A DNA stretch of 64,000 bases, taken from NCBI GenBank assembly GCA_001673575.1, contig LZME01000007.1, positions 21,545 to 85,544 of the forward strand. Reading direction: 5' to 3'. The notes under the pieces are model-generated. The model searched no databases. It was not told where the DNA came from and was given only the letters and a program-made list of their open reading frames with translations. The position numbers and the translations under genes are program-made. The DNA comes from Mycolicibacter heraklionensis (GTDB lineage: Bacteria; Actinomycetota; Actinomycetes; Mycobacteriales; Mycobacteriaceae). This document shows positions 1 to 64,000 of this stretch, piece after piece; position 1 is the stretch's first letter; every line of letters starts with the position of its first letter.

Positions 1-1461
1 CGTGCCGGCGAATCCGGCCACTCCCTGCGACGACGCAGCCACGGTCGCCTCAGCCTGCTCCGCCCAATCCGGCGTCACCCCGACGTTGAGCTCCATGACA
101 GCGTCGTCGGGCCGGCGCATCTTGGTGCGCTTCCGGCGTCGGGCCCGCTGCTGATCGCGGTCGGCAGCGGTTGCCGCAGCGGCTGCCACAGAACCGCGCG
201 GCTCGGAGGCCTTGCGCGATGCTCCCGCCCCTAGGGGCATGCCGGAACCGGTGCCGATGCCCGGCGGACCAAGCAGATACGGCGGGAAGAACGGCGCGCC
301 GCCCGGTGGCGGGGGTGGCGCCGCCGGCGCGGGGCCGCTGACGCCGGCCGTCGCGGGGGCCGGTGCTGGAGCCGGCGCGGGGGCCGGCGCGGTCGGAATC
401 GCGGGTGCCGGCGCTCCGGCCGAGCCGGATCCGAATCCGGCAAGGGCGTCGGGCATGCCGCCCAACGGCAGCGGTGGGAGCGGTTGCGGAAGGCCGGCCA
501 ATCCGGCCAGCCCGGCAAAGCCGCCCACCGCGCCCACCGGGGCGACCAACACGCCGATCGCGGCGGCGAACAACTGGGGTGACTGGGCCAGCCAGGAACC
601 GATCTCGGCCAGGTGTGTCGGCCAGTCGAACTCGGCGAGCTGAACCAGGTATTGGAACGCCAATGCGGGGTTCTGCTGGAAGTTCACGCCGAGTTGCTGA
701 AAGTCCTCCAACAGTTCCAGTGCCCGCACCAGCCAGAACATCGGCTGATTGGGATCGACGTACTCGTCATAGGGAATCCCGTTCATCATCGCGTGGGCGG
801 GATCCCAATTGATCTGCCCGTTGCTGGCGGTCTGCAGAATCTTGGCGATCAGCTGATCCAGCGGATCGTTGACGGTGGGATCGGTGCCCTCGTCGTCATC
901 GGCGGGTTGGGCGTCGGTCTTGACGATCGGGGGCGCCGCCGGGATGCGCGGCATCGAGGCCACCGCCGCGCCACTGACCGCTTGATACGTTGCCATGGCC
1001 GCTGCGGCCTGCACCCACATCCGCACGTAATCGGCCTCGTTGACCGCAATCGGAATGGTGTTGACCCCAAAGAAGTTCGTCGCCACCAACACCGCGTGGG
1101 TGGCGTGATTGGCGGCCAGTTCCGGCAGCGTCGGCATGGCCGCCAGCGCGCTGACGTAGGCCCCGGCGGCCGTCTCGTATTGGGCGGCGGTTGCCGCACT
1201 GTCCGCGCTGGCCTGCCTCAGCCACGCCAGGTAGGGCGAGTGCGCTGTCGCATACTCCTGCGCGCTCGGGCCTTGCCACGCCCCGGCCTCAACGGAGCCC
1301 AGCAGCGCCAGTAGTTCATCAGCGGCGTCGGCGTACTGGGCTCCTAGGGCCGACCACGCGGAAGCGGATGCCAGCAGCGGACCGGGCCCCGCTCCGGCGC
1401 TCAGCAAGGCGGAGTGCACCTCGGGCGGAGAGGCCATCCATGCCGGCGCCGGCGCGGTCAC
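1..1461 (-). CDS. PPE family protein (3' end outside window)
   Basis: The reading frame is open from a GTG at 1461 to the window edge (487 codons seen). The N-terminus reads VTAPAPAWMASPPEVHSALL, with the Pro-Pro-Glu signature at about residues 12-14. This is followed by the conserved PPE helical domain, including WQGPSA and ATNFFGVNTIPIAVNEADYVRMW, to about residue 180. The rest is Ala/Pro/Gly-rich, ending in a basic RRRKRTKMRR-type stretch and MELNVGVTPDW before the edge. PPE proteins pair with PE partners and are exported by type VII (ESX) systems. The N-terminal wording is close to that of M. tuberculosis PPE4 (from memory). An alternative in-frame GTG lies at 1479 with no better ribosome site. 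No PE gene is visible beside it. Confidence 0.9.
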   Translation of the reverse strand, partial: MTAPAPAWMASPPEVHSALLSAGAGPGPLLASASAWSALGAQYADAADELLALLGSVEAGAWQGPSAQEYATAHSPYLAWLRQASADSAATAAQYETAAGAYVSALAAMPTLPELAANHATHAVLVATNFFGVNTIPIAVNEADYVRMWVQAAAAMATYQAVSGAAVASMPRIPAAPPIVKTDAQPADDDEGTDPTVNDPLDQLIAKILQTASNGQINWDPAHAMMNGIPYDEYVDPNQPMFWLVRALELLEDFQQLGVNFQQNPALAFQYLVQLAEFDWPTHLAEIGSWLAQSPQLFAAAIGVLVAPVGAVGGFAGLAGLAGLPQPLPPLPLGGMPDALAGFGSGSAGAPAPAIPTAPAPAPAPAPAPATAGVSGPAPAAPPPPPGGAPFFPPYLLGPPGIGTGSGMPLGAGASRKASEPRGSVAAAAATAADRDQQRARRRKRTKMRRPDDAVMELNVGVTPDWAEQAEATVAASSQGVAGFAGT

Positions 1462-1606
1462 GACCTGCCACCCGCCCACTTGTTGAATATGATTGTCATT
1501 ATCGTCGATTGAATACCTGCGGTAGTGCGTGCACAAGGTGCGCCACCCTCGCGTTACCTGGGCCAATGCTGTGAGATGAACCGAGCCGACTGGCACGATC
1601 AGTCAC

Positions 1607-2086
1607 ATGCCGACCCCGCAGTTCATCGTCGACCTACGCACCCATATCGGCCATGCCCCGCTGTGGCTGATCGGCGTGACGGCCGTGGTTGTCCGCGGCG
1701 ACGAAGTACTGCTCGTCGAGCGCGCCGACAACGGCATCTGGGCGCCGGTGACCGGGATCGTCGACCCCGGCGAAGAGCCGGCTGACGCCGCCGTCCGCGA
1801 GGTCGCCGAGGAGACCGGTGTCGCCGCGGTGCCCACACGGCTGGCCTGGGTGCATGTCACCCCGCCCGTCACCCACGTGAACGGGGATCAGGCGCAGTAC
1901 CTCGACCACGTCTTTCTAATGCGTTGGGTAGCAGGCGAGCCCTACGCCGCCGACGACGAGAGCACCGACGCGCGCTGGTACCCGCGCACCGCGCTGCCCG
2001 ACCTGCCGGAGCGAATGCGGACGCGGATCAACGCCGCGCTGGACTCGGGCCGAGAAACCCGATTCGAATGGAGCGCGGGGTCCTAG
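1607..2086 (+). CDS. NUDIX hydrolase
   Basis: A 159-residue protein with a complete Nudix box: G50-x5-E56-x7-R64-E65-V66-x-E68-E69-x-G71-V72. This box binds the metal that hydrolyses a nucleoside diphosphate linked to another moiety. The N-terminal half carries the usual beta strand and basic segment ([16 protein letters not shown]). Length is typical of single-domain housecleaning Nudix enzymes; the substrate cannot be read from sequence. It faces ctaB tail to tail, and the two stop codons share the 4-bp palindrome CTAG at 2083-2086. Confidence 0.9.
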
Positions 2087-3006
2087 AACAGGGTGGGCAG
2101 GCCGATGGCCGAGTCCACCGCCAGTGCACAGAAGACCAGCGCCAGGTAGTTGTTGGACTGCAGGAACAACCGCAGCGGCTTGACCGGCTCACCGCGACGT
2201 ACGCCCGCGTACAGCTGGTGGGCCATGGCCAGGAACCACGCGCCGGCCACTACCGCGACCGCCGCATACAGCCAGCCTGCGGCGGGCACCAGCGCCAGCG
2301 TCGCCAGCACCGTCGCCCAGGTGTAGACCACGATCCGGTGGGTGACCACGTGCTCGCTGGCGACCACCGGCAGCATGGGCACCCCCGCCGCCGCGTAGTC
2401 CTCCTTGTAGCGCATCGCCAGCGCCCAGGTGTGCGGCGGCGTCCAGAAGAAGATCACCAAGAACATCACCAGCGCGGGCCAGCCGATGGTGCCGGTGACC
2501 GCCGACCAGCCGATCACCACCGGCATGCAGCCGGCCGCCCCGCCCCACACCACGTTCTGGGAGGTGCGCCGCTTGAGCACCATCGAGTAGATCAGCACGT
2601 AAAACGCGATGGTGGCCGTGGCCAGCAGGCCCGACATCAAGTTCGTGGTACGCCACAGCCACATGAACGAGCCGGCACCGAGCGCCAGGCTGAACACCAG
2701 GGCGTTGCGGGTCGGCACTGCGTCACGAGCCAGCGGACGGCGCGCGGTGCGCTTCATCACCTTGTCGATGTCGGCGTCGACCACGCAGTTCAGCGCGTTG
2801 GCGCTGGCGGCGGCCAGCATCCCGCCGATCAGCGTGTTGAAGATCAGCAACGGATTCACCGTGCCGCGGTCGGCCAGCAACATCGCCGGAATGGTCGTGA
2901 CCAGCAGCAACTCGATGATTCGGGGCTTGGTCAACGACAGATACGCCAACAACGTGTTGCGCACAGCGCGTATTCGGCGCGGCTGAGCGCGCTCGCGAAT
3001 ACTCAC
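2083..3006 (-). CDS. ctaB: Protoheme IX farnesyltransferase (heme O synthase)
   Basis: A 307-residue polytopic membrane prenyltransferase of the UbiA superfamily. It converts heme b to heme o by adding a farnesyl group, a step in making heme a for the aa3 cytochrome oxidase. Two Asp-rich motifs are visible: N73-CVV-D77-ADI-D81 in the first cytoplasmic loop, and [14 protein letters not shown] in the second. About nine hydrophobic segments fit the family. The gene is divergent from tkt, the same arrangement as ctaB/tkt in M. tuberculosis (Rv1451/Rv1449c). Confidence 0.96.
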
Positions 3007-3032
3007 GTGATGACTCCTAGGATGGCAGCTGC

Positions 3033-3078
3033 GACGCCAGCTTCGACTTCGGACGGACGCCAGCTTCTACTACGGACG
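3033..3078. repeat. Two tandem 23-bp repeats between ctaB and tkt
   Basis: Two adjacent 23-bp copies (3033-3055 and 3056-3078) begin GACGCCAGCTTC and end CGGACG. They differ at two positions. They lie in the divergent ctaB/tkt promoter region, immediately upstream of ctaB. Function is unknown; a duplicated binding site or simple slippage are both possible. Confidence 0.7.
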
Positions 3079-3235
3079 ATGGTAGACCGCTTGGCCAGGT
3101 CGTCCGAATCGCAGGGTCAATTCACGGCGAATCCACACGGCGACCGGACCTGCAACACTGCGCGTGCCCGCATTAGGGTGAGAACCAGCCAGGCTTGTTT
3201 TGAAGACCTATCTCGAAGATGAGGACCCGACGTTC

Positions 3236-5335
3236 GTGACCACTGCTGCAGAGATCTCCGCTCTTACCCGCCCGCACCACCCCGCTGACTGGGCCGAGAT
3301 CGACTCCGTCGCAGTCGACACCGCCCGGGTGCTGGCCGCCGACGCGGTGCAGAAGGTCGGCAACGGCCACCCGGGCACCGCAATGAGCCTCGCGCCGCTG
3401 GCCTACACGCTGTTCCAGCGGGTGATGCGCCACGACCCGTCCGACACCACATGGCTGGGCCGCGACCGGTTCGTGCTGTCCTGCGGGCACTCCAGCCTGA
3501 CCCTGTACATCCAGCTCTACCTGGGCGGTTTCGGGCTGGAACTGGCCGACATCGAGGCACTGCGAACCTGGGGCTCCAAGACGCCAGGCCACCCGGAGTT
3601 CCGCCACACCAAGGGTGTGGAGATCACCACCGGCCCGCTCGGACAGGGCCTGGCCTCGGCGGTCGGCATGGCGATGGCCGCCCGCTACGAGCGCGGCCTG
3701 TTCGACCCGGAGACCGCGCCCGGCGAGAGCCCGTTCGACCACTTCGTCTACGTGATCGCCTCCGACGGCGACATCCAGGAGGGCGTCACCAGTGAGGCCT
3801 CCTCGCTGGCCGGCGTTCAGCAGCTGGGCAACCTGATCGTGTTCTACGACCACAACAAGATCTCCATCGAAGACGACACCGCGATCGCCCTCTGTGAGGA
3901 CACCGCGGCCCGCTACCGGTCCTACGGCTGGCACGTCCAGGAGGTCGAAGGCGGCGAGAACGTGACCGGCATCGAGGAGGCCATCGCCAACGCGAAGGCC
4001 GTCACCGACAAGCCCTCGTTCATCTCGCTGCGCACGATCATCGGCTACCCGTCCCCGGGCAAGATGAACACCGGAGCCATCCACGGTTCCGCGCTCGGCG
4101 GCGACGAGGTGGCCGCCACCAAGACCGCCCTCGGATTCGATCCGGACAAGGCGTTCGACGTCCGCGAAGACGTGATCACCCACACCCGCGGGCTGGTGGC
4201 ACGCGGTAAGCAGGCCCGCGCCGACTGGCAGCAGCAGTTCGAGTCGTGGGCGGCCCGCGAGCCGGAGCGCAAGGCACTGCTGGACCGGTTGATCGCCGGT
4301 GAACTGCCCGAGGGCTGGGACGCCGAGCTGCCGTACTGGGAGCCCGGCTCCAAGGCCGTGGCCACCCGCGCCGCATCCGGCAAGGTGCTCAACGCAGTCG
4401 GCGCCAAGCTTCCTGAATTGTGGGGTGGCTCAGCCGATCTGGCGGGCAGCAACAACACCACCATGGACGGCGTCAAGTCGTTCGGACCGGCGTCGATCTC
4501 CACCGGCGAGTACACCGCCGACCCCTACGGCCGCACCCTGCACTTCGGGATCCGCGAGCACGCGATGGGCTCGATCCTGTCGGGCATCGTGCTGCACGGG
4601 CCCACCCGCGCCTACGGCGGCACGTTCCTGCAGTTCTCCGACTACATGCGGCCCGCGGTCCGGTTGGCGGCGTTGATGGACATCGACCCGATCTACGTGT
4701 GGACGCACGACTCGATCGGGCTCGGCGAAGACGGTCCGACGCACCAGCCGATCGAGCACCTGGCGGCCCTGCGTGCCATCCCCCGCCTTTCGGTGGTGCG
4801 GCCGGCGGACGCCAATGAGACCGCGTACGCCTGGCGCACGGTGCTGGCCCGCGGCGCGAGCAGCGGTCCGGTCGGGCTGATCCTGACCCGGCAGAATGTG
4901 CCGATCATCGAGGGCACCGACGCCGAAGGCGTCGCCCGCGGAGGCTACGTGCTGGGCGGTCTCGAAGCCGCCGGCGCCGAAGACCCCGACGTGGTGTTGA
5001 TCGCCACCGGTTCGGAGGTGCAGCTCGCGGTCGAAGCGCAGAAACTCTTGGCGGCCAAGGACATCAACGCCCGCGTGGTGTCCATGACGTGTCTGGAGTG
5101 GTTCGAATCGCAGCCGGCCGACTACCGTGACGCGGTGCTGCCGCCGTCGGTGTCGGCTCGGGTGGCGGTTGAAGCCGGTATCGCACAGTGCTGGCACAAG
5201 ATCGTCGGCGACACCGGCGAGATCGTGTCGATCGAACGCTACGGCGAGTCCGCCGACTACCAAACGCTGTTCCGTGAGTTCGGCCTGACCGCGGAGGCTG
5301 TCGTCGCCGCCGCCGAAAGAACACTGGAAAACTGA
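3236..5335 (+). CDS. tkt: Transketolase
   Basis: Thiamine-diphosphate enzyme moving two-carbon ketol units between sugar phosphates in the non-oxidative pentose phosphate pathway. The domains are in family order: the TPP-binding half with GNGHPGTAMSLAPLAY and ASDGDIQEGVTSEA (the GDG-type motif), then the pyrimidine-binding half with IREHAMG and a C-terminal domain ending in FGLTAEAVVAAAERTLEN. I chose GTG at 3236 (699 residues) because GAGGA sits 10 bases upstream and the protein then begins VTTAAEISALTRP, as in M. tuberculosis Tkt. An upstream in-frame TTG at 3200 would add 12 unconserved residues. First gene of the tkt-tal-zwf-opcA-pgl run. Confidence 0.97.
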   Translation: MTTAAEISALTRPHHPADWAEIDSVAVDTARVLAADAVQKVGNGHPGTAMSLAPLAYTLFQRVMRHDPSDTTWLGRDRFVLSCGHSSLTLYIQLYLGGFGLELADIEALRTWGSKTPGHPEFRHTKGVEITTGPLGQGLASAVGMAMAARYERGLFDPETAPGESPFDHFVYVIASDGDIQEGVTSEASSLAGVQQLGNLIVFYDHNKISIEDDTAIALCEDTAARYRSYGWHVQEVEGGENVTGIEEAIANAKAVTDKPSFISLRTIIGYPSPGKMNTGAIHGSALGGDEVAATKTALGFDPDKAFDVREDVITHTRGLVARGKQARADWQQQFESWAAREPERKALLDRLIAGELPEGWDAELPYWEPGSKAVATRAASGKVLNAVGAKLPELWGGSADLAGSNNTTMDGVKSFGPASISTGEYTADPYGRTLHFGIREHAMGSILSGIVLHGPTRAYGGTFLQFSDYMRPAVRLAALMDIDPIYVWTHDSIGLGEDGPTHQPIEHLAALRAIPRLSVVRPADANETAYAWRTVLARGASSGPVGLILTRQNVPIIEGTDAEGVARGGYVLGGLEAAGAEDPDVVLIATGSEVQLAVEAQKLLAAKDINARVVSMTCLEWFESQPADYRDAVLPPSVSARVAVEAGIAQCWHKIVGDTGEIVSIERYGESADYQTLFREFGLTAEAVVAAAERTLEN

Positions 5336-5368
5336 CGTCAATCGAAACCGATTGAGAAGGAGCGCAAC

Positions 5369-6481
5369 ATGACTCAGAATCCCAAGCTTGCCGCTCTCAG
5401 CGCCGCAGGCGTGTCGGTGTGGCTCGATGATCTGTCCCGCGACCGACTCACGTCAGGCAACCTGGCCGACCTTGTCGCCACCCGCAGTGTGGTCGGGGTG
5501 ACCACGAACCCGACCATCTTCCAGAAAGCGCTGGAAAAGGGTCACGCCTACGACAAGCAGCTGGCCGAGCTGGCCGCTCGCGGCGCCGATGTGGACGCGG
5601 TGATCCGCACCGTCACCACCGACGACGTGCGCAACGCCTGCGACGTGCTGTCTGCTGCGTGGGAGGCGACCGACGGCGTGGACGGGCGGGTGTCGATCGA
5701 GGTCGATCCGCGCCTGGCTCACGAGACCGACAAGACCGTGGCCCAGGCCGTCGAGCTGTGGAAGATCGTCGACCGACCCAACCTGTACATCAAGATCCCG
5801 GCCACCAAGGCGGGCCTGCCGGCCATCACCGCGGTACTGGCCGAAGGGATTTCGGTCAACGTCACGCTGATCTTCTCCGTCGAACGGCACCGCGAGGTGA
5901 TGGACGCCTACCTGGCCGGTCTGGAGGCCGCCAAGGCCGCCGGACACGACCTGGCCAAGATCCACTCGGTGGCGTCGTTCTTCGTCTCCCGAGTGGACAC
6001 CGAGATCGACGCCCGGCTGGAGAAGATCGGCTCGGCCGAGGCGCTGGCGCTGCGCGGCAAGGCGGGCCTCGCCAATGCCCGATTGGCCTACGCGGCCTAC
6101 GAGGAAGTCTTCGCCGGCAAGCGCTTCGCCGAGCTGGCGGCCGACGGTGCGCGGGTGCAGCGGCCGTTGTGGGCGTCGACCGGGGTCAAGAACCCGGACT
6201 ACCCGGACACCCTCTACGTCACCGAGCTGGTCGCGGCCCACACCGTCAACACCATGCCGGAACCGACGTTGGACGCCGTGGCCGACCACGGGGACATCAC
6301 CGGCGACACCATCGCCGGGACCGCGGCGGCATCCCAGCAGGTCTTCGACCAACTCGCGGCGGTGGGCATCGACCTGACCGATGTGTTCTTGGTGTTGGAG
6401 AACGAAGGCGTCGAGAAGTTCGAAGCGTCGTGGGGCGAACTGTTGGACGCCACGGCAACGCAACTCGAAGAGGCCAAGTGA
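5369..6481 (+). CDS. tal: Transaldolase
   Basis: A 370-residue class I aldolase that moves a dihydroxyacetone unit between sedoheptulose-7-phosphate and glyceraldehyde-3-phosphate. Visible family segments are [15 protein letters not shown] near the N-terminus, the Schiff-base lysine region [14 protein letters not shown], and the [13 protein letters not shown] strand. Length matches the long actinobacterial type. GAAGGAG lies 10 bases before the ATG, 33 bp after tkt. The stop at 6479-6481 is followed by zwf after 4 bp, so co-transcription and close translational coupling are likely. Confidence 0.97.
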
Positions 6482-6485
6482 TCTG

Positions 6486-8042
6486 ATGGCCGGCGCCGGG
6501 GCAGCGCGAAACACTCCGTCGGGGTGGCAGAACCCGCTGCGAGACAAGCGAGACAAACGCCTGCCCCGCATCGCCGGCCCCTGCGGCGTGGTGATATTCG
6601 GGGTCACCGGCGACCTGGCCCGGCGCAAGCTCATGCCCGCCATCTACGACCTGGCCAACCGCGGGTTGTTGCCGGCAACCTTTGCGCTGGTCGGTTTCGC
6701 CCGCCGGGACTGGGCCGACGAGGACTTCGCCGACGTGGTCTACCAGGCCGTCAAGGAGCACGCCCGAACCCCGTTCCGGCAGGTGGTGTGGGACCGGCTG
6801 GCATCCGGATTCCGTTTCGTCACCGGCACATTCGATGACGACGAGGCCTTTGCCCGGCTAGCGCAGACGCTCGAGGAGCTCGATGCTGAGCGCGGCACCG
6901 GCGGCAATCACGCGTTCTACCTGTCGATCCCGCCCGGTGCTTTCCCGGTGGTCTGCGAGAAGCTGCACTCGACGGGGCTGGCCCGGCCGCGGGACGGGCG
7001 GTGGAGCCGGGTGGTGATCGAGAAGCCGTTCGGTCACGACCTGACCAGCGCGGTCGAGCTCAACAGCGTGGTCAACAGTGTCTTCCCGGAAGAGTCGGTG
7101 TTCCGGATCGACCACTACCTGGGCAAGGAGACAGTGCAGAACATCCTGGCGCTGCGCTTCGCCAACCAGCTGTTCGACCCGATCTGGAACGCCCACTACG
7201 TCGACCACGTGCAGATCACCATGGCCGAGGACATCGGCTTGGGCGGGCGAGCCGGCTACTACGACGGTATCGGCGCTGCCCGCGACGTGATCCAGAATCA
7301 TCTGCTGCAGTTGCTGGCACTCACCGCGATGGAGGAGCCGGTGAGCTTCTCCCCTGCCGAACTGCAGTCCGAGAAGATCAAGGTGCTCTCGGCCACCCGG
7401 CTGGCACAGCCGCTGGATGAGACCACCTCTCGCGGTCAGTACGCCGCCGGGTGGCAGGGTGGCGAACGCGTCGTGGGCCTGCTCGACGAGGAGGGGTTCG
7501 CCCACGATTCACGGACCGAGACCTTCGCGGCGATCACCCTGGAGGTCGACACGCGGCGCTGGGCCGGCGTCCCGTTCTACCTGCGCACCGGCAAACGCCT
7601 AGGCCGGCGGGTCACGGAGATCGCGCTGGTGTTCAAGCGCGCACCGCACCTGCCGTTCGACGACACCATGACCGATGAATTGGGCAAGAACGCGTTGGTG
7701 ATTCGGGTGCAGCCCGACGAGGGAATCACCCTGCGGTTCGGGTCCAAGGTGCCCGGCCACCTGATGGAGGTCCGCGACGTCAACATGGACTTCTCCTACG
7801 GCTCGACGTTCTCCGAGGACTCACCGGAGGCCTACGAGCGGCTGATCCTGGATGTGCTGTTGGGTGAGCCCTCCCTGTTCCCGGTCAACGCCGAGGTCGA
7901 ATTATCTTGGGAGATCCTCGATCCAGTGCTCGAGAATTGGGCCGAGCACGGCAAGCCCGAGCCGTACGTGGCCGGAAGTTGGGGACCGCAGTCGGCGTTC
8001 GACATGCTGACGCGTTCCGGCCGGGAATGGCGGCGCCCGTGA
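6486..8042 (+). CDS. zwf: Glucose-6-phosphate 1-dehydrogenase
   Basis: First enzyme of the oxidative pentose phosphate branch, making NADPH and 6-phosphogluconolactone. The Rossmann motif GVVIFGVTGDLARRKLMPAI lies near residue 35. The substrate/catalytic signature RIDHYLGKE is near residue 215, followed by VQNILALRFAN. ATG 6486 gives 518 residues beginning MAGAGAARNTPSGW, then the conserved NPLRDKRDKRLPRIAGPCG. An open frame extends 35 codons further upstream but only overlaps tal. It is followed by its assembly factor opcA; this Zwf2 type depends on OpcA in actinobacteria. Confidence 0.97.
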   Translation: MAGAGAARNTPSGWQNPLRDKRDKRLPRIAGPCGVVIFGVTGDLARRKLMPAIYDLANRGLLPATFALVGFARRDWADEDFADVVYQAVKEHARTPFRQVVWDRLASGFRFVTGTFDDDEAFARLAQTLEELDAERGTGGNHAFYLSIPPGAFPVVCEKLHSTGLARPRDGRWSRVVIEKPFGHDLTSAVELNSVVNSVFPEESVFRIDHYLGKETVQNILALRFANQLFDPIWNAHYVDHVQITMAEDIGLGGRAGYYDGIGAARDVIQNHLLQLLALTAMEEPVSFSPAELQSEKIKVLSATRLAQPLDETTSRGQYAAGWQGGERVVGLLDEEGFAHDSRTETFAAITLEVDTRRWAGVPFYLRTGKRLGRRVTEIALVFKRAPHLPFDDTMTDELGKNALVIRVQPDEGITLRFGSKVPGHLMEVRDVNMDFSYGSTFSEDSPEAYERLILDVLLGEPSLFPVNAEVELSWEILDPVLENWAEHGKPEPYVAGSWGPQSAFDMLTRSGREWRRP

Positions 8043-8100
8043 TCCGCGCCGGCGACGATGCAGAGCGAGGCACGAGCGATGCTGAGGAGCGGCGCCCATG
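8040..8100 (+). repeat. MIRU-like element between zwf and opcA
   Basis: The 55-bp spacer runs from the zwf TGA to the opcA ATG and contains GCGCCGGCGACGATGCAGAG and GCTGAGGAGCGGCGCC. This matches, from memory, the consensus of mycobacterial interspersed repetitive units, which sit between operon genes, carry a strong GAGGAG ribosome site, and end at the next start codon. Here the GAGGAG lies 8 bases before the opcA ATG, so the repeat supplies the opcA ribosome-binding site. Confidence 0.6.
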
Positions 8101-9009
8101 ATAATCGAGTTGCCGAACACCACCACCACCGCGATCAACAAGAAACTCAACGCGATCCGCGAGCAGGTCGGTGCGGCGACGACGGGCCGGGTGCTGACGC
8201 TGATCATCGCGCTGGAAACCGACGCCCTGCTCGATGAGTCCATCGCGGCGGCCAACATCGCCAGCCAAGAACACCCGAGCCGGGTGATCGCGGTGGTCAG
8301 CAGCGATCCCGATTCCGGTGACTCGCGCTTGGATGCCGAGGTGCGGATGTTCGGCGATGCCGGTGCCAGCGAGGTGGTGGTGCTGCGGCTGTACGGCCCG
8401 CTGGCCGGTCACGCCGACGCGGTCGTGGTGCCCTTCCTGCTGCCCGATATCCCGGTGGTCGCGTGGTGGCCCGATGTCGCGCCCGCAGCACCGGCAACCG
8501 ACCCGCTGGGGGCCCTGGCATTGCGGCGAATCACCGACGCCACCAACGCACCCGATCCCCGGGCGGCGATCAACAGCCGCCGCGACGGCTACACCGCCGG
8601 CGACACGGACCTGTCGTGGAGTCGCATCACCTACTGGCGGGCGCTGCTCGCCTCCGCGCTGGACCAACCACCGTTCGAGCCGATCCGCTCGGCGGTGGTC
8701 TCCGGGCTGGCGACCGAACCGGCCCTGGACATCCTGGCCGGCTGGCTGGCCAGTCGCATCGACGGCCCGGTTCGGCGGGCGGTCGGCGAATTGAAGATCG
8801 AATTGACCCGCGACAGCGAGACCGTGGCGCTGAGCCGCCCTCAGGACGGGGTCACCGCCACTTTGAGCCGCACCGGAAGGCCCGCGGCGCTGGTGCCGCT
8901 GCCCCGCCGGGTGACCGCGGAGTGTCTGGCTGAAGATCTGCGCCGGCTCGATGCCGACGTCATTTACGGCGCCGCGCTGACGGGCCTGGAAGAAGTGGAG
9001 TATCTGTGA
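8098..9009 (+). CDS. opcA: Glucose-6-phosphate dehydrogenase assembly protein OpcA
   Basis: A 303-residue protein collinear with actinobacterial OpcA (Rv1446c). OpcA binds and activates Zwf rather than catalysing a reaction itself. Typical stretches are the N-terminal [20 protein letters not shown], the central [12 protein letters not shown], and [20 protein letters not shown]. It lies directly after zwf. Its stop overlaps the pgl GTG by 4 bp (GTGA at 9006-9009), which suggests coupled translation. Confidence 0.96.
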
Positions 9010-9743
9010 TCGTTGCGACCTACCCCGACGCCGACGCACTGGTCGCCGCTGCCGGTGACCGGCTGGCCGATGCTGTCGAAGCGGCCATCGCCGCCCGGGG
9101 CCGGGCGTTGGTGGTGCTGACCGGCGGCGGTAACGGCATCGCTTTGCTGCATCGCCTCGGCGAGCACGCCGCGCGGATCGACTGGGCGAAGGTGCACCTG
9201 TTCTTCGGTGACGACCGCTTCGTTCCGGCGGACGACGCCGACCGCAACGACAAGCAGGCGCGCGAAGCGCTGTTGGGCCGCATCGAGATCCCGGCCGCCA
9301 ACGTGCACGCCATGCCGGCCAGCGACGGTGAATACGGCGACGACCTCGACGCCGCCGCGCAGGCCTACCAGGAGGTGCTGGCGGCCAACGCCGAGCCGGG
9401 TCAGCCCGCGCCGAACTTCGACGTACACCTGCTGGGTATGGGCGCCGAGGGTCACATCAACTCGCTGTTTCCCGACACCACGGCCGTCAAAGAGAACACC
9501 CGCCTGGTGGTTGGCGTTTCCGACTCGCCCAAGCCGCCCCCGCGCCGAATCACCTTGACCCTGCCCGCAATCCAGCGCTCCCGCGAGGTGTGGCTGGTGG
9601 TAGCCGGTGAGTCCAAGGCCGAGGCGGTCGCCGCCGCTGTTGGTGGCGCCGACCCGGTCGCGGTGCCCGCCGCCGGAGCCACGGGGCGCGAGCAGACGGT
9701 GTGGCTGCTCGATGAGGCGGCGGCGTCGCAGCTGCCGGGCTGA
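9006..9743 (+). CDS. pgl: 6-phosphogluconolactonase
   Basis: A 245-residue SIS/NagB-fold lactonase that hydrolyses the Zwf product to 6-phosphogluconate. Family segments are [14 protein letters not shown] near residue 40, [18 protein letters not shown] near 65, and [18 protein letters not shown] with the conserved GMG(P/A)EGH near 140. The start is the GTG at 9006 inside the opcA stop overlap. It matches DevB/Rv1445c in position and sequence. No 6-phosphogluconate dehydrogenase gene is present nearby. Confidence 0.95.
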
Positions 9744-9765
9744 TGCGCACGTCATAATGAGCGCT

Positions 9766-10155
9766 ATGGCAGACAGAGGCTCAGGCACCGGCACGGAACG
9801 TAAGCGGCTCAAGACTTTGGCTCAGGCGGCGTTGAACGCCGACGTGACGGTCGGGCAGCTCGAGGATGTGCTCGGCGGTCTGGGCGGCACCATGAATGAG
9901 CTCAACAGTTCCTTGGCCAACCTCAACGCCACGATCGAGCGCCTGGGCGGGGGCTTGGACCATCTTGAGGAGACCATGGCGAGCCTGGATGATCTGGCTC
10001 GTCGGCTGGTCACGCTGATCGAACCGGTGGAGGCCATCGTCAACCGGATCGACTACCTGGTGGAAGTCGGTGAAACGGCGATGTCGCCACTGGCGGCGAC
10101 CGAGAACGCGGTCCGCGGCGTGTTCAACGCCATGCGTAACCGGGTGGTGCGCTGA
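9766..10155 (+). CDS. Conserved small helical protein (Rv1444c-like)
   Basis: About 129 residues from ATG 9766 (an alternative ATG at 9757 adds three). It starts with a Lys/Arg-rich segment, ERKRLKTLAQAALNADVTVG. This is followed by long heptad-like helices with LGGTMNELNSSLANLNATIE and DHLEETMASLDDLARRLVTL, so a coiled-coil protein is likely. A homologue sits at the same place after devB in M. tuberculosis (Rv1444c), with no established function. It is the last gene before the hairpin at 10168. Confidence 0.8.
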   Translation: MADRGSGTGTERKRLKTLAQAALNADVTVGQLEDVLGGLGGTMNELNSSLANLNATIERLGGGLDHLEETMASLDDLARRLVTLIEPVEAIVNRIDYLVEVGETAMSPLAATENAVRGVFNAMRNRVVR

Positions 10156-10167
10156 CGCCTGGCCGAA

Positions 10168-10203
10168 CCGACCGGCCGCGGCGCAGTCGCCGCGGCCGGT
10201 CGG
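10168..10203. terminator. 16-bp stem hairpin between the pentose-phosphate operon and secG
   Basis: Left arm CCGACCGGCCGCGGCG (10168-10183) pairs perfectly with 10188-10203 around the loop CAGT. It lies 12 bp after the last rightward gene and 2 bp before the stop of leftward secG. It can therefore end transcription from both sides. No T-tract follows, which is usual in mycobacteria. Confidence 0.85.
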
Positions 10204-10205
10204 AA

Positions 10206-10439
10206 TCAGGCGTACTTGATGAGCAGGCCGACGGCGATGATGGAGATCAGCCAGATGGCGATGACGAAATAGGTCAGCCGGTCCAGGTTCTTCTCGACCA
10301 CCGTCGAGCCGGACAGGCTGGACTGCACACCGCCACCGAACAGGGTCGACAGGCCGCCACCCTTGGCGCGGTGCAGCAGCACCAGCAGAATCACCAGCAG
10401 GCTGGTGATCACCAAGAGAATCTGCAGCGTCAAGATCAT
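10206..10439 (-). CDS. secG: Preprotein translocase subunit SecG
   Basis: A 77-residue inner-membrane subunit of the SecYEG channel. Two hydrophobic helices (about residues 2-22 and 55-74) flank the conserved loop with HRAKGGGLSTLFGGGVQSSL. It follows tpiA on the same strand after 43 bp, the usual actinobacterial position after the gap-pgk-tpi cluster. Confidence 0.95.
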   Translation of the reverse strand: MILTLQILLVITSLLVILLVLLHRAKGGGLSTLFGGGVQSSLSGSTVVEKNLDRLTYFVIAIWLISIIAVGLLIKYA

Positions 10440-10482
10440 GCCGCTACCCTACCGTTCGCCCTGGACCGGACCCGGCGCCGGG

Positions 10483-11268
10483 TCAAGGGAGGGGCCCGCC
10501 GGCTGCCAGCGCCGCCAACATGGCGAACTGCTCACCGTCGAGCGACGCTCCGCCGACCAGACCGCCGTCCACATCGGGCTGACCGATGAGTTCGCCCACG
10601 TTCTTGGCGTTGACCGACCCGCCGTAGAGCACCCGGACGGTGTCGGCGATCTTGGGCGAGGCGAGCTTGCCCAGCTCGGCGCGAACGGCCGCACACACCT
10701 CCTGCGCGTCCGCCGCACCGGCCACCCGGCCGGTGCCGATGGCCCACACCGGTTCGTAGGCGATGACGCTCGCACCGATCTGCTCGGCGCTCAGCCCGGC
10801 CAGCGAGCCACGCAACTGCTCCAGGCAGTGCTCGACGTGGCTGCCGGCCTCCCGGATCTCCAGGTGCTCGCCGATGCAGATGATCGGAGTGAGGCCGTGC
10901 TTGAGGGCGGCGGCGGCCTTCGCGGCGACCAGCGCGTCGTCCTCGCCGTGGTAACTGCGCCGCTCGGAGTGCCCGACGACGACGAAGGTGCAGCCCAGCT
11001 TGGCCAAGAACGCCCCGCTGACCTCGCCGGTGTAGGCGCCCGCGTCGTGCTGCGAGACGTCCTGGGCACCGAAGGTCAGCCGAAGCTTGTCCCCGTCGAC
11101 CAGGGTCTGCACGCTGCGCAGGTCGGTGAACGGCGGCAGCACCGTGACATCGACCTTGTCGAAGTACTTGTCCGGCAGCGCAAAAGCCACCTTCTGCACC
11201 AGTGCGATGGCCTCGAAGTGGTTGAGGTTCATCTTCCAGTTGCCGGCGATCAGCGGCTTACGACTCAT
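10483..11268 (-). CDS. tpiA: Triose-phosphate isomerase
   Basis: A 261-residue TIM barrel interconverting dihydroxyacetone phosphate and glyceraldehyde-3-phosphate. Visible are N11-W-K-M (GNWKMN), the catalytic His in VVGHSERR, and the catalytic Glu in [11 protein letters not shown] before the phosphate-binding loop. [10 protein letters not shown] is near the C-terminus. The start ATG shares one base with the pgk stop (TAATG), so it is translated with pgk. Confidence 0.98.
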
Positions 11269-12500
11269 TACGAACCTCCGGTTTCCAGAACCTGCAGACC
11301 CGGCAGTGGTTTGCCCTCAAGGTATTCCAGGGACGCCCCGCCGCCGGTGGAGATGTGCGAGAAACCGTCCTCACGCAGCCCCAGCGCCCGTACCGCCGCA
11401 GCGGAGTCGCCCCCGCCGACGACGCTGAACGCGCCCTTGGCGGTGGCAGCGGCGATCGCTTCGGCCACTCCCCTGGTCCCGGCTTCGAACGCCGGGAACT
11501 CGAACACGCCCATCGGCCCGTTCCAGAAGATGGTCTTGGCGTTGCCCAGCAGCGCGGCGAACCGCTCCACCGAACCGGGCCCGACGTCCAGGCCCATCTT
11601 TCCGTCCGGAATGGCGTCCGCGGCGACGACCTCGCCGGTGGCGGCGGCGTCGAACTTGTCGGCGACGACGATGTCCACCGGCAGCCGCAGCACGTCGGCG
11701 TAGTCATCCAGCAGTTGCCGGCAGGTATCCACCATGTCGGCCTCCAGCAGCGAGGTTCCGACCTCAAGGCCTTGGGCGGCCAGGAAGGTGAAGCACATCC
11801 CGCCGCCGATCACGATGCTGTCGGCCTTGGTCGCCAGCGACTTGATCACGCCCAGCTTGTCGGAGACCTTCGACCCGCCCAGCACCACGGCGTAGGGCCG
11901 CTCGGTGGACTCGGTCAGCTGCTGCAGCACCTGGATCTCCGCGGCGACCAGCGTCCCGGCGTACGACGGGAGCAGCGTGGCGATGTCGTAGACCGAGGCC
12001 TGCTTGCGGTGCACCACGCCGAATCCGTCGGAGACGAACGCCCCCGGCGAACCATCCGGCGCGGCGACCAGCTCGGCCAGCGCCCGGGCCAGTGCCAGGC
12101 GCTCACCGTCGTCCTTGCTGGTCTCCCGCGGGTCGAAGCGGATGTTCTCCAGCAGCAGCACGTCGCCGTCGGTCAGGCCTTCGGCGCGGGCCAGGGCGTC
12201 GGTGCCGACCACATCACCGGCCAGCTGGACGTGCCGGCCCAACTGCTCGCCGAGCGCCTTGGCGACCGGGGCCAGCGAGAACTTGGCCTCGGGTCCGTTC
12301 TTGGGCCGGCCCAGGTGGGCGGTCACCACAACCTTGGCGCCGGCGTCGACCAGCGCGCGCAGCGTGGGCACCGATGCGGTGATCCGGCCCAGGTCGGTGA
12401 TCTTTCCGTCGTCGAGCGGGACGTTCAGGTCGGAGCGCACCAGCACACCCCGACCCGAAACACCCTCGGCGATCAGGTCTTGGACTGACTTGACGGCCAC
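11268..12500 (-). CDS. pgk: Phosphoglycerate kinase
   Basis: A 410-residue two-domain glycolytic kinase making ATP from 1,3-bisphosphoglycerate. The signature [16 protein letters not shown] is near residue 20 and [14 protein letters not shown] marks the nucleotide domain. The C-terminal glycine-rich [14 protein letters not shown] completes it. It sits 7 bp after gap and overlaps tpiA by one base. Confidence 0.98.
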
Positions 12501-12507
12501 GATCGCG

Positions 12508-13545
<1,038 letters not shown>

Positions 13546-13634
13546 TTACGAAGTTGCTGGTGTACTCGGCCGTCAGCCTAGCGGGCGTTGCGAGCGCGGC
13601 GAAGCCGGGCGAAGGCAGATGCCCGCCATTGCGG

Positions 13635-15386
13635 CTAGTGCGTGACCGAGCCCACAGGCCCCCCGGTACGGCGGACGGGCAGGTCGTCACCGGGTTCGGG
13701 CCAGGGCTGGCGGCTGAGCAGGTCGGCCACGGCCACGTAACCGGCTTCGATCAGCCCGGATTTGGCGTCGACAATTCGGTAGGCCTGCTCTTTGCGGTGG
13801 ATGGGTTGGCCTTCGAGCACGATCACCCGCAGGTCGCCCTCGGCGAAGTGGCAGCGGCGCTGCACCGCGGCGAGCAGCTGCTCGTTGTGGAGGTGGCCTT
13901 CGCCGAAGTTCCACCCGATCAGCGGACCGGCGATGATCTCGCCGTCACGGATGTTGTAGTCGGCGACGTTGTCGAGCGCTCGGGGCAGCAGGCCGTTCAG
14001 TGCCCGGCCCTGCAGGTGCATGGCGCGGAATGCTCCCGGGACTTTGTCGGCGACCAGGTCGGCGGTGGACTGGTCATAGAACTTCGCCAACTGGTTGATG
14101 ACCAGCGCCGAGCTCTTGACCACGTTGGCCTCCACGATGTCCTCGGTGCCGGCGCGGAAGCACCAGAAGCTGGCCGCCCAGTTTCCGGCGTAATAGCGCA
14201 TGGCCGGAAGGAACGAAATCTGCTGCGGAAACATGTTTCCGGCCACCGGGATCACGATGAGCCCGGTGAACAGGATGGCCATCAACAGCGGCGACCGCAG
14301 GTCATAGACGCTGACTTCGGGGTGCTGTCCGAATAGGAAGAACAGCGAGAATCCGAAGAACACATTCCATTCCAACGGGACTCCCATCGGGAGGTTGGAC
14401 AAGATGTTGAGGTGAAAGATCACCATGAACGCGATCAAGAACCATCGCCACGGGTGATCGCCGGCGACCAGCACCAGTAGCGCCGGCACGACGAACTCGG
14501 CGGTGGTGCCGCCGACGTGTGCCATCAGCTGCGGGATCCGGGTGGGCCGCAGGTCGTTGAGGTGATCGCGGTACATCCGGTGTTTGAGACCGGTGAAGAT
14601 CTTTGAGCGCAGCAGGGCATTGTTGCTCGTCATCACCGCGACCACATAGGGAAAGTGGTGGTTGAGCTTGGAGGTGGCCGCACCCCACCACAGCCCGAGG
14701 ATGATGAGTTTGAACGCGGCCATCTGGTCGACATAGGGGAAGAAGAAGACGAGCAGCGTCAGGCCATAGTGCTCGGCGCGGGCGGCCAGGAAGATCGTCT
14801 TGTCCCGCAGGCCCAGCAGCACCAGAGCGATGACTATCGGCGCCACCACCGTCGGGTCCAACAGACCTACCGGGCCGGGATCGCCCTGCCCTGGTGCCAG
14901 CAACGCCCAGACACCGGAGCTCAACACGGCGGCATACAGCGCGATATCGACCACGGTGCGAGTGTCGCCGCGGGTGAACGGGACCTTGTCGGGCCAGGGC
15001 GGCAATCGGATTGTGTTGGGCCGCAACCAGTACAGGACACCGCCGATGGGCGGCCAGAACCGGGCGGTCAGCGGACCGGATCCGCAGCCCAAGCCCAGGA
15101 TCTCGAACAGCAGGCTGAAGACGACGAGCTTCTGATAGACGATCGGCTGGGTCCACCAGTCGGCGATGCGCCCGAGCTCGCCCAGGCCCGGGGTCAGGGC
15201 GATGACCGCCGCGGCGCCTGCGGCGTAGACCGCGATCTTGATCAGGTAGATCAGGTAGACGCCGGACGGGGTGCCGAAACCCTGTTCGGCCCAATGCCTG
15301 CTGCAGACCTGGATCCGCCTCGGCCACGGGGTGGCGCGCCACGTTTCGGGGTCGACGTCGGGAACCGACGGTTTGATGAACCCCAT
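13635..15386 (-). CDS. DUF3556 polytopic membrane protein
   Basis: A 583-residue integral membrane protein with roughly 8-10 hydrophobic segments between residues 45 and 415 and a soluble C-terminal part of about 160 residues. The N-terminus (MGFIKPSVPDVDPETW, then RHWAEQGFGTPSGVYLIYLIK) is the pattern I associate with the actinobacterial DUF3556 family, whose function is not established. The segment MAHVGGTTAEFVVPALLVL is conserved in that family. It lies alone between gap and a divergent glycosyltransferase. The family call is from memory and would need a profile search. Confidence 0.75.
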   Translation of the reverse strand: MGFIKPSVPDVDPETWRATPWPRRIQVCSRHWAEQGFGTPSGVYLIYLIKIAVYAAGAAAVIALTPGLGELGRIADWWTQPIVYQKLVVFSLLFEILGLGCGSGPLTARFWPPIGGVLYWLRPNTIRLPPWPDKVPFTRGDTRTVVDIALYAAVLSSGVWALLAPGQGDPGPVGLLDPTVVAPIVIALVLLGLRDKTIFLAARAEHYGLTLLVFFFPYVDQMAAFKLIILGLWWGAATSKLNHHFPYVVAVMTSNNALLRSKIFTGLKHRMYRDHLNDLRPTRIPQLMAHVGGTTAEFVVPALLVLVAGDHPWRWFLIAFMVIFHLNILSNLPMGVPLEWNVFFGFSLFFLFGQHPEVSVYDLRSPLLMAILFTGLIVIPVAGNMFPQQISFLPAMRYYAGNWAASFWCFRAGTEDIVEANVVKSSALVINQLAKFYDQSTADLVADKVPGAFRAMHLQGRALNGLLPRALDNVADYNIRDGEIIAGPLIGWNFGEGHLHNEQLLAAVQRRCHFAEGDLRVIVLEGQPIHRKEQAYRIVDAKSGLIEAGYVAVADLLSRQPWPEPGDDLPVRRTGGPVGSVTH

Positions 15387-15592
15387 GCTGTCCTCACTCC
15401 CTGCCGTGTGCCCGTTCTGTTATAGCCGTACGCGCAGGCGTGCGAAGCGATTTGAGGCTGCTCAGCCTGGTACCCATGTCGATGCCGGGGGCCGCACCCG
15501 CTCCTGAGAGCCACGCCGTTCACTATCGCTGGGTTGCCACACCTAGGATCTGCCTTCAGCACATTTTTACCTGCGGGACGGCGGTCGAGTCA

Positions 15593-17101
15593 TTGGGCGA
15601 TTCAACGGTTGCAATTCGTCCCGCGATAGCTTGGCGGCCAGTGGCGATTGTGGCGGCTGCGGTCGCCATGGTGCACGTGGCGGTAGCGACGCGATACGGC
15701 TGGTTTCCCGATGAATTCTATTTCGTAATTTGCGGCCGCCACCCGGCGTGGGGATATGTCGATCAACCACCCCTGGTGCCGCTGCTCGCGCATGCCGCCG
15801 AAGCTCTCCCCGGTGGTGGTCTATTCACGGTGCGGTTGTTGGCTATTACCGCGCACGTCGGGTGCGTTGTGTCGGCGGCTCTGCTGGCGGCGGAATTCGG
15901 CGGCCGTCGTCTGGCCCAGGTCATGGCTGCCGCCGCCGTTGCAGCCTGTCCGGCATTCGTCGGCCTCTCCATGTTTTTCGGCCCAACAGTCACCGATCAA
16001 TTGGTCTGGCTGACCGTGCTCACGCTGGTGGCGCGGGCACTACGCCTCGACACCACGCCATCCTGGCTACTTGCCGGCGCGGCCGCCGGAATCGGGCTGG
16101 AGAATAAACACACCGCCGTAGTACTGATTGCTGGAATCGCCGCGGGCCTGGTGATGTTCCGGCGCGAGACGCTGCGTACACCACGGCCCTGGCTTGCCGC
16201 CGGCCTGGCGGTTCTCGTCGCCGCCCCAAACCTTTGGTGGATGGCGCAGCATGGGTGGCCGAATCTGCAGTTTGCGCGGATGATCTCGCAACATTCGCGC
16301 GACACGCTGGGTTCATTGATTCAACTGCCACTGCTGACAATCGGGCTTGCCGGCCCGCTACTGGTGGTGCTCTGGGTGTTCGGGATCCGATGGTTGGCGT
16401 CACCGGCCCAGCGTGAGCATCGTTGGACCTTGGTCGTGGTTGCGGTCGCATTGGTCATCTTCACCTGCGCTAGCGGCCGGCCCTACTACGCGGCCCCGGT
16501 GTTCGCAGTGCTGTTCGCGGCCGGAGCGGTACGTGTCGAGTCCGCTCGTACAGCCCGCTTGCATCTCAACGGAATGGGCGAGCATGGCTGGCCGCCGCTG
16601 CGCTGGACGGCCACTCTTGCGGCGTCGTTCGTGGGCGCCGTTCTGCTGTGCCTGCCGGTGCTGCCGGTCTCGACGGCCCAGGCGTTGCGCTCGATCAACC
16701 CGTGGCTTGCTTCGACATACGGCTGGCCGCAGTTCACCAAACAGGTCGTCGCCGCGGCTTCATCGCTGCCCGCACACGTTCCGATCTTCACCGGTTACTA
16801 CACCGAAGCCGGCGCGTTGAGCATCCTCGGACCCGCCGCCGACCTTCGCCATCCGGTTTACAGCGCGCATAACAACTACGCCCTGTGGGGCCCGCCGAAG
16901 GGCCGCCCGGACACCGTGCTTTGCGTGGGCGACTTCCCGCGCAGTTACCTACTTGAGTACTGGTCCGAAGTGACGGAATTGGCGCCGATCATCGCCGACG
17001 ATGGCGAACACACCTGGAAAACCGATCGCACGATTTATCTGTGTCAGCAGCCTCGCGGCACCTGGGCCGAAATGTGGCCATCCCTTAGCCATTTCCACTG
17101 A
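15593..17101 (+). CDS. GT39/ArnT-type membrane glycosyltransferase
   Basis: A polytopic protein (about 502 residues from TTG 15593) with the family's first-loop motif RYGWFPDEFYFVICGRHPAWGYVDQPPL; the D-E pair is the catalytic/metal site. About ten membrane helices follow and a lumenal C-terminal domain starts near YYTEAGAL. Such enzymes transfer sugars from polyprenyl-phosphate donors in the cell envelope. The frame is open back to ATG 15440, but the extra 51 residues do not resemble the family, so the TTG is preferred. It contains more A/T than its neighbours, which may indicate later acquisition. Confidence 0.8.
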   Translation: MGDSTVAIRPAIAWRPVAIVAAAVAMVHVAVATRYGWFPDEFYFVICGRHPAWGYVDQPPLVPLLAHAAEALPGGGLFTVRLLAITAHVGCVVSAALLAAEFGGRRLAQVMAAAAVAACPAFVGLSMFFGPTVTDQLVWLTVLTLVARALRLDTTPSWLLAGAAAGIGLENKHTAVVLIAGIAAGLVMFRRETLRTPRPWLAAGLAVLVAAPNLWWMAQHGWPNLQFARMISQHSRDTLGSLIQLPLLTIGLAGPLLVVLWVFGIRWLASPAQREHRWTLVVVAVALVIFTCASGRPYYAAPVFAVLFAAGAVRVESARTARLHLNGMGEHGWPPLRWTATLAASFVGAVLLCLPVLPVSTAQALRSINPWLASTYGWPQFTKQVVAAASSLPAHVPIFTGYYTEAGALSILGPAADLRHPVYSAHNNYALWGPPKGRPDTVLCVGDFPRSYLLEYWSEVTELAPIIADDGEHTWKTDRTIYLCQQPRGTWAEMWPSLSHFH

Positions 17102-17119
17102 CGGCTAACGCCGGACCCG

Positions 17120-18097
17120 CTAGGCGTCTTCGAGCAGCTCTGGGGTGACCGCCGACTCGGTGTCGGGAATGCCGTCCTGCTTGGCCTTGCGGTCGGCCAT
17201 CGACAGCAGCCGCCGGATGCGTCCTGCCACCGCGTCTTTGGTCATCGGCGGGTCAGCCAGCCGGCCCAGCTCCTCCAGGGAAGCCTGCCGGTGCTCAACG
17301 CGCAGCTTGCCGGCCGAAGCCAGATGATCGGGCACGGTGTCGCCGAGGATCGCCAGCGCCCGTTCCACCCGCGCCGCCGCCGCCACGGCCGCCCGCGCGG
17401 AGCGGCGCAGGTTGGCGTCGTCGAAGTTGGCCAGCCGGTTGGCGGTCGCCCGCACCTCGCGGCGGATCCGACGCTCTTCCCAGACCAGCCTGGTGTCTTG
17501 GGCACCCATACGGGTCAGCAGCGCCCCGATCGCCTCGCCGTCGCGCACCACCACCCGGTCCGCGCCCCGCACCTCGCGGGCCTTGGCACTAACCCCGAGC
17601 CGGCGCGCCGCGCCGACCAGTGCCAGGGCGGCCTCCGGGCCCGGGCAGCCGATCTCCAGGGCCGACGAGCGGCCTGGCTCGGTCAGGGATCCGTGCGCCA
17701 AAAAGGCTCCCCGCCAGGCAGCTTCGGCGTCAGCGACACTGCCACCGACAACTTGGGCGGGCAAGCCCCGCACCGGGCGCCCGCGCAGGTCCAACAGACC
17801 GGTCTGACGGGCCAGAGCTTCACCGTCCTTCGTCACGCGCAGCACATAGCGGGTGCTCTTGCGCATCCCGCTGGCGGTGAGCACATGCACGATCGCGTTG
17901 TAGCCGTACAGGTCGAAGATGTCCTTGCGCAGCCGCCGCGCGATAACCCCCAGGTCCACCTCGGCTTCGACCACGACCCGACCGGCCACGATGTGCAGTC
18001 CGCCGGCGAAGCGCAGCAGCGCCGCGACCTCGGCGCGGCGTGCACTCACCGAACTGACCACGAGACGGCTCAGCTCGTCCTTGACTTCGGCCGTCAT
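17120..18097 (-). CDS. whiA: Sporulation-type transcription regulator WhiA
   Basis: A 325-residue DNA-binding protein with two degenerate LAGLIDADG-like domains ([20 protein letters not shown]) and a C-terminal HTH ([29 protein letters not shown]). ATG 18097 overlaps the yvcK-like stop by 4 bp (ATGA), and the resulting start [12 protein letters not shown] matches the family. An in-frame GTG at 18103 would add two residues. It is the last gene of the uvrC-rapZ-yvcK-whiA set conserved in actinobacteria (Rv1420-Rv1423). Confidence 0.97.
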
Positions 18098-19173
18098 CGC
18101 CACGACTTGTCACCTCCCGGCCCGAGCCCGCTCGGTCCACTCACGCCGGATTGCCGGCCCCCGCCCTCGGCATGCGTCGCGACCGGTGTCGGAACGGTCA
18201 ACGTCGATACGTCGATGCTCCGAACCCCGTCCAGCGCCGCCGCCAACTTTCCTGGGTCATGTAAAGGTGTACCAGGTCGCGCCACGTCCACGAACCGAAC
18301 CTCGGCAGCGAACAACGTGGCGGCACGCCGCAGCTGCTCACGCTCGCGTTCGCTGGGCACCCGGCCTGCATCGATGATGATGTGGTCGACGGTGAAACCC
18401 GGCGCGTGCTGAGCCAATACGTGTAGGTGTCGCTCCACGGAGAATCCGGCGGTCTCCCCCGGTTCGGCCACCAGGTTGAGCACCAGGGCGCGTCGGGCCG
18501 TGGTGTTCTGCAGCGCCGAGGCCAGCCCTGGCACTAACAGGTGCGGGATCACGCTGGTGAACCACGAGCCCGGGCCGAGCACCACCAGATCCGCGGACAT
18601 GATGGCGTCCACCGCCTGGCGGGTGGCCGGCGGGTTGCCCGGCAACAGCCGCACCCGGCGCACCTTGCCCGGGGTGGTTGCGATGGCCACCTGGCCCCGA
18701 ATCAGCCGGAACAGTCGCGGGTCGGCTTCCAACCCAGCCACGTCGGCTTCGATCTGCAACGCGATCGGGCACATCGGCAGCACCCGCCCTTTGACCCCCA
18801 GCATCCGGCCGAGTTCGTCGAGCGCGGCCACCGGGTCGGCCAGCACTTCGTTCAGACCGGCCAGCAACAGATTGCCGATCGGGTGTCCGGCCAGGGCACC
18901 GGAGCCGCCGAAGCGGTGCTGCAGGATGGTCGCCCACAGCTGACCCTTCGGGGTGTCTGAGGCCAGCGCCGCCAGCGCCATCCGCAGGTCACCGGGCGGC
19001 ACCACGTCGAGCTCACCGCGCAGCCGACCCGACGAGCCGCCGTCGTCGGCAACGGTCACCACTGCGGTGACGTGTGGGGTCAGCCGGCGGGCAGCCGATA
19101 ATGTCGCGTACAGGCCATGCCCACCACCGAGCGCGACGATGCTCGGATTGCCATGCGCGGGCTCAACGCTCAT
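18094..19173 (-). CDS. YvcK/CofD-like gluconeogenesis factor (Rv1422-like)
   Basis: A 359-residue member of the CofD/YvcK family. The N-terminal [20 protein letters not shown] is the nucleotide-sugar-binding loop, followed by [18 protein letters not shown]. The central [11 protein letters not shown] and [17 protein letters not shown] are also conserved. In other bacteria YvcK binds UDP-sugars and affects cell wall and carbon metabolism. The start ATG 19173 forms an ATGA overlap with rapZ; the open frame continues 40 codons further upstream inside rapZ and is ignored. Confidence 0.93.
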
Positions 19174-20105
19174 TCGCGGCCCAGATCCCGGTGCAGCACT
19201 CGCACCGACAGCTCGTCGTTGTCGTCCTGGGCATCCAGCAACCGCGCCAACGCCTCGGCGATAGCCACGCTGCGGTGCTTGCCGCCGGTGCACCCGATGG
19301 CCAGGGTCATGTACCGCTTTCCCTCTCGCCGATAGCCGCTCACGACCAGGGCCAACAGCCGGTGGTAGCCCTCGAGGAACTCATCGGCGCCGGGCTGGCC
19401 CAGAACGTAGTCGCGTACCGCCGGATGCTGCCCGGTGTGCGGACGCAGTTCGTCGACCCAATGCGGGTTGGGCAGGAAGCGCACGTCCATGACCATGTCG
19501 GCGTCCATCGGCAGGCCGTACTTGAAGCCGAAGGACTCCACCGTGATTGACGTGGGCGCGATGACGGCGTCGCCGCCGAACATCTCCTCGATGCTCTCCC
19601 GCAGCTCGCGCACGCTGAGCACCGAGGTGTCGATGACGAGATCAGCCACCGCACGCACCGGCGCCAGCATGATCCGTTCGGCCGCGATGCCCTCGGTGAG
19701 GGTCTGCTGACCCTGCAGGGGGTGGCTGCGGCGGTTGTGCTCGTAACGCCGAATCAGTACGTCGTCGCTGGCCTCCATGAACAGCACGCGCGGGTTGATG
19801 CCACGGGTGGCCAGTTCGGTGCGCACCGAGTCCAGGTCGCCGGTGAAACCGGCCGAGCGCACATCCATCACGACGGCCAGCTGGGTGATTCGGGACCCCG
19901 CCGCCAGCCCCAGATCCACCATGCGGGTGATCAGGTCTGGTGGCAGGTTGTCGGCGACGTACCAACCCAGGTCCTCCAGGACCTTCGCCGCGGTGCCGCG
20001 GCCCGCCCCGGAGAGCCCGGTCACCAGGACCACATCGATACCGGCGCCGTCTCCGGGTCCGGCGACATCGCGCTCCCGTACGCCTTTCGGTGATTCCGTG
20101 GTCAT
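19170..20105 (-). CDS. rapZ: RNase adapter / P-loop protein RapZ
   Basis: A 311-residue P-loop NTPase-fold protein. The Walker A-like sequence is [19 protein letters not shown], with Arg in place of the usual Lys. Then come [10 protein letters not shown] and the C-terminal domain with [25 protein letters not shown] and [16 protein letters not shown]. In E. coli the protein guides sRNA decay; in mycobacteria the role is not established (Rv1421 homologue). ATGA overlaps join it to uvrC and to the yvcK-like gene. Confidence 0.94.
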
Positions 20106-22060
20106 CCTGACATCCGTTGCTGTTCAGCGGCGCCCGCCGCGCCGTCGGCTCCCAGCGCCTCGAGGACGGCCGCGGCGGTCGCCGCGCCGATCCCCGGGAT
20201 CGAGGTGAGCTCTTCGACGGTAGCCCCTTTCAGTCGTGCCACCGAACCGAAATGGGAGATCAGCACCTTGCGTCGATGCTCGCCCAGCCCGGGCACCGCG
20301 TCCAGCACCGACTCGGTCATCCGTTTGGATCGCTTGCTTCGGTGGTAGGTGATGGCGAACCGGTGCGCCTCGTCCCTGATCCGCTGCAACAGGTAGAGCC
20401 CTTCGCTCTGCCGGGGCAGGATGATCGGGTCCGGTTCGGACGGCACCCACACCTCCTCCAATCGTTTGGCCAGGCCGATGGTCGCGACGTCGGTGATGCC
20501 GAGCTCGGCCAGCACCGCGGCCGCGGCATTGACCTGCGGCGCACCGCCGTCCACCACGTAGAGGTTGGGCGGATAGGCGAATTTGCGCGATTTTCCTTCG
20601 GGAGCAAGCACTTCGGCGTCCAGGTGCCGACGGAACCGGCGCCGCGTCACTTCGGCGATCGAGGCCACATCGTCGGAGCGTCCCTCCCCGGCAGCCTCCC
20701 GTATCGCGAAGTGACGGTAGTCCGATTTGCGGGGCAAGCCGTCCTCGAACACCACCAGCGAACCGACGACGTCGGTGCCCTGCACGTGACTGATATCGAC
20801 GCATTCGATGCGCAGCGGGGCGTCGGACAGGCCCAGGGATTCCTGAATATTCTGCAGCGCAGCGGATCTGGCCGTGAAATCCCCGGCCCGCTTCATCTTG
20901 TGTTGTTGCAGTGCATCTTTGGCGTTGCGCTCGACCGTCTCGGCCAGCGCCCGCTTGTCGCCGCGCAGCGGGACCCGCAGCGACACCCGCGAACCCCGCA
21001 GTTCAGACAGCCAGCTTGTCAGCTCCTCGGCGTTGGCCGGCAGGCAGGGCACCAGCACCTCGCGTGGCACCGGGTTGGTCGGCTCGTCGGCCGCGCCTTC
21101 CAATTCGGCTTGGTCACCGTAGAACTGGGTGATGAACTGCTCGACCAGTTGCCCCAGGGAGCTGTCGGCATCGCCGGGGTCGCCGGGTTTCTCGACGATC
21201 CAGCCGCGCTGCCCGCGCACCCGGCCGCCGCGCACGTGAAACACCTGAACCGCCGCTTCCAGCTCGTCCTCGGCGAACGCCACCACGTCGGCGTCGGTGC
21301 CGTCGCCGAGCACCACAGCCTGCTTCTCCAGGGCGCGTTTCAGGGCGGCGACGTCGTCGCGCAGACGTGCGGCGCGTTCAAAGTCCAGTTCGTCGGAGGC
21401 GGCCAGCATCTGCTGCTCGAGACTGCGGACCAGCCGGTCGGTCTTGCCTGCCAGGAAGTCGCAGAAGTCGTCCACGATCCGCCGGTGTTCCTCGGCGCTG
21501 ACTCGACCGACGCACGGCGCGGAGCACTTGCCGATGTAGCCGAGCAGGCAGGGCCGGCCGATCTGCTGGTGACGCTTGAACACCCCGGCCGAGCAGGTGC
21601 GCGCCGGGAAGACCCGCAGCAGCAGGTCCAAGGTCTCGCGAATCGCCCAGGCATGGGAGTAGGGCCCGAAGTAGCGCACTCCCTTGCGGCGCGGCCCGCG
21701 GTAGACCATCAGCCGCGGGTACTCCTCGTTCAAGGTGACCGCCAACACGGGGTAGGTCTTGTCGTCGCGGTAGCGGACGTTGAACCGCGGGTCGAACTCT
21801 TTGATCCAGTTGTATTCCAGCTGGAGAGCCTCGACCTCGGTGTTGACCACCGTCCACTCCACCTTGGCGGCGGTGGTCACCATTTGGCGGGTCCGCGGGT
21901 GCAGGCCGGCGACGTCGGCGAAGTAGGACGTCAGCCGTGACCGCAGGGTTTTCGCCTTGCCCACGTAGATGACCCGGCCGTGCGGGTCGACGAACCGGTA
22001 GACGCCGGGCGCGACGGGGATTGACCCGGGCGCCGGACGATAGGTCGCTGGGTCTGCCAC
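20102..22060 (-). CDS. uvrC: Excinuclease ABC subunit C
   Basis: A 652-residue nucleotide-excision repair endonuclease. Domains in order: GIY-YIG nuclease ([20 protein letters not shown], residues 18-37), Cys cluster around [16 protein letters not shown] motif near residue 215, RNase-H-like endonuclease domain ([26 protein letters not shown]), and C-terminal tandem HhH ([18 protein letters not shown]). The start is GTG 22060. First gene of the overlapping uvrC-rapZ-yvcK-whiA set. Confidence 0.98.
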
Positions 22061-22083
22061 GGCTACCAGGCTACTTTCTACGG

Positions 22084-22128
22084 CGAACAGACGTGAAAGC
22101 CCCGTTTTTCATGCAAAACAGGGGGCTT

Positions 22129-22141
<13 letters not shown>
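22084..22141. terminator. Long hairpin with CGARCAGACG ends between the PH-domain gene and uvrC
   Basis: Left arm CGAACAGACGTGAAAGCCCC (22084-22103) pairs with 22122-22141 with one mismatch. The inner GTTTT/AAAAC can extend the stem. The right arm contains the stop codon of the PH-domain gene. Its outer sequence matches the hairpin at 58893-58950, so the two belong to one repeat family. It probably ends or attenuates leftward transcription into uvrC. Confidence 0.75.
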
Positions 22142-23078
<937 letters not shown>

Positions 23079-24356
23079 CTACAGCGCCCCGCCGAACTCG
23101 TCCGGCAACTGCGCGGAGGCGTCGAAGTCCTCCAAGCCGGTCAGCTCATGGCCCATCCGGTCGCGCTTGGTCAGCAGGTAACGGATGTTCTCCGAGTTGG
23201 CCCGCACCGGCAGCGGCACTCGCTCGATGATGTGCAGGCCGTAGCCGTCCAGCCCGACGCGCTTGGCCGGGTTGTTGGTGAGCAACCGCATCGAACGAAC
23301 ACCGAGGTCCGAGAGGATCTGGGCCCCGATTCCGTAGTCACGGGCGTCGGCCGGCAAGCCCAGTTTGAGGTTGGCGTCGACGGTGTCGTCGCCGGCGTCC
23401 TGCAGCTGGTAGGCCTGCAGTTTGTGCAGCAGACCGATGCCGCGACCCTCGTGGCCACGCATGTAGAGCACCACCCCGCGGCCCTCCTGCGCGACCATCG
23501 CCAGCGCCGCATCCAGTTGCGGGCCACAGTCACAGCGCCGGGAGCCGAAAACATCGCCGGTCAGGCACTCCGAGTGCACGCGCACGAGCACGTCGTCGCC
23601 GTCGTTGTTCGGCCCGGCGATCTCGCCGCGGACCAGCGCGACATGCTCGACGTCCTCGTAGATACTGGTGTAGCCGACCGCCCGGAACTCGCCGTGGCGG
23701 GTCGGGATGCGGGCTTCAGCGACCCGTTCGATGTGCTTCTCGTGCTTGCGCCGCCACTCGATCATGTCGGCGATGGAGATCAGGGCCAGGCCGTGCTCGT
23801 CGGCGAAGACCCGCAGCTCTTCGGTCTGGGCCATTGCGCCCTCGTCCTTTTGGCTGACGATCTCGCAGATCGCGCCGGCGGGCTGCAGGCCGGCCATCCG
23901 GGCCAGGTCGACCGCGGCCTCGGTGTGGCCCGGCCGACGTAGTACCCCGCCGTCCTTGGCGCGCAGCGGCACCACGTGACCGGGGCGGGTGAAGTCGTCG
24001 GCGACACTGCCCGGGTCTGCCAGCAGGCGCATTGTGGTGGCCCGGTCGGAGGCTGAAATCCCGGTTCCGACATTGTTTTTCGCGTCGACGGTCACGGTGT
24101 AGGCGGTGCCGTGCTTGTCCTGGTTCACCGCGTACATCGGCAGCAGGCCGAGCTTGTCGCAGATGGCGCCGTCCAGGGGCACACACAGATATCCGGAGGT
24201 GTAGCGCACCATGAACGCCACCAGCTCGGGGGTGGCCTTCTCGGCGGCGAAGATCAGATCGCCTTCATTTTCGCGGTCCTCGTCGTCGATGACGACGACG
24301 GCCTTGCCGGCCGCGATGTCGGCAACCGCCCGCTCGACGGTGTCCAACTTCGTCAT
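23079..24356 (-). CDS. ribBA: Bifunctional DHBP synthase / GTP cyclohydrolase II
   Basis: A 425-residue fusion opening two branches of riboflavin synthesis. The N-terminal RibB domain has [17 protein letters not shown] and [28 protein letters not shown]. The C-terminal RibA domain has the zinc motif [15 protein letters not shown] and [14 protein letters not shown] 24356 ([13 protein letters not shown]) has AAGGTGG 7 bases upstream and matches M. tuberculosis RibA2; the open frame continues 23 codons further upstream. It lies 97 bp after the displaced ribC tail, so it was probably co-transcribed with ribC before the element inserted. Confidence 0.97.
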
Positions 24357-24452
24357 CTGTGCCACCTTGGTTTCGCCGTCGGAAAGCGCCCCGTCGGCGC
24401 AACCCGCCCATCCAGTATGAACCACCCCAGACCCAGGGTTTGCCCCGTGGAC

Positions 24453-24499
24453 TCATTCCGTGGGCTTTGTCACCAGTCTCTCGACGTACTTGGCGAGTA
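24453..24499 (-). pseudogene. Displaced native 3' end of ribC
   Basis: Read on the minus strand, this stretch encodes LAKYVERLVTKPTE and a TGA at 24453-24455. That is the expected last part of riboflavin synthase: the intact ribC at 40718-41320 ends IAKYVERLLSRS. It lies in the correct orientation and position, just upstream of ribBA, and has no start or upstream coding sequence. It is best explained as the ribC tail cut off by integration of the 16-kb element. Confidence 0.85.
24480..24496. other. Left attachment-site half (ribBA side)
   Basis: CTCGACGTACTTGGCGA matches the right-hand copy at 40739-40755 in 14 of 17 positions, and the last seven bases (24490-24496) are identical. Sequence on the ribBA side is the native ribC tail; sequence on the other side is element DNA. 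The identical TTGGCGA is a plausible strand-exchange overlap for a tyrosine integrase. Confidence 0.7.
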
Positions 24500-24560
24500 G
24501 CCGAGAGCTATGCGGTGTGCTGACCAGCAGAAATGCAGGTTGGAACGCAGCGTTGTGGCA

Positions 24561-24575
24561 CAAATATGTTGAGCG
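24561..24575. repeat. 15-bp inverted copy of the right attachment region
   Basis: CAAATATGTTGAGCG is the exact reverse complement of 40737-40751 at the other end of the element. A third, 10-bp partial copy (AATATGTTGA) lies at 40647-40656 next to the right integrase. These could be integrase binding sites; the role is inferred. Confidence 0.6.
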
Positions 24576-24617
24576 CAGCTAAGTCGCTTCCCTGAACGGA
24601 AACGGAACCACCGCCAG

Positions 24618-25172
24618 ATGACCGCTCTCCACTCTGTCAAGTCCACCATCACCCCGGATGCCCACGACGTCACCGCCCGGTACTCCACCGGATCGCGTCT
24701 GTGGCTGACTACCTGTGTCTGCGGCTGGTGGGCCATGCCATGCCACACAACGGAGGAAGCCGACGTGCTCGGGGAACTCCACTACGAGCACGTGGCCGAC
24801 ATCCCCGGCGACTTGTCGGACGCGGCTGGCACCCTGCAGGCCATGACCGCCGCCCGACCCGATCTGGTGGACGTTGGGCCCGCCACACCCCCGCCCGCCT
24901 GGTTCCCGCCCGACGCATTGCCGGACTGGCAGGACCGCACCACGCAGCGCGGCGTCGAGCAATTCTGCGAATGGAGCCGCGACGTCGCCGACGGCGTGGC
25001 GATCGCATGCTCTGACGTCGTGGTCGCTGGCCGCGTGATGCGTTCCACGCCACGCGTCCACATGACCGACGAGCCCCCCGCCGCCGGCTGGACCGTCCAG
25101 CAGGCCCGGGAAGTGGCGGCCCGGATCATCGCCGCCGCCGACTTCATCGACCAGGCGTCGGTGATCGCATGA
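24618..25172 (+). CDS. Hypothetical element protein with C-x-C...H-x2-H finger
   Basis: A 184-residue protein of unknown function. Cys33, Cys35 (CVCGW), Cys42, His55 and His58 form a plausible zinc-binding site near the N-terminus. The C-terminal half is acidic/hydrophobic and ends with a helix containing VQQAREVAARIIAAADFID. Its stop overlaps the start of the left integrase by 4 bp (ATGA), so the two are translated together. It is the first element gene inside the left end. A DNA-binding or regulatory partner of the integrase is possible but unproved. Confidence 0.7.
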   Translation: MTALHSVKSTITPDAHDVTARYSTGSRLWLTTCVCGWWAMPCHTTEEADVLGELHYEHVADIPGDLSDAAGTLQAMTAARPDLVDVGPATPPPAWFPPDALPDWQDRTTQRGVEQFCEWSRDVADGVAIACSDVVVAGRVMRSTPRVHMTDEPPAAGWTVQQAREVAARIIAAADFIDQASVIA

Positions 25173-26212
25173 GCACAGCGAACGCCACGAACGCCGCGCG
25201 ACTCGCCCGCCAGCGTGCGCACCGCCTCGGCCTGCACTTCCATCAGACCGGGGCAATGGGCACGCTGACGGACTCGGACGGCACCGTACTGGCGCAAGGC
25301 CCGCTGGACGAGGTGAACGCCTACCTGGTGGCGCGGTCCAACCCACGGCCGTCGGGGCCAGCACCCATTACTAGCGCACCACCGGACTGGGTCGAATTGG
25401 TGGACGAATACCTGCGGACGCTGTCCGCGGCGGGACAGCGCCCCGGAAGTATCCGGCTACGCCGAATCCAGCTGTACCGAATGGCGCGGGAACTGAATTG
25501 TCCACCGGAGGGCGTGACCAGCGCGGCACTGCTGGGATGGTTTGGCCGCCAACAGGATTGGTCGCCGGAAGCGCGTCATTCATATCGATGTGCGGTGCGG
25601 GGATTTTTCGGATGGGCACACAAATTCGACCGCACCCCAACGAACTACGCTGCGGTCCTGCCAAAGGTACGGATTCCGAAGGCACCGCCACGTCCAGCAT
25701 CCGATCAAGCGTGGTCCACGGCAATGGCTGCGGCGTCGCCACGAGTTCGGCTGATGTTGCGGCTGGCCGGCGAGGCAGGGCTACGCCGCGCCGAAGTCGC
25801 CCAAGTGCACACCCACGACCTGATCGACCTCGACGGCAGGCCCAACCTCATCGTGAACGGCAAGGGCGGCAAGCGGCGCGTCCTCCCGATCACGGCCTCG
25901 CTCGCCGACGAGATCCGCGCCGGGGCGGCAGGGCACACTGCTGGCATGCAGCCCCGGGGGTACCTCTTCCCCGACGGTTCGGGTGGGCACATCACCGCCG
26001 ATCATGTAGGGCGGATGGTCAAAATGGTGCTGCCTCCAGGCTGGACAATGCACCAGCTGCGGCACAGGTTCGCCACCAAGGCTTACCGCGGTAGCGGGAA
26101 CCTGCGGGCGGTCCAGGACCTACTCGGCCACGAGTCCGTCGCAACAACCCAGCGATACACCGCCGTCGATGGTGACGAGCTGCGGGCAGCCATGCTGGCC
26201 GCGAGCGAATAG
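25169..26212 (+). CDS. Tyrosine recombinase/integrase (left copy)
   Basis: A 347-residue phage-integrase family protein. The catalytic set is visible: R206 (GLRRAE), H295 and R298 (HQLRH), H321 (LGHES) and Y330. A SAM-like N-terminal core-binding domain spans about residues 72-160. It lies about 0.7 kb inside the left end and points into the element. It is clearly different from the second integrase at the right end. Whether it or the right copy integrates the element at ribC cannot be told from sequence; it may come from a second, older element. Confidence 0.93.
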   Translation: MSTANATNAARLARQRAHRLGLHFHQTGAMGTLTDSDGTVLAQGPLDEVNAYLVARSNPRPSGPAPITSAPPDWVELVDEYLRTLSAAGQRPGSIRLRRIQLYRMARELNCPPEGVTSAALLGWFGRQQDWSPEARHSYRCAVRGFFGWAHKFDRTPTNYAAVLPKVRIPKAPPRPASDQAWSTAMAAASPRVRLMLRLAGEAGLRRAEVAQVHTHDLIDLDGRPNLIVNGKGGKRRVLPITASLADEIRAGAAGHTAGMQPRGYLFPDGSGGHITADHVGRMVKMVLPPGWTMHQLRHRFATKAYRGSGNLRAVQDLLGHESVATTQRYTAVDGDELRAAMLAASE

Positions 26213-26225
26213 GAGGATCGACAAC

Positions 26226-26825
26226 GTGGATCCCGAGACTGCCGCCGCACCGACGTCGGAGGTCGTGGCGGGCGAGCTGGCATGGGGAGCGGAGGCCGAG
26301 CCGGTCGAGATCGCGGCCGGTCCGTCGTGGCGGTTGGTGGTGTCGCTGGCCGCCAGCATCGTGGTGTCTGCCGTGCTGCTGGTCGGCGCCGTATGGTCCT
26401 GGACCCACCAGGTCGCTAGCGAATCGGCTAGCGAGTCGCTAAGGGGAACAACAACTTCCGCCTCGGCAATTGAACCACCCGTCACGCCGCCTCCACCGCC
26501 CAGCACCACCACGGTGGTGGCGGCACCTCCCGTAACCGTGACGGTCACGCCGCCGCCCGCCGCACCGGCGGTTCCGTCGCCGCCGGCCCACTCCGGTGTC
26601 GACGCCGCGTTCCTCGCCGAAGCGCACGCCGCCGGCACCGTCTCCAGCGCGGGCGACGACGACACCATCGACCTGGCGCACGTCGTGTGCGGCGACCCCA
26701 CCGACGGCCTCACCCTGCAGGAGGAGGCCGACGTTCTCCAACGGGCAACGGGCTGGAGCGCGCCGGCCGCCCGCAGCTTCGTCTACATCGCCGTCACCCA
26801 CTACTGCCCCACCCGAGGCCGCTGA
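26226..26825 (+). CDS. Membrane-anchored DUF732 protein
   Basis: A 199-residue protein from GTG 26226, which has AGGAGG nine bases upstream. It has a short cytoplasmic segment, one membrane helix (about residues 36-57, VVSLAASIVVSAVLLVGAVW), and a Pro/Thr/Val-rich linker. It ends in a DUF732-type domain with VDAAFLAEAHAAG, a Cys in HVVCGD and VTHYCPT. DUF732 is typical of exported mycobacterial proteins; function is unknown. Its presence on a mobile element next to an integrase suggests cargo that acts at the envelope. Confidence 0.8.
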   Translation: MDPETAAAPTSEVVAGELAWGAEAEPVEIAAGPSWRLVVSLAASIVVSAVLLVGAVWSWTHQVASESASESLRGTTTSASAIEPPVTPPPPPSTTTVVAAPPVTVTVTPPPAAPAVPSPPAHSGVDAAFLAEAHAAGTVSSAGDDDTIDLAHVVCGDPTDGLTLQEEADVLQRATGWSAPAARSFVYIAVTHYCPTRGR

Positions 26826-26881
26826 GTGCGAACAATGCGGCCAGCGCCGGGCCGCTCACCGAATAACGGCATGATGAGCCG

Positions 26882-27439
26882 GTGTGCGTACGCGGAATAT
26901 CCGGGCTTCTTGAGGTACTGGCTCACTGGCCGTGGGCGACCATCGCCGCGTTCCTAGCAGCTGCGGCGACCCTGTACGTGGGCCAGTCACAAATCAACGA
27001 ACGACGCCGACTCGTCGGGCGTGAGGCCATTGCGCAATTGAGCGCTGCCGTTCAAGGCTGGATTTCCGCGTCTTACCGGCTGCGCCATCAGAACGTCCCA
27101 GACTCACGGTCCGAATACCGGCAAGCAGCCGAAAACCTGTCCCGGGCAATCCTCGCCGTCAAGATGACGTGCAATGACGCAGAGCTAGTGCGTCACCACG
27201 GACTGATGCTCGTGGCGGCCACGGACTTTTCGGAGCGCGTCCAGGCTGCGTTGAGCAGTTCCGCAGACGAGCTCAGCGAACCGGACGCCGCCGTTCTGGA
27301 CGCGCTGGCCAACGATTTGGACACATCTTTCAAGGGCGTTCTCCTACGTGCCCTGAACGTGTACATGGAGCCCCCTCGTTGGCGTGATCGAATTCCTCAG
27401 TGGCTGCGCGACAGGCCACCAACTCCCGAGCAGGACTGA
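26882..27439 (+). CDS. Membrane-anchored hypothetical protein
   Basis: A 185-residue protein from GTG 26882. One hydrophobic helix lies near the N-terminus (WATIAAFLAAAATLYVG, about residues 18-34), followed by a mostly helical cytoplasmic domain with RLVGREAIAQLSAAVQGW and DTSFKGVLLRALNVYM. No family is recognised. It is the last rightward gene in the left arm, facing the small HTH gene. Position and architecture resemble accessory prophage genes that affect the host envelope or other phages, but this is inference only. Confidence 0.65.
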   Translation: MCVRGISGLLEVLAHWPWATIAAFLAAAATLYVGQSQINERRRLVGREAIAQLSAAVQGWISASYRLRHQNVPDSRSEYRQAAENLSRAILAVKMTCNDAELVRHHGLMLVAATDFSERVQAALSSSADELSEPDAAVLDALANDLDTSFKGVLLRALNVYMEPPRWRDRIPQWLRDRPPTPEQD

Positions 27440-27446
27440 CGATCGG

Positions 27447-27629
27447 TCAGCAGATCCCGTTAGCGCGCCATCGCTCCAGCGCCGACAATTCACGGCCGCG
27501 GTGAACGATCGCGTGCACCGATGCGGGGCTCCGTAGCCCCACTGCTGCCGCCACCTGCCGGTAGGACTTGCCGGCCGCCACGAGGCGCCGGATCCGCTGA
27601 TCCCGCACCCGCCGCTGTGCCGCTTTCAC
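27447..27629 (-). CDS. Small helix-turn-helix protein
   Basis: A 60-residue basic protein whose centre, RIRRLVAAGKSYRQVAAAVGLRSPASVHAIVHR, has the spacing of a resolvase/sigma-type HTH. It is small enough to be a stand-alone DNA-binding regulator. It converges on the membrane protein gene (8 bp between stops). Upstream of its start is the 1-kb non-coding block with palindromes, which could be its target. Confidence 0.65.
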   Translation of the reverse strand: MKAAQRRVRDQRIRRLVAAGKSYRQVAAAVGLRSPASVHAIVHRGRELSALERWRANGIC

Positions 27630-28181
27630 ACCCTTGATTGTGCCGGAAAAATGCGGTCCAAAACCGAACAGTCAGCACATCCGGTGGCACCGCCGAAAAC
27701 GCCCCTCTACCTGCACCGATCCTCCGGACCGTCTCCGGCCATTTCGCCGAATGCGATTTCCACTTTTTCTCGGGGGGAGAGCAAGCGAGTGCCGGGCGGA
27801 GGCGCCTCGGCCTCTTCCGCACACTTTCGACCCGCCCCCCTCCTGCCGCCTGGCACTCGGGTTGGTTGGGGTGGCGTTGGGGGCTGGCTTGCCTGGTGTG
27901 GGGCGTTGGGCTGGTGGTTGGACTGGTGTGGCTGCGCGCGGTGCGGCGCGGCAGAAGCGATCGTGTGGCATCTTCCGGATGGTGGCGTGCGGTGGTGCGC
28001 TGGCATCGCGTGGGCCGCTTAGTTCAGGTCGGTCGGTGTGCGGGTGCGCGGCTCAGTGATGGCCGGTTCGGGCGGGGCCGGGAGGCGGGGCCACTCAGGA
28101 ACGAGCCGGGCGGTGAGGGCCACGAGGGCAGTGGCGGCAGCTGAGCGGCTCATCCGCCATGCAAGGTCAATCAGCAGCTGA

Positions 28182-28206
28182 ATCGTGCTGCGAGTCGCAG
28201 CACGAT
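28182..28206. repeat. 12-bp perfect inverted repeat with 1-nt spacer
   Basis: ATCGTGCTGCGA (28182-28193) and its exact complement (28195-28206) flank a single G. The flanking CAGCTGA and CAGTTGG extend the symmetry imperfectly. Either a hairpin or a dimeric-protein binding site in the element's non-coding block. Confidence 0.7.
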
Positions 28207-28493
28207 CAGTTGGGCGGGCCGGCGCATCGCGGCCTCAGCACCAGGCTCTCGGACAGCGTGATCTTCGAGCACCATTGATGCCCGCGTCGCTCGGTGCCGG
28301 GCCGTGGCCCACCAGCGCGGGGCACCAGGGTGGCGCGGAATGGGGGCATGCAGGCGACACGCAAAGGTCGCGTCGGATCGCGTGCTGCTGCATCAGCCGC
28401 TGCCGATCGGTTGATCAGCAGGTCTTTGCTACACCTTTGCTTTGACGCACTCGACCAGCCTGCCCTCAGATGGGTCACGCCCGCGCGCGAATG

Positions 28494-28539
28494 CCCAGCT
28501 CACGGTAGGTGTACCGCGGTACAGCTACCGTGAGCTGGG
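28494..28539. repeat. 46-bp near-perfect palindrome
   Basis: Outer arms CCCAGCTCACGGTAG (28494-28508) and CTACCGTGAGCTGGG (28525-28539) are exact complements. The centre TGTACCGCGGTACA (28510-28523) is a perfect 14-bp palindrome. Only the single base pair between arm and centre (28509/28524, G and G) breaks the symmetry. With no spacer it can form a 22-23-bp cruciform. It lies about 100 bp beyond the stop of the leftward gene at 28644. A terminator, replication or recombination site are all possible. Confidence 0.85.
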
Positions 28540-28643
28540 ACGGGGCCGGCGGAGGCCGCCGGGAGCGGAGGCGGGGGTGGGGGATCGCGCATCGCTCGCG
28601 GGCTGGTCTCGGTAGCGGAGCGCGGGCCGCCGCCTTCGGTTGC

Positions 28644-29357
28644 CTACCTGGGTTTGTCGGGAAACTTTCCCGTCAACCAGTTGAAGCTAATGGCATCTCT
28701 TGCGCCGTGCTCTACGAGCGCAGATTCCGATAACTCAGTCAGCGATCCGGCGGCGTTGCGGCGCCAGTGAGTGCCGCGGGTGTCCGTGAAGGCGATGGAT
28801 GCGTTCTCGACTACGTCAAACGCGATCTCTTCGCCAGCGTCACTAAGGGGCCCTCGGACCCGGGTCAATGATTCACCAGGTGGCAGGAATCGCACGAAAA
28901 CGTGCCCGGCGACGGGTGCATCAGCGCCCCTGATCTTGAAGCGCAACGTGACCACGACGTCGTAGACGACGGCATCGGAACTGTTGAGGAGTGCAACCCA
29001 TTCAGGCGGAGCAGTGAATGCGCCTCCAGTTGCCTCGGGGCCACGAGGATTGACCACCCACGCCGTCACACGGTCGGCCTGCTGGCGGTGTTCCAACCAC
29101 TTCCGTGTCCGAGCCTCCTTGGACGCCGCCCGCAGAGCCACCGCGACCGCAGCGGTTGTGCCAATGGCGGCGAGCCATGTCGGCACATCACCCCACTGCG
29201 TCCGACCAGCGCTCATCCCCGTCACCGCGACTATCGACAGCAAGAGTGCAAACAGGGCGGCCAGGACACTCACCCAGACCGCCACCCGTTCGAGCCCCTC
29301 GGCAACAGTCTGCTGCGCACGTCGAACCGCCAGTCGTTCTCGCTGTTCTCGGCGCAT
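28644..29357 (-). CDS. Two-helix membrane protein of unknown function
   Basis: A 237-residue protein with a basic N-terminus and two hydrophobic helices (about residues 25-50 and 60-80). A soluble beta-rich C-terminal domain follows (PPEWVALLNSSDAVVYDVVVTLRF, HVFVRFLPPGESLTRV). Not a recognised phage structural protein. It follows the tape-measure gene by 48 bp on the same strand and is the last leftward gene before the non-coding block, a usual place for accessory genes. Function unknown. Confidence 0.7.
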   Translation of the reverse strand: MRREQRERLAVRRAQQTVAEGLERVAVWVSVLAALFALLLSIVAVTGMSAGRTQWGDVPTWLAAIGTTAAVAVALRAASKEARTRKWLEHRQQADRVTAWVVNPRGPEATGGAFTAPPEWVALLNSSDAVVYDVVVTLRFKIRGADAPVAGHVFVRFLPPGESLTRVRGPLSDAGEEIAFDVVENASIAFTDTRGTHWRRNAAGSLTELSESALVEHGARDAISFNWLTGKFPDKPR

Positions 29358-29405
29358 CGCGCCTGAGAATATCGGACCCTGCGGGCAATCGAATCGGATC
29401 CGGGG

Positions 29406-32400
29406 TTACTTCCGGCCACCAGGCAGCCCCGCTAGGTAGCCGTCGGCGCGGGATGTCTGGCCGGGTCCGCTGTTGTTGGTGACGTTGATGGGCCCGTTGA
29501 ACACCTGGCCGGTGGTGGTGGTGTTGTTGCTGTGCTGGTTGGTGGTGTAGTTGTTGCCCGCCTTGCCGCTCTGCGAGTTCGCCAGCGGGGTGCTGTTGTC
29601 GGTGGGCTGGATAGACGAGGTGATCGCGTCCAGGACCGGCATCAGCCCGTCGAACGGGCCGCCACCACCACCGCCGAGGCCGCCATCGCTGAACCCAAAG
29701 TTGCCGGGCCCCGCCAAGCCCGCGCTGCCCCAGAACGAGTCGTCATCGTCGCGCCCCAGGCCCTTGAGCAGCATGCCGCCCAGCAAGTTGGCGACCCCGG
29801 TGCCGAGTTTGGAGATCCCCCACTGCGTCGGGTCGGAGAACAGATCTCCGTCGAAACCCATCCCGGATAGCAAGCCAGAGAACAGTTCCTGCCCAAAGCT
29901 CTTGGCATCGGGTCCACTCGACCCGCTTTCGCCCCGCTGGTTGGCCTTGTCCTGCACCTCGGCGGCGTGAGCCTGTGCTTCCGTCAGGTCCTCCAACGCG
30001 TCCTGGTGCCGGCGGATCGCCACCTCCAACGCCCGCTCCGCCGCTTCCCGACGCGACTGCTTGGCGTCGTCGGGCAGCTCCTCGAGTCGCTGCTGCGCCT
30101 GGCGGATACCGAACTCGCTGTCATCCACCCGGTTCTGCGCGTTGCGCACCCGCCGGGCCGCCGCCGCACTCGCGCCACCACCACGACCGCCACCCCCACC
30201 GCCCAGAACGGACGCGCTGCCGTGCGTCACCAACGGCGCAGTGGGGAGCTGGCCTCCGTTGCGGTTCATGAAGATATGGACGTGGTCCAGGTGGTTCTGG
30301 GTGGCGTCGCCACGGTCCTCCATCGGGGTGCCGGTGCGGTCACCCGTGCGGAATGAACGCTGCTGCCACAGGACGTGCGTCAAGCCGAGGGCATCACCAT
30401 TGGTCAGAGCGAACGCCGCCACCGCGTTGCCCAGCGCCCGCCCCTGCGGGGTGTCCCAGCCGGGAATCATGACGTCCATCGCGTTGCCCGAGCTGTGCTC
30501 GTTGAAGCCATCCGGCGCCCGGTAGCCGCCAATGTTGCCGATCTGCGGGAACTGCTGCATCAACACGTCATGCAGGTACGCGGGGCCGGGGTTCAGGCCC
30601 CCCTTGTCGTAAGAGCGCATCGACGCCCCAAGTCGGCGGCCCGTCTCGACCCAGATGGCCAGGGAACGGGCGCGGTTGGCCGGCGACAACGGGATGAACG
30701 CCTCACCGTGAGTCGAGGGTTCGGCCCACTGCACCAGTCCGGCTCCAGCAACGGGCCGCTGCAGCATCGCCTGCTTCGGCAGCTTGCCGCTCGCGAACGA
30801 CGCGACGCTGCGATACACGTCGTACATACCGCCCCGAGCACGCGCCGGCGGCAGGAAGCTGCCCAACGACCCTGGCATCCCACCACCCGGCTCCACCGTC
30901 ACGGGAATGGTGGGGGCGGCGCTAGCGATGTTGCGCAGGAACGCATCCACCCGCTCCTGCGCCCGGGTCGTATCGGCATCGACGGTCAGCGCGGGGGTCG
31001 CCGCCTCCACTTTCTGCAGCAGCTTCTCGAACTCCGCCACCGCCTGGTCGGTTTCGGCCGTGATGGTGACCGTGCCGTCCGGCGCGTCCTCGATCTTGAC
31101 GCCCAGGTCGTCTAGCTTCTGCCGCGCCTCGTCGTCGAGAACATCCACCACCACAGTCTTGCCGTTCGGGACCTGCAGGATGGTGGCGCCCAGCTCCCGG
31201 AACCGCTCGACGGCGGTGTCGGTGGCCTCCCACGTGCCGTCGAGCGCCTGCCTGCCCTCGCGGATCTTCGCCGCCCCCGCATCGAAGCCGGTGCGCAACC
31301 GGTTGACGTTCTGGAGCAGCGTCACGATTGACTCGTTGACGTCCGGCATGACGTCGATGACGGTCTGTAGCCCCGACACCAGGGCGGTGCGGTTCGACAG
31401 GCTGTTGTCCGTGTTCTGCACGTAGGCGGTGATCTTGGCGTTGACCTCGTCCCAGCTGTTGCCCTCGCGTAGCAGCGCGCTGGTCAGATCGGCCGAGCCA
31501 ACTCCCGCCTCCTGCAGCGCCTTCCGCATCTGCTGATCCGCAGTGCTGGCCATGAACTGGTTGATCGAATCCGACGCCCGGGCACGCAGATTCGCGTACG
31601 CGTTGGCGTCACCCGTGCCGGTGGCGGCATCGATCAACTGGCTGGGGTCGATGCCGAAGGACTTGGCCCGCCCGATGTCGGTGGTGCCGTACTGGTCCTC
31701 GGCCTGGAACCGGTCCTTGACCTTTTCCCGGGAGCCCTCGGTGATGCGGCCTGTCACTTTGTCGAGGGTTTCGAGCAATTCCTGCTCGGCCCGCTTGTGC
31801 TCCTCCGCCGCGACGGCGGCCTCGGCATGCTTGGCCGCCAGGAACCCCAGGCCGGCGGTCGCGCCCGTGATGGCCAGACCTAGCGGGCCACCGAACACGC
31901 CATAGACGAGGCTGCGGCCCGCGATACTCAGCCCGGTGGTGGCGGCCCGCGTCGCCCCCATGACGCCCTGCATCGACCGCAACCGAGTGGTGGTGTCCCC
32001 CACCGACGTACGGAACCGGCCCCACGGCCCCAACTGATCCACCATCTGGGACCGCAGATCCCGGGCGAACTGGGTGTTGAGCTGCTGGGAACGGCCGAAC
32101 GCCGCCGCCTGTTGCGCCCCCTGCAGGTACGCCATCCGCATGCGCCCCACCGGACCCAACAGGCCCGCCTGGGCCTGCGACAGCAGGCCCGTCTGCCTCA
32201 CCATTCCGGTGGTGCGGTCCGTGACATCCCGCAACGGCAGCCGCAGCGCACCGATCGTGCCGGCCCACCCGAGGCTCGCCCCCTCGACCGCCTTCAGCGC
32301 AGGCGGGAGTAGCCGTGACCTCAGGTACAGCGCCCCCATGGCGATTCCGAGGGCCGTCACCACACCCTGACTATTGCCGAACGCACTCGCCATCGAATTA

Positions 32401-33959
32401 ACCAGCGGTGCAATCAGTTTCAGCGTGGACGCGAAGGTGGTCCACACGGTGATCCCGCCACCAGCCAACGCGGTTCCGACAGCACGCGCCGCCGATGCCA
32501 AACCGGGCCCCATCACCCGAACAGCATCCGCAATATCCGTGACGCCCGTCTTGAGTAACCCCAGCCCCGTCTTCACGCCAGGCGACGACAGGAACCCGAG
32601 GAACCGCTCAATGCCGTCAGCCAAACCGGTGCCTAGTTGCGTGGCGGCGGGGCCAAGCGTTTTCATCTTGTCTGACAATGCATTTAGCCCAGCAGGGGCG
32701 CGGTCGAACAGGGGACGTAGGAAGTTGGCCGCCAAGATTCGCTGCTGAGAGCCAAGAACCAGCATCGAACCGCTGTAGGTCTTGCGCAGTTCCTCCATGA
32801 CGCCCGCGACCGCTCGCGTTGCACCCGCCGGGCCGTCGGTGCCCTCCATGATTCCGCGGTTGAGCGCGTCGATCGCCTCACCAGCAGGAACAAGCCCCTT
32901 GGAGATCATCTTCTGGGCTTCAGAGGCCGTGAGCCCCATGGAGTTCGCCAGGATGGCCAACGCGGGAACGCCGGCCTGCGACAGGCTCAGCACCTCACCG
33001 CCGGTGATCTTGCCCTGAGCCGCGATCTTCCCGTACGCGGTCGACAACTGCTCCAGCTTCGCCGGGTCACCACCATCAGCCGCCACCGCGTTGGCCAGCG
33101 CCTGAATCGACGGCACCACCTGCTCCGAGGCCGCACCCATCGCGATCAAACCGCGTGCCATACCAAGGAATTGGTCCGCCGCATAGGGTGTGCCCTGCGC
33201 CAGCTCCGTCACCCGCGACACCATGGTGTCGGCGGCGCCCGCGTCTCCCATCAGCTGCCGCATTGACACGGTGGCGTCCTGGATCGTCTGCAGTCGGTCC
33301 ATGCCGCCGCGCAGCACACCGGTGGCGGCGAACACGCCCCCGAGGCCCGCCACCGCGGCCGTCGCCGTCCCGACGCGCCGCAACGTCCCCAGCATGGCGG
33401 AGCCACCACGCTGGGCGGCCCGCTGCATGCCGGACGTCAACTGCGACTCCATCACCAAACCGGCCGACATCGCCTGCGCCTGCATCCGGCCGTACGAGCC
33501 GCCCGCAATCCCGCCGGCCATCCGAGCGGCCTTCGCCTGCTGCTGAGCCGTCGTCAGCATCCGGGTCTTGACCGCCAGGTCCTGCGCGAGCAGCGACTCT
33601 TTGCGCATCGCCCGCGCAACGCCCTCTTGGGCCGTCGCTCGGGCCCGCGCGGTGACGGTGCTACGCCGGTTCAGGTCCTCCAGCCCCGCTTGCGCGATTC
33701 GGATGCGGCCCAGCTGATCCCGCCGTGCCGCTTCCGCCTTCGCTACCGCAGCGGTGTGCTTTTGCACCTCCTTGAGCGCCCGCACCGACTGCGCGGAGGC
33801 GGTGGACATGCCCGTCACCATCTGATTGCTCATCGCGCGCGACGCCATACCCATATGGCGCGTCACGTCACCCGTCATGCGACGCATGCCGGGCGCGATG
33901 CGCGAGGTCTCCGGCATTATCGTGACGTAGACGCGTGCCAGCTCAATGGCACCAGCCAT
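29406..33959 (-). CDS. Phage tail tape-measure protein with embedded peptidase-like domain
   Basis: A 1517-residue protein, the largest in the window. The N-terminal 200 residues are Ala/Arg-rich helices. About residues 240-420 hold the tape-measure core (VTELAQGTPYAADQFLGMARGLIAMGAA, SLSQAGVPALAILANSMGL). Hydrophobic stretches follow. Near residues 1120-1230 is a compact domain with NEHSSGNAMDVM and NHLDHVHIF, the metal-site pattern of M15/VanY-like peptidoglycan peptidases often found in mycobacteriophage tape measures. The Gly/Asn-rich C-terminus ends in LAGLPGGRK. By the usual 0.15 nm per residue it would set a tail over 200 nm long. GAGGTGAG lies just before its ATG. No tail chaperone or other tail gene accompanies it. 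Confidence 0.93.
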   Translation of the reverse strand: MAGAIELARVYVTIMPETSRIAPGMRRMTGDVTRHMGMASRAMSNQMVTGMSTASAQSVRALKEVQKHTAAVAKAEAARRDQLGRIRIAQAGLEDLNRRSTVTARARATAQEGVARAMRKESLLAQDLAVKTRMLTTAQQQAKAARMAGGIAGGSYGRMQAQAMSAGLVMESQLTSGMQRAAQRGGSAMLGTLRRVGTATAAVAGLGGVFAATGVLRGGMDRLQTIQDATVSMRQLMGDAGAADTMVSRVTELAQGTPYAADQFLGMARGLIAMGAASEQVVPSIQALANAVAADGGDPAKLEQLSTAYGKIAAQGKITGGEVLSLSQAGVPALAILANSMGLTASEAQKMISKGLVPAGEAIDALNRGIMEGTDGPAGATRAVAGVMEELRKTYSGSMLVLGSQQRILAANFLRPLFDRAPAGLNALSDKMKTLGPAATQLGTGLADGIERFLGFLSSPGVKTGLGLLKTGVTDIADAVRVMGPGLASAARAVGTALAGGGITVWTTFASTLKLIAPLVNSMASAFGNSQGVVTALGIAMGALYLRSRLLPPALKAVEGASLGWAGTIGALRLPLRDVTDRTTGMVRQTGLLSQAQAGLLGPVGRMRMAYLQGAQQAAAFGRSQQLNTQFARDLRSQMVDQLGPWGRFRTSVGDTTTRLRSMQGVMGATRAATTGLSIAGRSLVYGVFGGPLGLAITGATAGLGFLAAKHAEAAVAAEEHKRAEQELLETLDKVTGRITEGSREKVKDRFQAEDQYGTTDIGRAKSFGIDPSQLIDAATGTGDANAYANLRARASDSINQFMASTADQQMRKALQEAGVGSADLTSALLREGNSWDEVNAKITAYVQNTDNSLSNRTALVSGLQTVIDVMPDVNESIVTLLQNVNRLRTGFDAGAAKIREGRQALDGTWEATDTAVERFRELGATILQVPNGKTVVVDVLDDEARQKLDDLGVKIEDAPDGTVTITAETDQAVAEFEKLLQKVEAATPALTVDADTTRAQERVDAFLRNIASAAPTIPVTVEPGGGMPGSLGSFLPPARARGGMYDVYRSVASFASGKLPKQAMLQRPVAGAGLVQWAEPSTHGEAFIPLSPANRARSLAIWVETGRRLGASMRSYDKGGLNPGPAYLHDVLMQQFPQIGNIGGYRAPDGFNEHSSGNAMDVMIPGWDTPQGRALGNAVAAFALTNGDALGLTHVLWQQRSFRTGDRTGTPMEDRGDATQNHLDHVHIFMNRNGGQLPTAPLVTHGSASVLGGGGGGRGGGASAAAARRVRNAQNRVDDSEFGIRQAQQRLEELPDDAKQSRREAAERALEVAIRRHQDALEDLTEAQAHAAEVQDKANQRGESGSSGPDAKSFGQELFSGLLSGMGFDGDLFSDPTQWGISKLGTGVANLLGGMLLKGLGRDDDDSFWGSAGLAGPGNFGFSDGGLGGGGGGPFDGLMPVLDAITSSIQPTDNSTPLANSQSGKAGNNYTTNQHSNNTTTTGQVFNGPINVTNNSGPGQTSRADGYLAGLPGGRK

Positions 33960-33981
33960 GTCTCACCTCGTCTCTACGGCG

Positions 33982-34038
33982 AAGGGGGCGGTGACGCCAT
34001 CTGCGGGGGCACTACTCCCCGACATCACCGCCCCCCTT
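33982..34038. terminator. Hairpin upstream of the tape-measure gene
   Basis: AAGGGGGCGGTGA (33982-33994) pairs with TCACCGCCCCCCTT (34025-34038) with one bulged base. The loop contains a GGGGCACT motif (34006-34013) that is repeated elsewhere in the element. It lies in the 188-bp gap between the prohead protease and the tape-measure start, so the tape measure probably forms a separate transcription unit. Confidence 0.6.
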
Positions 34039-34147
34039 ACCTTTTGGCACTGGGCAACACAACCCACCAGGGTGTTTCATGCCCCTGCCGGCCGAAAGGA
34101 GTTAACGCGCCGGCAGAGTCTTTAATCAGGCCGTCCAAATCACGGCA

Positions 34148-35158
34148 TCATTTCCAAGGTCGATAACTCGGGTTCATGTAGGCCACGGCGTCGCGGCGAT
34201 CACGTTGCCGCGCCAGTTCTCGCTCCGCCTCCGCACGGCGGACCATCTCCTCCACCACCGCCCGCTGATGCGGAAGAATGGAATGGATGCCGAGGTCCGC
34301 GGGGGTAATCCGCCCCGGGTCAACACAGCCGATGGATTTAGGGGTGACGCGGCCATTGACCAAACCGGGGACCGGTGGGAACCCCAGGACCTCCTCAGCG
34401 CGCGCCAGAATGTTCCGGCCGATCGCCTGCCGAGCCCGATACACCGATGCGTCGTAGGCCATCTGCTTCTCTGCCTCCTCGCGCGTCATCAATGGTTTCC
34501 CGGAACGGCGGTTCGACCGGTTCGCCCGCTTGGCATCGGCAAGCATGATCGCTTCCATCTCAGCTCGGGTCAACGTCTTCTTCACGCCATTCCTGCCCTT
34601 TCTCCGCTTACCGAGAACCTCGGCGACAGTCGTCGGGTTTGCTCCCCAATTAACCACCGACACATCGCCTTTGTGCAGCGACACCTCGGTGATGGTGCGC
34701 TGACTCTGCGGGTCGTCATAGCCCGGCGCGGCTGACCAAGTTTGTGCCTTGACCCTGAATGCGAACGACATCTCGTTCATGTCGCCGCGCCGCATCTTGG
34801 GTTCCAGCTGCTGCACGTCCGGGTCAGACCGGTCAAGTTCAGCCCGCACCTTCAACCCGTGGTCATCGACCGACAGTTCAAGGGTGCCGGACCCGGTACG
34901 GGCCAGCGGGAGCCCTTCATGGTTGACCAACAAGTGCAGGTCCGGCTGCTCTCGCAGCGTCCGATCGAAGGCATTGCGGCCGATCTGCTCGATCCAGCCG
35001 CAATTCGCTGGCCCGCCATACATTTCGTAGGGCTCGAACGTTGCGGCGTAGCCGATCAGCGTCACGGTGCCGCTGTCCGCACGAAACTCGAACGGCGCCG
35101 CAGATCGCAGCTCTCTGACGTCCAGGAGTGCCTGGCGATTTTTGGGGGTTATAGTCAC
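34148..35158 (-). CDS. HK97-family prohead protease (with C-terminal extension)
   Basis: A 336-residue protein. The N-terminal 180 residues are an HK97-type prohead protease: LIGYAATFEPYE near residue 35, catalytic-type His80 in LLVNHEGLPLAR, Ser131 in MNEMSFAFRV, and EVSLHKGDVSVVNWGANP. The C-terminal half is a basic, helical extension without recognised similarity. Such proteases mature capsids, but no capsid gene follows here; in phiRv1 a capsid gene does. The start overlaps the preceding gene's stop by 4 bp (ATGA). It may act on a helper phage's capsid or remain from a former head operon. Confidence 0.9.
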   Translation of the reverse strand: MTITPKNRQALLDVRELRSAAPFEFRADSGTVTLIGYAATFEPYEMYGGPANCGWIEQIGRNAFDRTLREQPDLHLLVNHEGLPLARTGSGTLELSVDDHGLKVRAELDRSDPDVQQLEPKMRRGDMNEMSFAFRVKAQTWSAAPGYDDPQSQRTITEVSLHKGDVSVVNWGANPTTVAEVLGKRRKGRNGVKKTLTRAEMEAIMLADAKRANRSNRRSGKPLMTREEAEKQMAYDASVYRARQAIGRNILARAEEVLGFPPVPGLVNGRVTPKSIGCVDPGRITPADLGIHSILPHQRAVVEEMVRRAEAERELARQRDRRDAVAYMNPSYRPWK

Positions 35159-35442
35159 CGGCTCCCCCCGTCCCCAGATCCCCGCGCCGGCAGGAACGCG
35201 CCCAAGTCGGTCACCGGAACTTCCCAGGTGCCCGCTGCCTCCCGGACCGCGAGCGCATCCGGGTCATTGCGCAAGTGCTCAGGGATCGCGGAATCGACGC
35301 CCGTGACGTACCTCAGCGCCGCCGCCGCGCGCTCGGCCAATTCGGGGTCCCAGCCTCCGAGCCAGGTGAAAGCCTCCACTACCCGCTCTGGGTCGGCCTT
35401 CGCGACGGCCCTAACCGCCGCCACCACATCCGTCGCACTCAC
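35155..35442 (-). CDS. Small hypothetical phage protein
   Basis: A 95-residue acidic protein (VVAAVRAVAKADPERVVEAFTWLGGWDP, then EHLRNDPDALAVREAAG) with no recognised domain. It has 4-bp ATGA overlaps on both sides: with the HTH gene before it and the protease after it. This places it in the protease operon. Similar small acidic proteins occur beside the protease in phiRv-type elements, but I assign no function. Confidence 0.7.
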   Translation of the reverse strand: MSATDVVAAVRAVAKADPERVVEAFTWLGGWDPELAERAAAALRYVTGVDSAIPEHLRNDPDALAVREAAGTWEVPVTDLGAFLPARGSGDGGSR

Positions 35443-35819
35443 CGTTCACCCCCAAGGACAGCCAGTACGTCGGGGCGCGGAATCCACCACTGCCCGCGGA
35501 TCTTCCGAGCTGCCAGCGCGAGCTTCCCCCGTCTGCAGGACTTCCGAATACCGTCAGCAGAGATTCCCATCAGACCGGCCGCCTCCTCGACACTCAACAA
35601 CTGTTCCTCGTTAGCGTCCGTCATGCCTCCAGAATCCGGTCGTATCGTCGTGTCTGCGCGACCCCGAGCGCGACCCACGTACTCCGCCAGGTCCCCCTTC
35701 AGCCGGGCAACCTCAAGCGGCAGCGGGAGGCCATCACGACGCATGCGCCGCTCCAGATCTTCGATGGCAGACTGCAACAGCGCCGACTCGCGCACATCAG
35801 CACAGAAAAGCTCACGCAC
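35439..35819 (-). CDS. HTH (excisionase/MerR-like) DNA-binding protein
   Basis: A 126-residue protein with a helical N-terminal half (MRELFCADVRESALLQSAIEDLERRMR). Its C-terminal winged HTH reads LLSVEEAAGLMGISADGIRKSCRRGKLALAARKIRGQWWI, the pattern of the HTH_17/excisionase family. It is a candidate recombination directionality factor or regulator for the element. It overlaps the gene before it by 8 bp and the gene after it by 4 bp. Confidence 0.75.
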   Translation of the reverse strand: MRELFCADVRESALLQSAIEDLERRMRRDGLPLPLEVARLKGDLAEYVGRARGRADTTIRPDSGGMTDANEEQLLSVEEAAGLMGISADGIRKSCRRGKLALAARKIRGQWWIPRPDVLAVLGGER

Positions 35820-36159
35820 CGGCGGCCCACCTGTCGACCTCGGGACTACGCGGCAGCCACACCCCAGCGGCGTCCAGAATCAGCTCGACGCCCGGGAATA
35901 GTTCACCTGTCCGAAACCTCAAGACCGCCAGCCAATCCCGCGTGTTGATACGAGCCGCCGACTCCCCCGACCGGCGTCGGGCAGCACGAAACACCTCCGC
36001 AGGCAGATCCGCAATCCGCTGCGCACCCGTCGCCTGGATCTCCCCCACAGTTAATCCGGTAAACAGTGAGATCGCTTGGTGGGACCAGAGCGGCTCACCG
36101 CCGGTCCGGAGCACCAACGGCATGCACCGACCCTCGCGCGGTATGTCGACTTCCTGCAT
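35812..36159 (-). CDS. Hypothetical phage protein
   Basis: A 115-residue protein with QAISLFTGLTVGEIQATGAQRIADLPAEVFRAARRRSG and NTRDWLAVLRFRTGELFPGV. No domain is recognised. Its ATG shares a base with the stop of the WhiB-like gene (TGATG), and it overlaps the HTH gene by 8 bp, so it is part of the same operon. Confidence 0.65.
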   Translation of the reverse strand: MQEVDIPREGRCMPLVLRTGGEPLWSHQAISLFTGLTVGEIQATGAQRIADLPAEVFRAARRRSGESAARINTRDWLAVLRFRTGELFPGVELILDAAGVWLPRSPEVDRWAAGA

Positions 36160-36536
36160 CAGTGCCCCTCCTCGTCGACGAGGAGCCCGGCTACGACGCC
36201 CGTCGGCCGCTCACGGGCGGGCAACGCCCCAACCCACGCCGAGCACGCCGCCAACGCGGGGCAGTCGGCGCACATCTCGATGGCCTGCTGGTGCCGTTCG
36301 GCGGCACATTGCTCGGGTTCTCCAGCGCCCCGCGGGTCGAACAACGACCACAGGCCTAGACAGGCCGCACCGCGCAGATGGGGCGTCAACACCGACGCCG
36401 CCATCGTGTTCAGGAACTTCTCGCCGGCCGACAGCGTCGGTCGCAGGACTGGGCCCAGATGCAGCTGACGCCGTCGGCCAGCCGCGGCCTGGCGCTGCCG
36501 ATATGCGCGCGTGCGCTCAGCACTGCTCATGCTCAC
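36159..36536 (-). CDS. WhiB-like iron-sulfur regulator (phage type)
   Basis: A 125-residue protein from GTG 36536, which has GGGAGG 7-8 bases upstream and overlaps the preceding stop (GTGA). The WhiB cysteine pattern is present: C59-x29-C89-x2-C92-x5-C98. These four ligate a 4Fe-4S cluster in WhiB proteins. The usual GVWGG turn is degenerate (TGVVAGLL) and a basic tail is missing. Mycobacteriophage WhiB homologues such as TM4 gp49 block host WhiB2 and exclude other phages; this one may act similarly or regulate the element. The N-terminus (ERTRAYRQRQAAAGRRR) is basic. Confidence 0.75.
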   Translation of the reverse strand: MSMSSAERTRAYRQRQAAAGRRRQLHLGPVLRPTLSAGEKFLNTMAASVLTPHLRGAACLGLWSLFDPRGAGEPEQCAAERHQQAIEMCADCPALAACSAWVGALPARERPTGVVAGLLVDEEGH

Positions 36537-36775
36537 CGCTCGACCTCCCGCTGGTGGCGGGGCTCGCCGAAATCGACCGGCGGGTCCGGCGCATCGTCGG
36601 CGCATTGCGCCGGCGAGGCCTCGCTGACTCGGGGCCTGGCAACGCACGGGACGCGCCGCACCCGACCGTCAGGCCGCGAACACCACACGCCGGGGTCTGC
36701 GGCGCAGTTCGGGCACGGTAGCGCCGAGTCGACATCGGCGTACGCGGCCCAGATCGCCTCGCCGGACCTGCTCAT
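36533..36775 (-). CDS. Small Zn-ribbon-like phage protein
   Basis: An 80-residue protein with CPNCAADPGVWCSRPDGRVRRVPCVAR, a cysteine pattern (C-x2-C-x8-C-x11-C) expected to bind zinc. Similar short proteins occur in mycobacteriophages. It starts the operon that runs through WhiB, HTH and protease genes, and lies just downstream of the GGGGCACT repeat block. Role unknown. Confidence 0.7.
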   Translation of the reverse strand: MSRSGEAIWAAYADVDSALPCPNCAADPGVWCSRPDGRVRRVPCVARPRVSEASPAQCADDAPDPPVDFGEPRHQREVER

Positions 36776-36810
36776 CGGAACCTCCCTTGACCTGCGGTGT
36801 TGGTGGTTTC

Positions 36811-36894
36811 AGTGCCCCTAGTGCCCCTTCGTCGGTATGAGCTCTTAGGTGTGCGCGCGTAGGGGGAACCAGGAAAAGGGGCACTTGGGGCACT
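36811..36894. promoter_or_regulatory. Four GGGGCACT/AGTGCCCC motifs in an inverted repeat
   Basis: AGTGCCCC occurs at 36811-36818 and 36820-36827. Its complement occurs at 36878-36885 and 36887-36894. The two 19-bp arms 36811-36829 and 36876-36894 are complementary except one position. The tandem copies are spaced 9 bp apart, like iterons or cooperative operators. The block sits between the primase-helicase and the downstream WhiB/protease operon and includes the primase stop codon. Further copies are at 36161-36168 and 34006-34013. Confidence 0.7.
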
Positions 36895-38317
36895 AGTCGG
36901 CGTCATGGCCGTCTCCGTCCTCGGGCTTTAGCGCGATCCCGAGCCGCCACTTTTTGCCGTTGGACCGGTGGACTGCGTAGCCCTTGAGGTCGAGGGCTTG
37001 CCCGAATGCCTTGAGGCTGAGTGGTTCGGCGCCGTCGGCTGCCCGCCACCTGTCCCAGGCGTCGAATAGCTGCGATGTGGTGGCCTTGACCGCGGGACTG
37101 GTGTTGCAGCACTCAGCGATGAATCGGCCGACCGCGTCGCTAGCAAGCTGATAGGCGTCGGTGGCCGCCATGACGCTTGGTGGCTCGTCCAGGCCGCCGC
37201 GTTGGCGGTAGTCGGCCCAGCCCGCCAGCATCCACGCCAGCACGCCGTCCGCCTCCGCTTGAAGCCGCTCATCCAGATGTGGATCTCGTTCGGCGGGCGG
37301 GATCTCGACTCCGAAGGGTATGACGCGGATTCGGCGCCAGATCGCCGGATCATCGCCCGAGACCTTTGGCAGGTGGTTTGTAATAAGCAGCGGCAGGTGA
37401 GCCGGCTCGAACTCGAAGAAATCCTGACGCATTCGTCGCGCACGAATGGTGTCGCCGCCCGTCAGCCGCTTCATCGTGGCTTCGGCGAGCCGCCGATCCC
37501 GCTCCGACTCCGAGACGACGATCAGGCGACGCCCCATCAGGTCCGCTTCCCCCGTTGGGTGGGCCCCTTCTCGATGCATGAACAGGTCAGGCTCGGCGGT
37601 ACTGGCGTAGTCGCCCAGCGCATGGCAAAACGCCTTGTACGTAACGCTTTTTCCGTTGGCGCCCGTGCCTGTCAGGATTGGAAGGATGTGCTCGGTGACC
37701 CGACCCAACAGTGCTACGCCCGCGAGGCGCTGCAGATAAGAGCGGACATCGTCCGCCGGTATGACGCGCTCGATGTGGCCCCGCCATGTCGCATCGCCAG
37801 GTGCATCGTGATGGGCGGCGCGGGCCACTTTGGTGATGCGGTCCCGCGGGTCGTGCGGCGCTAACGTCAGCGTCCGAAGGTCCAGGGTTCCGTTGGCGAG
37901 ATTCAGCAGGTAGGGATCAGCATCCAAGTCCTGCACTGTCGCGGCGAACTGCTCCAACGCAGCCGCCACCCCCAGCACCCCTTGGATTCCGTTGTGGGAC
38001 TCGCACTTGCGAACATCTGTGCGCAGCGATCGGTCGCCATCATCGCCCACGGAATCCACCAGCGCAGTTCGCAGCACCTCCAGCACCGCACGCGATGCCG
38101 CCCCACGGGTATCGAGCACCCAGCGGGCGCCGTCCCAGGTGTGCCAGCCCAACGCGTGCACGTGTAGCAACTTGTCGGCGTAGGCCTCGGCCAACCGGTA
38201 AGCCATCCGAACTTGTCCCGAATGCCGTTCAACCGGCGGATCAACTACCGCGCTGCTCGTCGGCGCGTACTTCCCCGAGCGGACCAGCTCCTCACCGCGA
38301 AGTTCATCCTCGGTCAA
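36893..38317 (-). CDS. Phage/plasmid primase-helicase (D5/P4 family)
   Basis: A 474-residue protein. A D5_N-type domain spans about residues 40-205. It is followed by an SF3-helicase ATPase domain with Walker A GTGANGKS (217-224), the Walker B region MGRRLIVVSESE, and motif C-like LPLLITNHLP. The C-terminal winged-helix part (SLKAFGQALDLKGYAVHRSNGKKWRLGIAL) fits the family. It probably unwinds and initiates replication of the excised element. phiRv1 has an equivalent gene at the same relative position. It overlaps DUF2742 by 14 bp. Confidence 0.9.
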   Translation of the reverse strand: MTEDELRGEELVRSGKYAPTSSAVVDPPVERHSGQVRMAYRLAEAYADKLLHVHALGWHTWDGARWVLDTRGAASRAVLEVLRTALVDSVGDDGDRSLRTDVRKCESHNGIQGVLGVAAALEQFAATVQDLDADPYLLNLANGTLDLRTLTLAPHDPRDRITKVARAAHHDAPGDATWRGHIERVIPADDVRSYLQRLAGVALLGRVTEHILPILTGTGANGKSVTYKAFCHALGDYASTAEPDLFMHREGAHPTGEADLMGRRLIVVSESERDRRLAEATMKRLTGGDTIRARRMRQDFFEFEPAHLPLLITNHLPKVSGDDPAIWRRIRVIPFGVEIPPAERDPHLDERLQAEADGVLAWMLAGWADYRQRGGLDEPPSVMAATDAYQLASDAVGRFIAECCNTSPAVKATTSQLFDAWDRWRAADGAEPLSLKAFGQALDLKGYAVHRSNGKKWRLGIALKPEDGDGHDAD

Positions 38318-38705
38318 TGCGCACCCCCGCCCGACGTGCGTCCTCGCGGGCCCGCAGCTCGCGGGCTACATGAGTCCAATCCGCGGACGCAGCAATGGAT
38401 TTAGCTGCTTCGGCTTGGGCTAGCTGAGCTGTCTCGACCCGCAGGGCGTGGTGCCGCGCGAAATCCAACAGCCCGGCCCACTTCGCCCGGGAGTCGTCTG
38501 GCAGCCGGGACCATGCCGGGGTTCCCGGCGCGGGGTAGTCACCGACCGTATCGAGGAACGGCTGCACCCACTGATGCACCGACCACCAGTTCACTTGCCG
38601 ACTCGTTACAGCGTCGGTAGCTTCGATATCGGTTGAGTTGGTTGGGGACGGCTGGGCGGCAGTGACTTCTCCCGGCCGTCTTTTTTCATCAGGCACCGGC
38701 AGCAC
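38304..38705 (-). CDS. DUF2742 phage protein
   Basis: A 133-residue protein whose core, VNWWSVHQWVQPFLDTVGDYPAPGTPAWSRL and KWAGLLDFARHHALRVETAQLAQAEAAKSIAASADW, matches the DUF2742 family found in phiRv1/phiRv2 (from memory). Function unknown. It lies directly upstream of the primase and overlaps genes on both sides by 14-17 bp. An internal GTG at 38696 is an alternative start. Confidence 0.85.
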   Translation of the reverse strand: MLPVPDEKRRPGEVTAAQPSPTNSTDIEATDAVTSRQVNWWSVHQWVQPFLDTVGDYPAPGTPAWSRLPDDSRAKWAGLLDFARHHALRVETAQLAQAEAAKSIAASADWTHVARELRAREDARRAGVRIDRG

Positions 38706-38967
38706 CCGCCTTGCGTGCCCGACGAGCTTTCGCCGACTTCAGCGCCAGTGCCGCGAAATACGCTTTGCGCGCGGACTCGGCACGCTTTGCACGTTCGGTC
38801 GGGGGCAGCGTCCCGTCAGGATCTACCTGGTGTTCAAACCGTAGGTTGAACTTCGCGCGGGCGTTGCGGGTCCGTGCGGACCGATCATCGGTATTCGCCC
38901 AGGAGACATGCGCCCCGAGCTGCCCACGCAGCTTTCGTTCGTTTGGTGTTAACCCGCTTTCGGGCAC
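38689..38967 (-). CDS. Small phage protein (phiRv-type)
   Basis: A 92-residue basic protein with LTPNERKLRGQLGAHVSWANT, FNLRFEHQVDPDGTLPPTERAKRAESARKAYFAALALKSA and an Arg/Lys/Ala-rich tail. This architecture is common in mycobacterial satellite elements and phages; function unknown. The N-terminal part resembles DNA-binding helical proteins. It precedes DUF2742. Confidence 0.75.
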   Translation of the reverse strand: MPESGLTPNERKLRGQLGAHVSWANTDDRSARTRNARAKFNLRFEHQVDPDGTLPPTERAKRAESARKAYFAALALKSAKARRARKAGAAGA

Positions 38968-39119
38968 GGTTCGTCAGCCTCTCGCTGGCGAACCCCCCTA
39001 CCCATGACGGGAGTTCCGGCCTTCGTGCATCCCGCACTGGAGCTGACCGCCCTCGCAGGCGACGCTTGGCCACAACTTCAAGCACAGCGTACCTCAGCGG
39101 TGTGCTACGCCCGCAAACC

Positions 39120-39743
39120 CTACGGGTTTTGACGGTAGTTGGCCGCGCGTAGCCGTTCGAACTCCTCGATCGACATCGCATCCATCTTCAACCGAGATAC
39201 CTTTTGACTGGCAACAGTTTTCGTCGGCAGGTACTCGTATGCTGGCGGCCCGTACTCCAAGTGTTTCCCGGTCGGCGTCACCATGTGCCTTGCGTGCCGC
39301 TTACGCAGGGCCTGGAGGATCTCGAGCCGGTTTCCGACGCAGTCGCCGTGACGCGCGCAGCGCATAAGCAGATCCGGGTAGTCGGGCGTGAATTCGATGG
39401 GCAGCGCTAGGAGTGCGATCACCCCGTGGCGCAGCGAATTCATCGGCCTGCCGGATTCCGATACGACATCCTCGTGGTCGGCGTTCCATCGCTCGAGTTG
39501 ACGCGGCCGCAATTCCTGGCCTTCGACCCTGATGGACACTCCCCCGGCACCTGTCGGTACCGTCCACGACGATGAGAACAACGCCCCGAACCCAGGAATG
39601 TCCCCCGAATATGCAAGTAGTGCATTGCATTTCGTGCAGCGCACCTGCAATGTCGGCCTCAATCTGTCATCGGCACTTGCTCGCACGGCAGCGGCAGTGC
39701 GCTCACGCACGGCCGGATCGCTCGGTTCAAGTCGCAGCATCAC
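39120..39743 (-). CDS. Hypothetical element protein with Cys motifs
   Basis: A 207-residue protein. CTKCNALL (about residues 35-42) and CARHGDC (about 128-134) could form a zinc site. The C-terminus is basic, MDAMSIEEFERLRAANYRQNP. The ATG overlaps the stop of the right integrase by 4 bp (ATGA), so it is made together with the integrase and may be a regulator or cofactor of recombination. No family recognised. Confidence 0.65.
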   Translation of the reverse strand: MMLRLEPSDPAVRERTAAAVRASADDRLRPTLQVRCTKCNALLAYSGDIPGFGALFSSSWTVPTGAGGVSIRVEGQELRPRQLERWNADHEDVVSESGRPMNSLRHGVIALLALPIEFTPDYPDLLMRCARHGDCVGNRLEILQALRKRHARHMVTPTGKHLEYGPPAYEYLPTKTVASQKVSRLKMDAMSIEEFERLRAANYRQNP

Positions 39744-40642
39744 AGCTCCCCCAGGTTGAGACCGCGGGCTTCGGCTGCGGCACGCTCCGCGGCTGACGCC
39801 GTGGTGTACCGGTCAAGCATCGAGCGAGAGGACCACCCCGCGACCGCCATGAGGCCCTGCTCTGATCCGCCGGCGCGTAGCCATCGCGTTGCCGCCGTCG
39901 ACCGCAGCAGGTGAACATGGAACCCGGTGATGCCGGCGCGTTCGGCGCGGATCTTGAGTGCCCGGTCCAAGCCGTGGTATCCCAGCCCTTGGCCGTTGCC
40001 GCCGAGCCACATCACCGGTGTATCGGCGAGCCGATGTCCTCGCCGCAGGCGAAGGTAGCGGTCGACGGATGCGGCCGTTTGCGGCCCGAACGGGACGACG
40101 CGGCCTTTACCGCCCTTGCCGCGTCGCACGACGGCGATGCCACGTGCGACGTCGATGTCGTCGGGCAGCGTCATGCCGAGCAGCTCCCCCGCTCGGACGC
40201 CCGTCTCGGCCATGAACCGGATGACGGCCTCGTCGCGGCGGTCGATGAAGTCCTTACCAGCGCACGCCTTGATCAGCGCCTTGAGTTCGTCGTCGCTCAG
40301 CGCCTGCGTGACCTTGGTGTCCAGCTTCGGCGGGTCCAGGCCTGCCAGAGGGTCGGAATCCAGCTCCCCCTCGTCCACCAGCCACTTCACGAACCGCCGC
40401 ATGGACTGGTGGCGACTGCGGGCTGTCGCGGCGGCCGCACCGCCGTCCAGCAGATCGACGGTGAACGCCTGCATATTGGTCCGGGTTATCTCCGGCGCGG
40501 TGCCTCTGTTCTCGCACCAGCGCAGGAACGCCAGGACTCCTTCCCTATAGGCGGAGACGGTGGCTTCCGACTTCCGCTCGGCCCGTAGCGACAGTCGCCA
40601 CGAGTCGAGTAGCGCGCGCAGATCCAGCAAAGACTCGCCCAT
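39740..40642 (-). CDS. Tyrosine recombinase/integrase (right copy, beside attachment site)
   Basis: A 300-residue integrase from ATG 40642. The core-binding domain spans residues 1-105. Catalytic residues are R150 (GVRAGE), H244 and R247 (HLLRS), W270 replacing the second His as in some recombinases, and Y279 (DRYTT). The open frame continues 22 codons upstream without conservation. It lies about 100 bp from the ribC attachment site, the position expected for the enzyme that integrated this element. Repeats resembling the attachment core lie just before its start. Confidence 0.93.
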   Translation of the reverse strand: MGESLLDLRALLDSWRLSLRAERKSEATVSAYREGVLAFLRWCENRGTAPEITRTNMQAFTVDLLDGGAAAATARSRHQSMRRFVKWLVDEGELDSDPLAGLDPPKLDTKVTQALSDDELKALIKACAGKDFIDRRDEAVIRFMAETGVRAGELLGMTLPDDIDVARGIAVVRRGKGGKGRVVPFGPQTAASVDRYLRLRRGHRLADTPVMWLGGNGQGLGYHGLDRALKIRAERAGITGFHVHLLRSTAATRWLRAGGSEQGLMAVAGWSSRSMLDRYTTASAAERAAAEARGLNLGEL

Positions 40643-40717
40643 AGCGAATATGTTGACACAGAGCGCTGTACTTGCGTGGTAGCCTCGCCGAGACGGGCAA
40701 AGCCGCACGTCAAACCA

Positions 40718-41320
40718 TTAGGAACGGGATAGCAACCGCTCAACATATTTGGCGATCACGTCCACCTCGAGATTCACCACCGTGCCGACCGGCGCCCGGC
40801 CCAGAGTGGTCAGTTCCAGGGTGGTCGGAATCAGCGAGACTTCAAAGAAGTCGTCGGGGTCGGCACCCAGTCCGGAGACCGTCAGCGAGGTTCCGTCCAC
40901 GGTGATCGAGCCCTTCTCCACCACGTAGCGCGCCAGCGACGCCGGCAGCCCGATTCGCACCACTTCCCAGTGCTGCCCGGGGGTGCGGGACAGCACCCGC
41001 CCGGTGCCGTCGACGTGCCCCTGCACGATGTGGCCGCCCAGCCTGCTGTTCAGAGCGGCCGCACGTTCCAGGTTCACCGGGCTTCCGACCTGCAACGATC
41101 CCAGGCTGGACCGCTCCAGCGTCTCGCGCATCACGTCGGCGCTGAACCGGCCGCCGGCCTGCACATCGACGACGGTCAGGCACACGCCGTTGACGGCGAT
41201 CGAGTCGCCGTGGCGGGCGTCGGAGGTGACGGTGGGGCCCTGGATGACCAGGCGCGCAGCGTCGGCGAGGTCCTCGCGGCCGACCAGCTCCCCCAGCTCC
41301 TCGACGATTCCGGTGAACAT
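40718..41320 (-). CDS. ribC: Riboflavin synthase (alpha chain), tail supplied by the element
   Basis: A 200-residue enzyme that dismutates two lumazines to riboflavin. It has the duplicated beta-barrel pattern: MFTGIVEELGELV at the start, DSIAVNGVCLTVVDV, GGHIVQGHVDGTG, then the second repeat VEKGSITVDGTSLTVSGL and VSLIPTTLELTTLG. ATG 41320 is chosen because MFTGIVEE is the universal N-terminus; two GTG codons precede it. The last residues YVERLLSRS come from the integrated element and keep the enzyme complete. In M. tuberculosis the order ribD-rpe-rsmB-fmt lies nearby as here. Confidence 0.96.
   Translation of the reverse strand: MFTGIVEELGELVGREDLADAARLVIQGPTVTSDARHGDSIAVNGVCLTVVDVQAGGRFSADVMRETLERSSLGSLQVGSPVNLERAAALNSRLGGHIVQGHVDGTGRVLSRTPGQHWEVVRIGLPASLARYVVEKGSITVDGTSLTVSGLGADPDDFFEVSLIPTTLELTTLGRAPVGTVVNLEVDVIAKYVERLLSRS
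40739..40755. other. Right attachment-site half inside ribC
   Basis: CTCAACATATTTGGCGA lies within the last codons of ribC. It equals the left copy except three positions, all codon-third bases when read as ribC. TTGGCGA (40749-40755) is identical on both sides. Sequence left of this point, including the ribC stop, is supplied by the element. Confidence 0.7.
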
Positions 41321-41336
41321 CACCACAGGCTAGCGA

Positions 41337-41370
41337 CGATCGCCAGCGCGACGAAGTCGGGCGCTGGGGG
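41337..41370. repeat. 34-bp direct repeat, copy 1
   Basis: CGATCGCCAGCGCGACGAAG at 41337-41356 continues to GGGCGCTGGGGG at 41370. It is identical to copy 2 at 41415-41448. It is followed by CACCTCCCGCTTGCGGGGGA, a sequence I associate with common mycobacterial intergenic repeats. It lies between divergent ribC and lprG. Confidence 0.75.
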
Positions 41371-41414
41371 CACCTCCCGCTTGCGGGGGACGGGTCGGCG
41401 CCAACAGCTCAAGC

Positions 41415-41448
41415 CGATCGCCAGCGCGACGAAGTCGGGCGCTGGGGG
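41415..41448. repeat. 34-bp direct repeat, copy 2
   Basis: Exact second copy of 41337-41370. Both copies are followed, directly or after 20 bases, by GGTCGGCGCC, so copy 2 looks like a shorter version of the same unit. It is about 50 bp upstream of the likely lprG promoter. Confidence 0.75.
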
Positions 41449-41514
41449 TCGGCGCCGTCGAACAAAGTCCCTGCTGCCCTACCTCGACCAGGCGGCCTCT
41501 ATACGATGTCCCCC

Positions 41515-42204
41515 ATGCGCAGACTTCTCATCGCCCTGGCCACCGCGACCACTGCCGCCGCGCTGTTCGCAGGCTGTTCTTCCAAGGATGCCGGCGGACC
41601 GTTGCCGGAAGCGACGACGCTGGTCAAGGAATCGGCCACCACCACCGCCAACCTCAAGAGCGCGCACCTGGCACTCTCGGTGACCGGCCAGATCAAGAAC
41701 CTGCCGGTCAAGACCCTTGAGGGTGACCTGACCACCCAGCCGACCACCGCGGCCAAGGGCAGCGCGACCATCATGATGCTGGGCTCGGATGTCGACGCCA
41801 AGTTCGTCGTGATCGATGGCGACCTCTACGCGGCGATCACCGGTGATGACTACGACAACTACGGCTCCGCCGACAAGATCTACGACGTTGCCGCGATTCT
41901 GAGCCCGGAGAAGGGCTTGGCCAACATGCTGTCCAACCTGACTGACGCGAAGGCAGCCGGCCGCGACACCATCAACGGCCAGAAAGCCGTCCGGGTCACC
42001 GGAAACGCGCCCGCCGACGCCGTGAACTCCCTGGCGCCGCAGCTCAAGGCCACCGCTCCGACGCCGGCCACGGTCTGGATCCAGGAAGACGGTGACCACC
42101 AACTGGTTCAGGCCCAGCTCACCCCGAGCGCGGGCAACGCCATCCAGATGACCCTGTCGAACTGGAATGCAGCCGTCACGATTGAGAAGCCGGCGGGAGC
42201 GTAA
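41515..42204 (+). CDS. lprG: Lipoprotein LprG (triacylated glycolipid carrier)
   Basis: About 229 residues with a lipoprotein signal: [21 protein letters not shown], a lipobox ending at the acylated Cys of LFAGCSS. The mature part is the LppX/LprG fold, with [27 protein letters not shown] and [17 protein letters not shown]. LprG carries lipoarabinomannan and triacylglycerides to the outer layers. TATACG at 41499-41504 is a good -10 element about 10 bases before ATG 41515, suggesting a leaderless mRNA; ATG 41506 is the alternative. The stop overlaps the P55 start (TAATG). Confidence 0.95.
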
Positions 42205-43745
42205 TGCGGGTCAACCGCACGCTGGCCATCAGCGCAGGTAGCCTCGCCGTCCTGCTGGGGGCACTCGACACCTATGTCGTGGTCACGATCATGCGCGACA
42301 TCATGGCTCCGCAGCCGGCGGGTGTCGGCATCCCGATCAACAAGATCCAGCAGCTGACCCCGATCATCACCTGTTACCTGCTCGGCTACATCGCGGCGAT
42401 GCCGCTGCTGGGCCGGGCGTCTGACCGGTTCGGTCGCAAACTGCTGCTGCAGGTCAGCCTGGCCACCTTCGCCATCGGGTCGGTGGTGACCGCACTGTCG
42501 ACCGATCTGTCGATGTTGGTGATCGGCCGCACCATCCAGGGCGTCGCGGCCGGGGCACTGTTGCCGGTGACGTTCGCGCTCGGTGCCGACCTGTGGGCGC
42601 AGCGCCGCCGGTCGGCGGTGTTGGGCTGGATCGCCGGTGCCCAGGAACTGGGCAGTGTGCTGGGTCCGCTGTACGGCATCTTCATCGTCTGGGCGCTGAC
42701 CAGCTGGCGAGACGTGTTCTGGATCAACGTGCCGCTGACCGTGCTGGCCATGGTGTTGATCCACTTCAGTCTCCCCCCGCAAGCCCAGGACGGCGAGCGG
42801 GAACGCGTCGATGTGGTCGGCGGGCTGCTGCTGGCGGTGATCCTGGGACTGCTGACGATCGGGCTGTACAACCCCGACCCGAGCGCCAAGCAGGCGCTGC
42901 CCAACCACGGTGCGGCGTACCTGTTGTTTGCGGCGATCGCGCTGGTGGCGTTCGTGGTGTGGGAGATCAAGTCGCCGACGAAGCTGCTCGACCCGGCCGG
43001 CGCCCGGATTGGCCCGTTTCTGGCCGCGTTGGGCTCCTCGCTCTGCGCCGGCGCCGCGCTGATGGTCACCCTGGTCGACGTCGAACTGTTCGGCCAGGGC
43101 GTGCTCGGCAAGACCCAGAACGAGGCGGCGATGCTGCTGCTGTGGTTCCTGGCCGCACTGCCCGTCGGCGCCGTCGTGGGTGGCGCGATAGCCACCGCGG
43201 TCGGTGACCGGCTGGTGACGTTCGTCGGGCTGCTGATTGCCGCCGGGGGCTACTGGCTGATCTCGAAGTGGCCGGTCGACCTGATGGCCTACCACCACGA
43301 TGTACTCGGCTTGAGCCTTCCGGCGGCACACACCGACCAGGTGCTGGCCGGCTTCGGTTTGGGCCTGGTCATCGGCCCGCTGACCTCAGCGGTGATGCGC
43401 GTGGTGCCGCCGCGGGAGCACGGTATCGCCGCGGCGGGTGTGGTGGTGGCCCGGATGACGGGGATGCTGATCGGCATGGCCGCCCTGTCGGCGTGGGGCC
43501 TGTACCGGTTCAACCAGATCCTGGCCGGCCTGCCCAAGATGCCCGGCGGCAGCCTGGCCGAGAAGATGGCCGGAACCGCGGCCAACTCCAAGTTGGCCTT
43601 CGCCATGATGTACGGCGAGATCTTCGGGATCACCGCCCTCATCTGTGTGGTCGGCGCGGTGCTCGGATTGTTCATCGGCAGCAACGATGTGCACGCCGAA
43701 GATCCCGAGGTGGAGCTTCGCGAGAGTGCGCCGTTGTCCAACTGA
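42204..43745 (+). CDS. MFS transporter P55 (Rv1410c homologue)
   Basis: A 513-residue major-facilitator protein with 14 predicted helices. Motif A is visible as [13 protein letters not shown] near residue 70. The N-terminal [23 protein letters not shown] is characteristic. P55 works with LprG in exporting triacylglycerides and in drug efflux. The one-base TAATG overlap with lprG makes the pair a translational unit, as in other mycobacteria. Confidence 0.95.
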
Positions 43746-43788
43746 GCCCGGTGTCGTGTACAGACACGCACGCTCGCGGACGGGTGCG

Positions 43789-44820
43789 CTAGTGCGGGAC
43801 CAGCGATAGCAGCAGGTCGGGGCCGATCTGCTCCATGGTGTCGAATCGCCAGCGCAGTGCCCGGGCGATGTTGGGCACGCCGACGTCGTCGACGGCGGTG
43901 ACCGGTCCGCCCAGCAGGATCGGCGCCACGTAGGCCAGGATGCGGTCGATCGCTCCCGCTCGCAGGAATGCCCCGGCCAACGTGGGGCCGCCCTCGAGCA
44001 GCACGTCGGTGCGGTCGGACAGCGCCCGCAGTACCTCGGCCGGGTCGTGGGTGCGGATCACCATGGTGCGCGAGTCGTCGTTGAGCACGTGCGCGTCCGC
44101 GGAGATCTCCCGCTGGCCCACCACCACCCGCAGCGGCTGACGTTCGGCCAGGGTGCCGTCGGGCAGCCGGGCGGTCAGTGTGGGGTCGTCGACGAGCACG
44201 GTGCCGGTGCCGACCACGATGGCATCGGCCGCCGCCCGGCGGCGGTGCAGGTCGGCCCGGGCCGCCTCGCTGGTGATCCATTGACTGGAACCGTCGGCGG
44301 CCGCGCTGCGACCGTCGATGCTGGTGGCGTACTTCCAGGTGACGTGCGGGCGGCCGGTGCGTTGCTTGTGCAGCCACTCCCGCAGCGGCCCGGCGCTCAC
44401 GGCCGCGGCCTGCACCCCGGAGATCACCTGAACGCCCGCGTCGGCCAGCCGCGCCGCCCCGCCCCCCGCGTCCGGGTTGGGGTCGTCGACGGCGTAGACC
44501 ACCTGCGCCACCCCGGCGGCCAGCAGCGCGTCCACGCACGGTGGGGTTCTGCCGTGGTGATTGCAGGGCTCGAGCGTGACGACCGCGGTACCGCCGACGC
44601 TCAGTTCACCGGCCCGGCGCAACGCCACCACTTCGGCGTGCGCCTCACCGGCAGGTCGCGTTCCCCCGACGCCGACCACCCGGCCGTCGCGATCCAGAAT
44701 GACCGCGCCCACTGGCGGGTTGGGGTAGGTGTCGCCTTTGACTCGCTGCGCCTGTTCGATCGCCAACAGCATCGCGGCGTCATGGTCGACGGCGTGCTCG
44801 GCGGCCGACGCAGCGCTCAT
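43789..44820 (-). CDS. ribD: Bifunctional pyrimidine deaminase/reductase RibD
   Basis: A 343-residue riboflavin enzyme. The N-terminal deaminase has H61-A-E63 and the zinc ligands Cys86 and Cys95 in LEPCNHHGRTPPC. The C-terminal NADPH-dependent reductase begins near residue 150 (RPHVTWKYATSIDGRSAA) with VLLEGGPTLAGAFL. AAGGAG lies 8 bases before its ATG. It follows rpe on the same strand through a short repeated spacer. Confidence 0.96.
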   Translation of the reverse strand: MSAASAAEHAVDHDAAMLLAIEQAQRVKGDTYPNPPVGAVILDRDGRVVGVGGTRPAGEAHAEVVALRRAGELSVGGTAVVTLEPCNHHGRTPPCVDALLAAGVAQVVYAVDDPNPDAGGGAARLADAGVQVISGVQAAAVSAGPLREWLHKQRTGRPHVTWKYATSIDGRSAAADGSSQWITSEAARADLHRRRAAADAIVVGTGTVLVDDPTLTARLPDGTLAERQPLRVVVGQREISADAHVLNDDSRTMVIRTHDPAEVLRALSDRTDVLLEGGPTLAGAFLRAGAIDRILAYVAPILLGGPVTAVDDVGVPNIARALRWRFDTMEQIGPDLLLSLVPH

Positions 44821-44869
44821 GCCTCGACTCCTTGCTCGTTCGTTCCTCTCTCGCCGTCGGCTTCGCTGC
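44821..44869 (-). repeat. MIRU-like spacer between rpe and ribD
   Basis: Read on the minus strand, the spacer follows the rpe TGA with GAGCAGCGAAGCC and ends in AACGAGCAAGGAGTCGAGGC directly before the ribD ATG. Like the zwf-opcA spacer it fills a stop-to-start gap and supplies the ribosome site. I recall this sequence type recurring in mycobacterial operons. Confidence 0.5.
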
Positions 44870-45547
44870 TCATGCGCGCAGGTGCGGTGACGCCGCCAGA
44901 GCCTGACGGCGCAGTGATTCGACGGCGGCGCCGGGGTCAGCGGCGCTGTAGACGGCAGAGCCGGCGACGAAGCAGTCCACGCCGGCTTCCGCGGCCTGTT
45001 CGACGGTGTCGGCGTTGATGCCGCCGTCGATCTCCACCAGGATGCTCAGCTCCCCGGAATCGACCAGCTTGCGCACGGTACGCACCTTGCTCAGCACCTC
45101 GGGGATGAAGGACTGGCCGCCGAACCCGGGCTCCACCGACATCACCAGCAGGGTGTCGAAGTCCCGCAGGATCTCCAGGTAGGGCTCCAGTGGCGTGCCG
45201 GGCTTGATGCTGAGTCCGGCTTTGGCGCCCGCGGCACGGATGTCGCGGGCAACGGCGATCGGGTTGTCGGTGGCCTCGGCGTGGAACGTGACGTTGTATG
45301 CGCCGGCCTCGGCGTAAGGCGGCGCCCAGCGTCCCGGGTCCTCGATCATCAGATGGCAGTCCATCGGGATGTCGGTGGCCGCCAGCAGGCTCTGCACCAC
45401 CGGCAGGCCCAGCGTCAGGTTCGGAACGAAATGGGCGTCCATCACATCGACGTGCAGCCAGTCCGCACCCTTGACAGCGGCGACCTCATCGGCGAGGCGG
45501 GCGAAATCGGCCGACAGGATCGACGGCGCGATCATGGCTCGTGACAT
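44870..45547 (-). CDS. rpe: Ribulose-phosphate 3-epimerase
   Basis: A 225-residue TIM barrel interconverting ribulose-5- and xylulose-5-phosphate. Visible are [32 protein letters not shown], the CHLMIEDP metal site, [17 protein letters not shown], and VDGGI-type [19 protein letters not shown]. It complements tkt, tal, zwf and pgl elsewhere in the window. Confidence 0.97.
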
Positions 45548-45551
45548 GCGC

Positions 45552-46958
45552 TCAGATTACTTGTAGCGCCGCAGCGAACATGGCGTCGGTCCCGTGCCGG
45601 TGTGGCCACAGCTGCACGTGTGGTCCGTCGCCGAGCGCGTCGACCGGCGCGAACAGTTCCCGGGTGTCCAACGCCCGCACCGGATGCCGGCGTAGCGCAT
45701 CGGCCACCACGCCGACCGTCTCGGCCAGGTGCGGTGAGCATGTCGCGTACAGCACCACTCCCCCCGGCCGGGTCAGCCCGATCGCCGCGGCCAGCAATTC
45801 ACGCTGCAGTTTCGCCAGCACCGGGATGTCGGCAGGAACGCGGCGCCAGCGGGCTTCGGGCCTGCGTCGCAGGGCGCCCAGACCGGTGCAGGGCGCGTCG
45901 ACCAGCACCCGGTCGAAGCCGGGTTCCAGACCCGACTCGCGGCCGTCGGCCGTCAGCACCTCCACGCCCAGTCCACGGGTGTTCTCGGCGACCAACGCGG
46001 CCCGGTGCGGGGCCTGCTCAACCGCGGTCACCCGCGCTCCGGTCTGCGCGCCGAGGGCGGCCAGCAGCGCGGTCTTGCCGCCCGGCCCGGCGCACAGGTC
46101 CAGCCACCGGCCGTTGTCACCGTCGACCGGAGCCAAGGTCAGGGCGCGGGCCACCAGCTGGCTGCCCTCGTCTTGGACCAGCGCCTGACCGGCGCGCACC
46201 GCATCGAGCTTGCCGGGGTCGCCGCCCGGCAGATAGACGGCGTAGGGCGAATACCGACCGACTTCGCCGTCCACCGCGGCGGCCAATTCGGCCGCGGTCA
46301 AGGCGCCCGGTCGGGCCGCCAGATGTACGCGGGGCCGCTCGTCGTCACCGGCCAGCACCGCATCGAGCTCACCGGCGGCGGCCCCCAGCGCGTCGGCGAA
46401 CGCCTGCGCGATCCAACGCGGGTGGGCGCGGACGAAGGCAGCGTGGCCGATCGGATCGCTGTCGACGTTCGGTGCCAGTTCCGCGGTCCAGGACTGCTCG
46501 TCCCGGGTGCTGATGGTGCGCAGCACGCCGTTGACGAAACCCCCACGTGCGGAGTCGAATTCGATGGCCGCCTGATCGACGGTGGTCGAAACCGCGGCGT
46601 GCGGCTCAACCCGGGTTCGAAGAAGTTGATAGCTGCCCAGCCGCAGCAGATCCAGCAGCACCGGGTCGATCGTCTCGGGTTCGCGCTGCGCCGCCGCGCC
46701 GATGATGGCGTCAAGCAGTCCCCGCACCCGGCAGGTGCCATATGTCAGTTCCGTGGCGAAAGCCGCGTCACGGCCGGTGATTCCGCGTTCGGCCAGCAGC
46801 GCCGGCAGCGCCAGGTTGGCGTAGGCATCGCGCTGCGAGACCGCCTGCAGCACATCGAATGCGGCGCGGCGAGCCGGGTCCAGCGGTTTCCGTCGGGATT
46901 TGCGCGAGCCGTCGTGGGGACGCTGCGGACGACGCTGGCCGCGTTGCGGTCCGGTCAT
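45552..46958 (-). CDS. rsmB: 16S rRNA (cytosine-5)-methyltransferase RsmB/Fmu
   Basis: A 468-residue protein. The N-terminal NusB-like domain has [27 protein letters not shown]. The C-terminal SAM-dependent m5C methyltransferase has [16 protein letters not shown], the PCT(G) motif in [19 protein letters not shown], and the catalytic Cys in [14 protein letters not shown] 46958 overlaps the fmt stop by 4 bp (ATGA). The open frame continues 40 codons upstream inside fmt and is ignored. Confidence 0.96.
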
Positions 46959-47887
46959 GATGCCCGCACACCCGCGTCGAGCCGAGCGCCGCGCGCCCAG
47001 GCGGCGGCATCCATGAGTTTCTTTCCGGGCGGCTGGATCTGACCCAATCGCACCGGCACCGATCCGGTACCGACCCACACGTGTCGCCGGTCGACATGAA
47101 TGTCGCCGGGCGACAGTCCTGCCGGCCCTTCATCGGCGAGGCCGACAGGACCGACTCTGACCCGCAGGTCGCCGATCATGGTCCAGGAGCCCGGATTCGG
47201 GGTGACGGCGCGGATCCGGCGGTCGACCACCGCGGCCGGCAAGTCCCAGCGCACCCGCGCGTCATCGACGCTGATCTTCGGCGCATAGCTGACCCCGTCG
47301 AGCGGTTGCGGCACCGCGTGCAGCGCTCCGTCACCGATGCCGTCGAGAGTCGCCGCCAGCAGCTCGGCACCCGAGACGGCCAGCCGCGCCAGCAGTTCAC
47401 CGGCGGTGTCGTCGGCCCGGATGGTCTCGGTCGTGACCCCGTAGATCGGCCCGGAGTCCAGTTCCGGCTCGATGCGAAACGTCGTCGCCCCCGTCACCTC
47501 GTCGCCGGCGGCGATCGCCGCCTGCACCGGGGCCGCACCCCGCCAGGCCGGCAGCAGGGAAAAGTGCAGGTTCACCCAGCCATGCGTCGGCACCGCCAAC
47601 AACGCGTCGCGCAGCAGCGCCCCGTAGGCGACCACCGGGCAGCACTCCGGCGCCAGTTCGGCCAGCTCGGCAACGGATTCGGGCGCGTTGGGCTGGGCCG
47701 GCCGCAGCACCGGGATGCCATGGTCAAGCGCCAGGCGGGCGACCGGAGAAGGCTGCGGGGTGCCCCGCCGGCCGGACGCCGCGTCGGGTCGGGTCAGGAC
47801 CGCCACCACGTCGTGGCGCGGGGAGTCGATCAGCCGTTGCAACGACGGCAACGCGGTGTCCGGGGTGCCGGCGAAGACAATGCGCAC
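46955..47887 (-). CDS. fmt: Methionyl-tRNA formyltransferase
   Basis: A 310-residue enzyme that formylates initiator Met-tRNA. The N-terminal [19 protein letters not shown] and the formyl-donor site [20 protein letters not shown] are diagnostic. The C-terminal domain begins near residue 205. The start is GTG 47887. It lies 9 bp after the Rv2004c-like gene on the same strand. Confidence 0.97.
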
Positions 47888-47896
47888 CGGGACAGT

Positions 47897-49402
47897 TTAG
47901 GGAAGTCGCGGCCGCTGGATCGCGGCGCGCCAGAGCTCCCGAGCCTCCCGCACACAATCATCGAGCGGTTGGGCCGTGTCGACGCGGTGCGCGGTGTCCC
48001 AATCGAAGTCTTGAGCTGCCAGCGCCGCGGCGATCTGCGGTGTGGCATCGGAGTTGCCCGGGGCTCTGCTTCTGATGCGGTCGGCGGCGACATCGACCGG
48101 TACCACGCACTGGATCTCGGTGGTCGCCGCGTGTTTGTCGGACGCCAGGCGGCGGGCCTCGGCGCGGACCTGCGCATCGCGCCAGGTTCCGTCGAGGATC
48201 ACCGACTGACCGCCGGCCAGATGCCGGCCCGCCCGATGCAGGATCGCCTGGTAGACGGCAGCGACATTGGCCGGTGCGTACAAACCCGTGCCGAGGGAGC
48301 CGGCCTCCCCGCTCAGCTGCCCGGCCTCGTGTAGTTCTTTGCGCACGTCATCGGTGGACACCACCACGGCCCCGACCTGTTCGGCGAGCTTTCGGGCCAG
48401 CGTCGACTTCCCGGTTCCGGGACCGCCGCCGACCAGCACCAGCCGAATGGCGCCGTGCTCGAGGTGGCTCACGGCGATGTCCAGGTGGCGCGCCGCGGCG
48501 GCGTCGGCGCCGGACTTGCCCTGGGTCAGTTGCACGCAGTCGACTTTCGCCCGCACCGTGGCGCGGTAGGCGATGTAGAAATCCCGCAGCGATGACGGCG
48601 CAGCGTCGCCGGAATAGGCGGTGTAGCGGTCCAGGAAGTGGTCGCCGAGATCCTTGCGGCCGAGGAATTCCAGATCCATGGCAAGGAAAGCGGCGTCGTC
48701 GATGCGGTCGAGGAAACGCAAGTCGTCACTGAACTCCAGGCAGTCGAGCAGCACCGGCCGGTTATCGGTCCAGAAGATGTCGTCGGCGAGCAGGTCGGCA
48801 TGGCCGTCGACGACGGCGCCCTCGTCGATCCGCTGAGCGAACAAATCTGCCCGGCCGGCAAGGTATGCGCCGGCGAGGTCCTCAACATGCCGCACGGCCT
48901 CGGCGGGCACCGCGGTGTCGGCGTGGCGGCGCAGTGTGGGGAAGTTGTCGAACCAGCGTTGGTGGATCGCCTCGGGCTTTCCCTGCAGGCTGATTCGCGG
49001 GCCGCGCTCAGCCCGGTCGTGGAAGTCGGCCAGCACCCGGGCGATGCTGTCGAGCACATCTTCGACGGGGGCACCGCTGGAGACCATCGAAGCCAACCGC
49101 TGGTCGTCGTGATAGCGGCGCATCACGATGACCGGTTCGGGCGCCCCGGTGGACGCGCCGTTGAGGTGGGCCACCCCGAAGTAACTGTCGGGGGCGATGC
49201 GGCTGTTGAGCTGGACTTCCCGCGCGCACGCCTCTTCGCGCTGCTCGACCGTGCGGAAGTCCAGGAAGTCGGTCTGCACCGGCTTCTTGGCCTTGTAGGC
49301 GCGATCGCCGGCCAAGACCACCACGCCGGAGTGGGTTTCGTGGGCCGCGACGTAGGGCGCCGCTTTCGGCGCACCCGTGTCGCCGTGTGTCGCGAACTCC
49401 AT
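47897..49402 (-). CDS. Rv2004c-like phosphotransferase/AAA-kinase fusion
   Basis: A 501-residue fusion. The N-terminal half is an aminoglycoside-phosphotransferase-like fold: HADLLADDIFWTDNRPVLLDCLEF is the catalytic/metal region near residues 200-225. The C-terminal half is a P-loop kinase domain with Walker A GGGPGTGKSTLARKL near residue 328 and DDVRKELHEAGQ. It matches Rv2004c, a DosR-regulon gene of unknown substrate, almost throughout. It lies after a universal stress protein gene, as in Rv2005c-Rv2004c. Confidence 0.9.
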   Translation of the reverse strand: MEFATHGDTGAPKAAPYVAAHETHSGVVVLAGDRAYKAKKPVQTDFLDFRTVEQREEACAREVQLNSRIAPDSYFGVAHLNGASTGAPEPVIVMRRYHDDQRLASMVSSGAPVEDVLDSIARVLADFHDRAERGPRISLQGKPEAIHQRWFDNFPTLRRHADTAVPAEAVRHVEDLAGAYLAGRADLFAQRIDEGAVVDGHADLLADDIFWTDNRPVLLDCLEFSDDLRFLDRIDDAAFLAMDLEFLGRKDLGDHFLDRYTAYSGDAAPSSLRDFYIAYRATVRAKVDCVQLTQGKSGADAAAARHLDIAVSHLEHGAIRLVLVGGGPGTGKSTLARKLAEQVGAVVVSTDDVRKELHEAGQLSGEAGSLGTGLYAPANVAAVYQAILHRAGRHLAGGQSVILDGTWRDAQVRAEARRLASDKHAATTEIQCVVPVDVAADRIRSRAPGNSDATPQIAAALAAQDFDWDTAHRVDTAQPLDDCVREARELWRAAIQRPRLP

Positions 49403-49435
49403 GGCATCCAGTGTTAACTATCGCGGCCAGGTGCG

Positions 49436-49457
49436 GGGGCGGTCAACGGACCGCCCC
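49436..49457. terminator. 9-bp stem hairpin between usp and the Rv2004c-like gene
   Basis: GGGGCGGTC (49436-49444) pairs with GACCGCCCC (49449-49457) around AACG. It lies in the 70-bp gap between the two leftward genes. It may reduce read-through from the stress-protein gene. Confidence 0.6.
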
Positions 49458-49472
49458 GAGTATGGCCGATGG

Positions 49473-50357
49473 TCATTTCGAGGCAGGGCGGACCACGATC
49501 ACCGGAATCCCTGCGGCTTGAACCACCGCGGAACTGACCGACCCCAACAGCTGACTGGCGAAACCGCCGCGGCCACGACTGCCGACCACCACCAGTTGAG
49601 CCTGCTCGGCCGCCTTGACCAACCAGCGGGCCGGATGGTCGCAGACGACCCGTCGCTCGACGGCGACGTCCGGATATTGCTCCTGGTAGCCGGCAAGGCG
49701 TTCGGCGAGGATCTCGTGACCCTGTACCTCGTAGTCATGCCGGTCCACGTTGAGGATCGGCATGACCCCGACGTCACTCCAGGCGTGCAAGGCCACCAGC
49801 GGCACTCCGCGGCACGAGGCCTCCTCAAAGGCCAGCGCCGTAGCTCGCTCCGACGCGGGCGAACCGTCAATGCCCACCACCACGGGCGCATCTGTCGCGC
49901 AAGCCCGATCGCTGCGAATGACCGCGACCGGGCCGCGCGCGTGGTGAATCAGGCTGGTGCTCACCGAACCCAGCAGTAGGCGGCCGATCGCGCCCAATCC
50001 CGTTGAGCCGACGACAGTCAGCCAGCAATTCTTGGTGACATCGATCAGCGTCGAGACCACCTGGGCATGGGCCATCTCGGTGTGCACCTCGGGCGATGCG
50101 GCATCGCCGCGGCTGGCGTCGACCACATTGCGGGCCCGCGTCAGGATTTTGTTTGCCTCATCGGCCTGCCAACTGGGCATCCCCTCGGCAGCCGGCCCGG
50201 GTGGCCAGCCGGTCTCCAGGGGCGCCACCACATGCAGCAGCGTGACCGGCAACTGGCGCATGATCGCCTCATGCGTCGCCCAGGCCACCGCCACGTCGGA
50301 TTCAGGCGATCCGTCTACCCCCACCACGATTCCGGGTGTCGTTCTCACTTGTGACAT
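49473..50357 (-). CDS. Tandem universal stress protein (Rv2005c-like)
   Basis: A 294-residue protein with two Usp domains. Each has the start pattern (I)[17 protein letters not shown] and the ATP-binding loop G-x2-G-x9-G-S ([19 protein letters not shown] near 115-135 and [19 protein letters not shown] near 255-275). Such proteins bind ATP and act in dormancy and redox adaptation. With the downstream Rv2004c-like gene it forms the same pair as in the M. tuberculosis DosR regulon. Confidence 0.93.
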
Positions 50358-50440
50358 CGCAGCCCTCCAACCATGTTGATCGGCCGGCCAGCCGGCTAGC
50401 CGACTTACCTTTGAAATTACTGCGGCCCGTGGCGATTCGG

Positions 50441-50460
50441 CAGGGGCCGTTGGACCTCAA
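50441..50460 (-). promoter_or_regulatory. Candidate DosR (dormancy regulator) box
   Basis: On the minus strand TTGAGGTCCAACGGCCCCTG matches the DosR consensus TTSGGGACTWWWGTCCCSAA in about 13 of 20 positions, with the inner GG.C and G.CC intact. It lies 83 bp upstream of the stress-protein start. The gene pair's DosR membership in M. tuberculosis supports the call; the match itself is moderate. Confidence 0.45.
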
Positions 50461-50882
50461 TCGCCGATCCATCGGCCTATCTCGTGAGATGACGGCCTGC
50501 AAACTCTTGCGGGAAAACCGATTCCGATCATGAAATATCGGTATACGATTCATCAAGGCAGCTGCCGAGTAGACAGCCACCGAACATCAAACGGAGGCGC
50601 AACATATGTTCCATCGCAGCAAGCACACGTAGCGACGCGCAGGTTCTCGCGAGTACTGCAGCCGTTCGGCTATCACCGCTACGTAATCCCGCGGGTTGCC
50701 ATGCTGATCTTCGGTGCGGACCGGGAACCGCAGAAGCGACAAACAACTCGGCGGAGACAACATCCACCGCCCCGCCCGTCGGCATCTCGTTGGGTCAATT
50801 GTCAAGACAGACAACGGTGGCGGCCTCCCCCGCCAACGACCGACGACGGGCACGGTCCGAACAAAGAACGGAGGACCGTGCC
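50461..50882. other. Non-coding gap upstream of the DUF732 gene
   Basis: About 420 bp between the candidate DosR box and the next gene. An open frame at 50530-50895 has no ribosome site and overlaps the DUF732 start, so it is not called. It is less GC-rich than its surroundings at 50510-50560 (GAAATATCGGTATACGATTC), which may hold promoter elements. Nothing else is recognised. Confidence 0.4.
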
Positions 50883-51767
50883 ATGTTCACCCTGACGTAC
50901 CACGGCGTCGCAATGGCCGCCGCTGCCGCGATCGCCGCCGTCACGCTGCCGAATGGTGCGGCAGCGGCAGACCCGAATCAAGACGATCAATTCCTGGCGG
51001 TGCTCCAAGAGAAACAGATTCCCGCCATGGAAAACGTCTCGACCGTTGTCGCCGCCGGCCATACCGTGTGCCGCAAACTCGACGACGGTATACCGGCGCG
51101 CACCGTACTCGACGGATTGAACAACGATGCCTATGGAATGAACCCCGACTTACGCGAGCAATCGGATCGACTGTCGGCCACCATGAGCCGATTCATCGCG
51201 GCAGCGGTCGAGGTGTACTGCCCGGCCGATCAAAGCAAGATCGCTTCGCTTGCAGCCGGCCGCACGTGGCGCACCACCGGGCCCTCCCACTATTTCGTGG
51301 TAGCCAATTACCGTCCCCGCACCGCCATTCATGGTGCGGTGCTCGGCTCACCGGTCGCCACCATAGCCACCGGCGACGCATCGCAGCCCAAGCCGCCGAA
51401 GATTCCGCCGCCGCAGGCACCGAAGGCCAAGACGCCCCGGTCCCCCGGCGCCGTCACGAAACCACCGCCACAACAACAGCCGCCGCCACAACAACCTCCG
51501 CCGCTACCGCCCCAAGCGCCACCGGAGCAGCTACCGCCGCCACAACAGCTGCCGCCCCCGCCACCGGAGCAGCCGCCCCCGCCAGCGCAAGACCTGCCGG
51601 CCCCCGGCGGTCCGCAGTCCGGCAGCGCCACCGACGGCAGCGGCCCAGGCAACGGCGGCGGTGCCAACGGCGGCGCAGGCGGTGGGGGCGCCGACGACGA
51701 CACACCCGCCGCGCCGCCGCCCGCACCGCCGCGGCCGCCCGGCATGATCCAACTCGTGCCGTGGTGA
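50883..51767 (+). CDS. Secreted DUF732 protein with proline-rich tail
   Basis: A 294-residue protein from ATG 50883, with GGAGG 8 bases upstream. The signal peptide (about residues 1-28) ends NGAAAADPN. The DUF732-type domain spans about residues 30-115 (DDQFLAVLQEKQIP, VCRKLDDGIPARTVLDGL, VEVYCPADQ). The C-terminal 120 residues are Pro/Gln-rich (KPPPQQQPPPQQ) and then Gly-rich, suggesting a wall-spanning or protein-binding tail. Function unknown. Distinct from the element-borne DUF732 protein at 26226. Confidence 0.85.
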   Translation: MFTLTYHGVAMAAAAAIAAVTLPNGAAAADPNQDDQFLAVLQEKQIPAMENVSTVVAAGHTVCRKLDDGIPARTVLDGLNNDAYGMNPDLREQSDRLSATMSRFIAAAVEVYCPADQSKIASLAAGRTWRTTGPSHYFVVANYRPRTAIHGAVLGSPVATIATGDASQPKPPKIPPPQAPKAKTPRSPGAVTKPPPQQQPPPQQPPPLPPQAPPEQLPPPQQLPPPPPEQPPPPAQDLPAPGGPQSGSATDGSGPGNGGGANGGAGGGGADDDTPAAPPPAPPRPPGMIQLVPW

Positions 51768-51786
51768 GGCCGGACCGGCCGATTGA

Positions 51787-53790
51787 CTAACCGATGTGCA
51801 GTGGATCGATCTGCACCCTTACCGGGTGGGTCGATCCGCGTGCACTGAGCACGCCGATGCCGTGGCGTAGCGCCGAGGCCAACGGTAAGCCGTGATCGCG
51901 GCCCACCCGAACCAGCATCCGGATCACATTCAGCTCGTCGGGGACACCGGCTGGACGCCGCACTCCGGGCGGCAGGGGCACCGGCCCCAGCAGGTCGGCG
52001 CCTTCGGGCAGCCGCGCCTGCTCCAGCAGCGTCGTCACCGAATCCGGATCGCCGTCGAGGGCAGCCATGTGCACCGCGGGCGGCAGCCCCACCTCGGCGC
52101 GGGTGGCTAACTCGGCGTCGGCGTGGCCGACCGGATCCCAGCGGATCAGGGCCTGCACCGTCGGAATCGACGATTCGGCGACCACCGTCACCAGCCCGCC
52201 TGCCGCATGGTCACGCACCAGCGCCGCCGCCCCCATCCAGCGCCGCAGCGTGTCCTCGGCGGCACGCAGATCCTGGCGGCCCAGCAGCGCCCAACTGTCG
52301 AGGAGCAACGCTGCCCCGTAGCCGTGCGGGGCGCGGGGTTCGGCGCCGGGAGTGGCGATCACCAGGGCTGCGCCGTCTTCGATGCGGTCGACGATGGTGT
52401 CCCCGGCGGAGGTGACGACCGGAGTACCTGGGAAGGCGCGGCCGAGTTCTTCGGCGGTGCGCCGGGCGCCGATGACCACCGCCCGCACGGCATCCGACCC
52501 GCAGCGCCCACAGCGCAGTGCCGGGTCGACCCGGCCGCACCAGCGGCACATTGCGGCACTACCGCGCTCCGACAGCGACAACGGGCCGGTGCAGTGCCGG
52601 CAGCGAGCAATCGTGCGGCAGCGCCCGCAGGCCAGCGACGGCACATAGCCCCGCCGGGGTACCTGCACCAGTACCGGCGCCCCGGCCGCCAATGCGCTGC
52701 GCGCGCTCTGCAGGGCGACGGTGGGCAAGCGAGCGCTGCGCGCCGCGGCATCGCGCTCCTCGGCGTAGCCGGTGTCGTCGAGGGCGACCACCCGCGGCGC
52801 GGCCGTCCGCAACACCGCCCGCGAGGCCACCACGTCGTGCGCCCACCCGGTGCCCACCAGGGCCTGCGCTTCGGCGGTGCGGGCGTGCCCGCCGATCAGC
52901 GCGGCGCAGCCTGCCAGGTGTGCCCGCAGCATCGCCACGTCGCGGGCATGCGGATACGGCGCCCGTGGCTCGGAGAGCGAGTCGTCGCCGTCATCCCAGA
53001 CCATCACCAGGCCCAGATCGGCCAGGGGGGCGAACACCGCGCTACGCGTGCCGATTACCAGGCGTGCCCGGCCGCGCAGTACCGACAGCCAGCGCCGGTA
53101 ACGGGTGGCCGGACCCAATCCCGCGGACAACGCCACCACCACCGACTCGCCGATTCGGGCCGTCGCGGCACCACACAGCGCGTCGACGTCGCGCTGATCG
53201 GGCACGATCGCCAGGGCGGTGCGGCCGGCGCGAATCGTCTGGGCGGCAGCGTCGACAAACCGGTCGGTCCACGGGTCCCCGGGGAGCACCTGCCAGACCG
53301 CGCGAGCGGCCCGGCCTTCGCCCAGCGCGGTCAGGAACGATCCGCCCGCCACATACCGCTGCCAGCCGGCGGGATCTACCGGGTCGATGACGGGCGGTTC
53401 GGTCGGCGTCATCGCTTCACGTTCGACCCGGGCGTGCCGCGGCGGCACGGCCAGCCGCAGCACGTCGGCCCGGCTACCGGCGTAGCGTGCGGCCACCGCC
53501 TCCACCAGGCGGCGGACCTCGTCGGTGAGCACCGGTTCGGCCGAGACCACCCGCTCCAGCCGGCCCAGCCGGCCGACATGATCGGTGTCGACGCGTCGCT
53601 CCCAGACGAAGGCGTCAACCAGCCGGCCGTGAAAGCGCACCCGCACCCGCGTCCCGGGCCGGGCATCCTCGGCCTGCTCTGGCGTGACGAGATAGTCGAA
53701 CTCACGATCCAGGTGCGGCACCGAGAGCATCGGCAGCACCCGAGCGATGGGCTCGCTGGGCCCGTCGGGTTCGCTGTCGACACTCACCAC
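51787..53790 (-). CDS. priA: PriA-like primosomal protein N' with degenerate helicase motifs
   Basis: A 667-residue protein. The N-terminal DNA-binding domain has VPHLDREFDYLVTPEQAEDARPGTRVRVRF. The zinc-binding cysteines CGRCRTIARCRHC and CRWCGRVDPALRCGRCG lie near residues 385-425, and the C-terminal domain is present. Walker A is replaced by FLTALGEGRAARAVWQ and the DEAH box by WDDGDD, so ATP-driven unwinding is unlikely, as known for mycobacterial PriA. It restarts stalled replication forks in other bacteria. The start is GTG 53790 or 53787. Confidence 0.92.
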   Translation of the reverse strand: MVSVDSEPDGPSEPIARVLPMLSVPHLDREFDYLVTPEQAEDARPGTRVRVRFHGRLVDAFVWERRVDTDHVGRLGRLERVVSAEPVLTDEVRRLVEAVAARYAGSRADVLRLAVPPRHARVEREAMTPTEPPVIDPVDPAGWQRYVAGGSFLTALGEGRAARAVWQVLPGDPWTDRFVDAAAQTIRAGRTALAIVPDQRDVDALCGAATARIGESVVVALSAGLGPATRYRRWLSVLRGRARLVIGTRSAVFAPLADLGLVMVWDDGDDSLSEPRAPYPHARDVAMLRAHLAGCAALIGGHARTAEAQALVGTGWAHDVVASRAVLRTAAPRVVALDDTGYAEERDAAARSARLPTVALQSARSALAAGAPVLVQVPRRGYVPSLACGRCRTIARCRHCTGPLSLSERGSAAMCRWCGRVDPALRCGRCGSDAVRAVVIGARRTAEELGRAFPGTPVVTSAGDTIVDRIEDGAALVIATPGAEPRAPHGYGAALLLDSWALLGRQDLRAAEDTLRRWMGAAALVRDHAAGGLVTVVAESSIPTVQALIRWDPVGHADAELATRAEVGLPPAVHMAALDGDPDSVTTLLEQARLPEGADLLGPVPLPPGVRRPAGVPDELNVIRMLVRVGRDHGLPLASALRHGIGVLSARGSTHPVRVQIDPLHIG

Positions 53791-53896
53791 GCAGGTCTAG
53801 CAGACGCCGCCGACCGCGGCCGACAGCGGATCACAGGCGGTGCGGGCTGTGGATCGCCGGAGCCGATGCCGGCTGCACTGAATTACTTGCTGCGGT

Positions 53897-55255
53897 ATGC
53901 CCGAACAGCGCGGAGCCCACGCGGCCACGGCGCGGGTCCGCGAAGCAGACCTCGCCTCGCGGATACAGGCTGCACAACTGACCGATCGCGTGCTGGCCGC
54001 CACGGTGCACGCCGCCGCCGATCACGCCCGCACGAGCCGCCGCCGCCTCGATGCCATCCGCGGCGAGATCCGCGACGCGCTGGATGATCCGTGGGCACCG
54101 GTGTGGAACACCCCGGCCGGCGTCCGCCAGTTCCAGCTGTTCTTGGCCGCCAAGACGCGAGAGATAGGGCGGGTGCTCGGCGATGCGGTCGCCGACAGCC
54201 GACGCCAGGCGGCGCGGTTGTGGTCGGTGGGTGCCGGTTACGGTGTGCCGTCCCGGCTGCGCGACCGGATCAACCGGCAGGCGCTTGCCGACGACATTCT
54301 CCGGGTGGTCAACGCGACGTCGGCGGTCAGTGCCGCCGACATCGTGCGCTACGAAAATGCGCTACGCGTCCGCGACGGGCTGGCAGCCAACTCCGGTGAC
54401 GGCGCAGCCCCGGTGCTGCTGCTCACCTATGAACCGGCAGCATTCGGCGGCCGCGGGCGGGCCGCGATCGCGATCGGCGACCCGGACAGCGCGGACAACA
54501 CCACCGTTCTGGTGCCCGGCGCACACAGCAGTGTCCGCGCTGGCTACCTGTCGCACCCGGAGGGGCGCAACGTCTATCGCGAGGTGGTCCGCTCCGATCC
54601 GGATCGCAGCAACGCGGTCGTCGTGTGGATGGGTTATCGCGCACCGGACAGCCTGTTCGATCCGGCGGTGACGCAGCCGGCCGCCGCCCGGGCGGGGGGT
54701 CGACTGCTGGCTGCCGACGTCCGCGCCCTGGCAGCGTCGCACGTGGGCGCCTCGCACGTCACCGTGGTCGGACACTCCTATGGCTCGACAACAGTGGCCG
54801 ACGCCGCGGCCTCGGCGGGATTGGGCGCCGACGACGTAGTGCTGGTGGGTTCACCGGGAACCGACCTGGCCCACAGCGCCAACGACTTTCACCTGCCCGC
54901 GGGAGGACATGTGTATGTGGGGGCGGCCTCCTCGGATCCGATCACCGGTTTCGGCGGCCAGCCGCAACTGTCCCTGCCGACAACCTCGGCAACAGTCGGG
55001 CTCGGCGCCGATCCGGCCGCAGACGGCTACGGGTCCACCCGGTTCAAAGCCGAGAACCACGGCGTGACGTTGCCGATGAGCAGCCACAGCTCCTACTTCG
55101 CTCCCGGCGGCGAGTCGCTGTTCAGCATCGGCGACATCGCCTCGGGTCACGGGGATGCGCTGGCGGCCCACCACATGACCGCACTGCACCGCCGACGACT
55201 GCCCGCGTTCGATCCGGAACGACTGCGTCCCGGGACCGGGAATCACCGGCATTGA
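53897..55255 (+). CDS. DUF1023 alpha/beta hydrolase
   Basis: A 452-residue protein. The N-terminal 130 residues are helical (DRVLAATVHAAADHARTSRRRLDAIRGEI). The hydrolase domain starts near residue 170 with LLLTYEPAAFGGRGRAAIAIGDPDSADNT, then the nucleophile elbow VVGHSYGSTTVADAA, VLVGSPGTDLAHSANDF, and a late His in SSHSSYF. Substrate unknown. No signal peptide is visible. It is divergent from priA. Confidence 0.85.
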   Translation: MPEQRGAHAATARVREADLASRIQAAQLTDRVLAATVHAAADHARTSRRRLDAIRGEIRDALDDPWAPVWNTPAGVRQFQLFLAAKTREIGRVLGDAVADSRRQAARLWSVGAGYGVPSRLRDRINRQALADDILRVVNATSAVSAADIVRYENALRVRDGLAANSGDGAAPVLLLTYEPAAFGGRGRAAIAIGDPDSADNTTVLVPGAHSSVRAGYLSHPEGRNVYREVVRSDPDRSNAVVVWMGYRAPDSLFDPAVTQPAAARAGGRLLAADVRALAASHVGASHVTVVGHSYGSTTVADAAASAGLGADDVVLVGSPGTDLAHSANDFHLPAGGHVYVGAASSDPITGFGGQPQLSLPTTSATVGLGADPAADGYGSTRFKAENHGVTLPMSSHSSYFAPGGESLFSIGDIASGHGDALAAHHMTALHRRRLPAFDPERLRPGTGNHRH

Positions 55256-55278
55256 CCGATCTGGCCCGGCGGCGAAAC

Positions 55279-56016
55279 TCAGTCCGCGGCCGCATCTTCG
55301 GCGCCGGTGGACCGGCCGAAGAAGAAGCCGGCCGTGATCAGCAGCTGTGCTGCCGCGTAGGCCCACCAGATCGGCACCGCCAGCAGTTCATTGCCCAAGA
55401 CGAACTGACTGGCTCCGATCATGGCGTCCGACACCGCGAAACACACCGCACCGGCCGCAGTCCAGGGGGTGGGCAGCTTCGCCAGCAGCGCGGCGCACAC
55501 CATCGCGCCGAGCACCCCGACGTACACCGTCACCGGCAACGTCATACCTTCGCGGGCCATGCCGGGCCAGAACCATGCCAACAGCACCAGGCAGCTCACC
55601 CCGACCAGGCCGGCCCCGATCAGCCGGCCGCGCGAGGTCACCGCCAGCGGCAGCAGCGCGCCCAAAAAACACAGGTGCGCCACCAGGAACGCGGCCAGAC
55701 CGGCAACGAAGGACGGTTCCCACCAGGGGATCGCCAGTAACCAGTCGCCGGTCGCCGAGAAGATCAGGGCGGGGATCAGCCAGCGCGCCTCCCGCAGGAT
55801 CGGATGGGCGGCCGCGGCGAATGCCAACAGCACCGCCATCGCCGCTTTGAAGGCCGGCTGCCCGATCCACTGTCCGGTCAGCGCCTCTCCGGGCGTCGAG
55901 CGCAACGCCACCACCGTCAGGAAGATGCCGTAAGCCACTCCGAGCCATCCCGCCGCTGCCCAGCCGGTGAAAACTCGTCTGGTTGCGTACGGTGTTTTTA
56001 TGCCAGCAATCGACCC
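55279..56016 (-). CDS. Lysoplasmalogenase-type (YhhN/TMEM86) membrane protein
   Basis: A 245-residue protein with about eight membrane helices. YhhN-family features include [14 protein letters not shown] near residue 92 and [15 protein letters not shown] near 195. The family hydrolyses vinyl-ether lysophospholipids; whether this is so in mycobacteria is unknown. ATG 56016 overlaps head-to-head with the start region of the LipH-like gene, so one of the two starts may be wrong. It converges on the DUF1023 gene. Confidence 0.85.
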
Positions 56017-56926
56017 CATAGTGCTGAAGGTACTGGAAGCCATCCCGTTCCGACTCACACTGGACGACGGCGCCGAGGCAGCGCGTCGCGCCATGCGCAA
56101 CCTGCCGCACCGACCGGTGTACCCGGAGGTGCCCAGCGAGGACCGGGTGATCGCCGGACCGGGTGGCGACCTGCCGATTCGCATCTACCGGCCGGCGGGC
56201 ACCGAATCGGGTGCCGCTCCGGTGGTGGTGTTCTTTCACGGTGGCGGCTTCGTCGCCGGCGACCTCGACACGCACGATGGCACGGCGCGCATGCATGCCG
56301 TCGACGCGGGCGCGGTGGTGGTGTCGGTGGACTACCGGCTGGCCCCCGAGCATCCGTTTCCGGCCGCTGTCGAGGACGCGATGGCAGCTACCGAGTGGGT
56401 GGTGGCACACGCCGCCGAGCTGGGTGTGGACCCGTCGAAGCTGGCGGTGGCCGGCGATTCGGCTGGGGGCAACCTGGCCGCGGTGGTGTGTCAGCTGGCC
56501 CGTGATGCCGGCGCCCCGGCGATCGCCTTCCAGTTGCTCTGGTACCCGGCGACCACCTACGACGGCAGCCTGCCGTCGTTCACCGAGAACGCCAATGCGC
56601 CGATCATCGACAGTGCCGCGATCGCCGCGTTGACGCGCGCCTATGCCGGGGAGCTGGATCTGAGCAGTCCGCCGGCGATGCTGGCCCCGGCGCGCGCCGA
56701 GAATCTGGCCGGCCTCCCACCGGCCTACATCGCTGTCGCCGGCCACGATCCGCTGCGCGACGACGGCATCCGTTACGGCGAGTTGCTGGCCGCTGCCGGG
56801 GTTCCGGTGCAGGTGCACAACGCCGAGAAGCTGGTACACGGTTATCTGGGCTACGCCGGAGTGATCCCGGTGGCCACCGACGCCGCCGACCGCGGATTGG
56901 CCGCTTTGCGAGCTGCCCTGGCGTGA
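56000..56926 (+). CDS. LipH/LipI-type alpha/beta hydrolase (HSL family)
   Basis: A 308-residue esterase from ATG 56000. The oxyanion motif is H80-GGG, the nucleophile is Ser154 in GDSAGG, with an Asp in GHDPLRDDG and the His in LVHGYLGY. This is the hormone-sensitive lipase family, like Rv1399c (LipH). TACGGT ends 7 bases before the ATG and could be a -10 element for a leaderless mRNA. An in-frame ATG at 55967 is less likely. Its order with respect to priA and metK matches M. tuberculosis. Confidence 0.92.
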
Positions 56927-56930
56927 TGCG

Positions 56931-57326
56931 ATGCGACTGAACCAGGTCACCGTCGGCAGCACCGACCTGGACCGCGCCGAGCGGTTCTACCGGCTGCTGG
57001 GGCTGCGGCTGATCGTCAAAACGGACGACTACCTGCGATTCGAGTGCCCGGACGGGGACAGCACCTTCTCGGTGGAACGCGTCGGCGAGGTCGCGGCGGG
57101 TGAGCAGGTGACCATCTATTTCGAAGCCGACGATCTCGACGACCAGTACCAGCGGTTGCGCGGCTTGATTGAGTTCACCCAGCCACCGACCGACATGCCG
57201 TGGCTGTGGCGAGAGGCTCGACTGCACGATCCCGACGGCCACCGGTTGTGCCTGTTTCACGCCGGCCAGGCCCGCCGGAATCCCCCGTGGCGCCTGCCGC
57301 CGCAGGAAGCCCCGGATTTGCCCTAA
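56931..57326 (+). CDS. VOC-family (glyoxalase/dioxygenase-like) protein
   Basis: A 131-residue protein with the VOC start VTVGSTDLDRAERFYRLLGLRL and the second half ending REARLHDPDGHRLCLFHAG, typical paired beta-alpha-beta units that bind a metal. The reaction is unknown. It follows the LipH-like gene after 4 bp, so both are probably one transcript. Confidence 0.85.
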   Translation: MRLNQVTVGSTDLDRAERFYRLLGLRLIVKTDDYLRFECPDGDSTFSVERVGEVAAGEQVTIYFEADDLDDQYQRLRGLIEFTQPPTDMPWLWREARLHDPDGHRLCLFHAGQARRNPPWRLPPQEAPDLP

Positions 57327-57395
57327 CACCACCCCGGTCCCCCGGCGCGCGCGTTACCGTCGACCTCGATCGACGTCGGCGGCGAGGAGCGGACC

Positions 57396-58880
57396 GTGAG
57401 TGAGGAACCCGACCACGAAATCCTGATCGTCGGCGCCGGCTTCTCCGGCATCGGAGCGGCGATCAGCCTCGACCGCGCCGGGATGTCGGACTATTCGATC
57501 ATCGAGGCCGGCGACGGCGTCGGTGGCACCTGGCATTGGAACACCTATCCGGGTATCGCCGTAGACATTCCGTCGTTCTCCTACCAGTTCTCGTTCGAGC
57601 AGAGCCCGGATTGGTCGCGCACGTATGCGCCGGGTGGGGAGCTGAAGGCCTATGCCGAGCACTGCGTCGACAAGTACGGTCTGCGCTCACGAATCCGGTT
57701 CCGCACCGTGGTGCTTGCGGCGGAGTTCGACGAGGAACGCGGCTGGTGGCGGGTGCAGACCGATCCGGGCGGTCCTGTGACCGCGCGGTATCTGATCAAT
57801 GCCAGCGGCGTGCTGACCACGCCGAACCTGCCCGACATCGCCGGCGTCGACACCTTCGCCGGGGTGACGATCCACACCGCGCGCTGGGACCACTCGCAAG
57901 ACCTGACCGGCAAGAGAGTGGCGGTGATCGGCACCGGAGCCTCTGCGGTGCAGGTGATTCCGGAGATCGCGCCGAAGGTTTCCTCGCTCACCGTATTTCA
58001 GCGGACACCGATCTGGTGTTTCCCGAAATTCGATGTGCCGCTGGCTGCTCCGATTCGCTGGGCGATGCGAATGCCCGGCGGCAAGTCCCTGCAGCGGCTG
58101 GTCAGCCAGGCTTACGTCGAGGCGACCTTTCCCATTGCGGCGCAGTATTTCACGGTGTTTCCACTGGCCAAGCTGATGGAGTCGGCCGGGCGGGCGTATC
58201 TGCGGCGGCAGGTGCATGACCCAGACCTGCGTAAGAAGCTCACCCCGCGCTACGCCGTCGGCTGCAAACGTCCCGGCTTCCACAACAGCTACCTGTCGAC
58301 GTTCAACCGCGACAACGTGCATTTGGTGGTCGACCCCATCGACAGGATCACGCCCGCCGGCGTCGTCACCGTCGACGGGACGTCCCACGAGGTCGATGTG
58401 CTGATCTTGGCCACCGGGTTCAAGGTCATGGACAGCGACAACATTCCCACGTTCACCGTCACCGGGACCGGAGGCCAGACCCTGGCCCGGTTCTGGGATG
58501 AGCACCGGCTGCAGGCTTACGAGGGGGTCAGCATCCCCGGATTCCCCAACCTGTTCAGCGTCTTCGGCCCCTACGGTTACGTCGGGTCGTCGTACTTCGC
58601 GCTGGTCGAAGCGCAGACCCACCACATCGTGCGGTGCCTCACGAGCGCCCGTGACCGTGGGGCGACCCGGATCGAGATATCGGAGGCGGCCAACGCCCGC
58701 TACTTCGACGAGATGATGAGTAAACGGCACCGGCAGGTGTTCTGGCAGGACAGCTGCAAGTCGGCCAACAGCTACTACTTCGACAAGCACGGTGATGTCC
58801 CGTTGCGGCCCACCACCACGGTGGAGGCCTACTGGCGCAGCCGCCGCTTCGACATCGACGACTACCGGTTCAGCGCCTGA
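57396..58880 (+). CDS. Flavin monooxygenase, Baeyer-Villiger type (Rv1393c-like)
   Basis: A 494-residue protein from GTG 57396. The FAD motif GAGFSGIGAA starts at residue 13. The NADPH motif VIGTGASAVQVIPEIA is near 172. The fingerprint F-x-G-x3-H-x3-W (FAGVTIHTARW) is complete. ATGFKVMDSDNIPTF is the second flavin signature. It inserts oxygen next to a ketone or oxidises heteroatoms; the natural substrate is unknown. Position beside metK equals Rv1393c. Confidence 0.93.
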   Translation: MSEEPDHEILIVGAGFSGIGAAISLDRAGMSDYSIIEAGDGVGGTWHWNTYPGIAVDIPSFSYQFSFEQSPDWSRTYAPGGELKAYAEHCVDKYGLRSRIRFRTVVLAAEFDEERGWWRVQTDPGGPVTARYLINASGVLTTPNLPDIAGVDTFAGVTIHTARWDHSQDLTGKRVAVIGTGASAVQVIPEIAPKVSSLTVFQRTPIWCFPKFDVPLAAPIRWAMRMPGGKSLQRLVSQAYVEATFPIAAQYFTVFPLAKLMESAGRAYLRRQVHDPDLRKKLTPRYAVGCKRPGFHNSYLSTFNRDNVHLVVDPIDRITPAGVVTVDGTSHEVDVLILATGFKVMDSDNIPTFTVTGTGGQTLARFWDEHRLQAYEGVSIPGFPNLFSVFGPYGYVGSSYFALVEAQTHHIVRCLTSARDRGATRIEISEAANARYFDEMMSKRHRQVFWQDSCKSANSYYFDKHGDVPLRPTTTVEAYWRSRRFDIDDYRFSA

Positions 58881-58892
58881 TTCGTTTCGGCG

Positions 58893-58950
58893 CGAGCAGA
58901 CGCATAGGCCCCCAAATCCGGTCGGAAATGGGGGCCTATGCGTCTGCTCG
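58893..58950. terminator. Perfect 22-bp stem hairpin between convergent genes
   Basis: CGAGCAGACGCATAGGCCCC begins the left arm (58893-58914), which pairs without mismatch with 58929-58950 around a 14-base loop. It lies between the stops of the monooxygenase and metK, fitting a bidirectional terminator. The CGAGCAGACG ends recur in the hairpin at 22084-22141. Confidence 0.85.
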
Positions 58951-58956
58951 GCGGAA

Positions 58957-60168
58957 TTAAATGGCGCGCTTGAGGTCGTCGACCTTGTCCAGCTGCTCCC
59001 ACGGCAGTTCGATGTCGGTACGGCCGAAGTGACCGTAAGCCGCGGTCGGTGCGTAGATCGGACGCAGCAGGTCCAGGTCACGCACGATCGCGCCCGGGCG
59101 CAGGTCGAAGACCTCCGGCACAATCTTCTCGATCTTGACCGGGTCGACGGTGGCCGTGCCGAAGGTCTCGATGAACAGACCGACCGGCGCGGCCTTGCCG
59201 ATGGCGTAGGCGACCTGGACCTCGACGCGCTGCGCCAGGCCCGCGGCGACGATGTTCTTGGCCACCCAGCGCATCGCGTACGCGGCCGAGCGGTCCACCT
59301 TCGACGGGTCTTTGCCGGAGAAGGCGCCGCCGCCGTGGCGAGCCCAGCCGCCGTAGGTGTCGACGATGATCTTGCGGCCGGTCAGCCCGGCGTCACCCAT
59401 CGGTCCGCCAACGACGAACTTGCCGGTCGGGTTGATCAGGATGCGGGTCGACGAGGAGTCCAGCGTCTCGTGGGCGAGTTCGGCCAGCACGGTGTTGATG
59501 ACGTGCTCGCGCAGGTCGGGGTCCAGGGTGTTGACCAGGTCGATGCCCTCGGCATGCTGGGTGGAGATCACCACGGTGTCCAGCCGGGTCGGGACGTCAT
59601 CCTCGTACTCGATGGTGACCTGGGTCTTGCCGTCCGGGCGCAGGTAGTCCAGCGTGCCGTTCTTGCGGACCTCGGTCAGCCGCCGCGACAGCCGGTGGGC
59701 CAGCGCGATGGGCAGCGGCATCAGCTCCGGGGTGTCGGCGATCGCGTAGCCGAACATCAGGCCCTGGTCGCCGGCGCCCTGGGAGTCCAGCGGGTCGGCT
59801 GCGCCCTCGACGCGGGCTTCATGCGCGGTGTCGACGCCCTGCGCGATGTCGGGCGACTGTGCGCCGATCCCGATGTTGACACCGCAGGTCTCGCCGTCGA
59901 AGCCCTTGTCCGACGAGTCGTAGCCGATCTCCAGGATGCGCTCGCGCACTGTGTTGGTGATGTTGGCGAACGCTTCGCGAGCGTTGGTCGTCACCTCACC
60001 GACCACGTGCACCTGGCCGGTGGTGACCAGGGTTTCCACCGCAACACGTGAACGGGGGTCATCGGCGAGCAGTGCGTCGAGCACCGAGTCGCTGATGGCG
60101 TCACAGATCTTGTCGGGGTGGCCCTCGGTCACCGACTCACTGGTGAACAGCCGTCCCTTTTCGCTCAC
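58957..60168 (-). CDS. metK: S-adenosylmethionine synthetase
   Basis: A 403-residue enzyme making S-adenosylmethionine from methionine and ATP. Visible are [20 protein letters not shown] near the start, [12 protein letters not shown], the P-loop-like [21 protein letters not shown], and [22 protein letters not shown] 60168 has GAAGG 7 bases upstream and gives the conserved [10 protein letters not shown] start; the frame is open 30 codons further upstream without conservation. Confidence 0.98.
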
Positions 60169-60369
60169 AATGTCGCCTTCCGGGTAATCGATCAAGAAGT
60201 TAGCTCGGGCTAATATAGCCGTGCGGTCCTCGGGAGAGCCTGGCAGCCCGGCGCCCATCCCCCGGCGCCAAGGGCGGGGTGATGGCCGTGCTGCCCCGCG
60301 TTCAGAAAATCCTCGACAACATCCCCCACGACGAGAATCCTGAACGACTCGGCCCTGCGAGCGCCTACT

Positions 60370-60984
60370 CTACCGTCCCGCCGCCGCCGTCGCCTTTTCG
60401 ACCCGAACCGCCCAGCCGACCAAGGACCGCAGATAACTCAGCACCAATTCGTCCGGGTGCGCGCGCGGGTCGGTGAGATGAAGCAGGGCCAGTTCTTCCA
60501 ACGCCGACAACAACAGCCGTGTCGTCACACCGTCGGGGTCGACCGAGTGGCCCGCTAACCGGGACAGCCGCCCCGCGGCGATGGTTCGGGCATAGCGACG
60601 GCCCGCTTCCGTGCGGACCCCCAATTGCGGCGGAGCGCCGGCCGGCGGACTCAGGATGATGCGCCAACTGGTAGGCGCCGCATGCAGATACGCCAGGACG
60701 CCGCGGCCGAGCGCGTCCGGGTCGTCGTCGAGCGGGCCCGCTACGCTGCGCATCCCAGCAAAGGCAATGGCCGATTCGCGGTCTAGTAGCGCCGTCATCA
60801 GTCCGCCCAGATCGCCGAAGTTCTGATACACCACCGTCCGGGTCACCTGCGCGGCGCGGGCCACCCGGTCGATGGTTACCGCGGCATAGCCCTCGGCGGC
60901 GACGATGTCGCGAGCGTGGTCGAGCAACTGCATCCGGCGCGCGTGTGCCGACATCCGCCGCTTCGGCTCTGGCTGCGCGCTCAC
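60370..60984 (-). CDS. TetR-family regulator
   Basis: A 204-residue protein from GTG 60984, which overlaps the preceding stop by 4 bp (GTGA). The HTH domain reads RRMQLLDHARDIVAAEGYAAVTIDRVARAAQVTRTVVYQNFGDLGGLM (residues about 17-64). The C-terminal ligand domain has no diagnostic feature. It is co-translated with the FAD oxidoreductase and probably represses this two-gene unit. The open frame continues far upstream inside the oxidoreductase and is ignored. Confidence 0.9.
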   Translation of the reverse strand: MSAQPEPKRRMSAHARRMQLLDHARDIVAAEGYAAVTIDRVARAAQVTRTVVYQNFGDLGGLMTALLDRESAIAFAGMRSVAGPLDDDPDALGRGVLAYLHAAPTSWRIILSPPAGAPPQLGVRTEAGRRYARTIAAGRLSRLAGHSVDPDGVTTRLLLSALEELALLHLTDPRAHPDELVLSYLRSLVGWAVRVEKATAAAGR

Positions 60985-62339
60985 GTCGATGCCGACAGCT
61001 CGAGCAGCAACTCCACGGCGCGGGCAGCGCTCTGCGCGGCGCTCTCCATGGTCGCCGACCAATCGGTACGGGTCCAGTCGCCGGCGAGCACCAGGCTCGG
61101 CACCGACGTGCGCTGATCCGGACGCAGCCCGTCGGTGCCCACCACCTGCGAAAAGGTGGCCTTGGGCATCTTGACCACCTGCGCGGCCACCACGTTCGCC
61201 TCGGCCGCGGCCGGATAGTAGCGACGCAGCATGTCCATCTGCTCGGTCACGATCTGCTCGTTGGACCGGTGAATCTGCTCGTAGGCGCCGCTGGTGGTCA
61301 GGCAATACAGCCAGGCGCCGCCTGGTTCGCGGCGGTGCATCCGCTGCCGGTCGAACACCTCATCGATGACGCCCGTGCCCCCGATCACCGATTCCATCGC
61401 CGCCTCAGTGCCCAATGGGCGGTCCAGGTAGAGGTTGGTGCTTACGATCGGTGTGTAGTGCAATTTTTCTGCAGCAGCGTAAATTTCGGCGTGCTCGGGC
61501 AGATCATCGAGCAAGCCGGCGATATTCGAGTTGGGCACGGCGCACACCACCGCATCCGCCGCCACCTCGGTGCCATCAGCCAACTGCACGGCACGAACGG
61601 CATTGCCCTCCACAATGATTCGCCGGGCGACTGCGCGGTAGCGCACCTCGACACCAAGTCTGTCGAAAACGGCGAGCGCACCGGAGATATAGAGCGTGTC
61701 GAGATCGGTGGTGGGATAGCCGATCGTCACCGCACTGCGGTGGCGCAGCCCAAGTCGGATTCCGGTGGCCAGCACATCGGCAAAGACTTTGGCCGAACCT
61801 CGGGCCACCGGCTCGGCGGCGATGCCGAGCGCCAACCAATCCCACACGGCCTCCCGGGCCCGGGCCGGCATACCGACGCGGCGCAGCCACTGGTCGGTGG
61901 TCAGGTCGGGTAGATCAGTGGGTTGGAACAGCGCCTCACCGGTCAGGCGCACCGTCGCCGCAGCGGTCCGCAGCCGGTCGAACAGGCTCGCGTCGGGGTG
62001 CGGCCCGAACAGCGTCCGCACCGCGCCCAGGCCGCGGGTCACCAACGTGGTGGTGGCCCCGCCTGGCCAGCGCAGCGTTCCGCCGGCCGGAAACTCGACC
62101 ATCGACCGGGTGCCGACGCTGGTCAAATAGCGAAACAGGTGGTCGTAGCCGCTGGCGATCACATGCTGGCCGTTGTCCGCGAGGTCCGGTATCCCCTGCA
62201 CCTGCATCGCCTGGGTGCGTCCGCCGAGCCTCCCGCGCCGCTCCAGCAGGGTCACTTTCTTGCCGGCCTCGGCCAGCCAGACCGCTGCGGCCAGCCCGGC
62301 CAGGCCGCCCCCGATCACCACGTAGCGACGATCGTCCAT
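60981..62339 (-). CDS. FAD-dependent desaturase/dehydroxylase (HpnE/phytoene-desaturase-like)
   Basis: A 452-residue amine-oxidase-fold flavoprotein. The N-terminal dinucleotide motif VVIGGGLAGLAAAVWLAEAGKKVTLLERR is followed by GGRTQAMQV and DNGQHVIASGYDHLF, a pattern close to squalene/hydroxysqualene-type oxidoreductases. The C-terminal FAD motif is SLVLAGDWTRTDWSATMESAAQSA. An isoprenoid substrate is likely but not certain. With its TetR it separates coaBC from metK, which are adjacent in M. tuberculosis. Confidence 0.82.
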   Translation of the reverse strand: MDDRRYVVIGGGLAGLAAAVWLAEAGKKVTLLERRGRLGGRTQAMQVQGIPDLADNGQHVIASGYDHLFRYLTSVGTRSMVEFPAGGTLRWPGGATTTLVTRGLGAVRTLFGPHPDASLFDRLRTAAATVRLTGEALFQPTDLPDLTTDQWLRRVGMPARAREAVWDWLALGIAAEPVARGSAKVFADVLATGIRLGLRHRSAVTIGYPTTDLDTLYISGALAVFDRLGVEVRYRAVARRIIVEGNAVRAVQLADGTEVAADAVVCAVPNSNIAGLLDDLPEHAEIYAAAEKLHYTPIVSTNLYLDRPLGTEAAMESVIGGTGVIDEVFDRQRMHRREPGGAWLYCLTTSGAYEQIHRSNEQIVTEQMDMLRRYYPAAAEANVVAAQVVKMPKATFSQVVGTDGLRPDQRTSVPSLVLAGDWTRTDWSATMESAAQSAARAVELLLELSAST

Positions 62340-62355
62340 GCCCGGCCCCTCTCGG

Positions 62356-62378
62356 CTAACTTACGGTTTGAAAGTTAG
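62356..62378. promoter_or_regulatory. Inverted repeat, candidate TetR operator
   Basis: CTAACTT (62356-62362) and AAGTTAG (62372-62378) flank nine bases, giving a 23-bp dyad 17 bp upstream of the oxidoreductase ATG. The regulator encoded as the second gene of this unit is the obvious candidate ligand. Confidence 0.6.
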
Positions 62379-62443
62379 TCCAGGGACGACGAGCGGTCAA
62401 CGATCCGCTGTAGTGGTGATCTCAGCCAGACGTCGTGATCGCG

Positions 62444-63691
62444 TTATCCGCGGTTGCTGGAAAGGAACGCCACGATCGCGTCCACGATGCGGCTGGCCAT
62501 CAACGTCTTGGAGCCCGACTCCAGGGCGGACTCGGTTCCGTCCGCGGCCAGCAGCCACCCATCGTTGTGGTCGACCTCGAATGCCCGCCCGTCCCCGACC
62601 GCGTTGACCACCAACAGGTCACAGCCCTTGCGGCGCAACTTGGCCCTGGCGTGGAACAGCACGTCGCCGTTCTCGTCACCCGTCTCCGCGGCGAAGCCGA
62701 CAATGGCCCGCATATTGGGCAGCTGCCCGTCCGTGCGTGCGCGCACCGCGCCGGCCAACACGTCGTCGTTGCGGACCAGCTCGATGGTCGGCTCCCCCGC
62801 GCTGTCGGGGCCCTTCTTGATCTTGGCCTGCGCCACCCGCACCGGGCGGAAGTCGGCGACAGCGGCGGCCATCACCAGCACCTGCGCCTCGGGGGCGTGC
62901 TTGGACACCGCATCATGCAGTTGCTGGGCCGAGCTGACATGCACCATGTGGACGCCGGCCGGATCGATCAGGCCCGCAGTGTGCGCGGCGATCAGGGTGA
63001 CCTCGGCACCGCGCTGGGCCGCCACCCGGGCCACGGCGTAGCCCTGCTTGCCCGAACTGCGGTTGCCGATGAAGCGGACCGGGTCGATCGGTTCGCGGGT
63101 ACCGCCCGCGGTCACCAGGACCTTCTGCCCGGCCAGGTCGTGCGGCAACGCGTCGGCGCGTTCCAGCAGCAGCGACGCGAAGGTGTTGATCTCTTCGGCC
63201 TCGGGCAGCCGGCCCGGGCCGGTGTCGGCGCCGGTCAACCGGCCCGATGCGGGCTCAAGGACGACCGCGCCGCGTTCCCGCAGCGTTGCCACATTGGCGA
63301 CGGTGGCCGGATGCTGCCACATCTCGGTGTGCATGGCCGGGGCGAATAGCACCGGACACCGGGCGGTGAGCAGGGTGGCGGTCAGCAGATCGTCGGCGCG
63401 ACCGGCAACGGCGCGGGCCAACAGATCGGCGGTGGCCGGTGCCACCACCACCAAGTCGGCCTGCTGGCCGATCGCAACATGAGGTACATGAGGTACATCG
63501 TCGAAGACCCCGGTGTCGACCGGCTGGCCCGAGAGCGCCTCGAAGGTGGCTGCCCCGACAAACCTCAGGGCGGACTCGGTCGGGACGACGCGAACCGAAT
63601 GGCCGGCCTCGGCGAGCTGTCGGACGACGGTGCACGCCTTGTATGCGGCGATGCCCCCGGAGACACCGACGACGACCCGTTTCTGGCCCAC
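62444..63691 (-). CDS. coaBC: Bifunctional phosphopantothenoylcysteine decarboxylase / synthetase
   Basis: A 415-residue coenzyme A biosynthesis fusion. The flavin-binding CoaC half has VVVGVSGGIAAYKACTVVRQL, the His region FDDVPHVPHVAIG, PATADLLARAVAGRADDLLTATLL and PAMHTEMW. The CoaB half has LVTAGGTREPIDPVRFIGNRSSGKQGYA and KIKK. GTG 63691 is chosen because the protein then starts VGQKRVVVGVSGG; the frame is open further upstream into rpoZ. A 9-bp tandem duplication at 63478-63500 encodes the VPHVPH repeat. Confidence 0.97.
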   Translation of the reverse strand: MGQKRVVVGVSGGIAAYKACTVVRQLAEAGHSVRVVPTESALRFVGAATFEALSGQPVDTGVFDDVPHVPHVAIGQQADLVVVAPATADLLARAVAGRADDLLTATLLTARCPVLFAPAMHTEMWQHPATVANVATLRERGAVVLEPASGRLTGADTGPGRLPEAEEINTFASLLLERADALPHDLAGQKVLVTAGGTREPIDPVRFIGNRSSGKQGYAVARVAAQRGAEVTLIAAHTAGLIDPAGVHMVHVSSAQQLHDAVSKHAPEAQVLVMAAAVADFRPVRVAQAKIKKGPDSAGEPTIELVRNDDVLAGAVRARTDGQLPNMRAIVGFAAETGDENGDVLFHARAKLRRKGCDLLVVNAVGDGRAFEVDHNDGWLLAADGTESALESGSKTLMASRIVDAIVAFLSSNRG

Positions 63692-63719
63692 CGGTCTGAC
63701 CCGTCCTGCCCGGCTCCGG

Positions 63720-64000
63720 CTACTCGCCTTCGGTGTATTCGAGCAGGTCGCCGTGGATCTCGCGCAGCGCGATCGACAGCGGCTTCTCCTGCAGGCCGGG
63801 CTCGACCAGCGGCCCGACGTATTCGAGGATGCCCTCACCGAGCTGGTTGTAGTAGTCGTTGATCTGGCGCGCCCGCTTGGCCGCGTAGATCACCAGCGCG
63901 TACTTGCTCGACGCCCGCTGCAACAGCTCGTCGATGGGCGGGTTGGTGATGCCGAGGGGCGTGTCGTAACCGCCGATCGACGCCGGGTCGAACTCCTCGG
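63720..64000 (-). CDS. rpoZ: RNA polymerase omega subunit (5' end outside window)
   Basis: The frame is open to the window edge. Visible protein: [26 protein letters not shown], then [24 protein letters not shown] and [23 protein letters not shown], ending EYTEGE. This is mycobacterial omega almost residue for residue; about the first 15 residues are missing. Omega helps assemble RNA polymerase. It lies 28 bp before coaBC, the conserved gmk-rpoZ-coaBC order. Confidence 0.96.

Follow-up and report, generated by a model that had tools for sequence, protein, structure and literature searches.

Can a mobile element with no detectable gene for a terminase, portal, capsid or tail tube make use of a full-length tape-measure protein (TMP)? 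The question is raised by a locus in the 64,000-nucleotide stretch of Mycolicibacter heraklionensis DNA analysed here (the window), where a sequence-only reading had proposed a functional-looking, phiRv-like phage satellite of 16.3 kb.

Boundaries and gene content of the element

The proposed element, 24490..40755, is real: its gene families were recovered in profile searches (Table 1), and the core TTGGCGA occurs at both ends with a repeat spacing of 16,259 bp. On the left the core falls in a ribC 3′-end remnant, on the right in the corresponding end of the functional gene. A different element in genome G149 also resides in ribC; its integrase is 91% identical, and the arm AGCTCTCGGCTA adjoins the ribC remnant there as in the window. 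Among 20 relative loci, the window locus counted, ribC adjoins an INT1-family integrase in seven. INT1 would act in excision and insertion at the ribC 3′ end, the element bringing a replacement for this end.

Two features listed in Table 1, INT2 and the cos site, were absent from the earlier account, as were the divergence of the protease C-terminal domain and the chaperone-type end of the 39120-39743 protein. INT2 is 51–54% identical to the second recombinases of the related elements L064 and L076, in which both recombinases lie within a single att pair, ruling out two nested elements. Defence cargo was discarded as well, as PADLOC returned only one match (0.0079), and searching the window for Rfam families and tRNA genes gave no hits.

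Table 1 Features of the element, with window coordinates, strand and evidence.
Feature	Position	Strand	Evidence
attL core TTGGCGA	24490..24496		sequence; L235 arranged alike
184-aa protein, translationally coupled to INT2	24618..25172	+	ORF; weak phrog_25312 (8.6e-5); no Pfam or PADLOC match
INT2, second tyrosine recombinase	25169..26212	+	PF00589 (4e-23)
DUF732 protein, accessory	26226..26825	+	PF05305 (1.8e-13), measured on longer ORF 26169-26825; start 26226 from gene caller
185-aa protein, hydrophobic N-terminal stretch, accessory	26882..27439	+	sequence; no Pfam match; PADLOC nothing beyond RmrA (0.0079)
putative cos site, Typha/Bipper type	27757..27848	-	profile search
237-aa protein, hydrophobic segments, accessory	28644..29357	-	sequence; no Pfam or PADLOC match
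TMP, 1517 aa	29406..33959	-	TMP_3 (1.8e-20); phrog_9228, tape measure (1.5e-78)
HK97-type prohead protease	34148..35158	-	PF04586, Peptidase_S78 (9.3e-29); TIGR01543 (1.9e-22)
95-aa protein	35155..35442	-	ORF; no Pfam, PHROGs or TIGR family match
HTH_17 regulator or excisionase-like protein	35439..35819	-	PF12728 (1.4e-6)
115-aa protein	35812..36159	-	homologues in L064, L090
WhiB-like protein	36159..36647	-	phrog_9926 (5.7e-7); Pfam WhiB 5e-4, 20.9 bits, under Pfam cut-off of 23.6
P4/D5-type replication helicase	36893..38317	-	PF08706, D5_N (3.8e-24); TIGR01613, P4-type primase (4e-88)
DUF2742 protein	38304..38705	-	PF10888 (1.6e-31)
92-aa protein	38689..38967	-	homologues in other mycobacterial elements
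207-aa protein, cysteine pairs, chaperone (T half) C-terminal peptide	39120..39743	-	profile (E 1.5e-4)
INT1, tyrosine integrase, ribC-targeting family	39740..40708	-	PF00589 (1.4e-24)
attR core TTGGCGA	40749..40755		sequence

Most virion genes are missing

A six-frame profile search with 16 structural families of Typha-type phages recovered only the TMP, the protease and the chaperone-tail peptide in the element; genes for a terminase, a portal, a capsid or a tail tube went undetected. A PHROGs scan of 19 element and boundary ORFs, which left out the called ORF 38689-38967, found no gene for a terminase, portal, capsid or holin and none for a separate lysin; the sequence-only reading had noted the absence of the same five.

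The element combines an integrase, a regulator, att sites and an incomplete virion gene set, the general marks of a satellite, and is very probably an integrated phage satellite. In a defective Typha-type prophage all genes would derive from that phage type; here, a search of 50,697 phage records (E 1e-5) matched neither the HTH nor the DUF2742 protein. The helicase is 37–40% identical to phage proteins among the matches listed, compared with up to 74% between elements. Megablast against phages found no near-identical copies. A search of the same assembly for a Typha-type helper prophage gave no portal and one weak capsid match on another contig (28% identity, E 1.6e-7).

An intact tape-measure gene of helper length

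The TMP reading frame contains a single, terminal stop, compared with 16–45 stops in the other five frames, which together with the profile matches confirms a full-length TMP. Its nearest relatives belong to the phage group of Typha, Bipper and prophiGD43A-5, with TMPs of 1527, 1561 and 1565 aa. The window TMP is about as long as these, so a tail built on it would have roughly the helper's length, and the earlier suggestion that it could set tail length was dropped.

Relatives of the TMP in genome contigs were found with an alignment query (four loci), none with a single-protein query. Of 78 TMP loci, nine were gene-mapped and 19 yielded a TMP for comparison; among the 11 placed in a tree, the satellite TMPs formed one clade in 0 of 200 bootstrap trees, a scatter that suggests repeated acquisition. 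The TMPs of elements L077 and L078 evolve under purifying selection (dN/dS 0.114).

Candidate links to a helper phage

The cos site scored 26.5 bits (E 9.3e-6) with a profile built without the window, the best of 40 shuffled windows reaching 8.1 bits, and 33.4 bits in a leave-one-out comparison (top shuffle 12.3). It occupies an equal position on the core-gene strand in all eight elements compared (see below). Against a profile from Typha and Bipper only, the window site gave 10.2 bits, a score that shuffled sequences also reach (10.8 for the highest of 320), while the best match of every element remained at the same site. With a profile of nine phage sites, six of which came from a profile that had contained the window, L064 (6.3) and L090 (7.4) both fell under the top shuffle (10.0). 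A helper-like cos, as in cos-type PICIs, is indicated, more weakly by the Typha and Bipper profile alone.

Residues 1–181 of the protease are 62–69% identical to the proteases of Bipper, Typha and prophiGD43A-5, and the C-terminal domain does not resemble the one present in five helper-type phages. When five satellites and five phages were compared with low-complexity and composition filters off, the C-termini matched between satellites (window and L064, 5e-12; window and L076, 2e-8; L076 and L079, 2e-7) and between phages (1e-9 to 1e-39); that of L090 matched neither group. In the model proposed below, the divergent domain would probably steer head assembly towards a smaller capsid suiting a genome of ~16 kb.

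The product of 39120-39743 ends in the C-terminal peptide of the helper-type tail assembly chaperone (T half). Against the 50,697 phage records this peptide gave four matches up to E 10, all of them tail assembly chaperones of Bipper, Cracklewink or prophiGD43A-5; single-sequence E-values were only 0.3–0.5, compared with the profile value in Table 1. The peptide was found in one of the eight elements, and in IMG/VR nine pattern matches to relatives of the protein yielded no confirmed one.

Recurrence in related elements

The window element and seven relatives share the HTH regulator (8/8 by tblastn), a cos-like site of ~100 bp and one head gene, which is a protease, a capsid or a fusion of these; seven of the eight also have a TMP. 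The TMP follows the protease, directly or with a chaperone gene between, in the window, L064, L076, L079, L090 and the fragment L239, and follows the capsid in L077 and L078. L223 combines a cos site with a protease-capsid fusion and is without a TMP. The L090 TMP and the L077 capsid are split over two frames, so some elements may be decaying. Four further loci (L219, L220, L221 and L230) are cf-PICI-like and have in addition a TMP-like gene. Gene maps cover seven of 13 places from one relative search and 15 of 31 from another, L231 lying outside the mapped set.

In the seven elements with defined ends, size ranges from 15,236 to 16,259 bp at five different kinds of site. This constancy is at most suggestive of a capsid smaller than the helper's.

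Among 80 IMG/VR loci with a window-type protease, the next recognised gene was a capsid in 67, a TMP in three and none in ten; all three with a TMP were satellite-type. The nearest single genes also occur in 67–103 kb prophages and phages, where the major capsid gene comes after the protease. The closest whole-element relatives, however, are att-bounded and 15–16 kb long, instead of parts of 40–60-kb prophages as a deletion remnant would have them. The reading of the element as a functional-looking satellite with its own tape measure is supported.

A chimeric-particle model and its alternatives

We propose that the element is a cos-packaged satellite of Typha/prophiGD43A-5-type phages which builds chimeric particles with its own TMP, a mechanism that, taken as a whole and read from sequence, we consider fairly probable. 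Upon helper infection, the HTH- and WhiB-type regulators and the P4-type helicase would give rise to replicating circles, from which the helper terminase would package satellite DNA at the putative cos. The remainder of the particle is probably borrowed: capsid, portal, connectors, tail tube and tail tip would come from a siphophage of the Typha/Bipper/prophiGD43A-5 type. The catalytic domain of the satellite protease would fit the helper, its different C-terminal domain shrinking the head, and the conserved tail-tube protein of the helper would polymerise around the satellite TMP into a tail of about normal length. The 39120-39743 protein may bring tail-tube protein onto the TMP of the satellite, or draw it off the helper's, and the TMP would contribute its own peptidoglycan-peptidase-like module for entry.

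A broader conjecture, which we put forward tentatively, is that such satellites bring along the rulers for both head and tail assembly and take almost everything else from the helper. The exchanged, scaffold-like protease C-terminal domain would be a new capsid-size switch, and the TMP, here with the chaperone-tail fusion, would redirect the helper tail tube. The TMP would be taken repeatedly from the current helper group, so that TMP and cos type would jointly report the exploited phage.

One could instead regard the TMP, the protease and the chaperone-peptide protein as decoys that poison helper assembly, the satellite particles consisting of helper protein throughout. Proteins that act on the TMP and so block tail assembly are known from prophages (Tab, PMC10884400) and from a satellite, PLE11 (Rta, PMC12987554). 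An unrelated body bearing a chaperone-tail peptide is what one would expect of a competitor, and among the helper phages it is the TMP that varies, against conserved tail tube and tip proteins. Yet a ruler of 1500 residues with conserved ends and a peptidase-like module would be a costly decoy, and the TMP of the PLEs enters the particle, its deletion lowering transduction (PMC12987554). We therefore think this explanation unlikely.

We hold it to be improbable too that entry is the main purpose of the TMP, its peptidase-like and membrane-facing segments allowing injection into hosts where the helper TMP works poorly or is blocked. A segment near residue 1200, which matches PDB 9flh (4.5e-15), has the motif HxxGxAxD, compared with a DCSG-type segment in Typha, Bipper and prophiGD43A-5, and as TMP lengths equal those of the helpers, the gain from an own TMP would not be length. 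However, the helper-type prophages L125 and L124 share HxxGxAxD, so the module may merely track the local helper; among seven cos-type satellite TMPs, two are of this type and five of the DCSG type. Both motifs are presumably those of peptidase families, the DCSG segment being NlpC/P60-like.

That a Typha/GD43A-5-type prophage lost the interval between protease and TMP along with most genes, and persists by chance, is very improbable: in these phages homologous protease and TMP genes do lie in the same order ~5 kb apart, and some elements have frame-broken genes, but five diverged elements with different att sites and near-constant size have the protease–TMP junction in common, the HTH and DUF2742 proteins, the helicase and the protease C-terminal domain set the elements apart from the phages, and the TMP is under purifying selection. 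A one-off prophage deletion was rejected as the main reading on the strength of the recurring junction, the element-specific genes and the selection on the TMP.

If the chimeric-particle model is true, tails built on a satellite TMP are not peculiar to the PLEs of Vibrio cholerae but have a parallel in satellites of mycobacterial siphophages, which retain the TMP and just a single head gene. Two questions would become testable, namely what a satellite gains from a TMP of its own if the tail keeps its length, and whether exchanging the C-terminal domain of a protease can alter capsid size, with the laboratory phages Typha and Bipper as candidate helpers.

Comparison with known systems

The elements phiRv1 and phiRv2 combine a prohead protease and a capsid with DUF2742 and a P4-type helicase. 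The label phiRv-like holds for the latter two and the protease, which are present here, and fails for the capsid gene. Together with Mycobacterium PICI candidates, phiRv1 and phiRv2 were covered in a survey (PMC10654092); they share with the window element the host genus, an integrase and a replication helicase, and with its relatives tRNA att sites. The survey defined its candidates by an integrase and a major capsid gene, so a capsid-less element would escape it, just as capsid-gene-based surveys would miss a capsid-less class of satellites; the term "tape measure" is absent from its main text. Integrase, regulator and size range are shared with cf-PICIs, which encode a terminase, portal and capsid (PMC10690885), unlike the window element by six-frame profiles and PHROGs. 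The SaPI size switchers CpmB, Ccm and Rcm mimic or compete with helper head proteins and so alter capsid size (PMC12409344, PMC8569155). Ccm is a capsid homologue, to be compared with the capsid genes of L077 and L078, and unlike the candidate proposed here, none of the switchers listed there is a prohead protease.

Satellite TMPs, which the sequence-only reading did not know to be described, have already been reported: the PLEs assemble chimeric tails in which the TMP is the satellite's, and putative tmp genes of cf-PICIs are listed in the legend of Extended Data Fig. 10 (PMC12987554, 2026 Nature). PLEs resemble the window element in a TMP near helper length, in chaperone-related protein(s) and in taking most virion proteins from the helper. 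PLE11 also encodes a baseplate hub protein and, in complete form, a putative chaperone; in the window element, a profile search with Typha-type tail-tip families gave no match, and the chaperone is represented only by the T-half peptide. The PLE helper ICP1 is a contractile-tailed phage, in contrast to the siphophage helper type of the mycobacterial elements, and a prohead protease and helper-like cos distinguish the latter from PLEs.

Boundaries and gene content of the element

The element is located between ribC and ribA2 of a Mycobacterium genome, and its ends are formed by a 7-bp repeat, TTGGCGA, with a spacing of 16,259 bp, the right copy lying within the 3′ end of functional ribC and the left copy within a remnant of the ribC 3′ end. 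Since, in addition, a different element in another genome (G149), with an integrase 91% identical to that of the window, is flanked by the same left arm and ribC remnant, and ribC adjoins seven of 20 relatives of the window integrase (own locus counted), the boundaries at 24490 and 40755 proposed in the sequence-only reading are exact. The inverted copy of the 15-nt ribC-end sequence, CAAATATGTTGAGCG, just inside the left end, is possibly a candidate integrase binding site. At the end opposite the att-proximal integrase, a second tyrosine recombinase is encoded in the window and in four relatives; next to this INT2-type recombinase and a small partner gene, L076, L079 and L090 have a tRNA-Met gene, whereas the window contains no tRNA gene.

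Coordinates of features in the window and at loci of relatives (L-handles)
Feature	Position	Strand
ribA2, flanking gene	23079-24425	minus
ribC, flanking gene	40718-41326	minus
TTGGCGA repeat	24490-24496; 40749-40755	
ribC 3′-end 15-nt sequence	40739-40753	
Exact inverted copy	24561-24575	
Second tyrosine recombinase, window	25169-26212	plus
Second tyrosine recombinase, relatives	L064 1553-2398; L076 15870-16745; L079 1091-1972; L090 14295-15299	
tRNA-Met	L076 15327-15403; L079 1008-1085; L090 13650-13724	
17-mer of the cos site, window	27824	
~200-aa protein upstream of cos	L076 12744-13346; L079 3999-4607; L090 11081-11701; L223 4889-5518	
Protein with chaperone-tail peptide, window	39120-39743	
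cf-PICI-like elements	L219 2071-9797; L220 10958-18714; L221 767-9653; L230 9603-17000	
Different ribC-integrated element	L235 9126-13306	
Satellite-like element	L228 3558-19998	

Family searches recovered the integrase, DUF2742, P4/D5-type helicase, HTH_17, prohead protease and tape-measure (TMP) genes recognized earlier from the sequence; the assignment of a WhiB-like gene was borne out by phage WhiB-like relatives in PHROGs, but its Pfam match stayed under the cut-off. All eight elements (that of the window and seven relatives) were searched in six frames with profiles that represent 16 structural families of Typha-type phages (terminase, portal, protease, capsid, connectors, terminator, tail tube, chaperone halves, TMP and tail tip). 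In the window, TMP scored 613 bits, protease 317 bits and, as a peptide, the chaperone T half 20 bits (E 1.5e-4), and none of the other families, tail tube included, was found; the lack of terminase, portal and capsid had already been noticed without searches.

The peptide, KMDAMSIEEFERLRAANYRQNP, forms the C-terminal end of a window protein, and a very similar one lies near the end of the tail-chaperone T half of prophiGD43A-5, Bipper, Typha, L124 and L125. When 50,697 phage records were searched to E 10, four came up, with single E-values of 0.3-0.5, and in all of them the match lies in the tail-chaperone gene: that of Bipper in two records, that of Cracklewink or prophiGD43A-5 in the rest; in the other satellites examined the peptide was not found (next best E 0.17). 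The resemblance to helper-type phages (the Typha, Bipper and prophiGD43A-5 group) is a clue rather than proof.

Recurrence and constant size

Of 297 genomes of the genus, 54 have the helicase; among 396 genomes, the protease occurs in 29 and the N-terminal part of TMP in 12. Genes were mapped at 15 of 31 protease and 7 of 13 TMP N-terminus places, and this partial follow-up, together with IMG/VR, yielded seven elements whose regulator, head gene and cos site relate them to that of the window.

Elements related to that of the window
Element	Source	Head/tail genes	Length (bp)	tRNA
L064	M. hodleri contig (see L086)	protease, TMP	15,959	tRNA-Pro
L076	M. peregrinum (see L087)	protease, TMP	16,104	tRNA-Val
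L079	Mycolicibacterium sp. (see L088)	protease, chaperone G half, TMP	15,959	tRNA-Pro
L077	one genome with L078	capsid, TMP	15,547	tRNA-Phe
L078	one genome with L077	capsid, TMP	15,515	
L090	IMG/VR contig	protease, TMP	15,299 (contig)	
L223		protease-capsid fusion, no TMP	15,236	tRNA-Arg

With the lengths of six relatives (all except L090) set by direct repeats, the att-to-att size of the seven elements with defined ends is 15,236-16,259 bp (mean 15,797, SD 369). The window has the head/tail order of L064, L076 and L090. The HTH regulator is present in all eight elements, the P4-type helicase in two and DUF2742 in three, so the replication part is variable. L064 and L079, both inserted in tRNA-Pro, are identical in att-to-att length, with TMPs just 41% identical.

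A cos-like site shared with helper-type phages

The record ends of Typha and Bipper have conserved blocks in common, a 17-mer of which occurs in the window with two mismatches and in L076, L077, L078 and L223 with two to three, against a chance expectation per element of 0.00 at ≤2 and 0.13 at ≤3 mismatches (30 simulations). A profile of Typha, Bipper and these four elements, with the window left out, detected the window site at 26.5 bits with E 9.3e-6, against at most 8.1 bits in 40 shuffled windows, as well as sites in L079, L090 and prophiGD43A-5; L064 was at noise level (9.5 bits) and rose to 19.3 bits after one extension round that included the window and still excluded L064. When the profile was restricted to Typha and Bipper, the best match of each of the eight elements fell at the same cos-like site; only four scored above every one of the 320 shuffles, and the window, at 10.2, stayed below the top shuffle (10.8). 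With nine phage sites, a control not fully independent because six were found with a window-containing profile, six of eight elements exceeded the shuffles (window 21.5 vs 10.0), and with leave-one-out profiles all eight did, L064 narrowly (14.4 vs 12.0). The site is on the core-gene strand in all eight elements, and was detected at E ≤0.01 in 16 of 77 non-satellite IMG/VR protease loci (Typha and Bipper counted). The ~200-aa protein encoded upstream of cos in four relatives, the L076 copy of which had no PHROGs match, could be a candidate packaging-related protein.

Tape-measure protein and prohead protease

Both genes are intact in the window. The nearest phage relatives of its TMP include Bipper, Typha and prophiGD43A-5, plus helper-type prophages, for example L125. 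The seven satellites formed one clade in 0 of 200 bootstrap trees of a 20-row TMP tree, whose starred branches require at least three label changes; the window and L090 proteins pair. The L079 TMP is moreover 70% identical to that of Bipper, closer than to any satellite TMP, and together this suggests that satellites have repeatedly taken TMP from helper-type phages. Whereas TMP is not conserved among the latter, the tail tube is (74-99%), and so is one tail-tip protein (77-100%). TMP is under purifying selection (dN/dS 0.114 for L077 vs L078; 0.179 for the cf-PICI-like L219 vs L220). An HxxGxAxD segment in the window TMP takes the place of DCSG in Typha, Bipper and prophiGD43A-5, and a solved protein of 129 aa (PDB 9flh) matches the peptidase segment at 4.5e-15.

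A role in setting tail length had been suggested earlier; because the window TMP (1517 residues) matches the 1527-1565 of helper-type phages, tail length is probably not what is altered; the L076 protein is shorter (1289). Better candidates are tail-assembly compatibility and competition, evasion of factors directed at the helper TMP and, in view of the HxxGxAxD segment and its PDB match, the entry module.

The catalytic part of the protease (residues 1-181) is 62-69% identical to those of Bipper, Typha and prophiGD43A-5. The next recognized gene downstream in 80 IMG/VR protease loci was capsid in 67 and TMP in three (L090, L239 and L116, which is the L076 element), with none recognized in ten, only a part of which are short contigs. 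Beyond the catalytic domain, the sequences of five satellites and as many phages were set against one another: phage C-termini matched one another (1e-9 to 1e-39), those of the window, L064, L076 and L079 matched in four of the six possible pairs, at 5e-12 to 0.002, and satellite-phage matches covered no more than 9 residues where the domains join. The L090 C-terminus matched neither group, although whole-length searches aligned this protease with the window protein up to residue 252. The scaffold gene of phages such as lambda is overlapped by the C-terminal end of the protease, and we therefore propose a role in head size.

Proposed mode of action and comparison with known satellites

Helper infection would set off satellite replication, the helper terminase would package satellite DNA from cos, small heads would be made for the satellite, and the helper tail tube would assemble on the satellite TMP.

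Other satellite-like elements were also observed. Four cf-PICI-like elements, one in each of four further mycobacterial genomes, for which no att repeats were found, carry a TMP-like gene of 1116-1143 aa (weak TMP profile matches) adjoining terminase, portal and protease genes. The L235 element, with an integrase 91% identical to the window's, encodes a weak terminase homologue and a 591-aa protein 44% identical to a prophiGD43A-5 minor tail protein, and is possibly a satellite carrying a tail-tip protein. The L228 element, with a 1170-aa TMP-like gene, adjoins L078 in one genome; such elements may thus stack in tandem.

Candidate Mycobacterium PICIs have been defined by an integrase and a capsid gene (PMC10654092), and "tape measure" is absent from the main text of that paper. 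In the open-licence PMC literature we found no report of a mycobacterial satellite that lacks a capsid gene and has protease, TMP and cos. As a kind, satellites that bring their own TMP are already known; the combination of features and the host group appear to be new.
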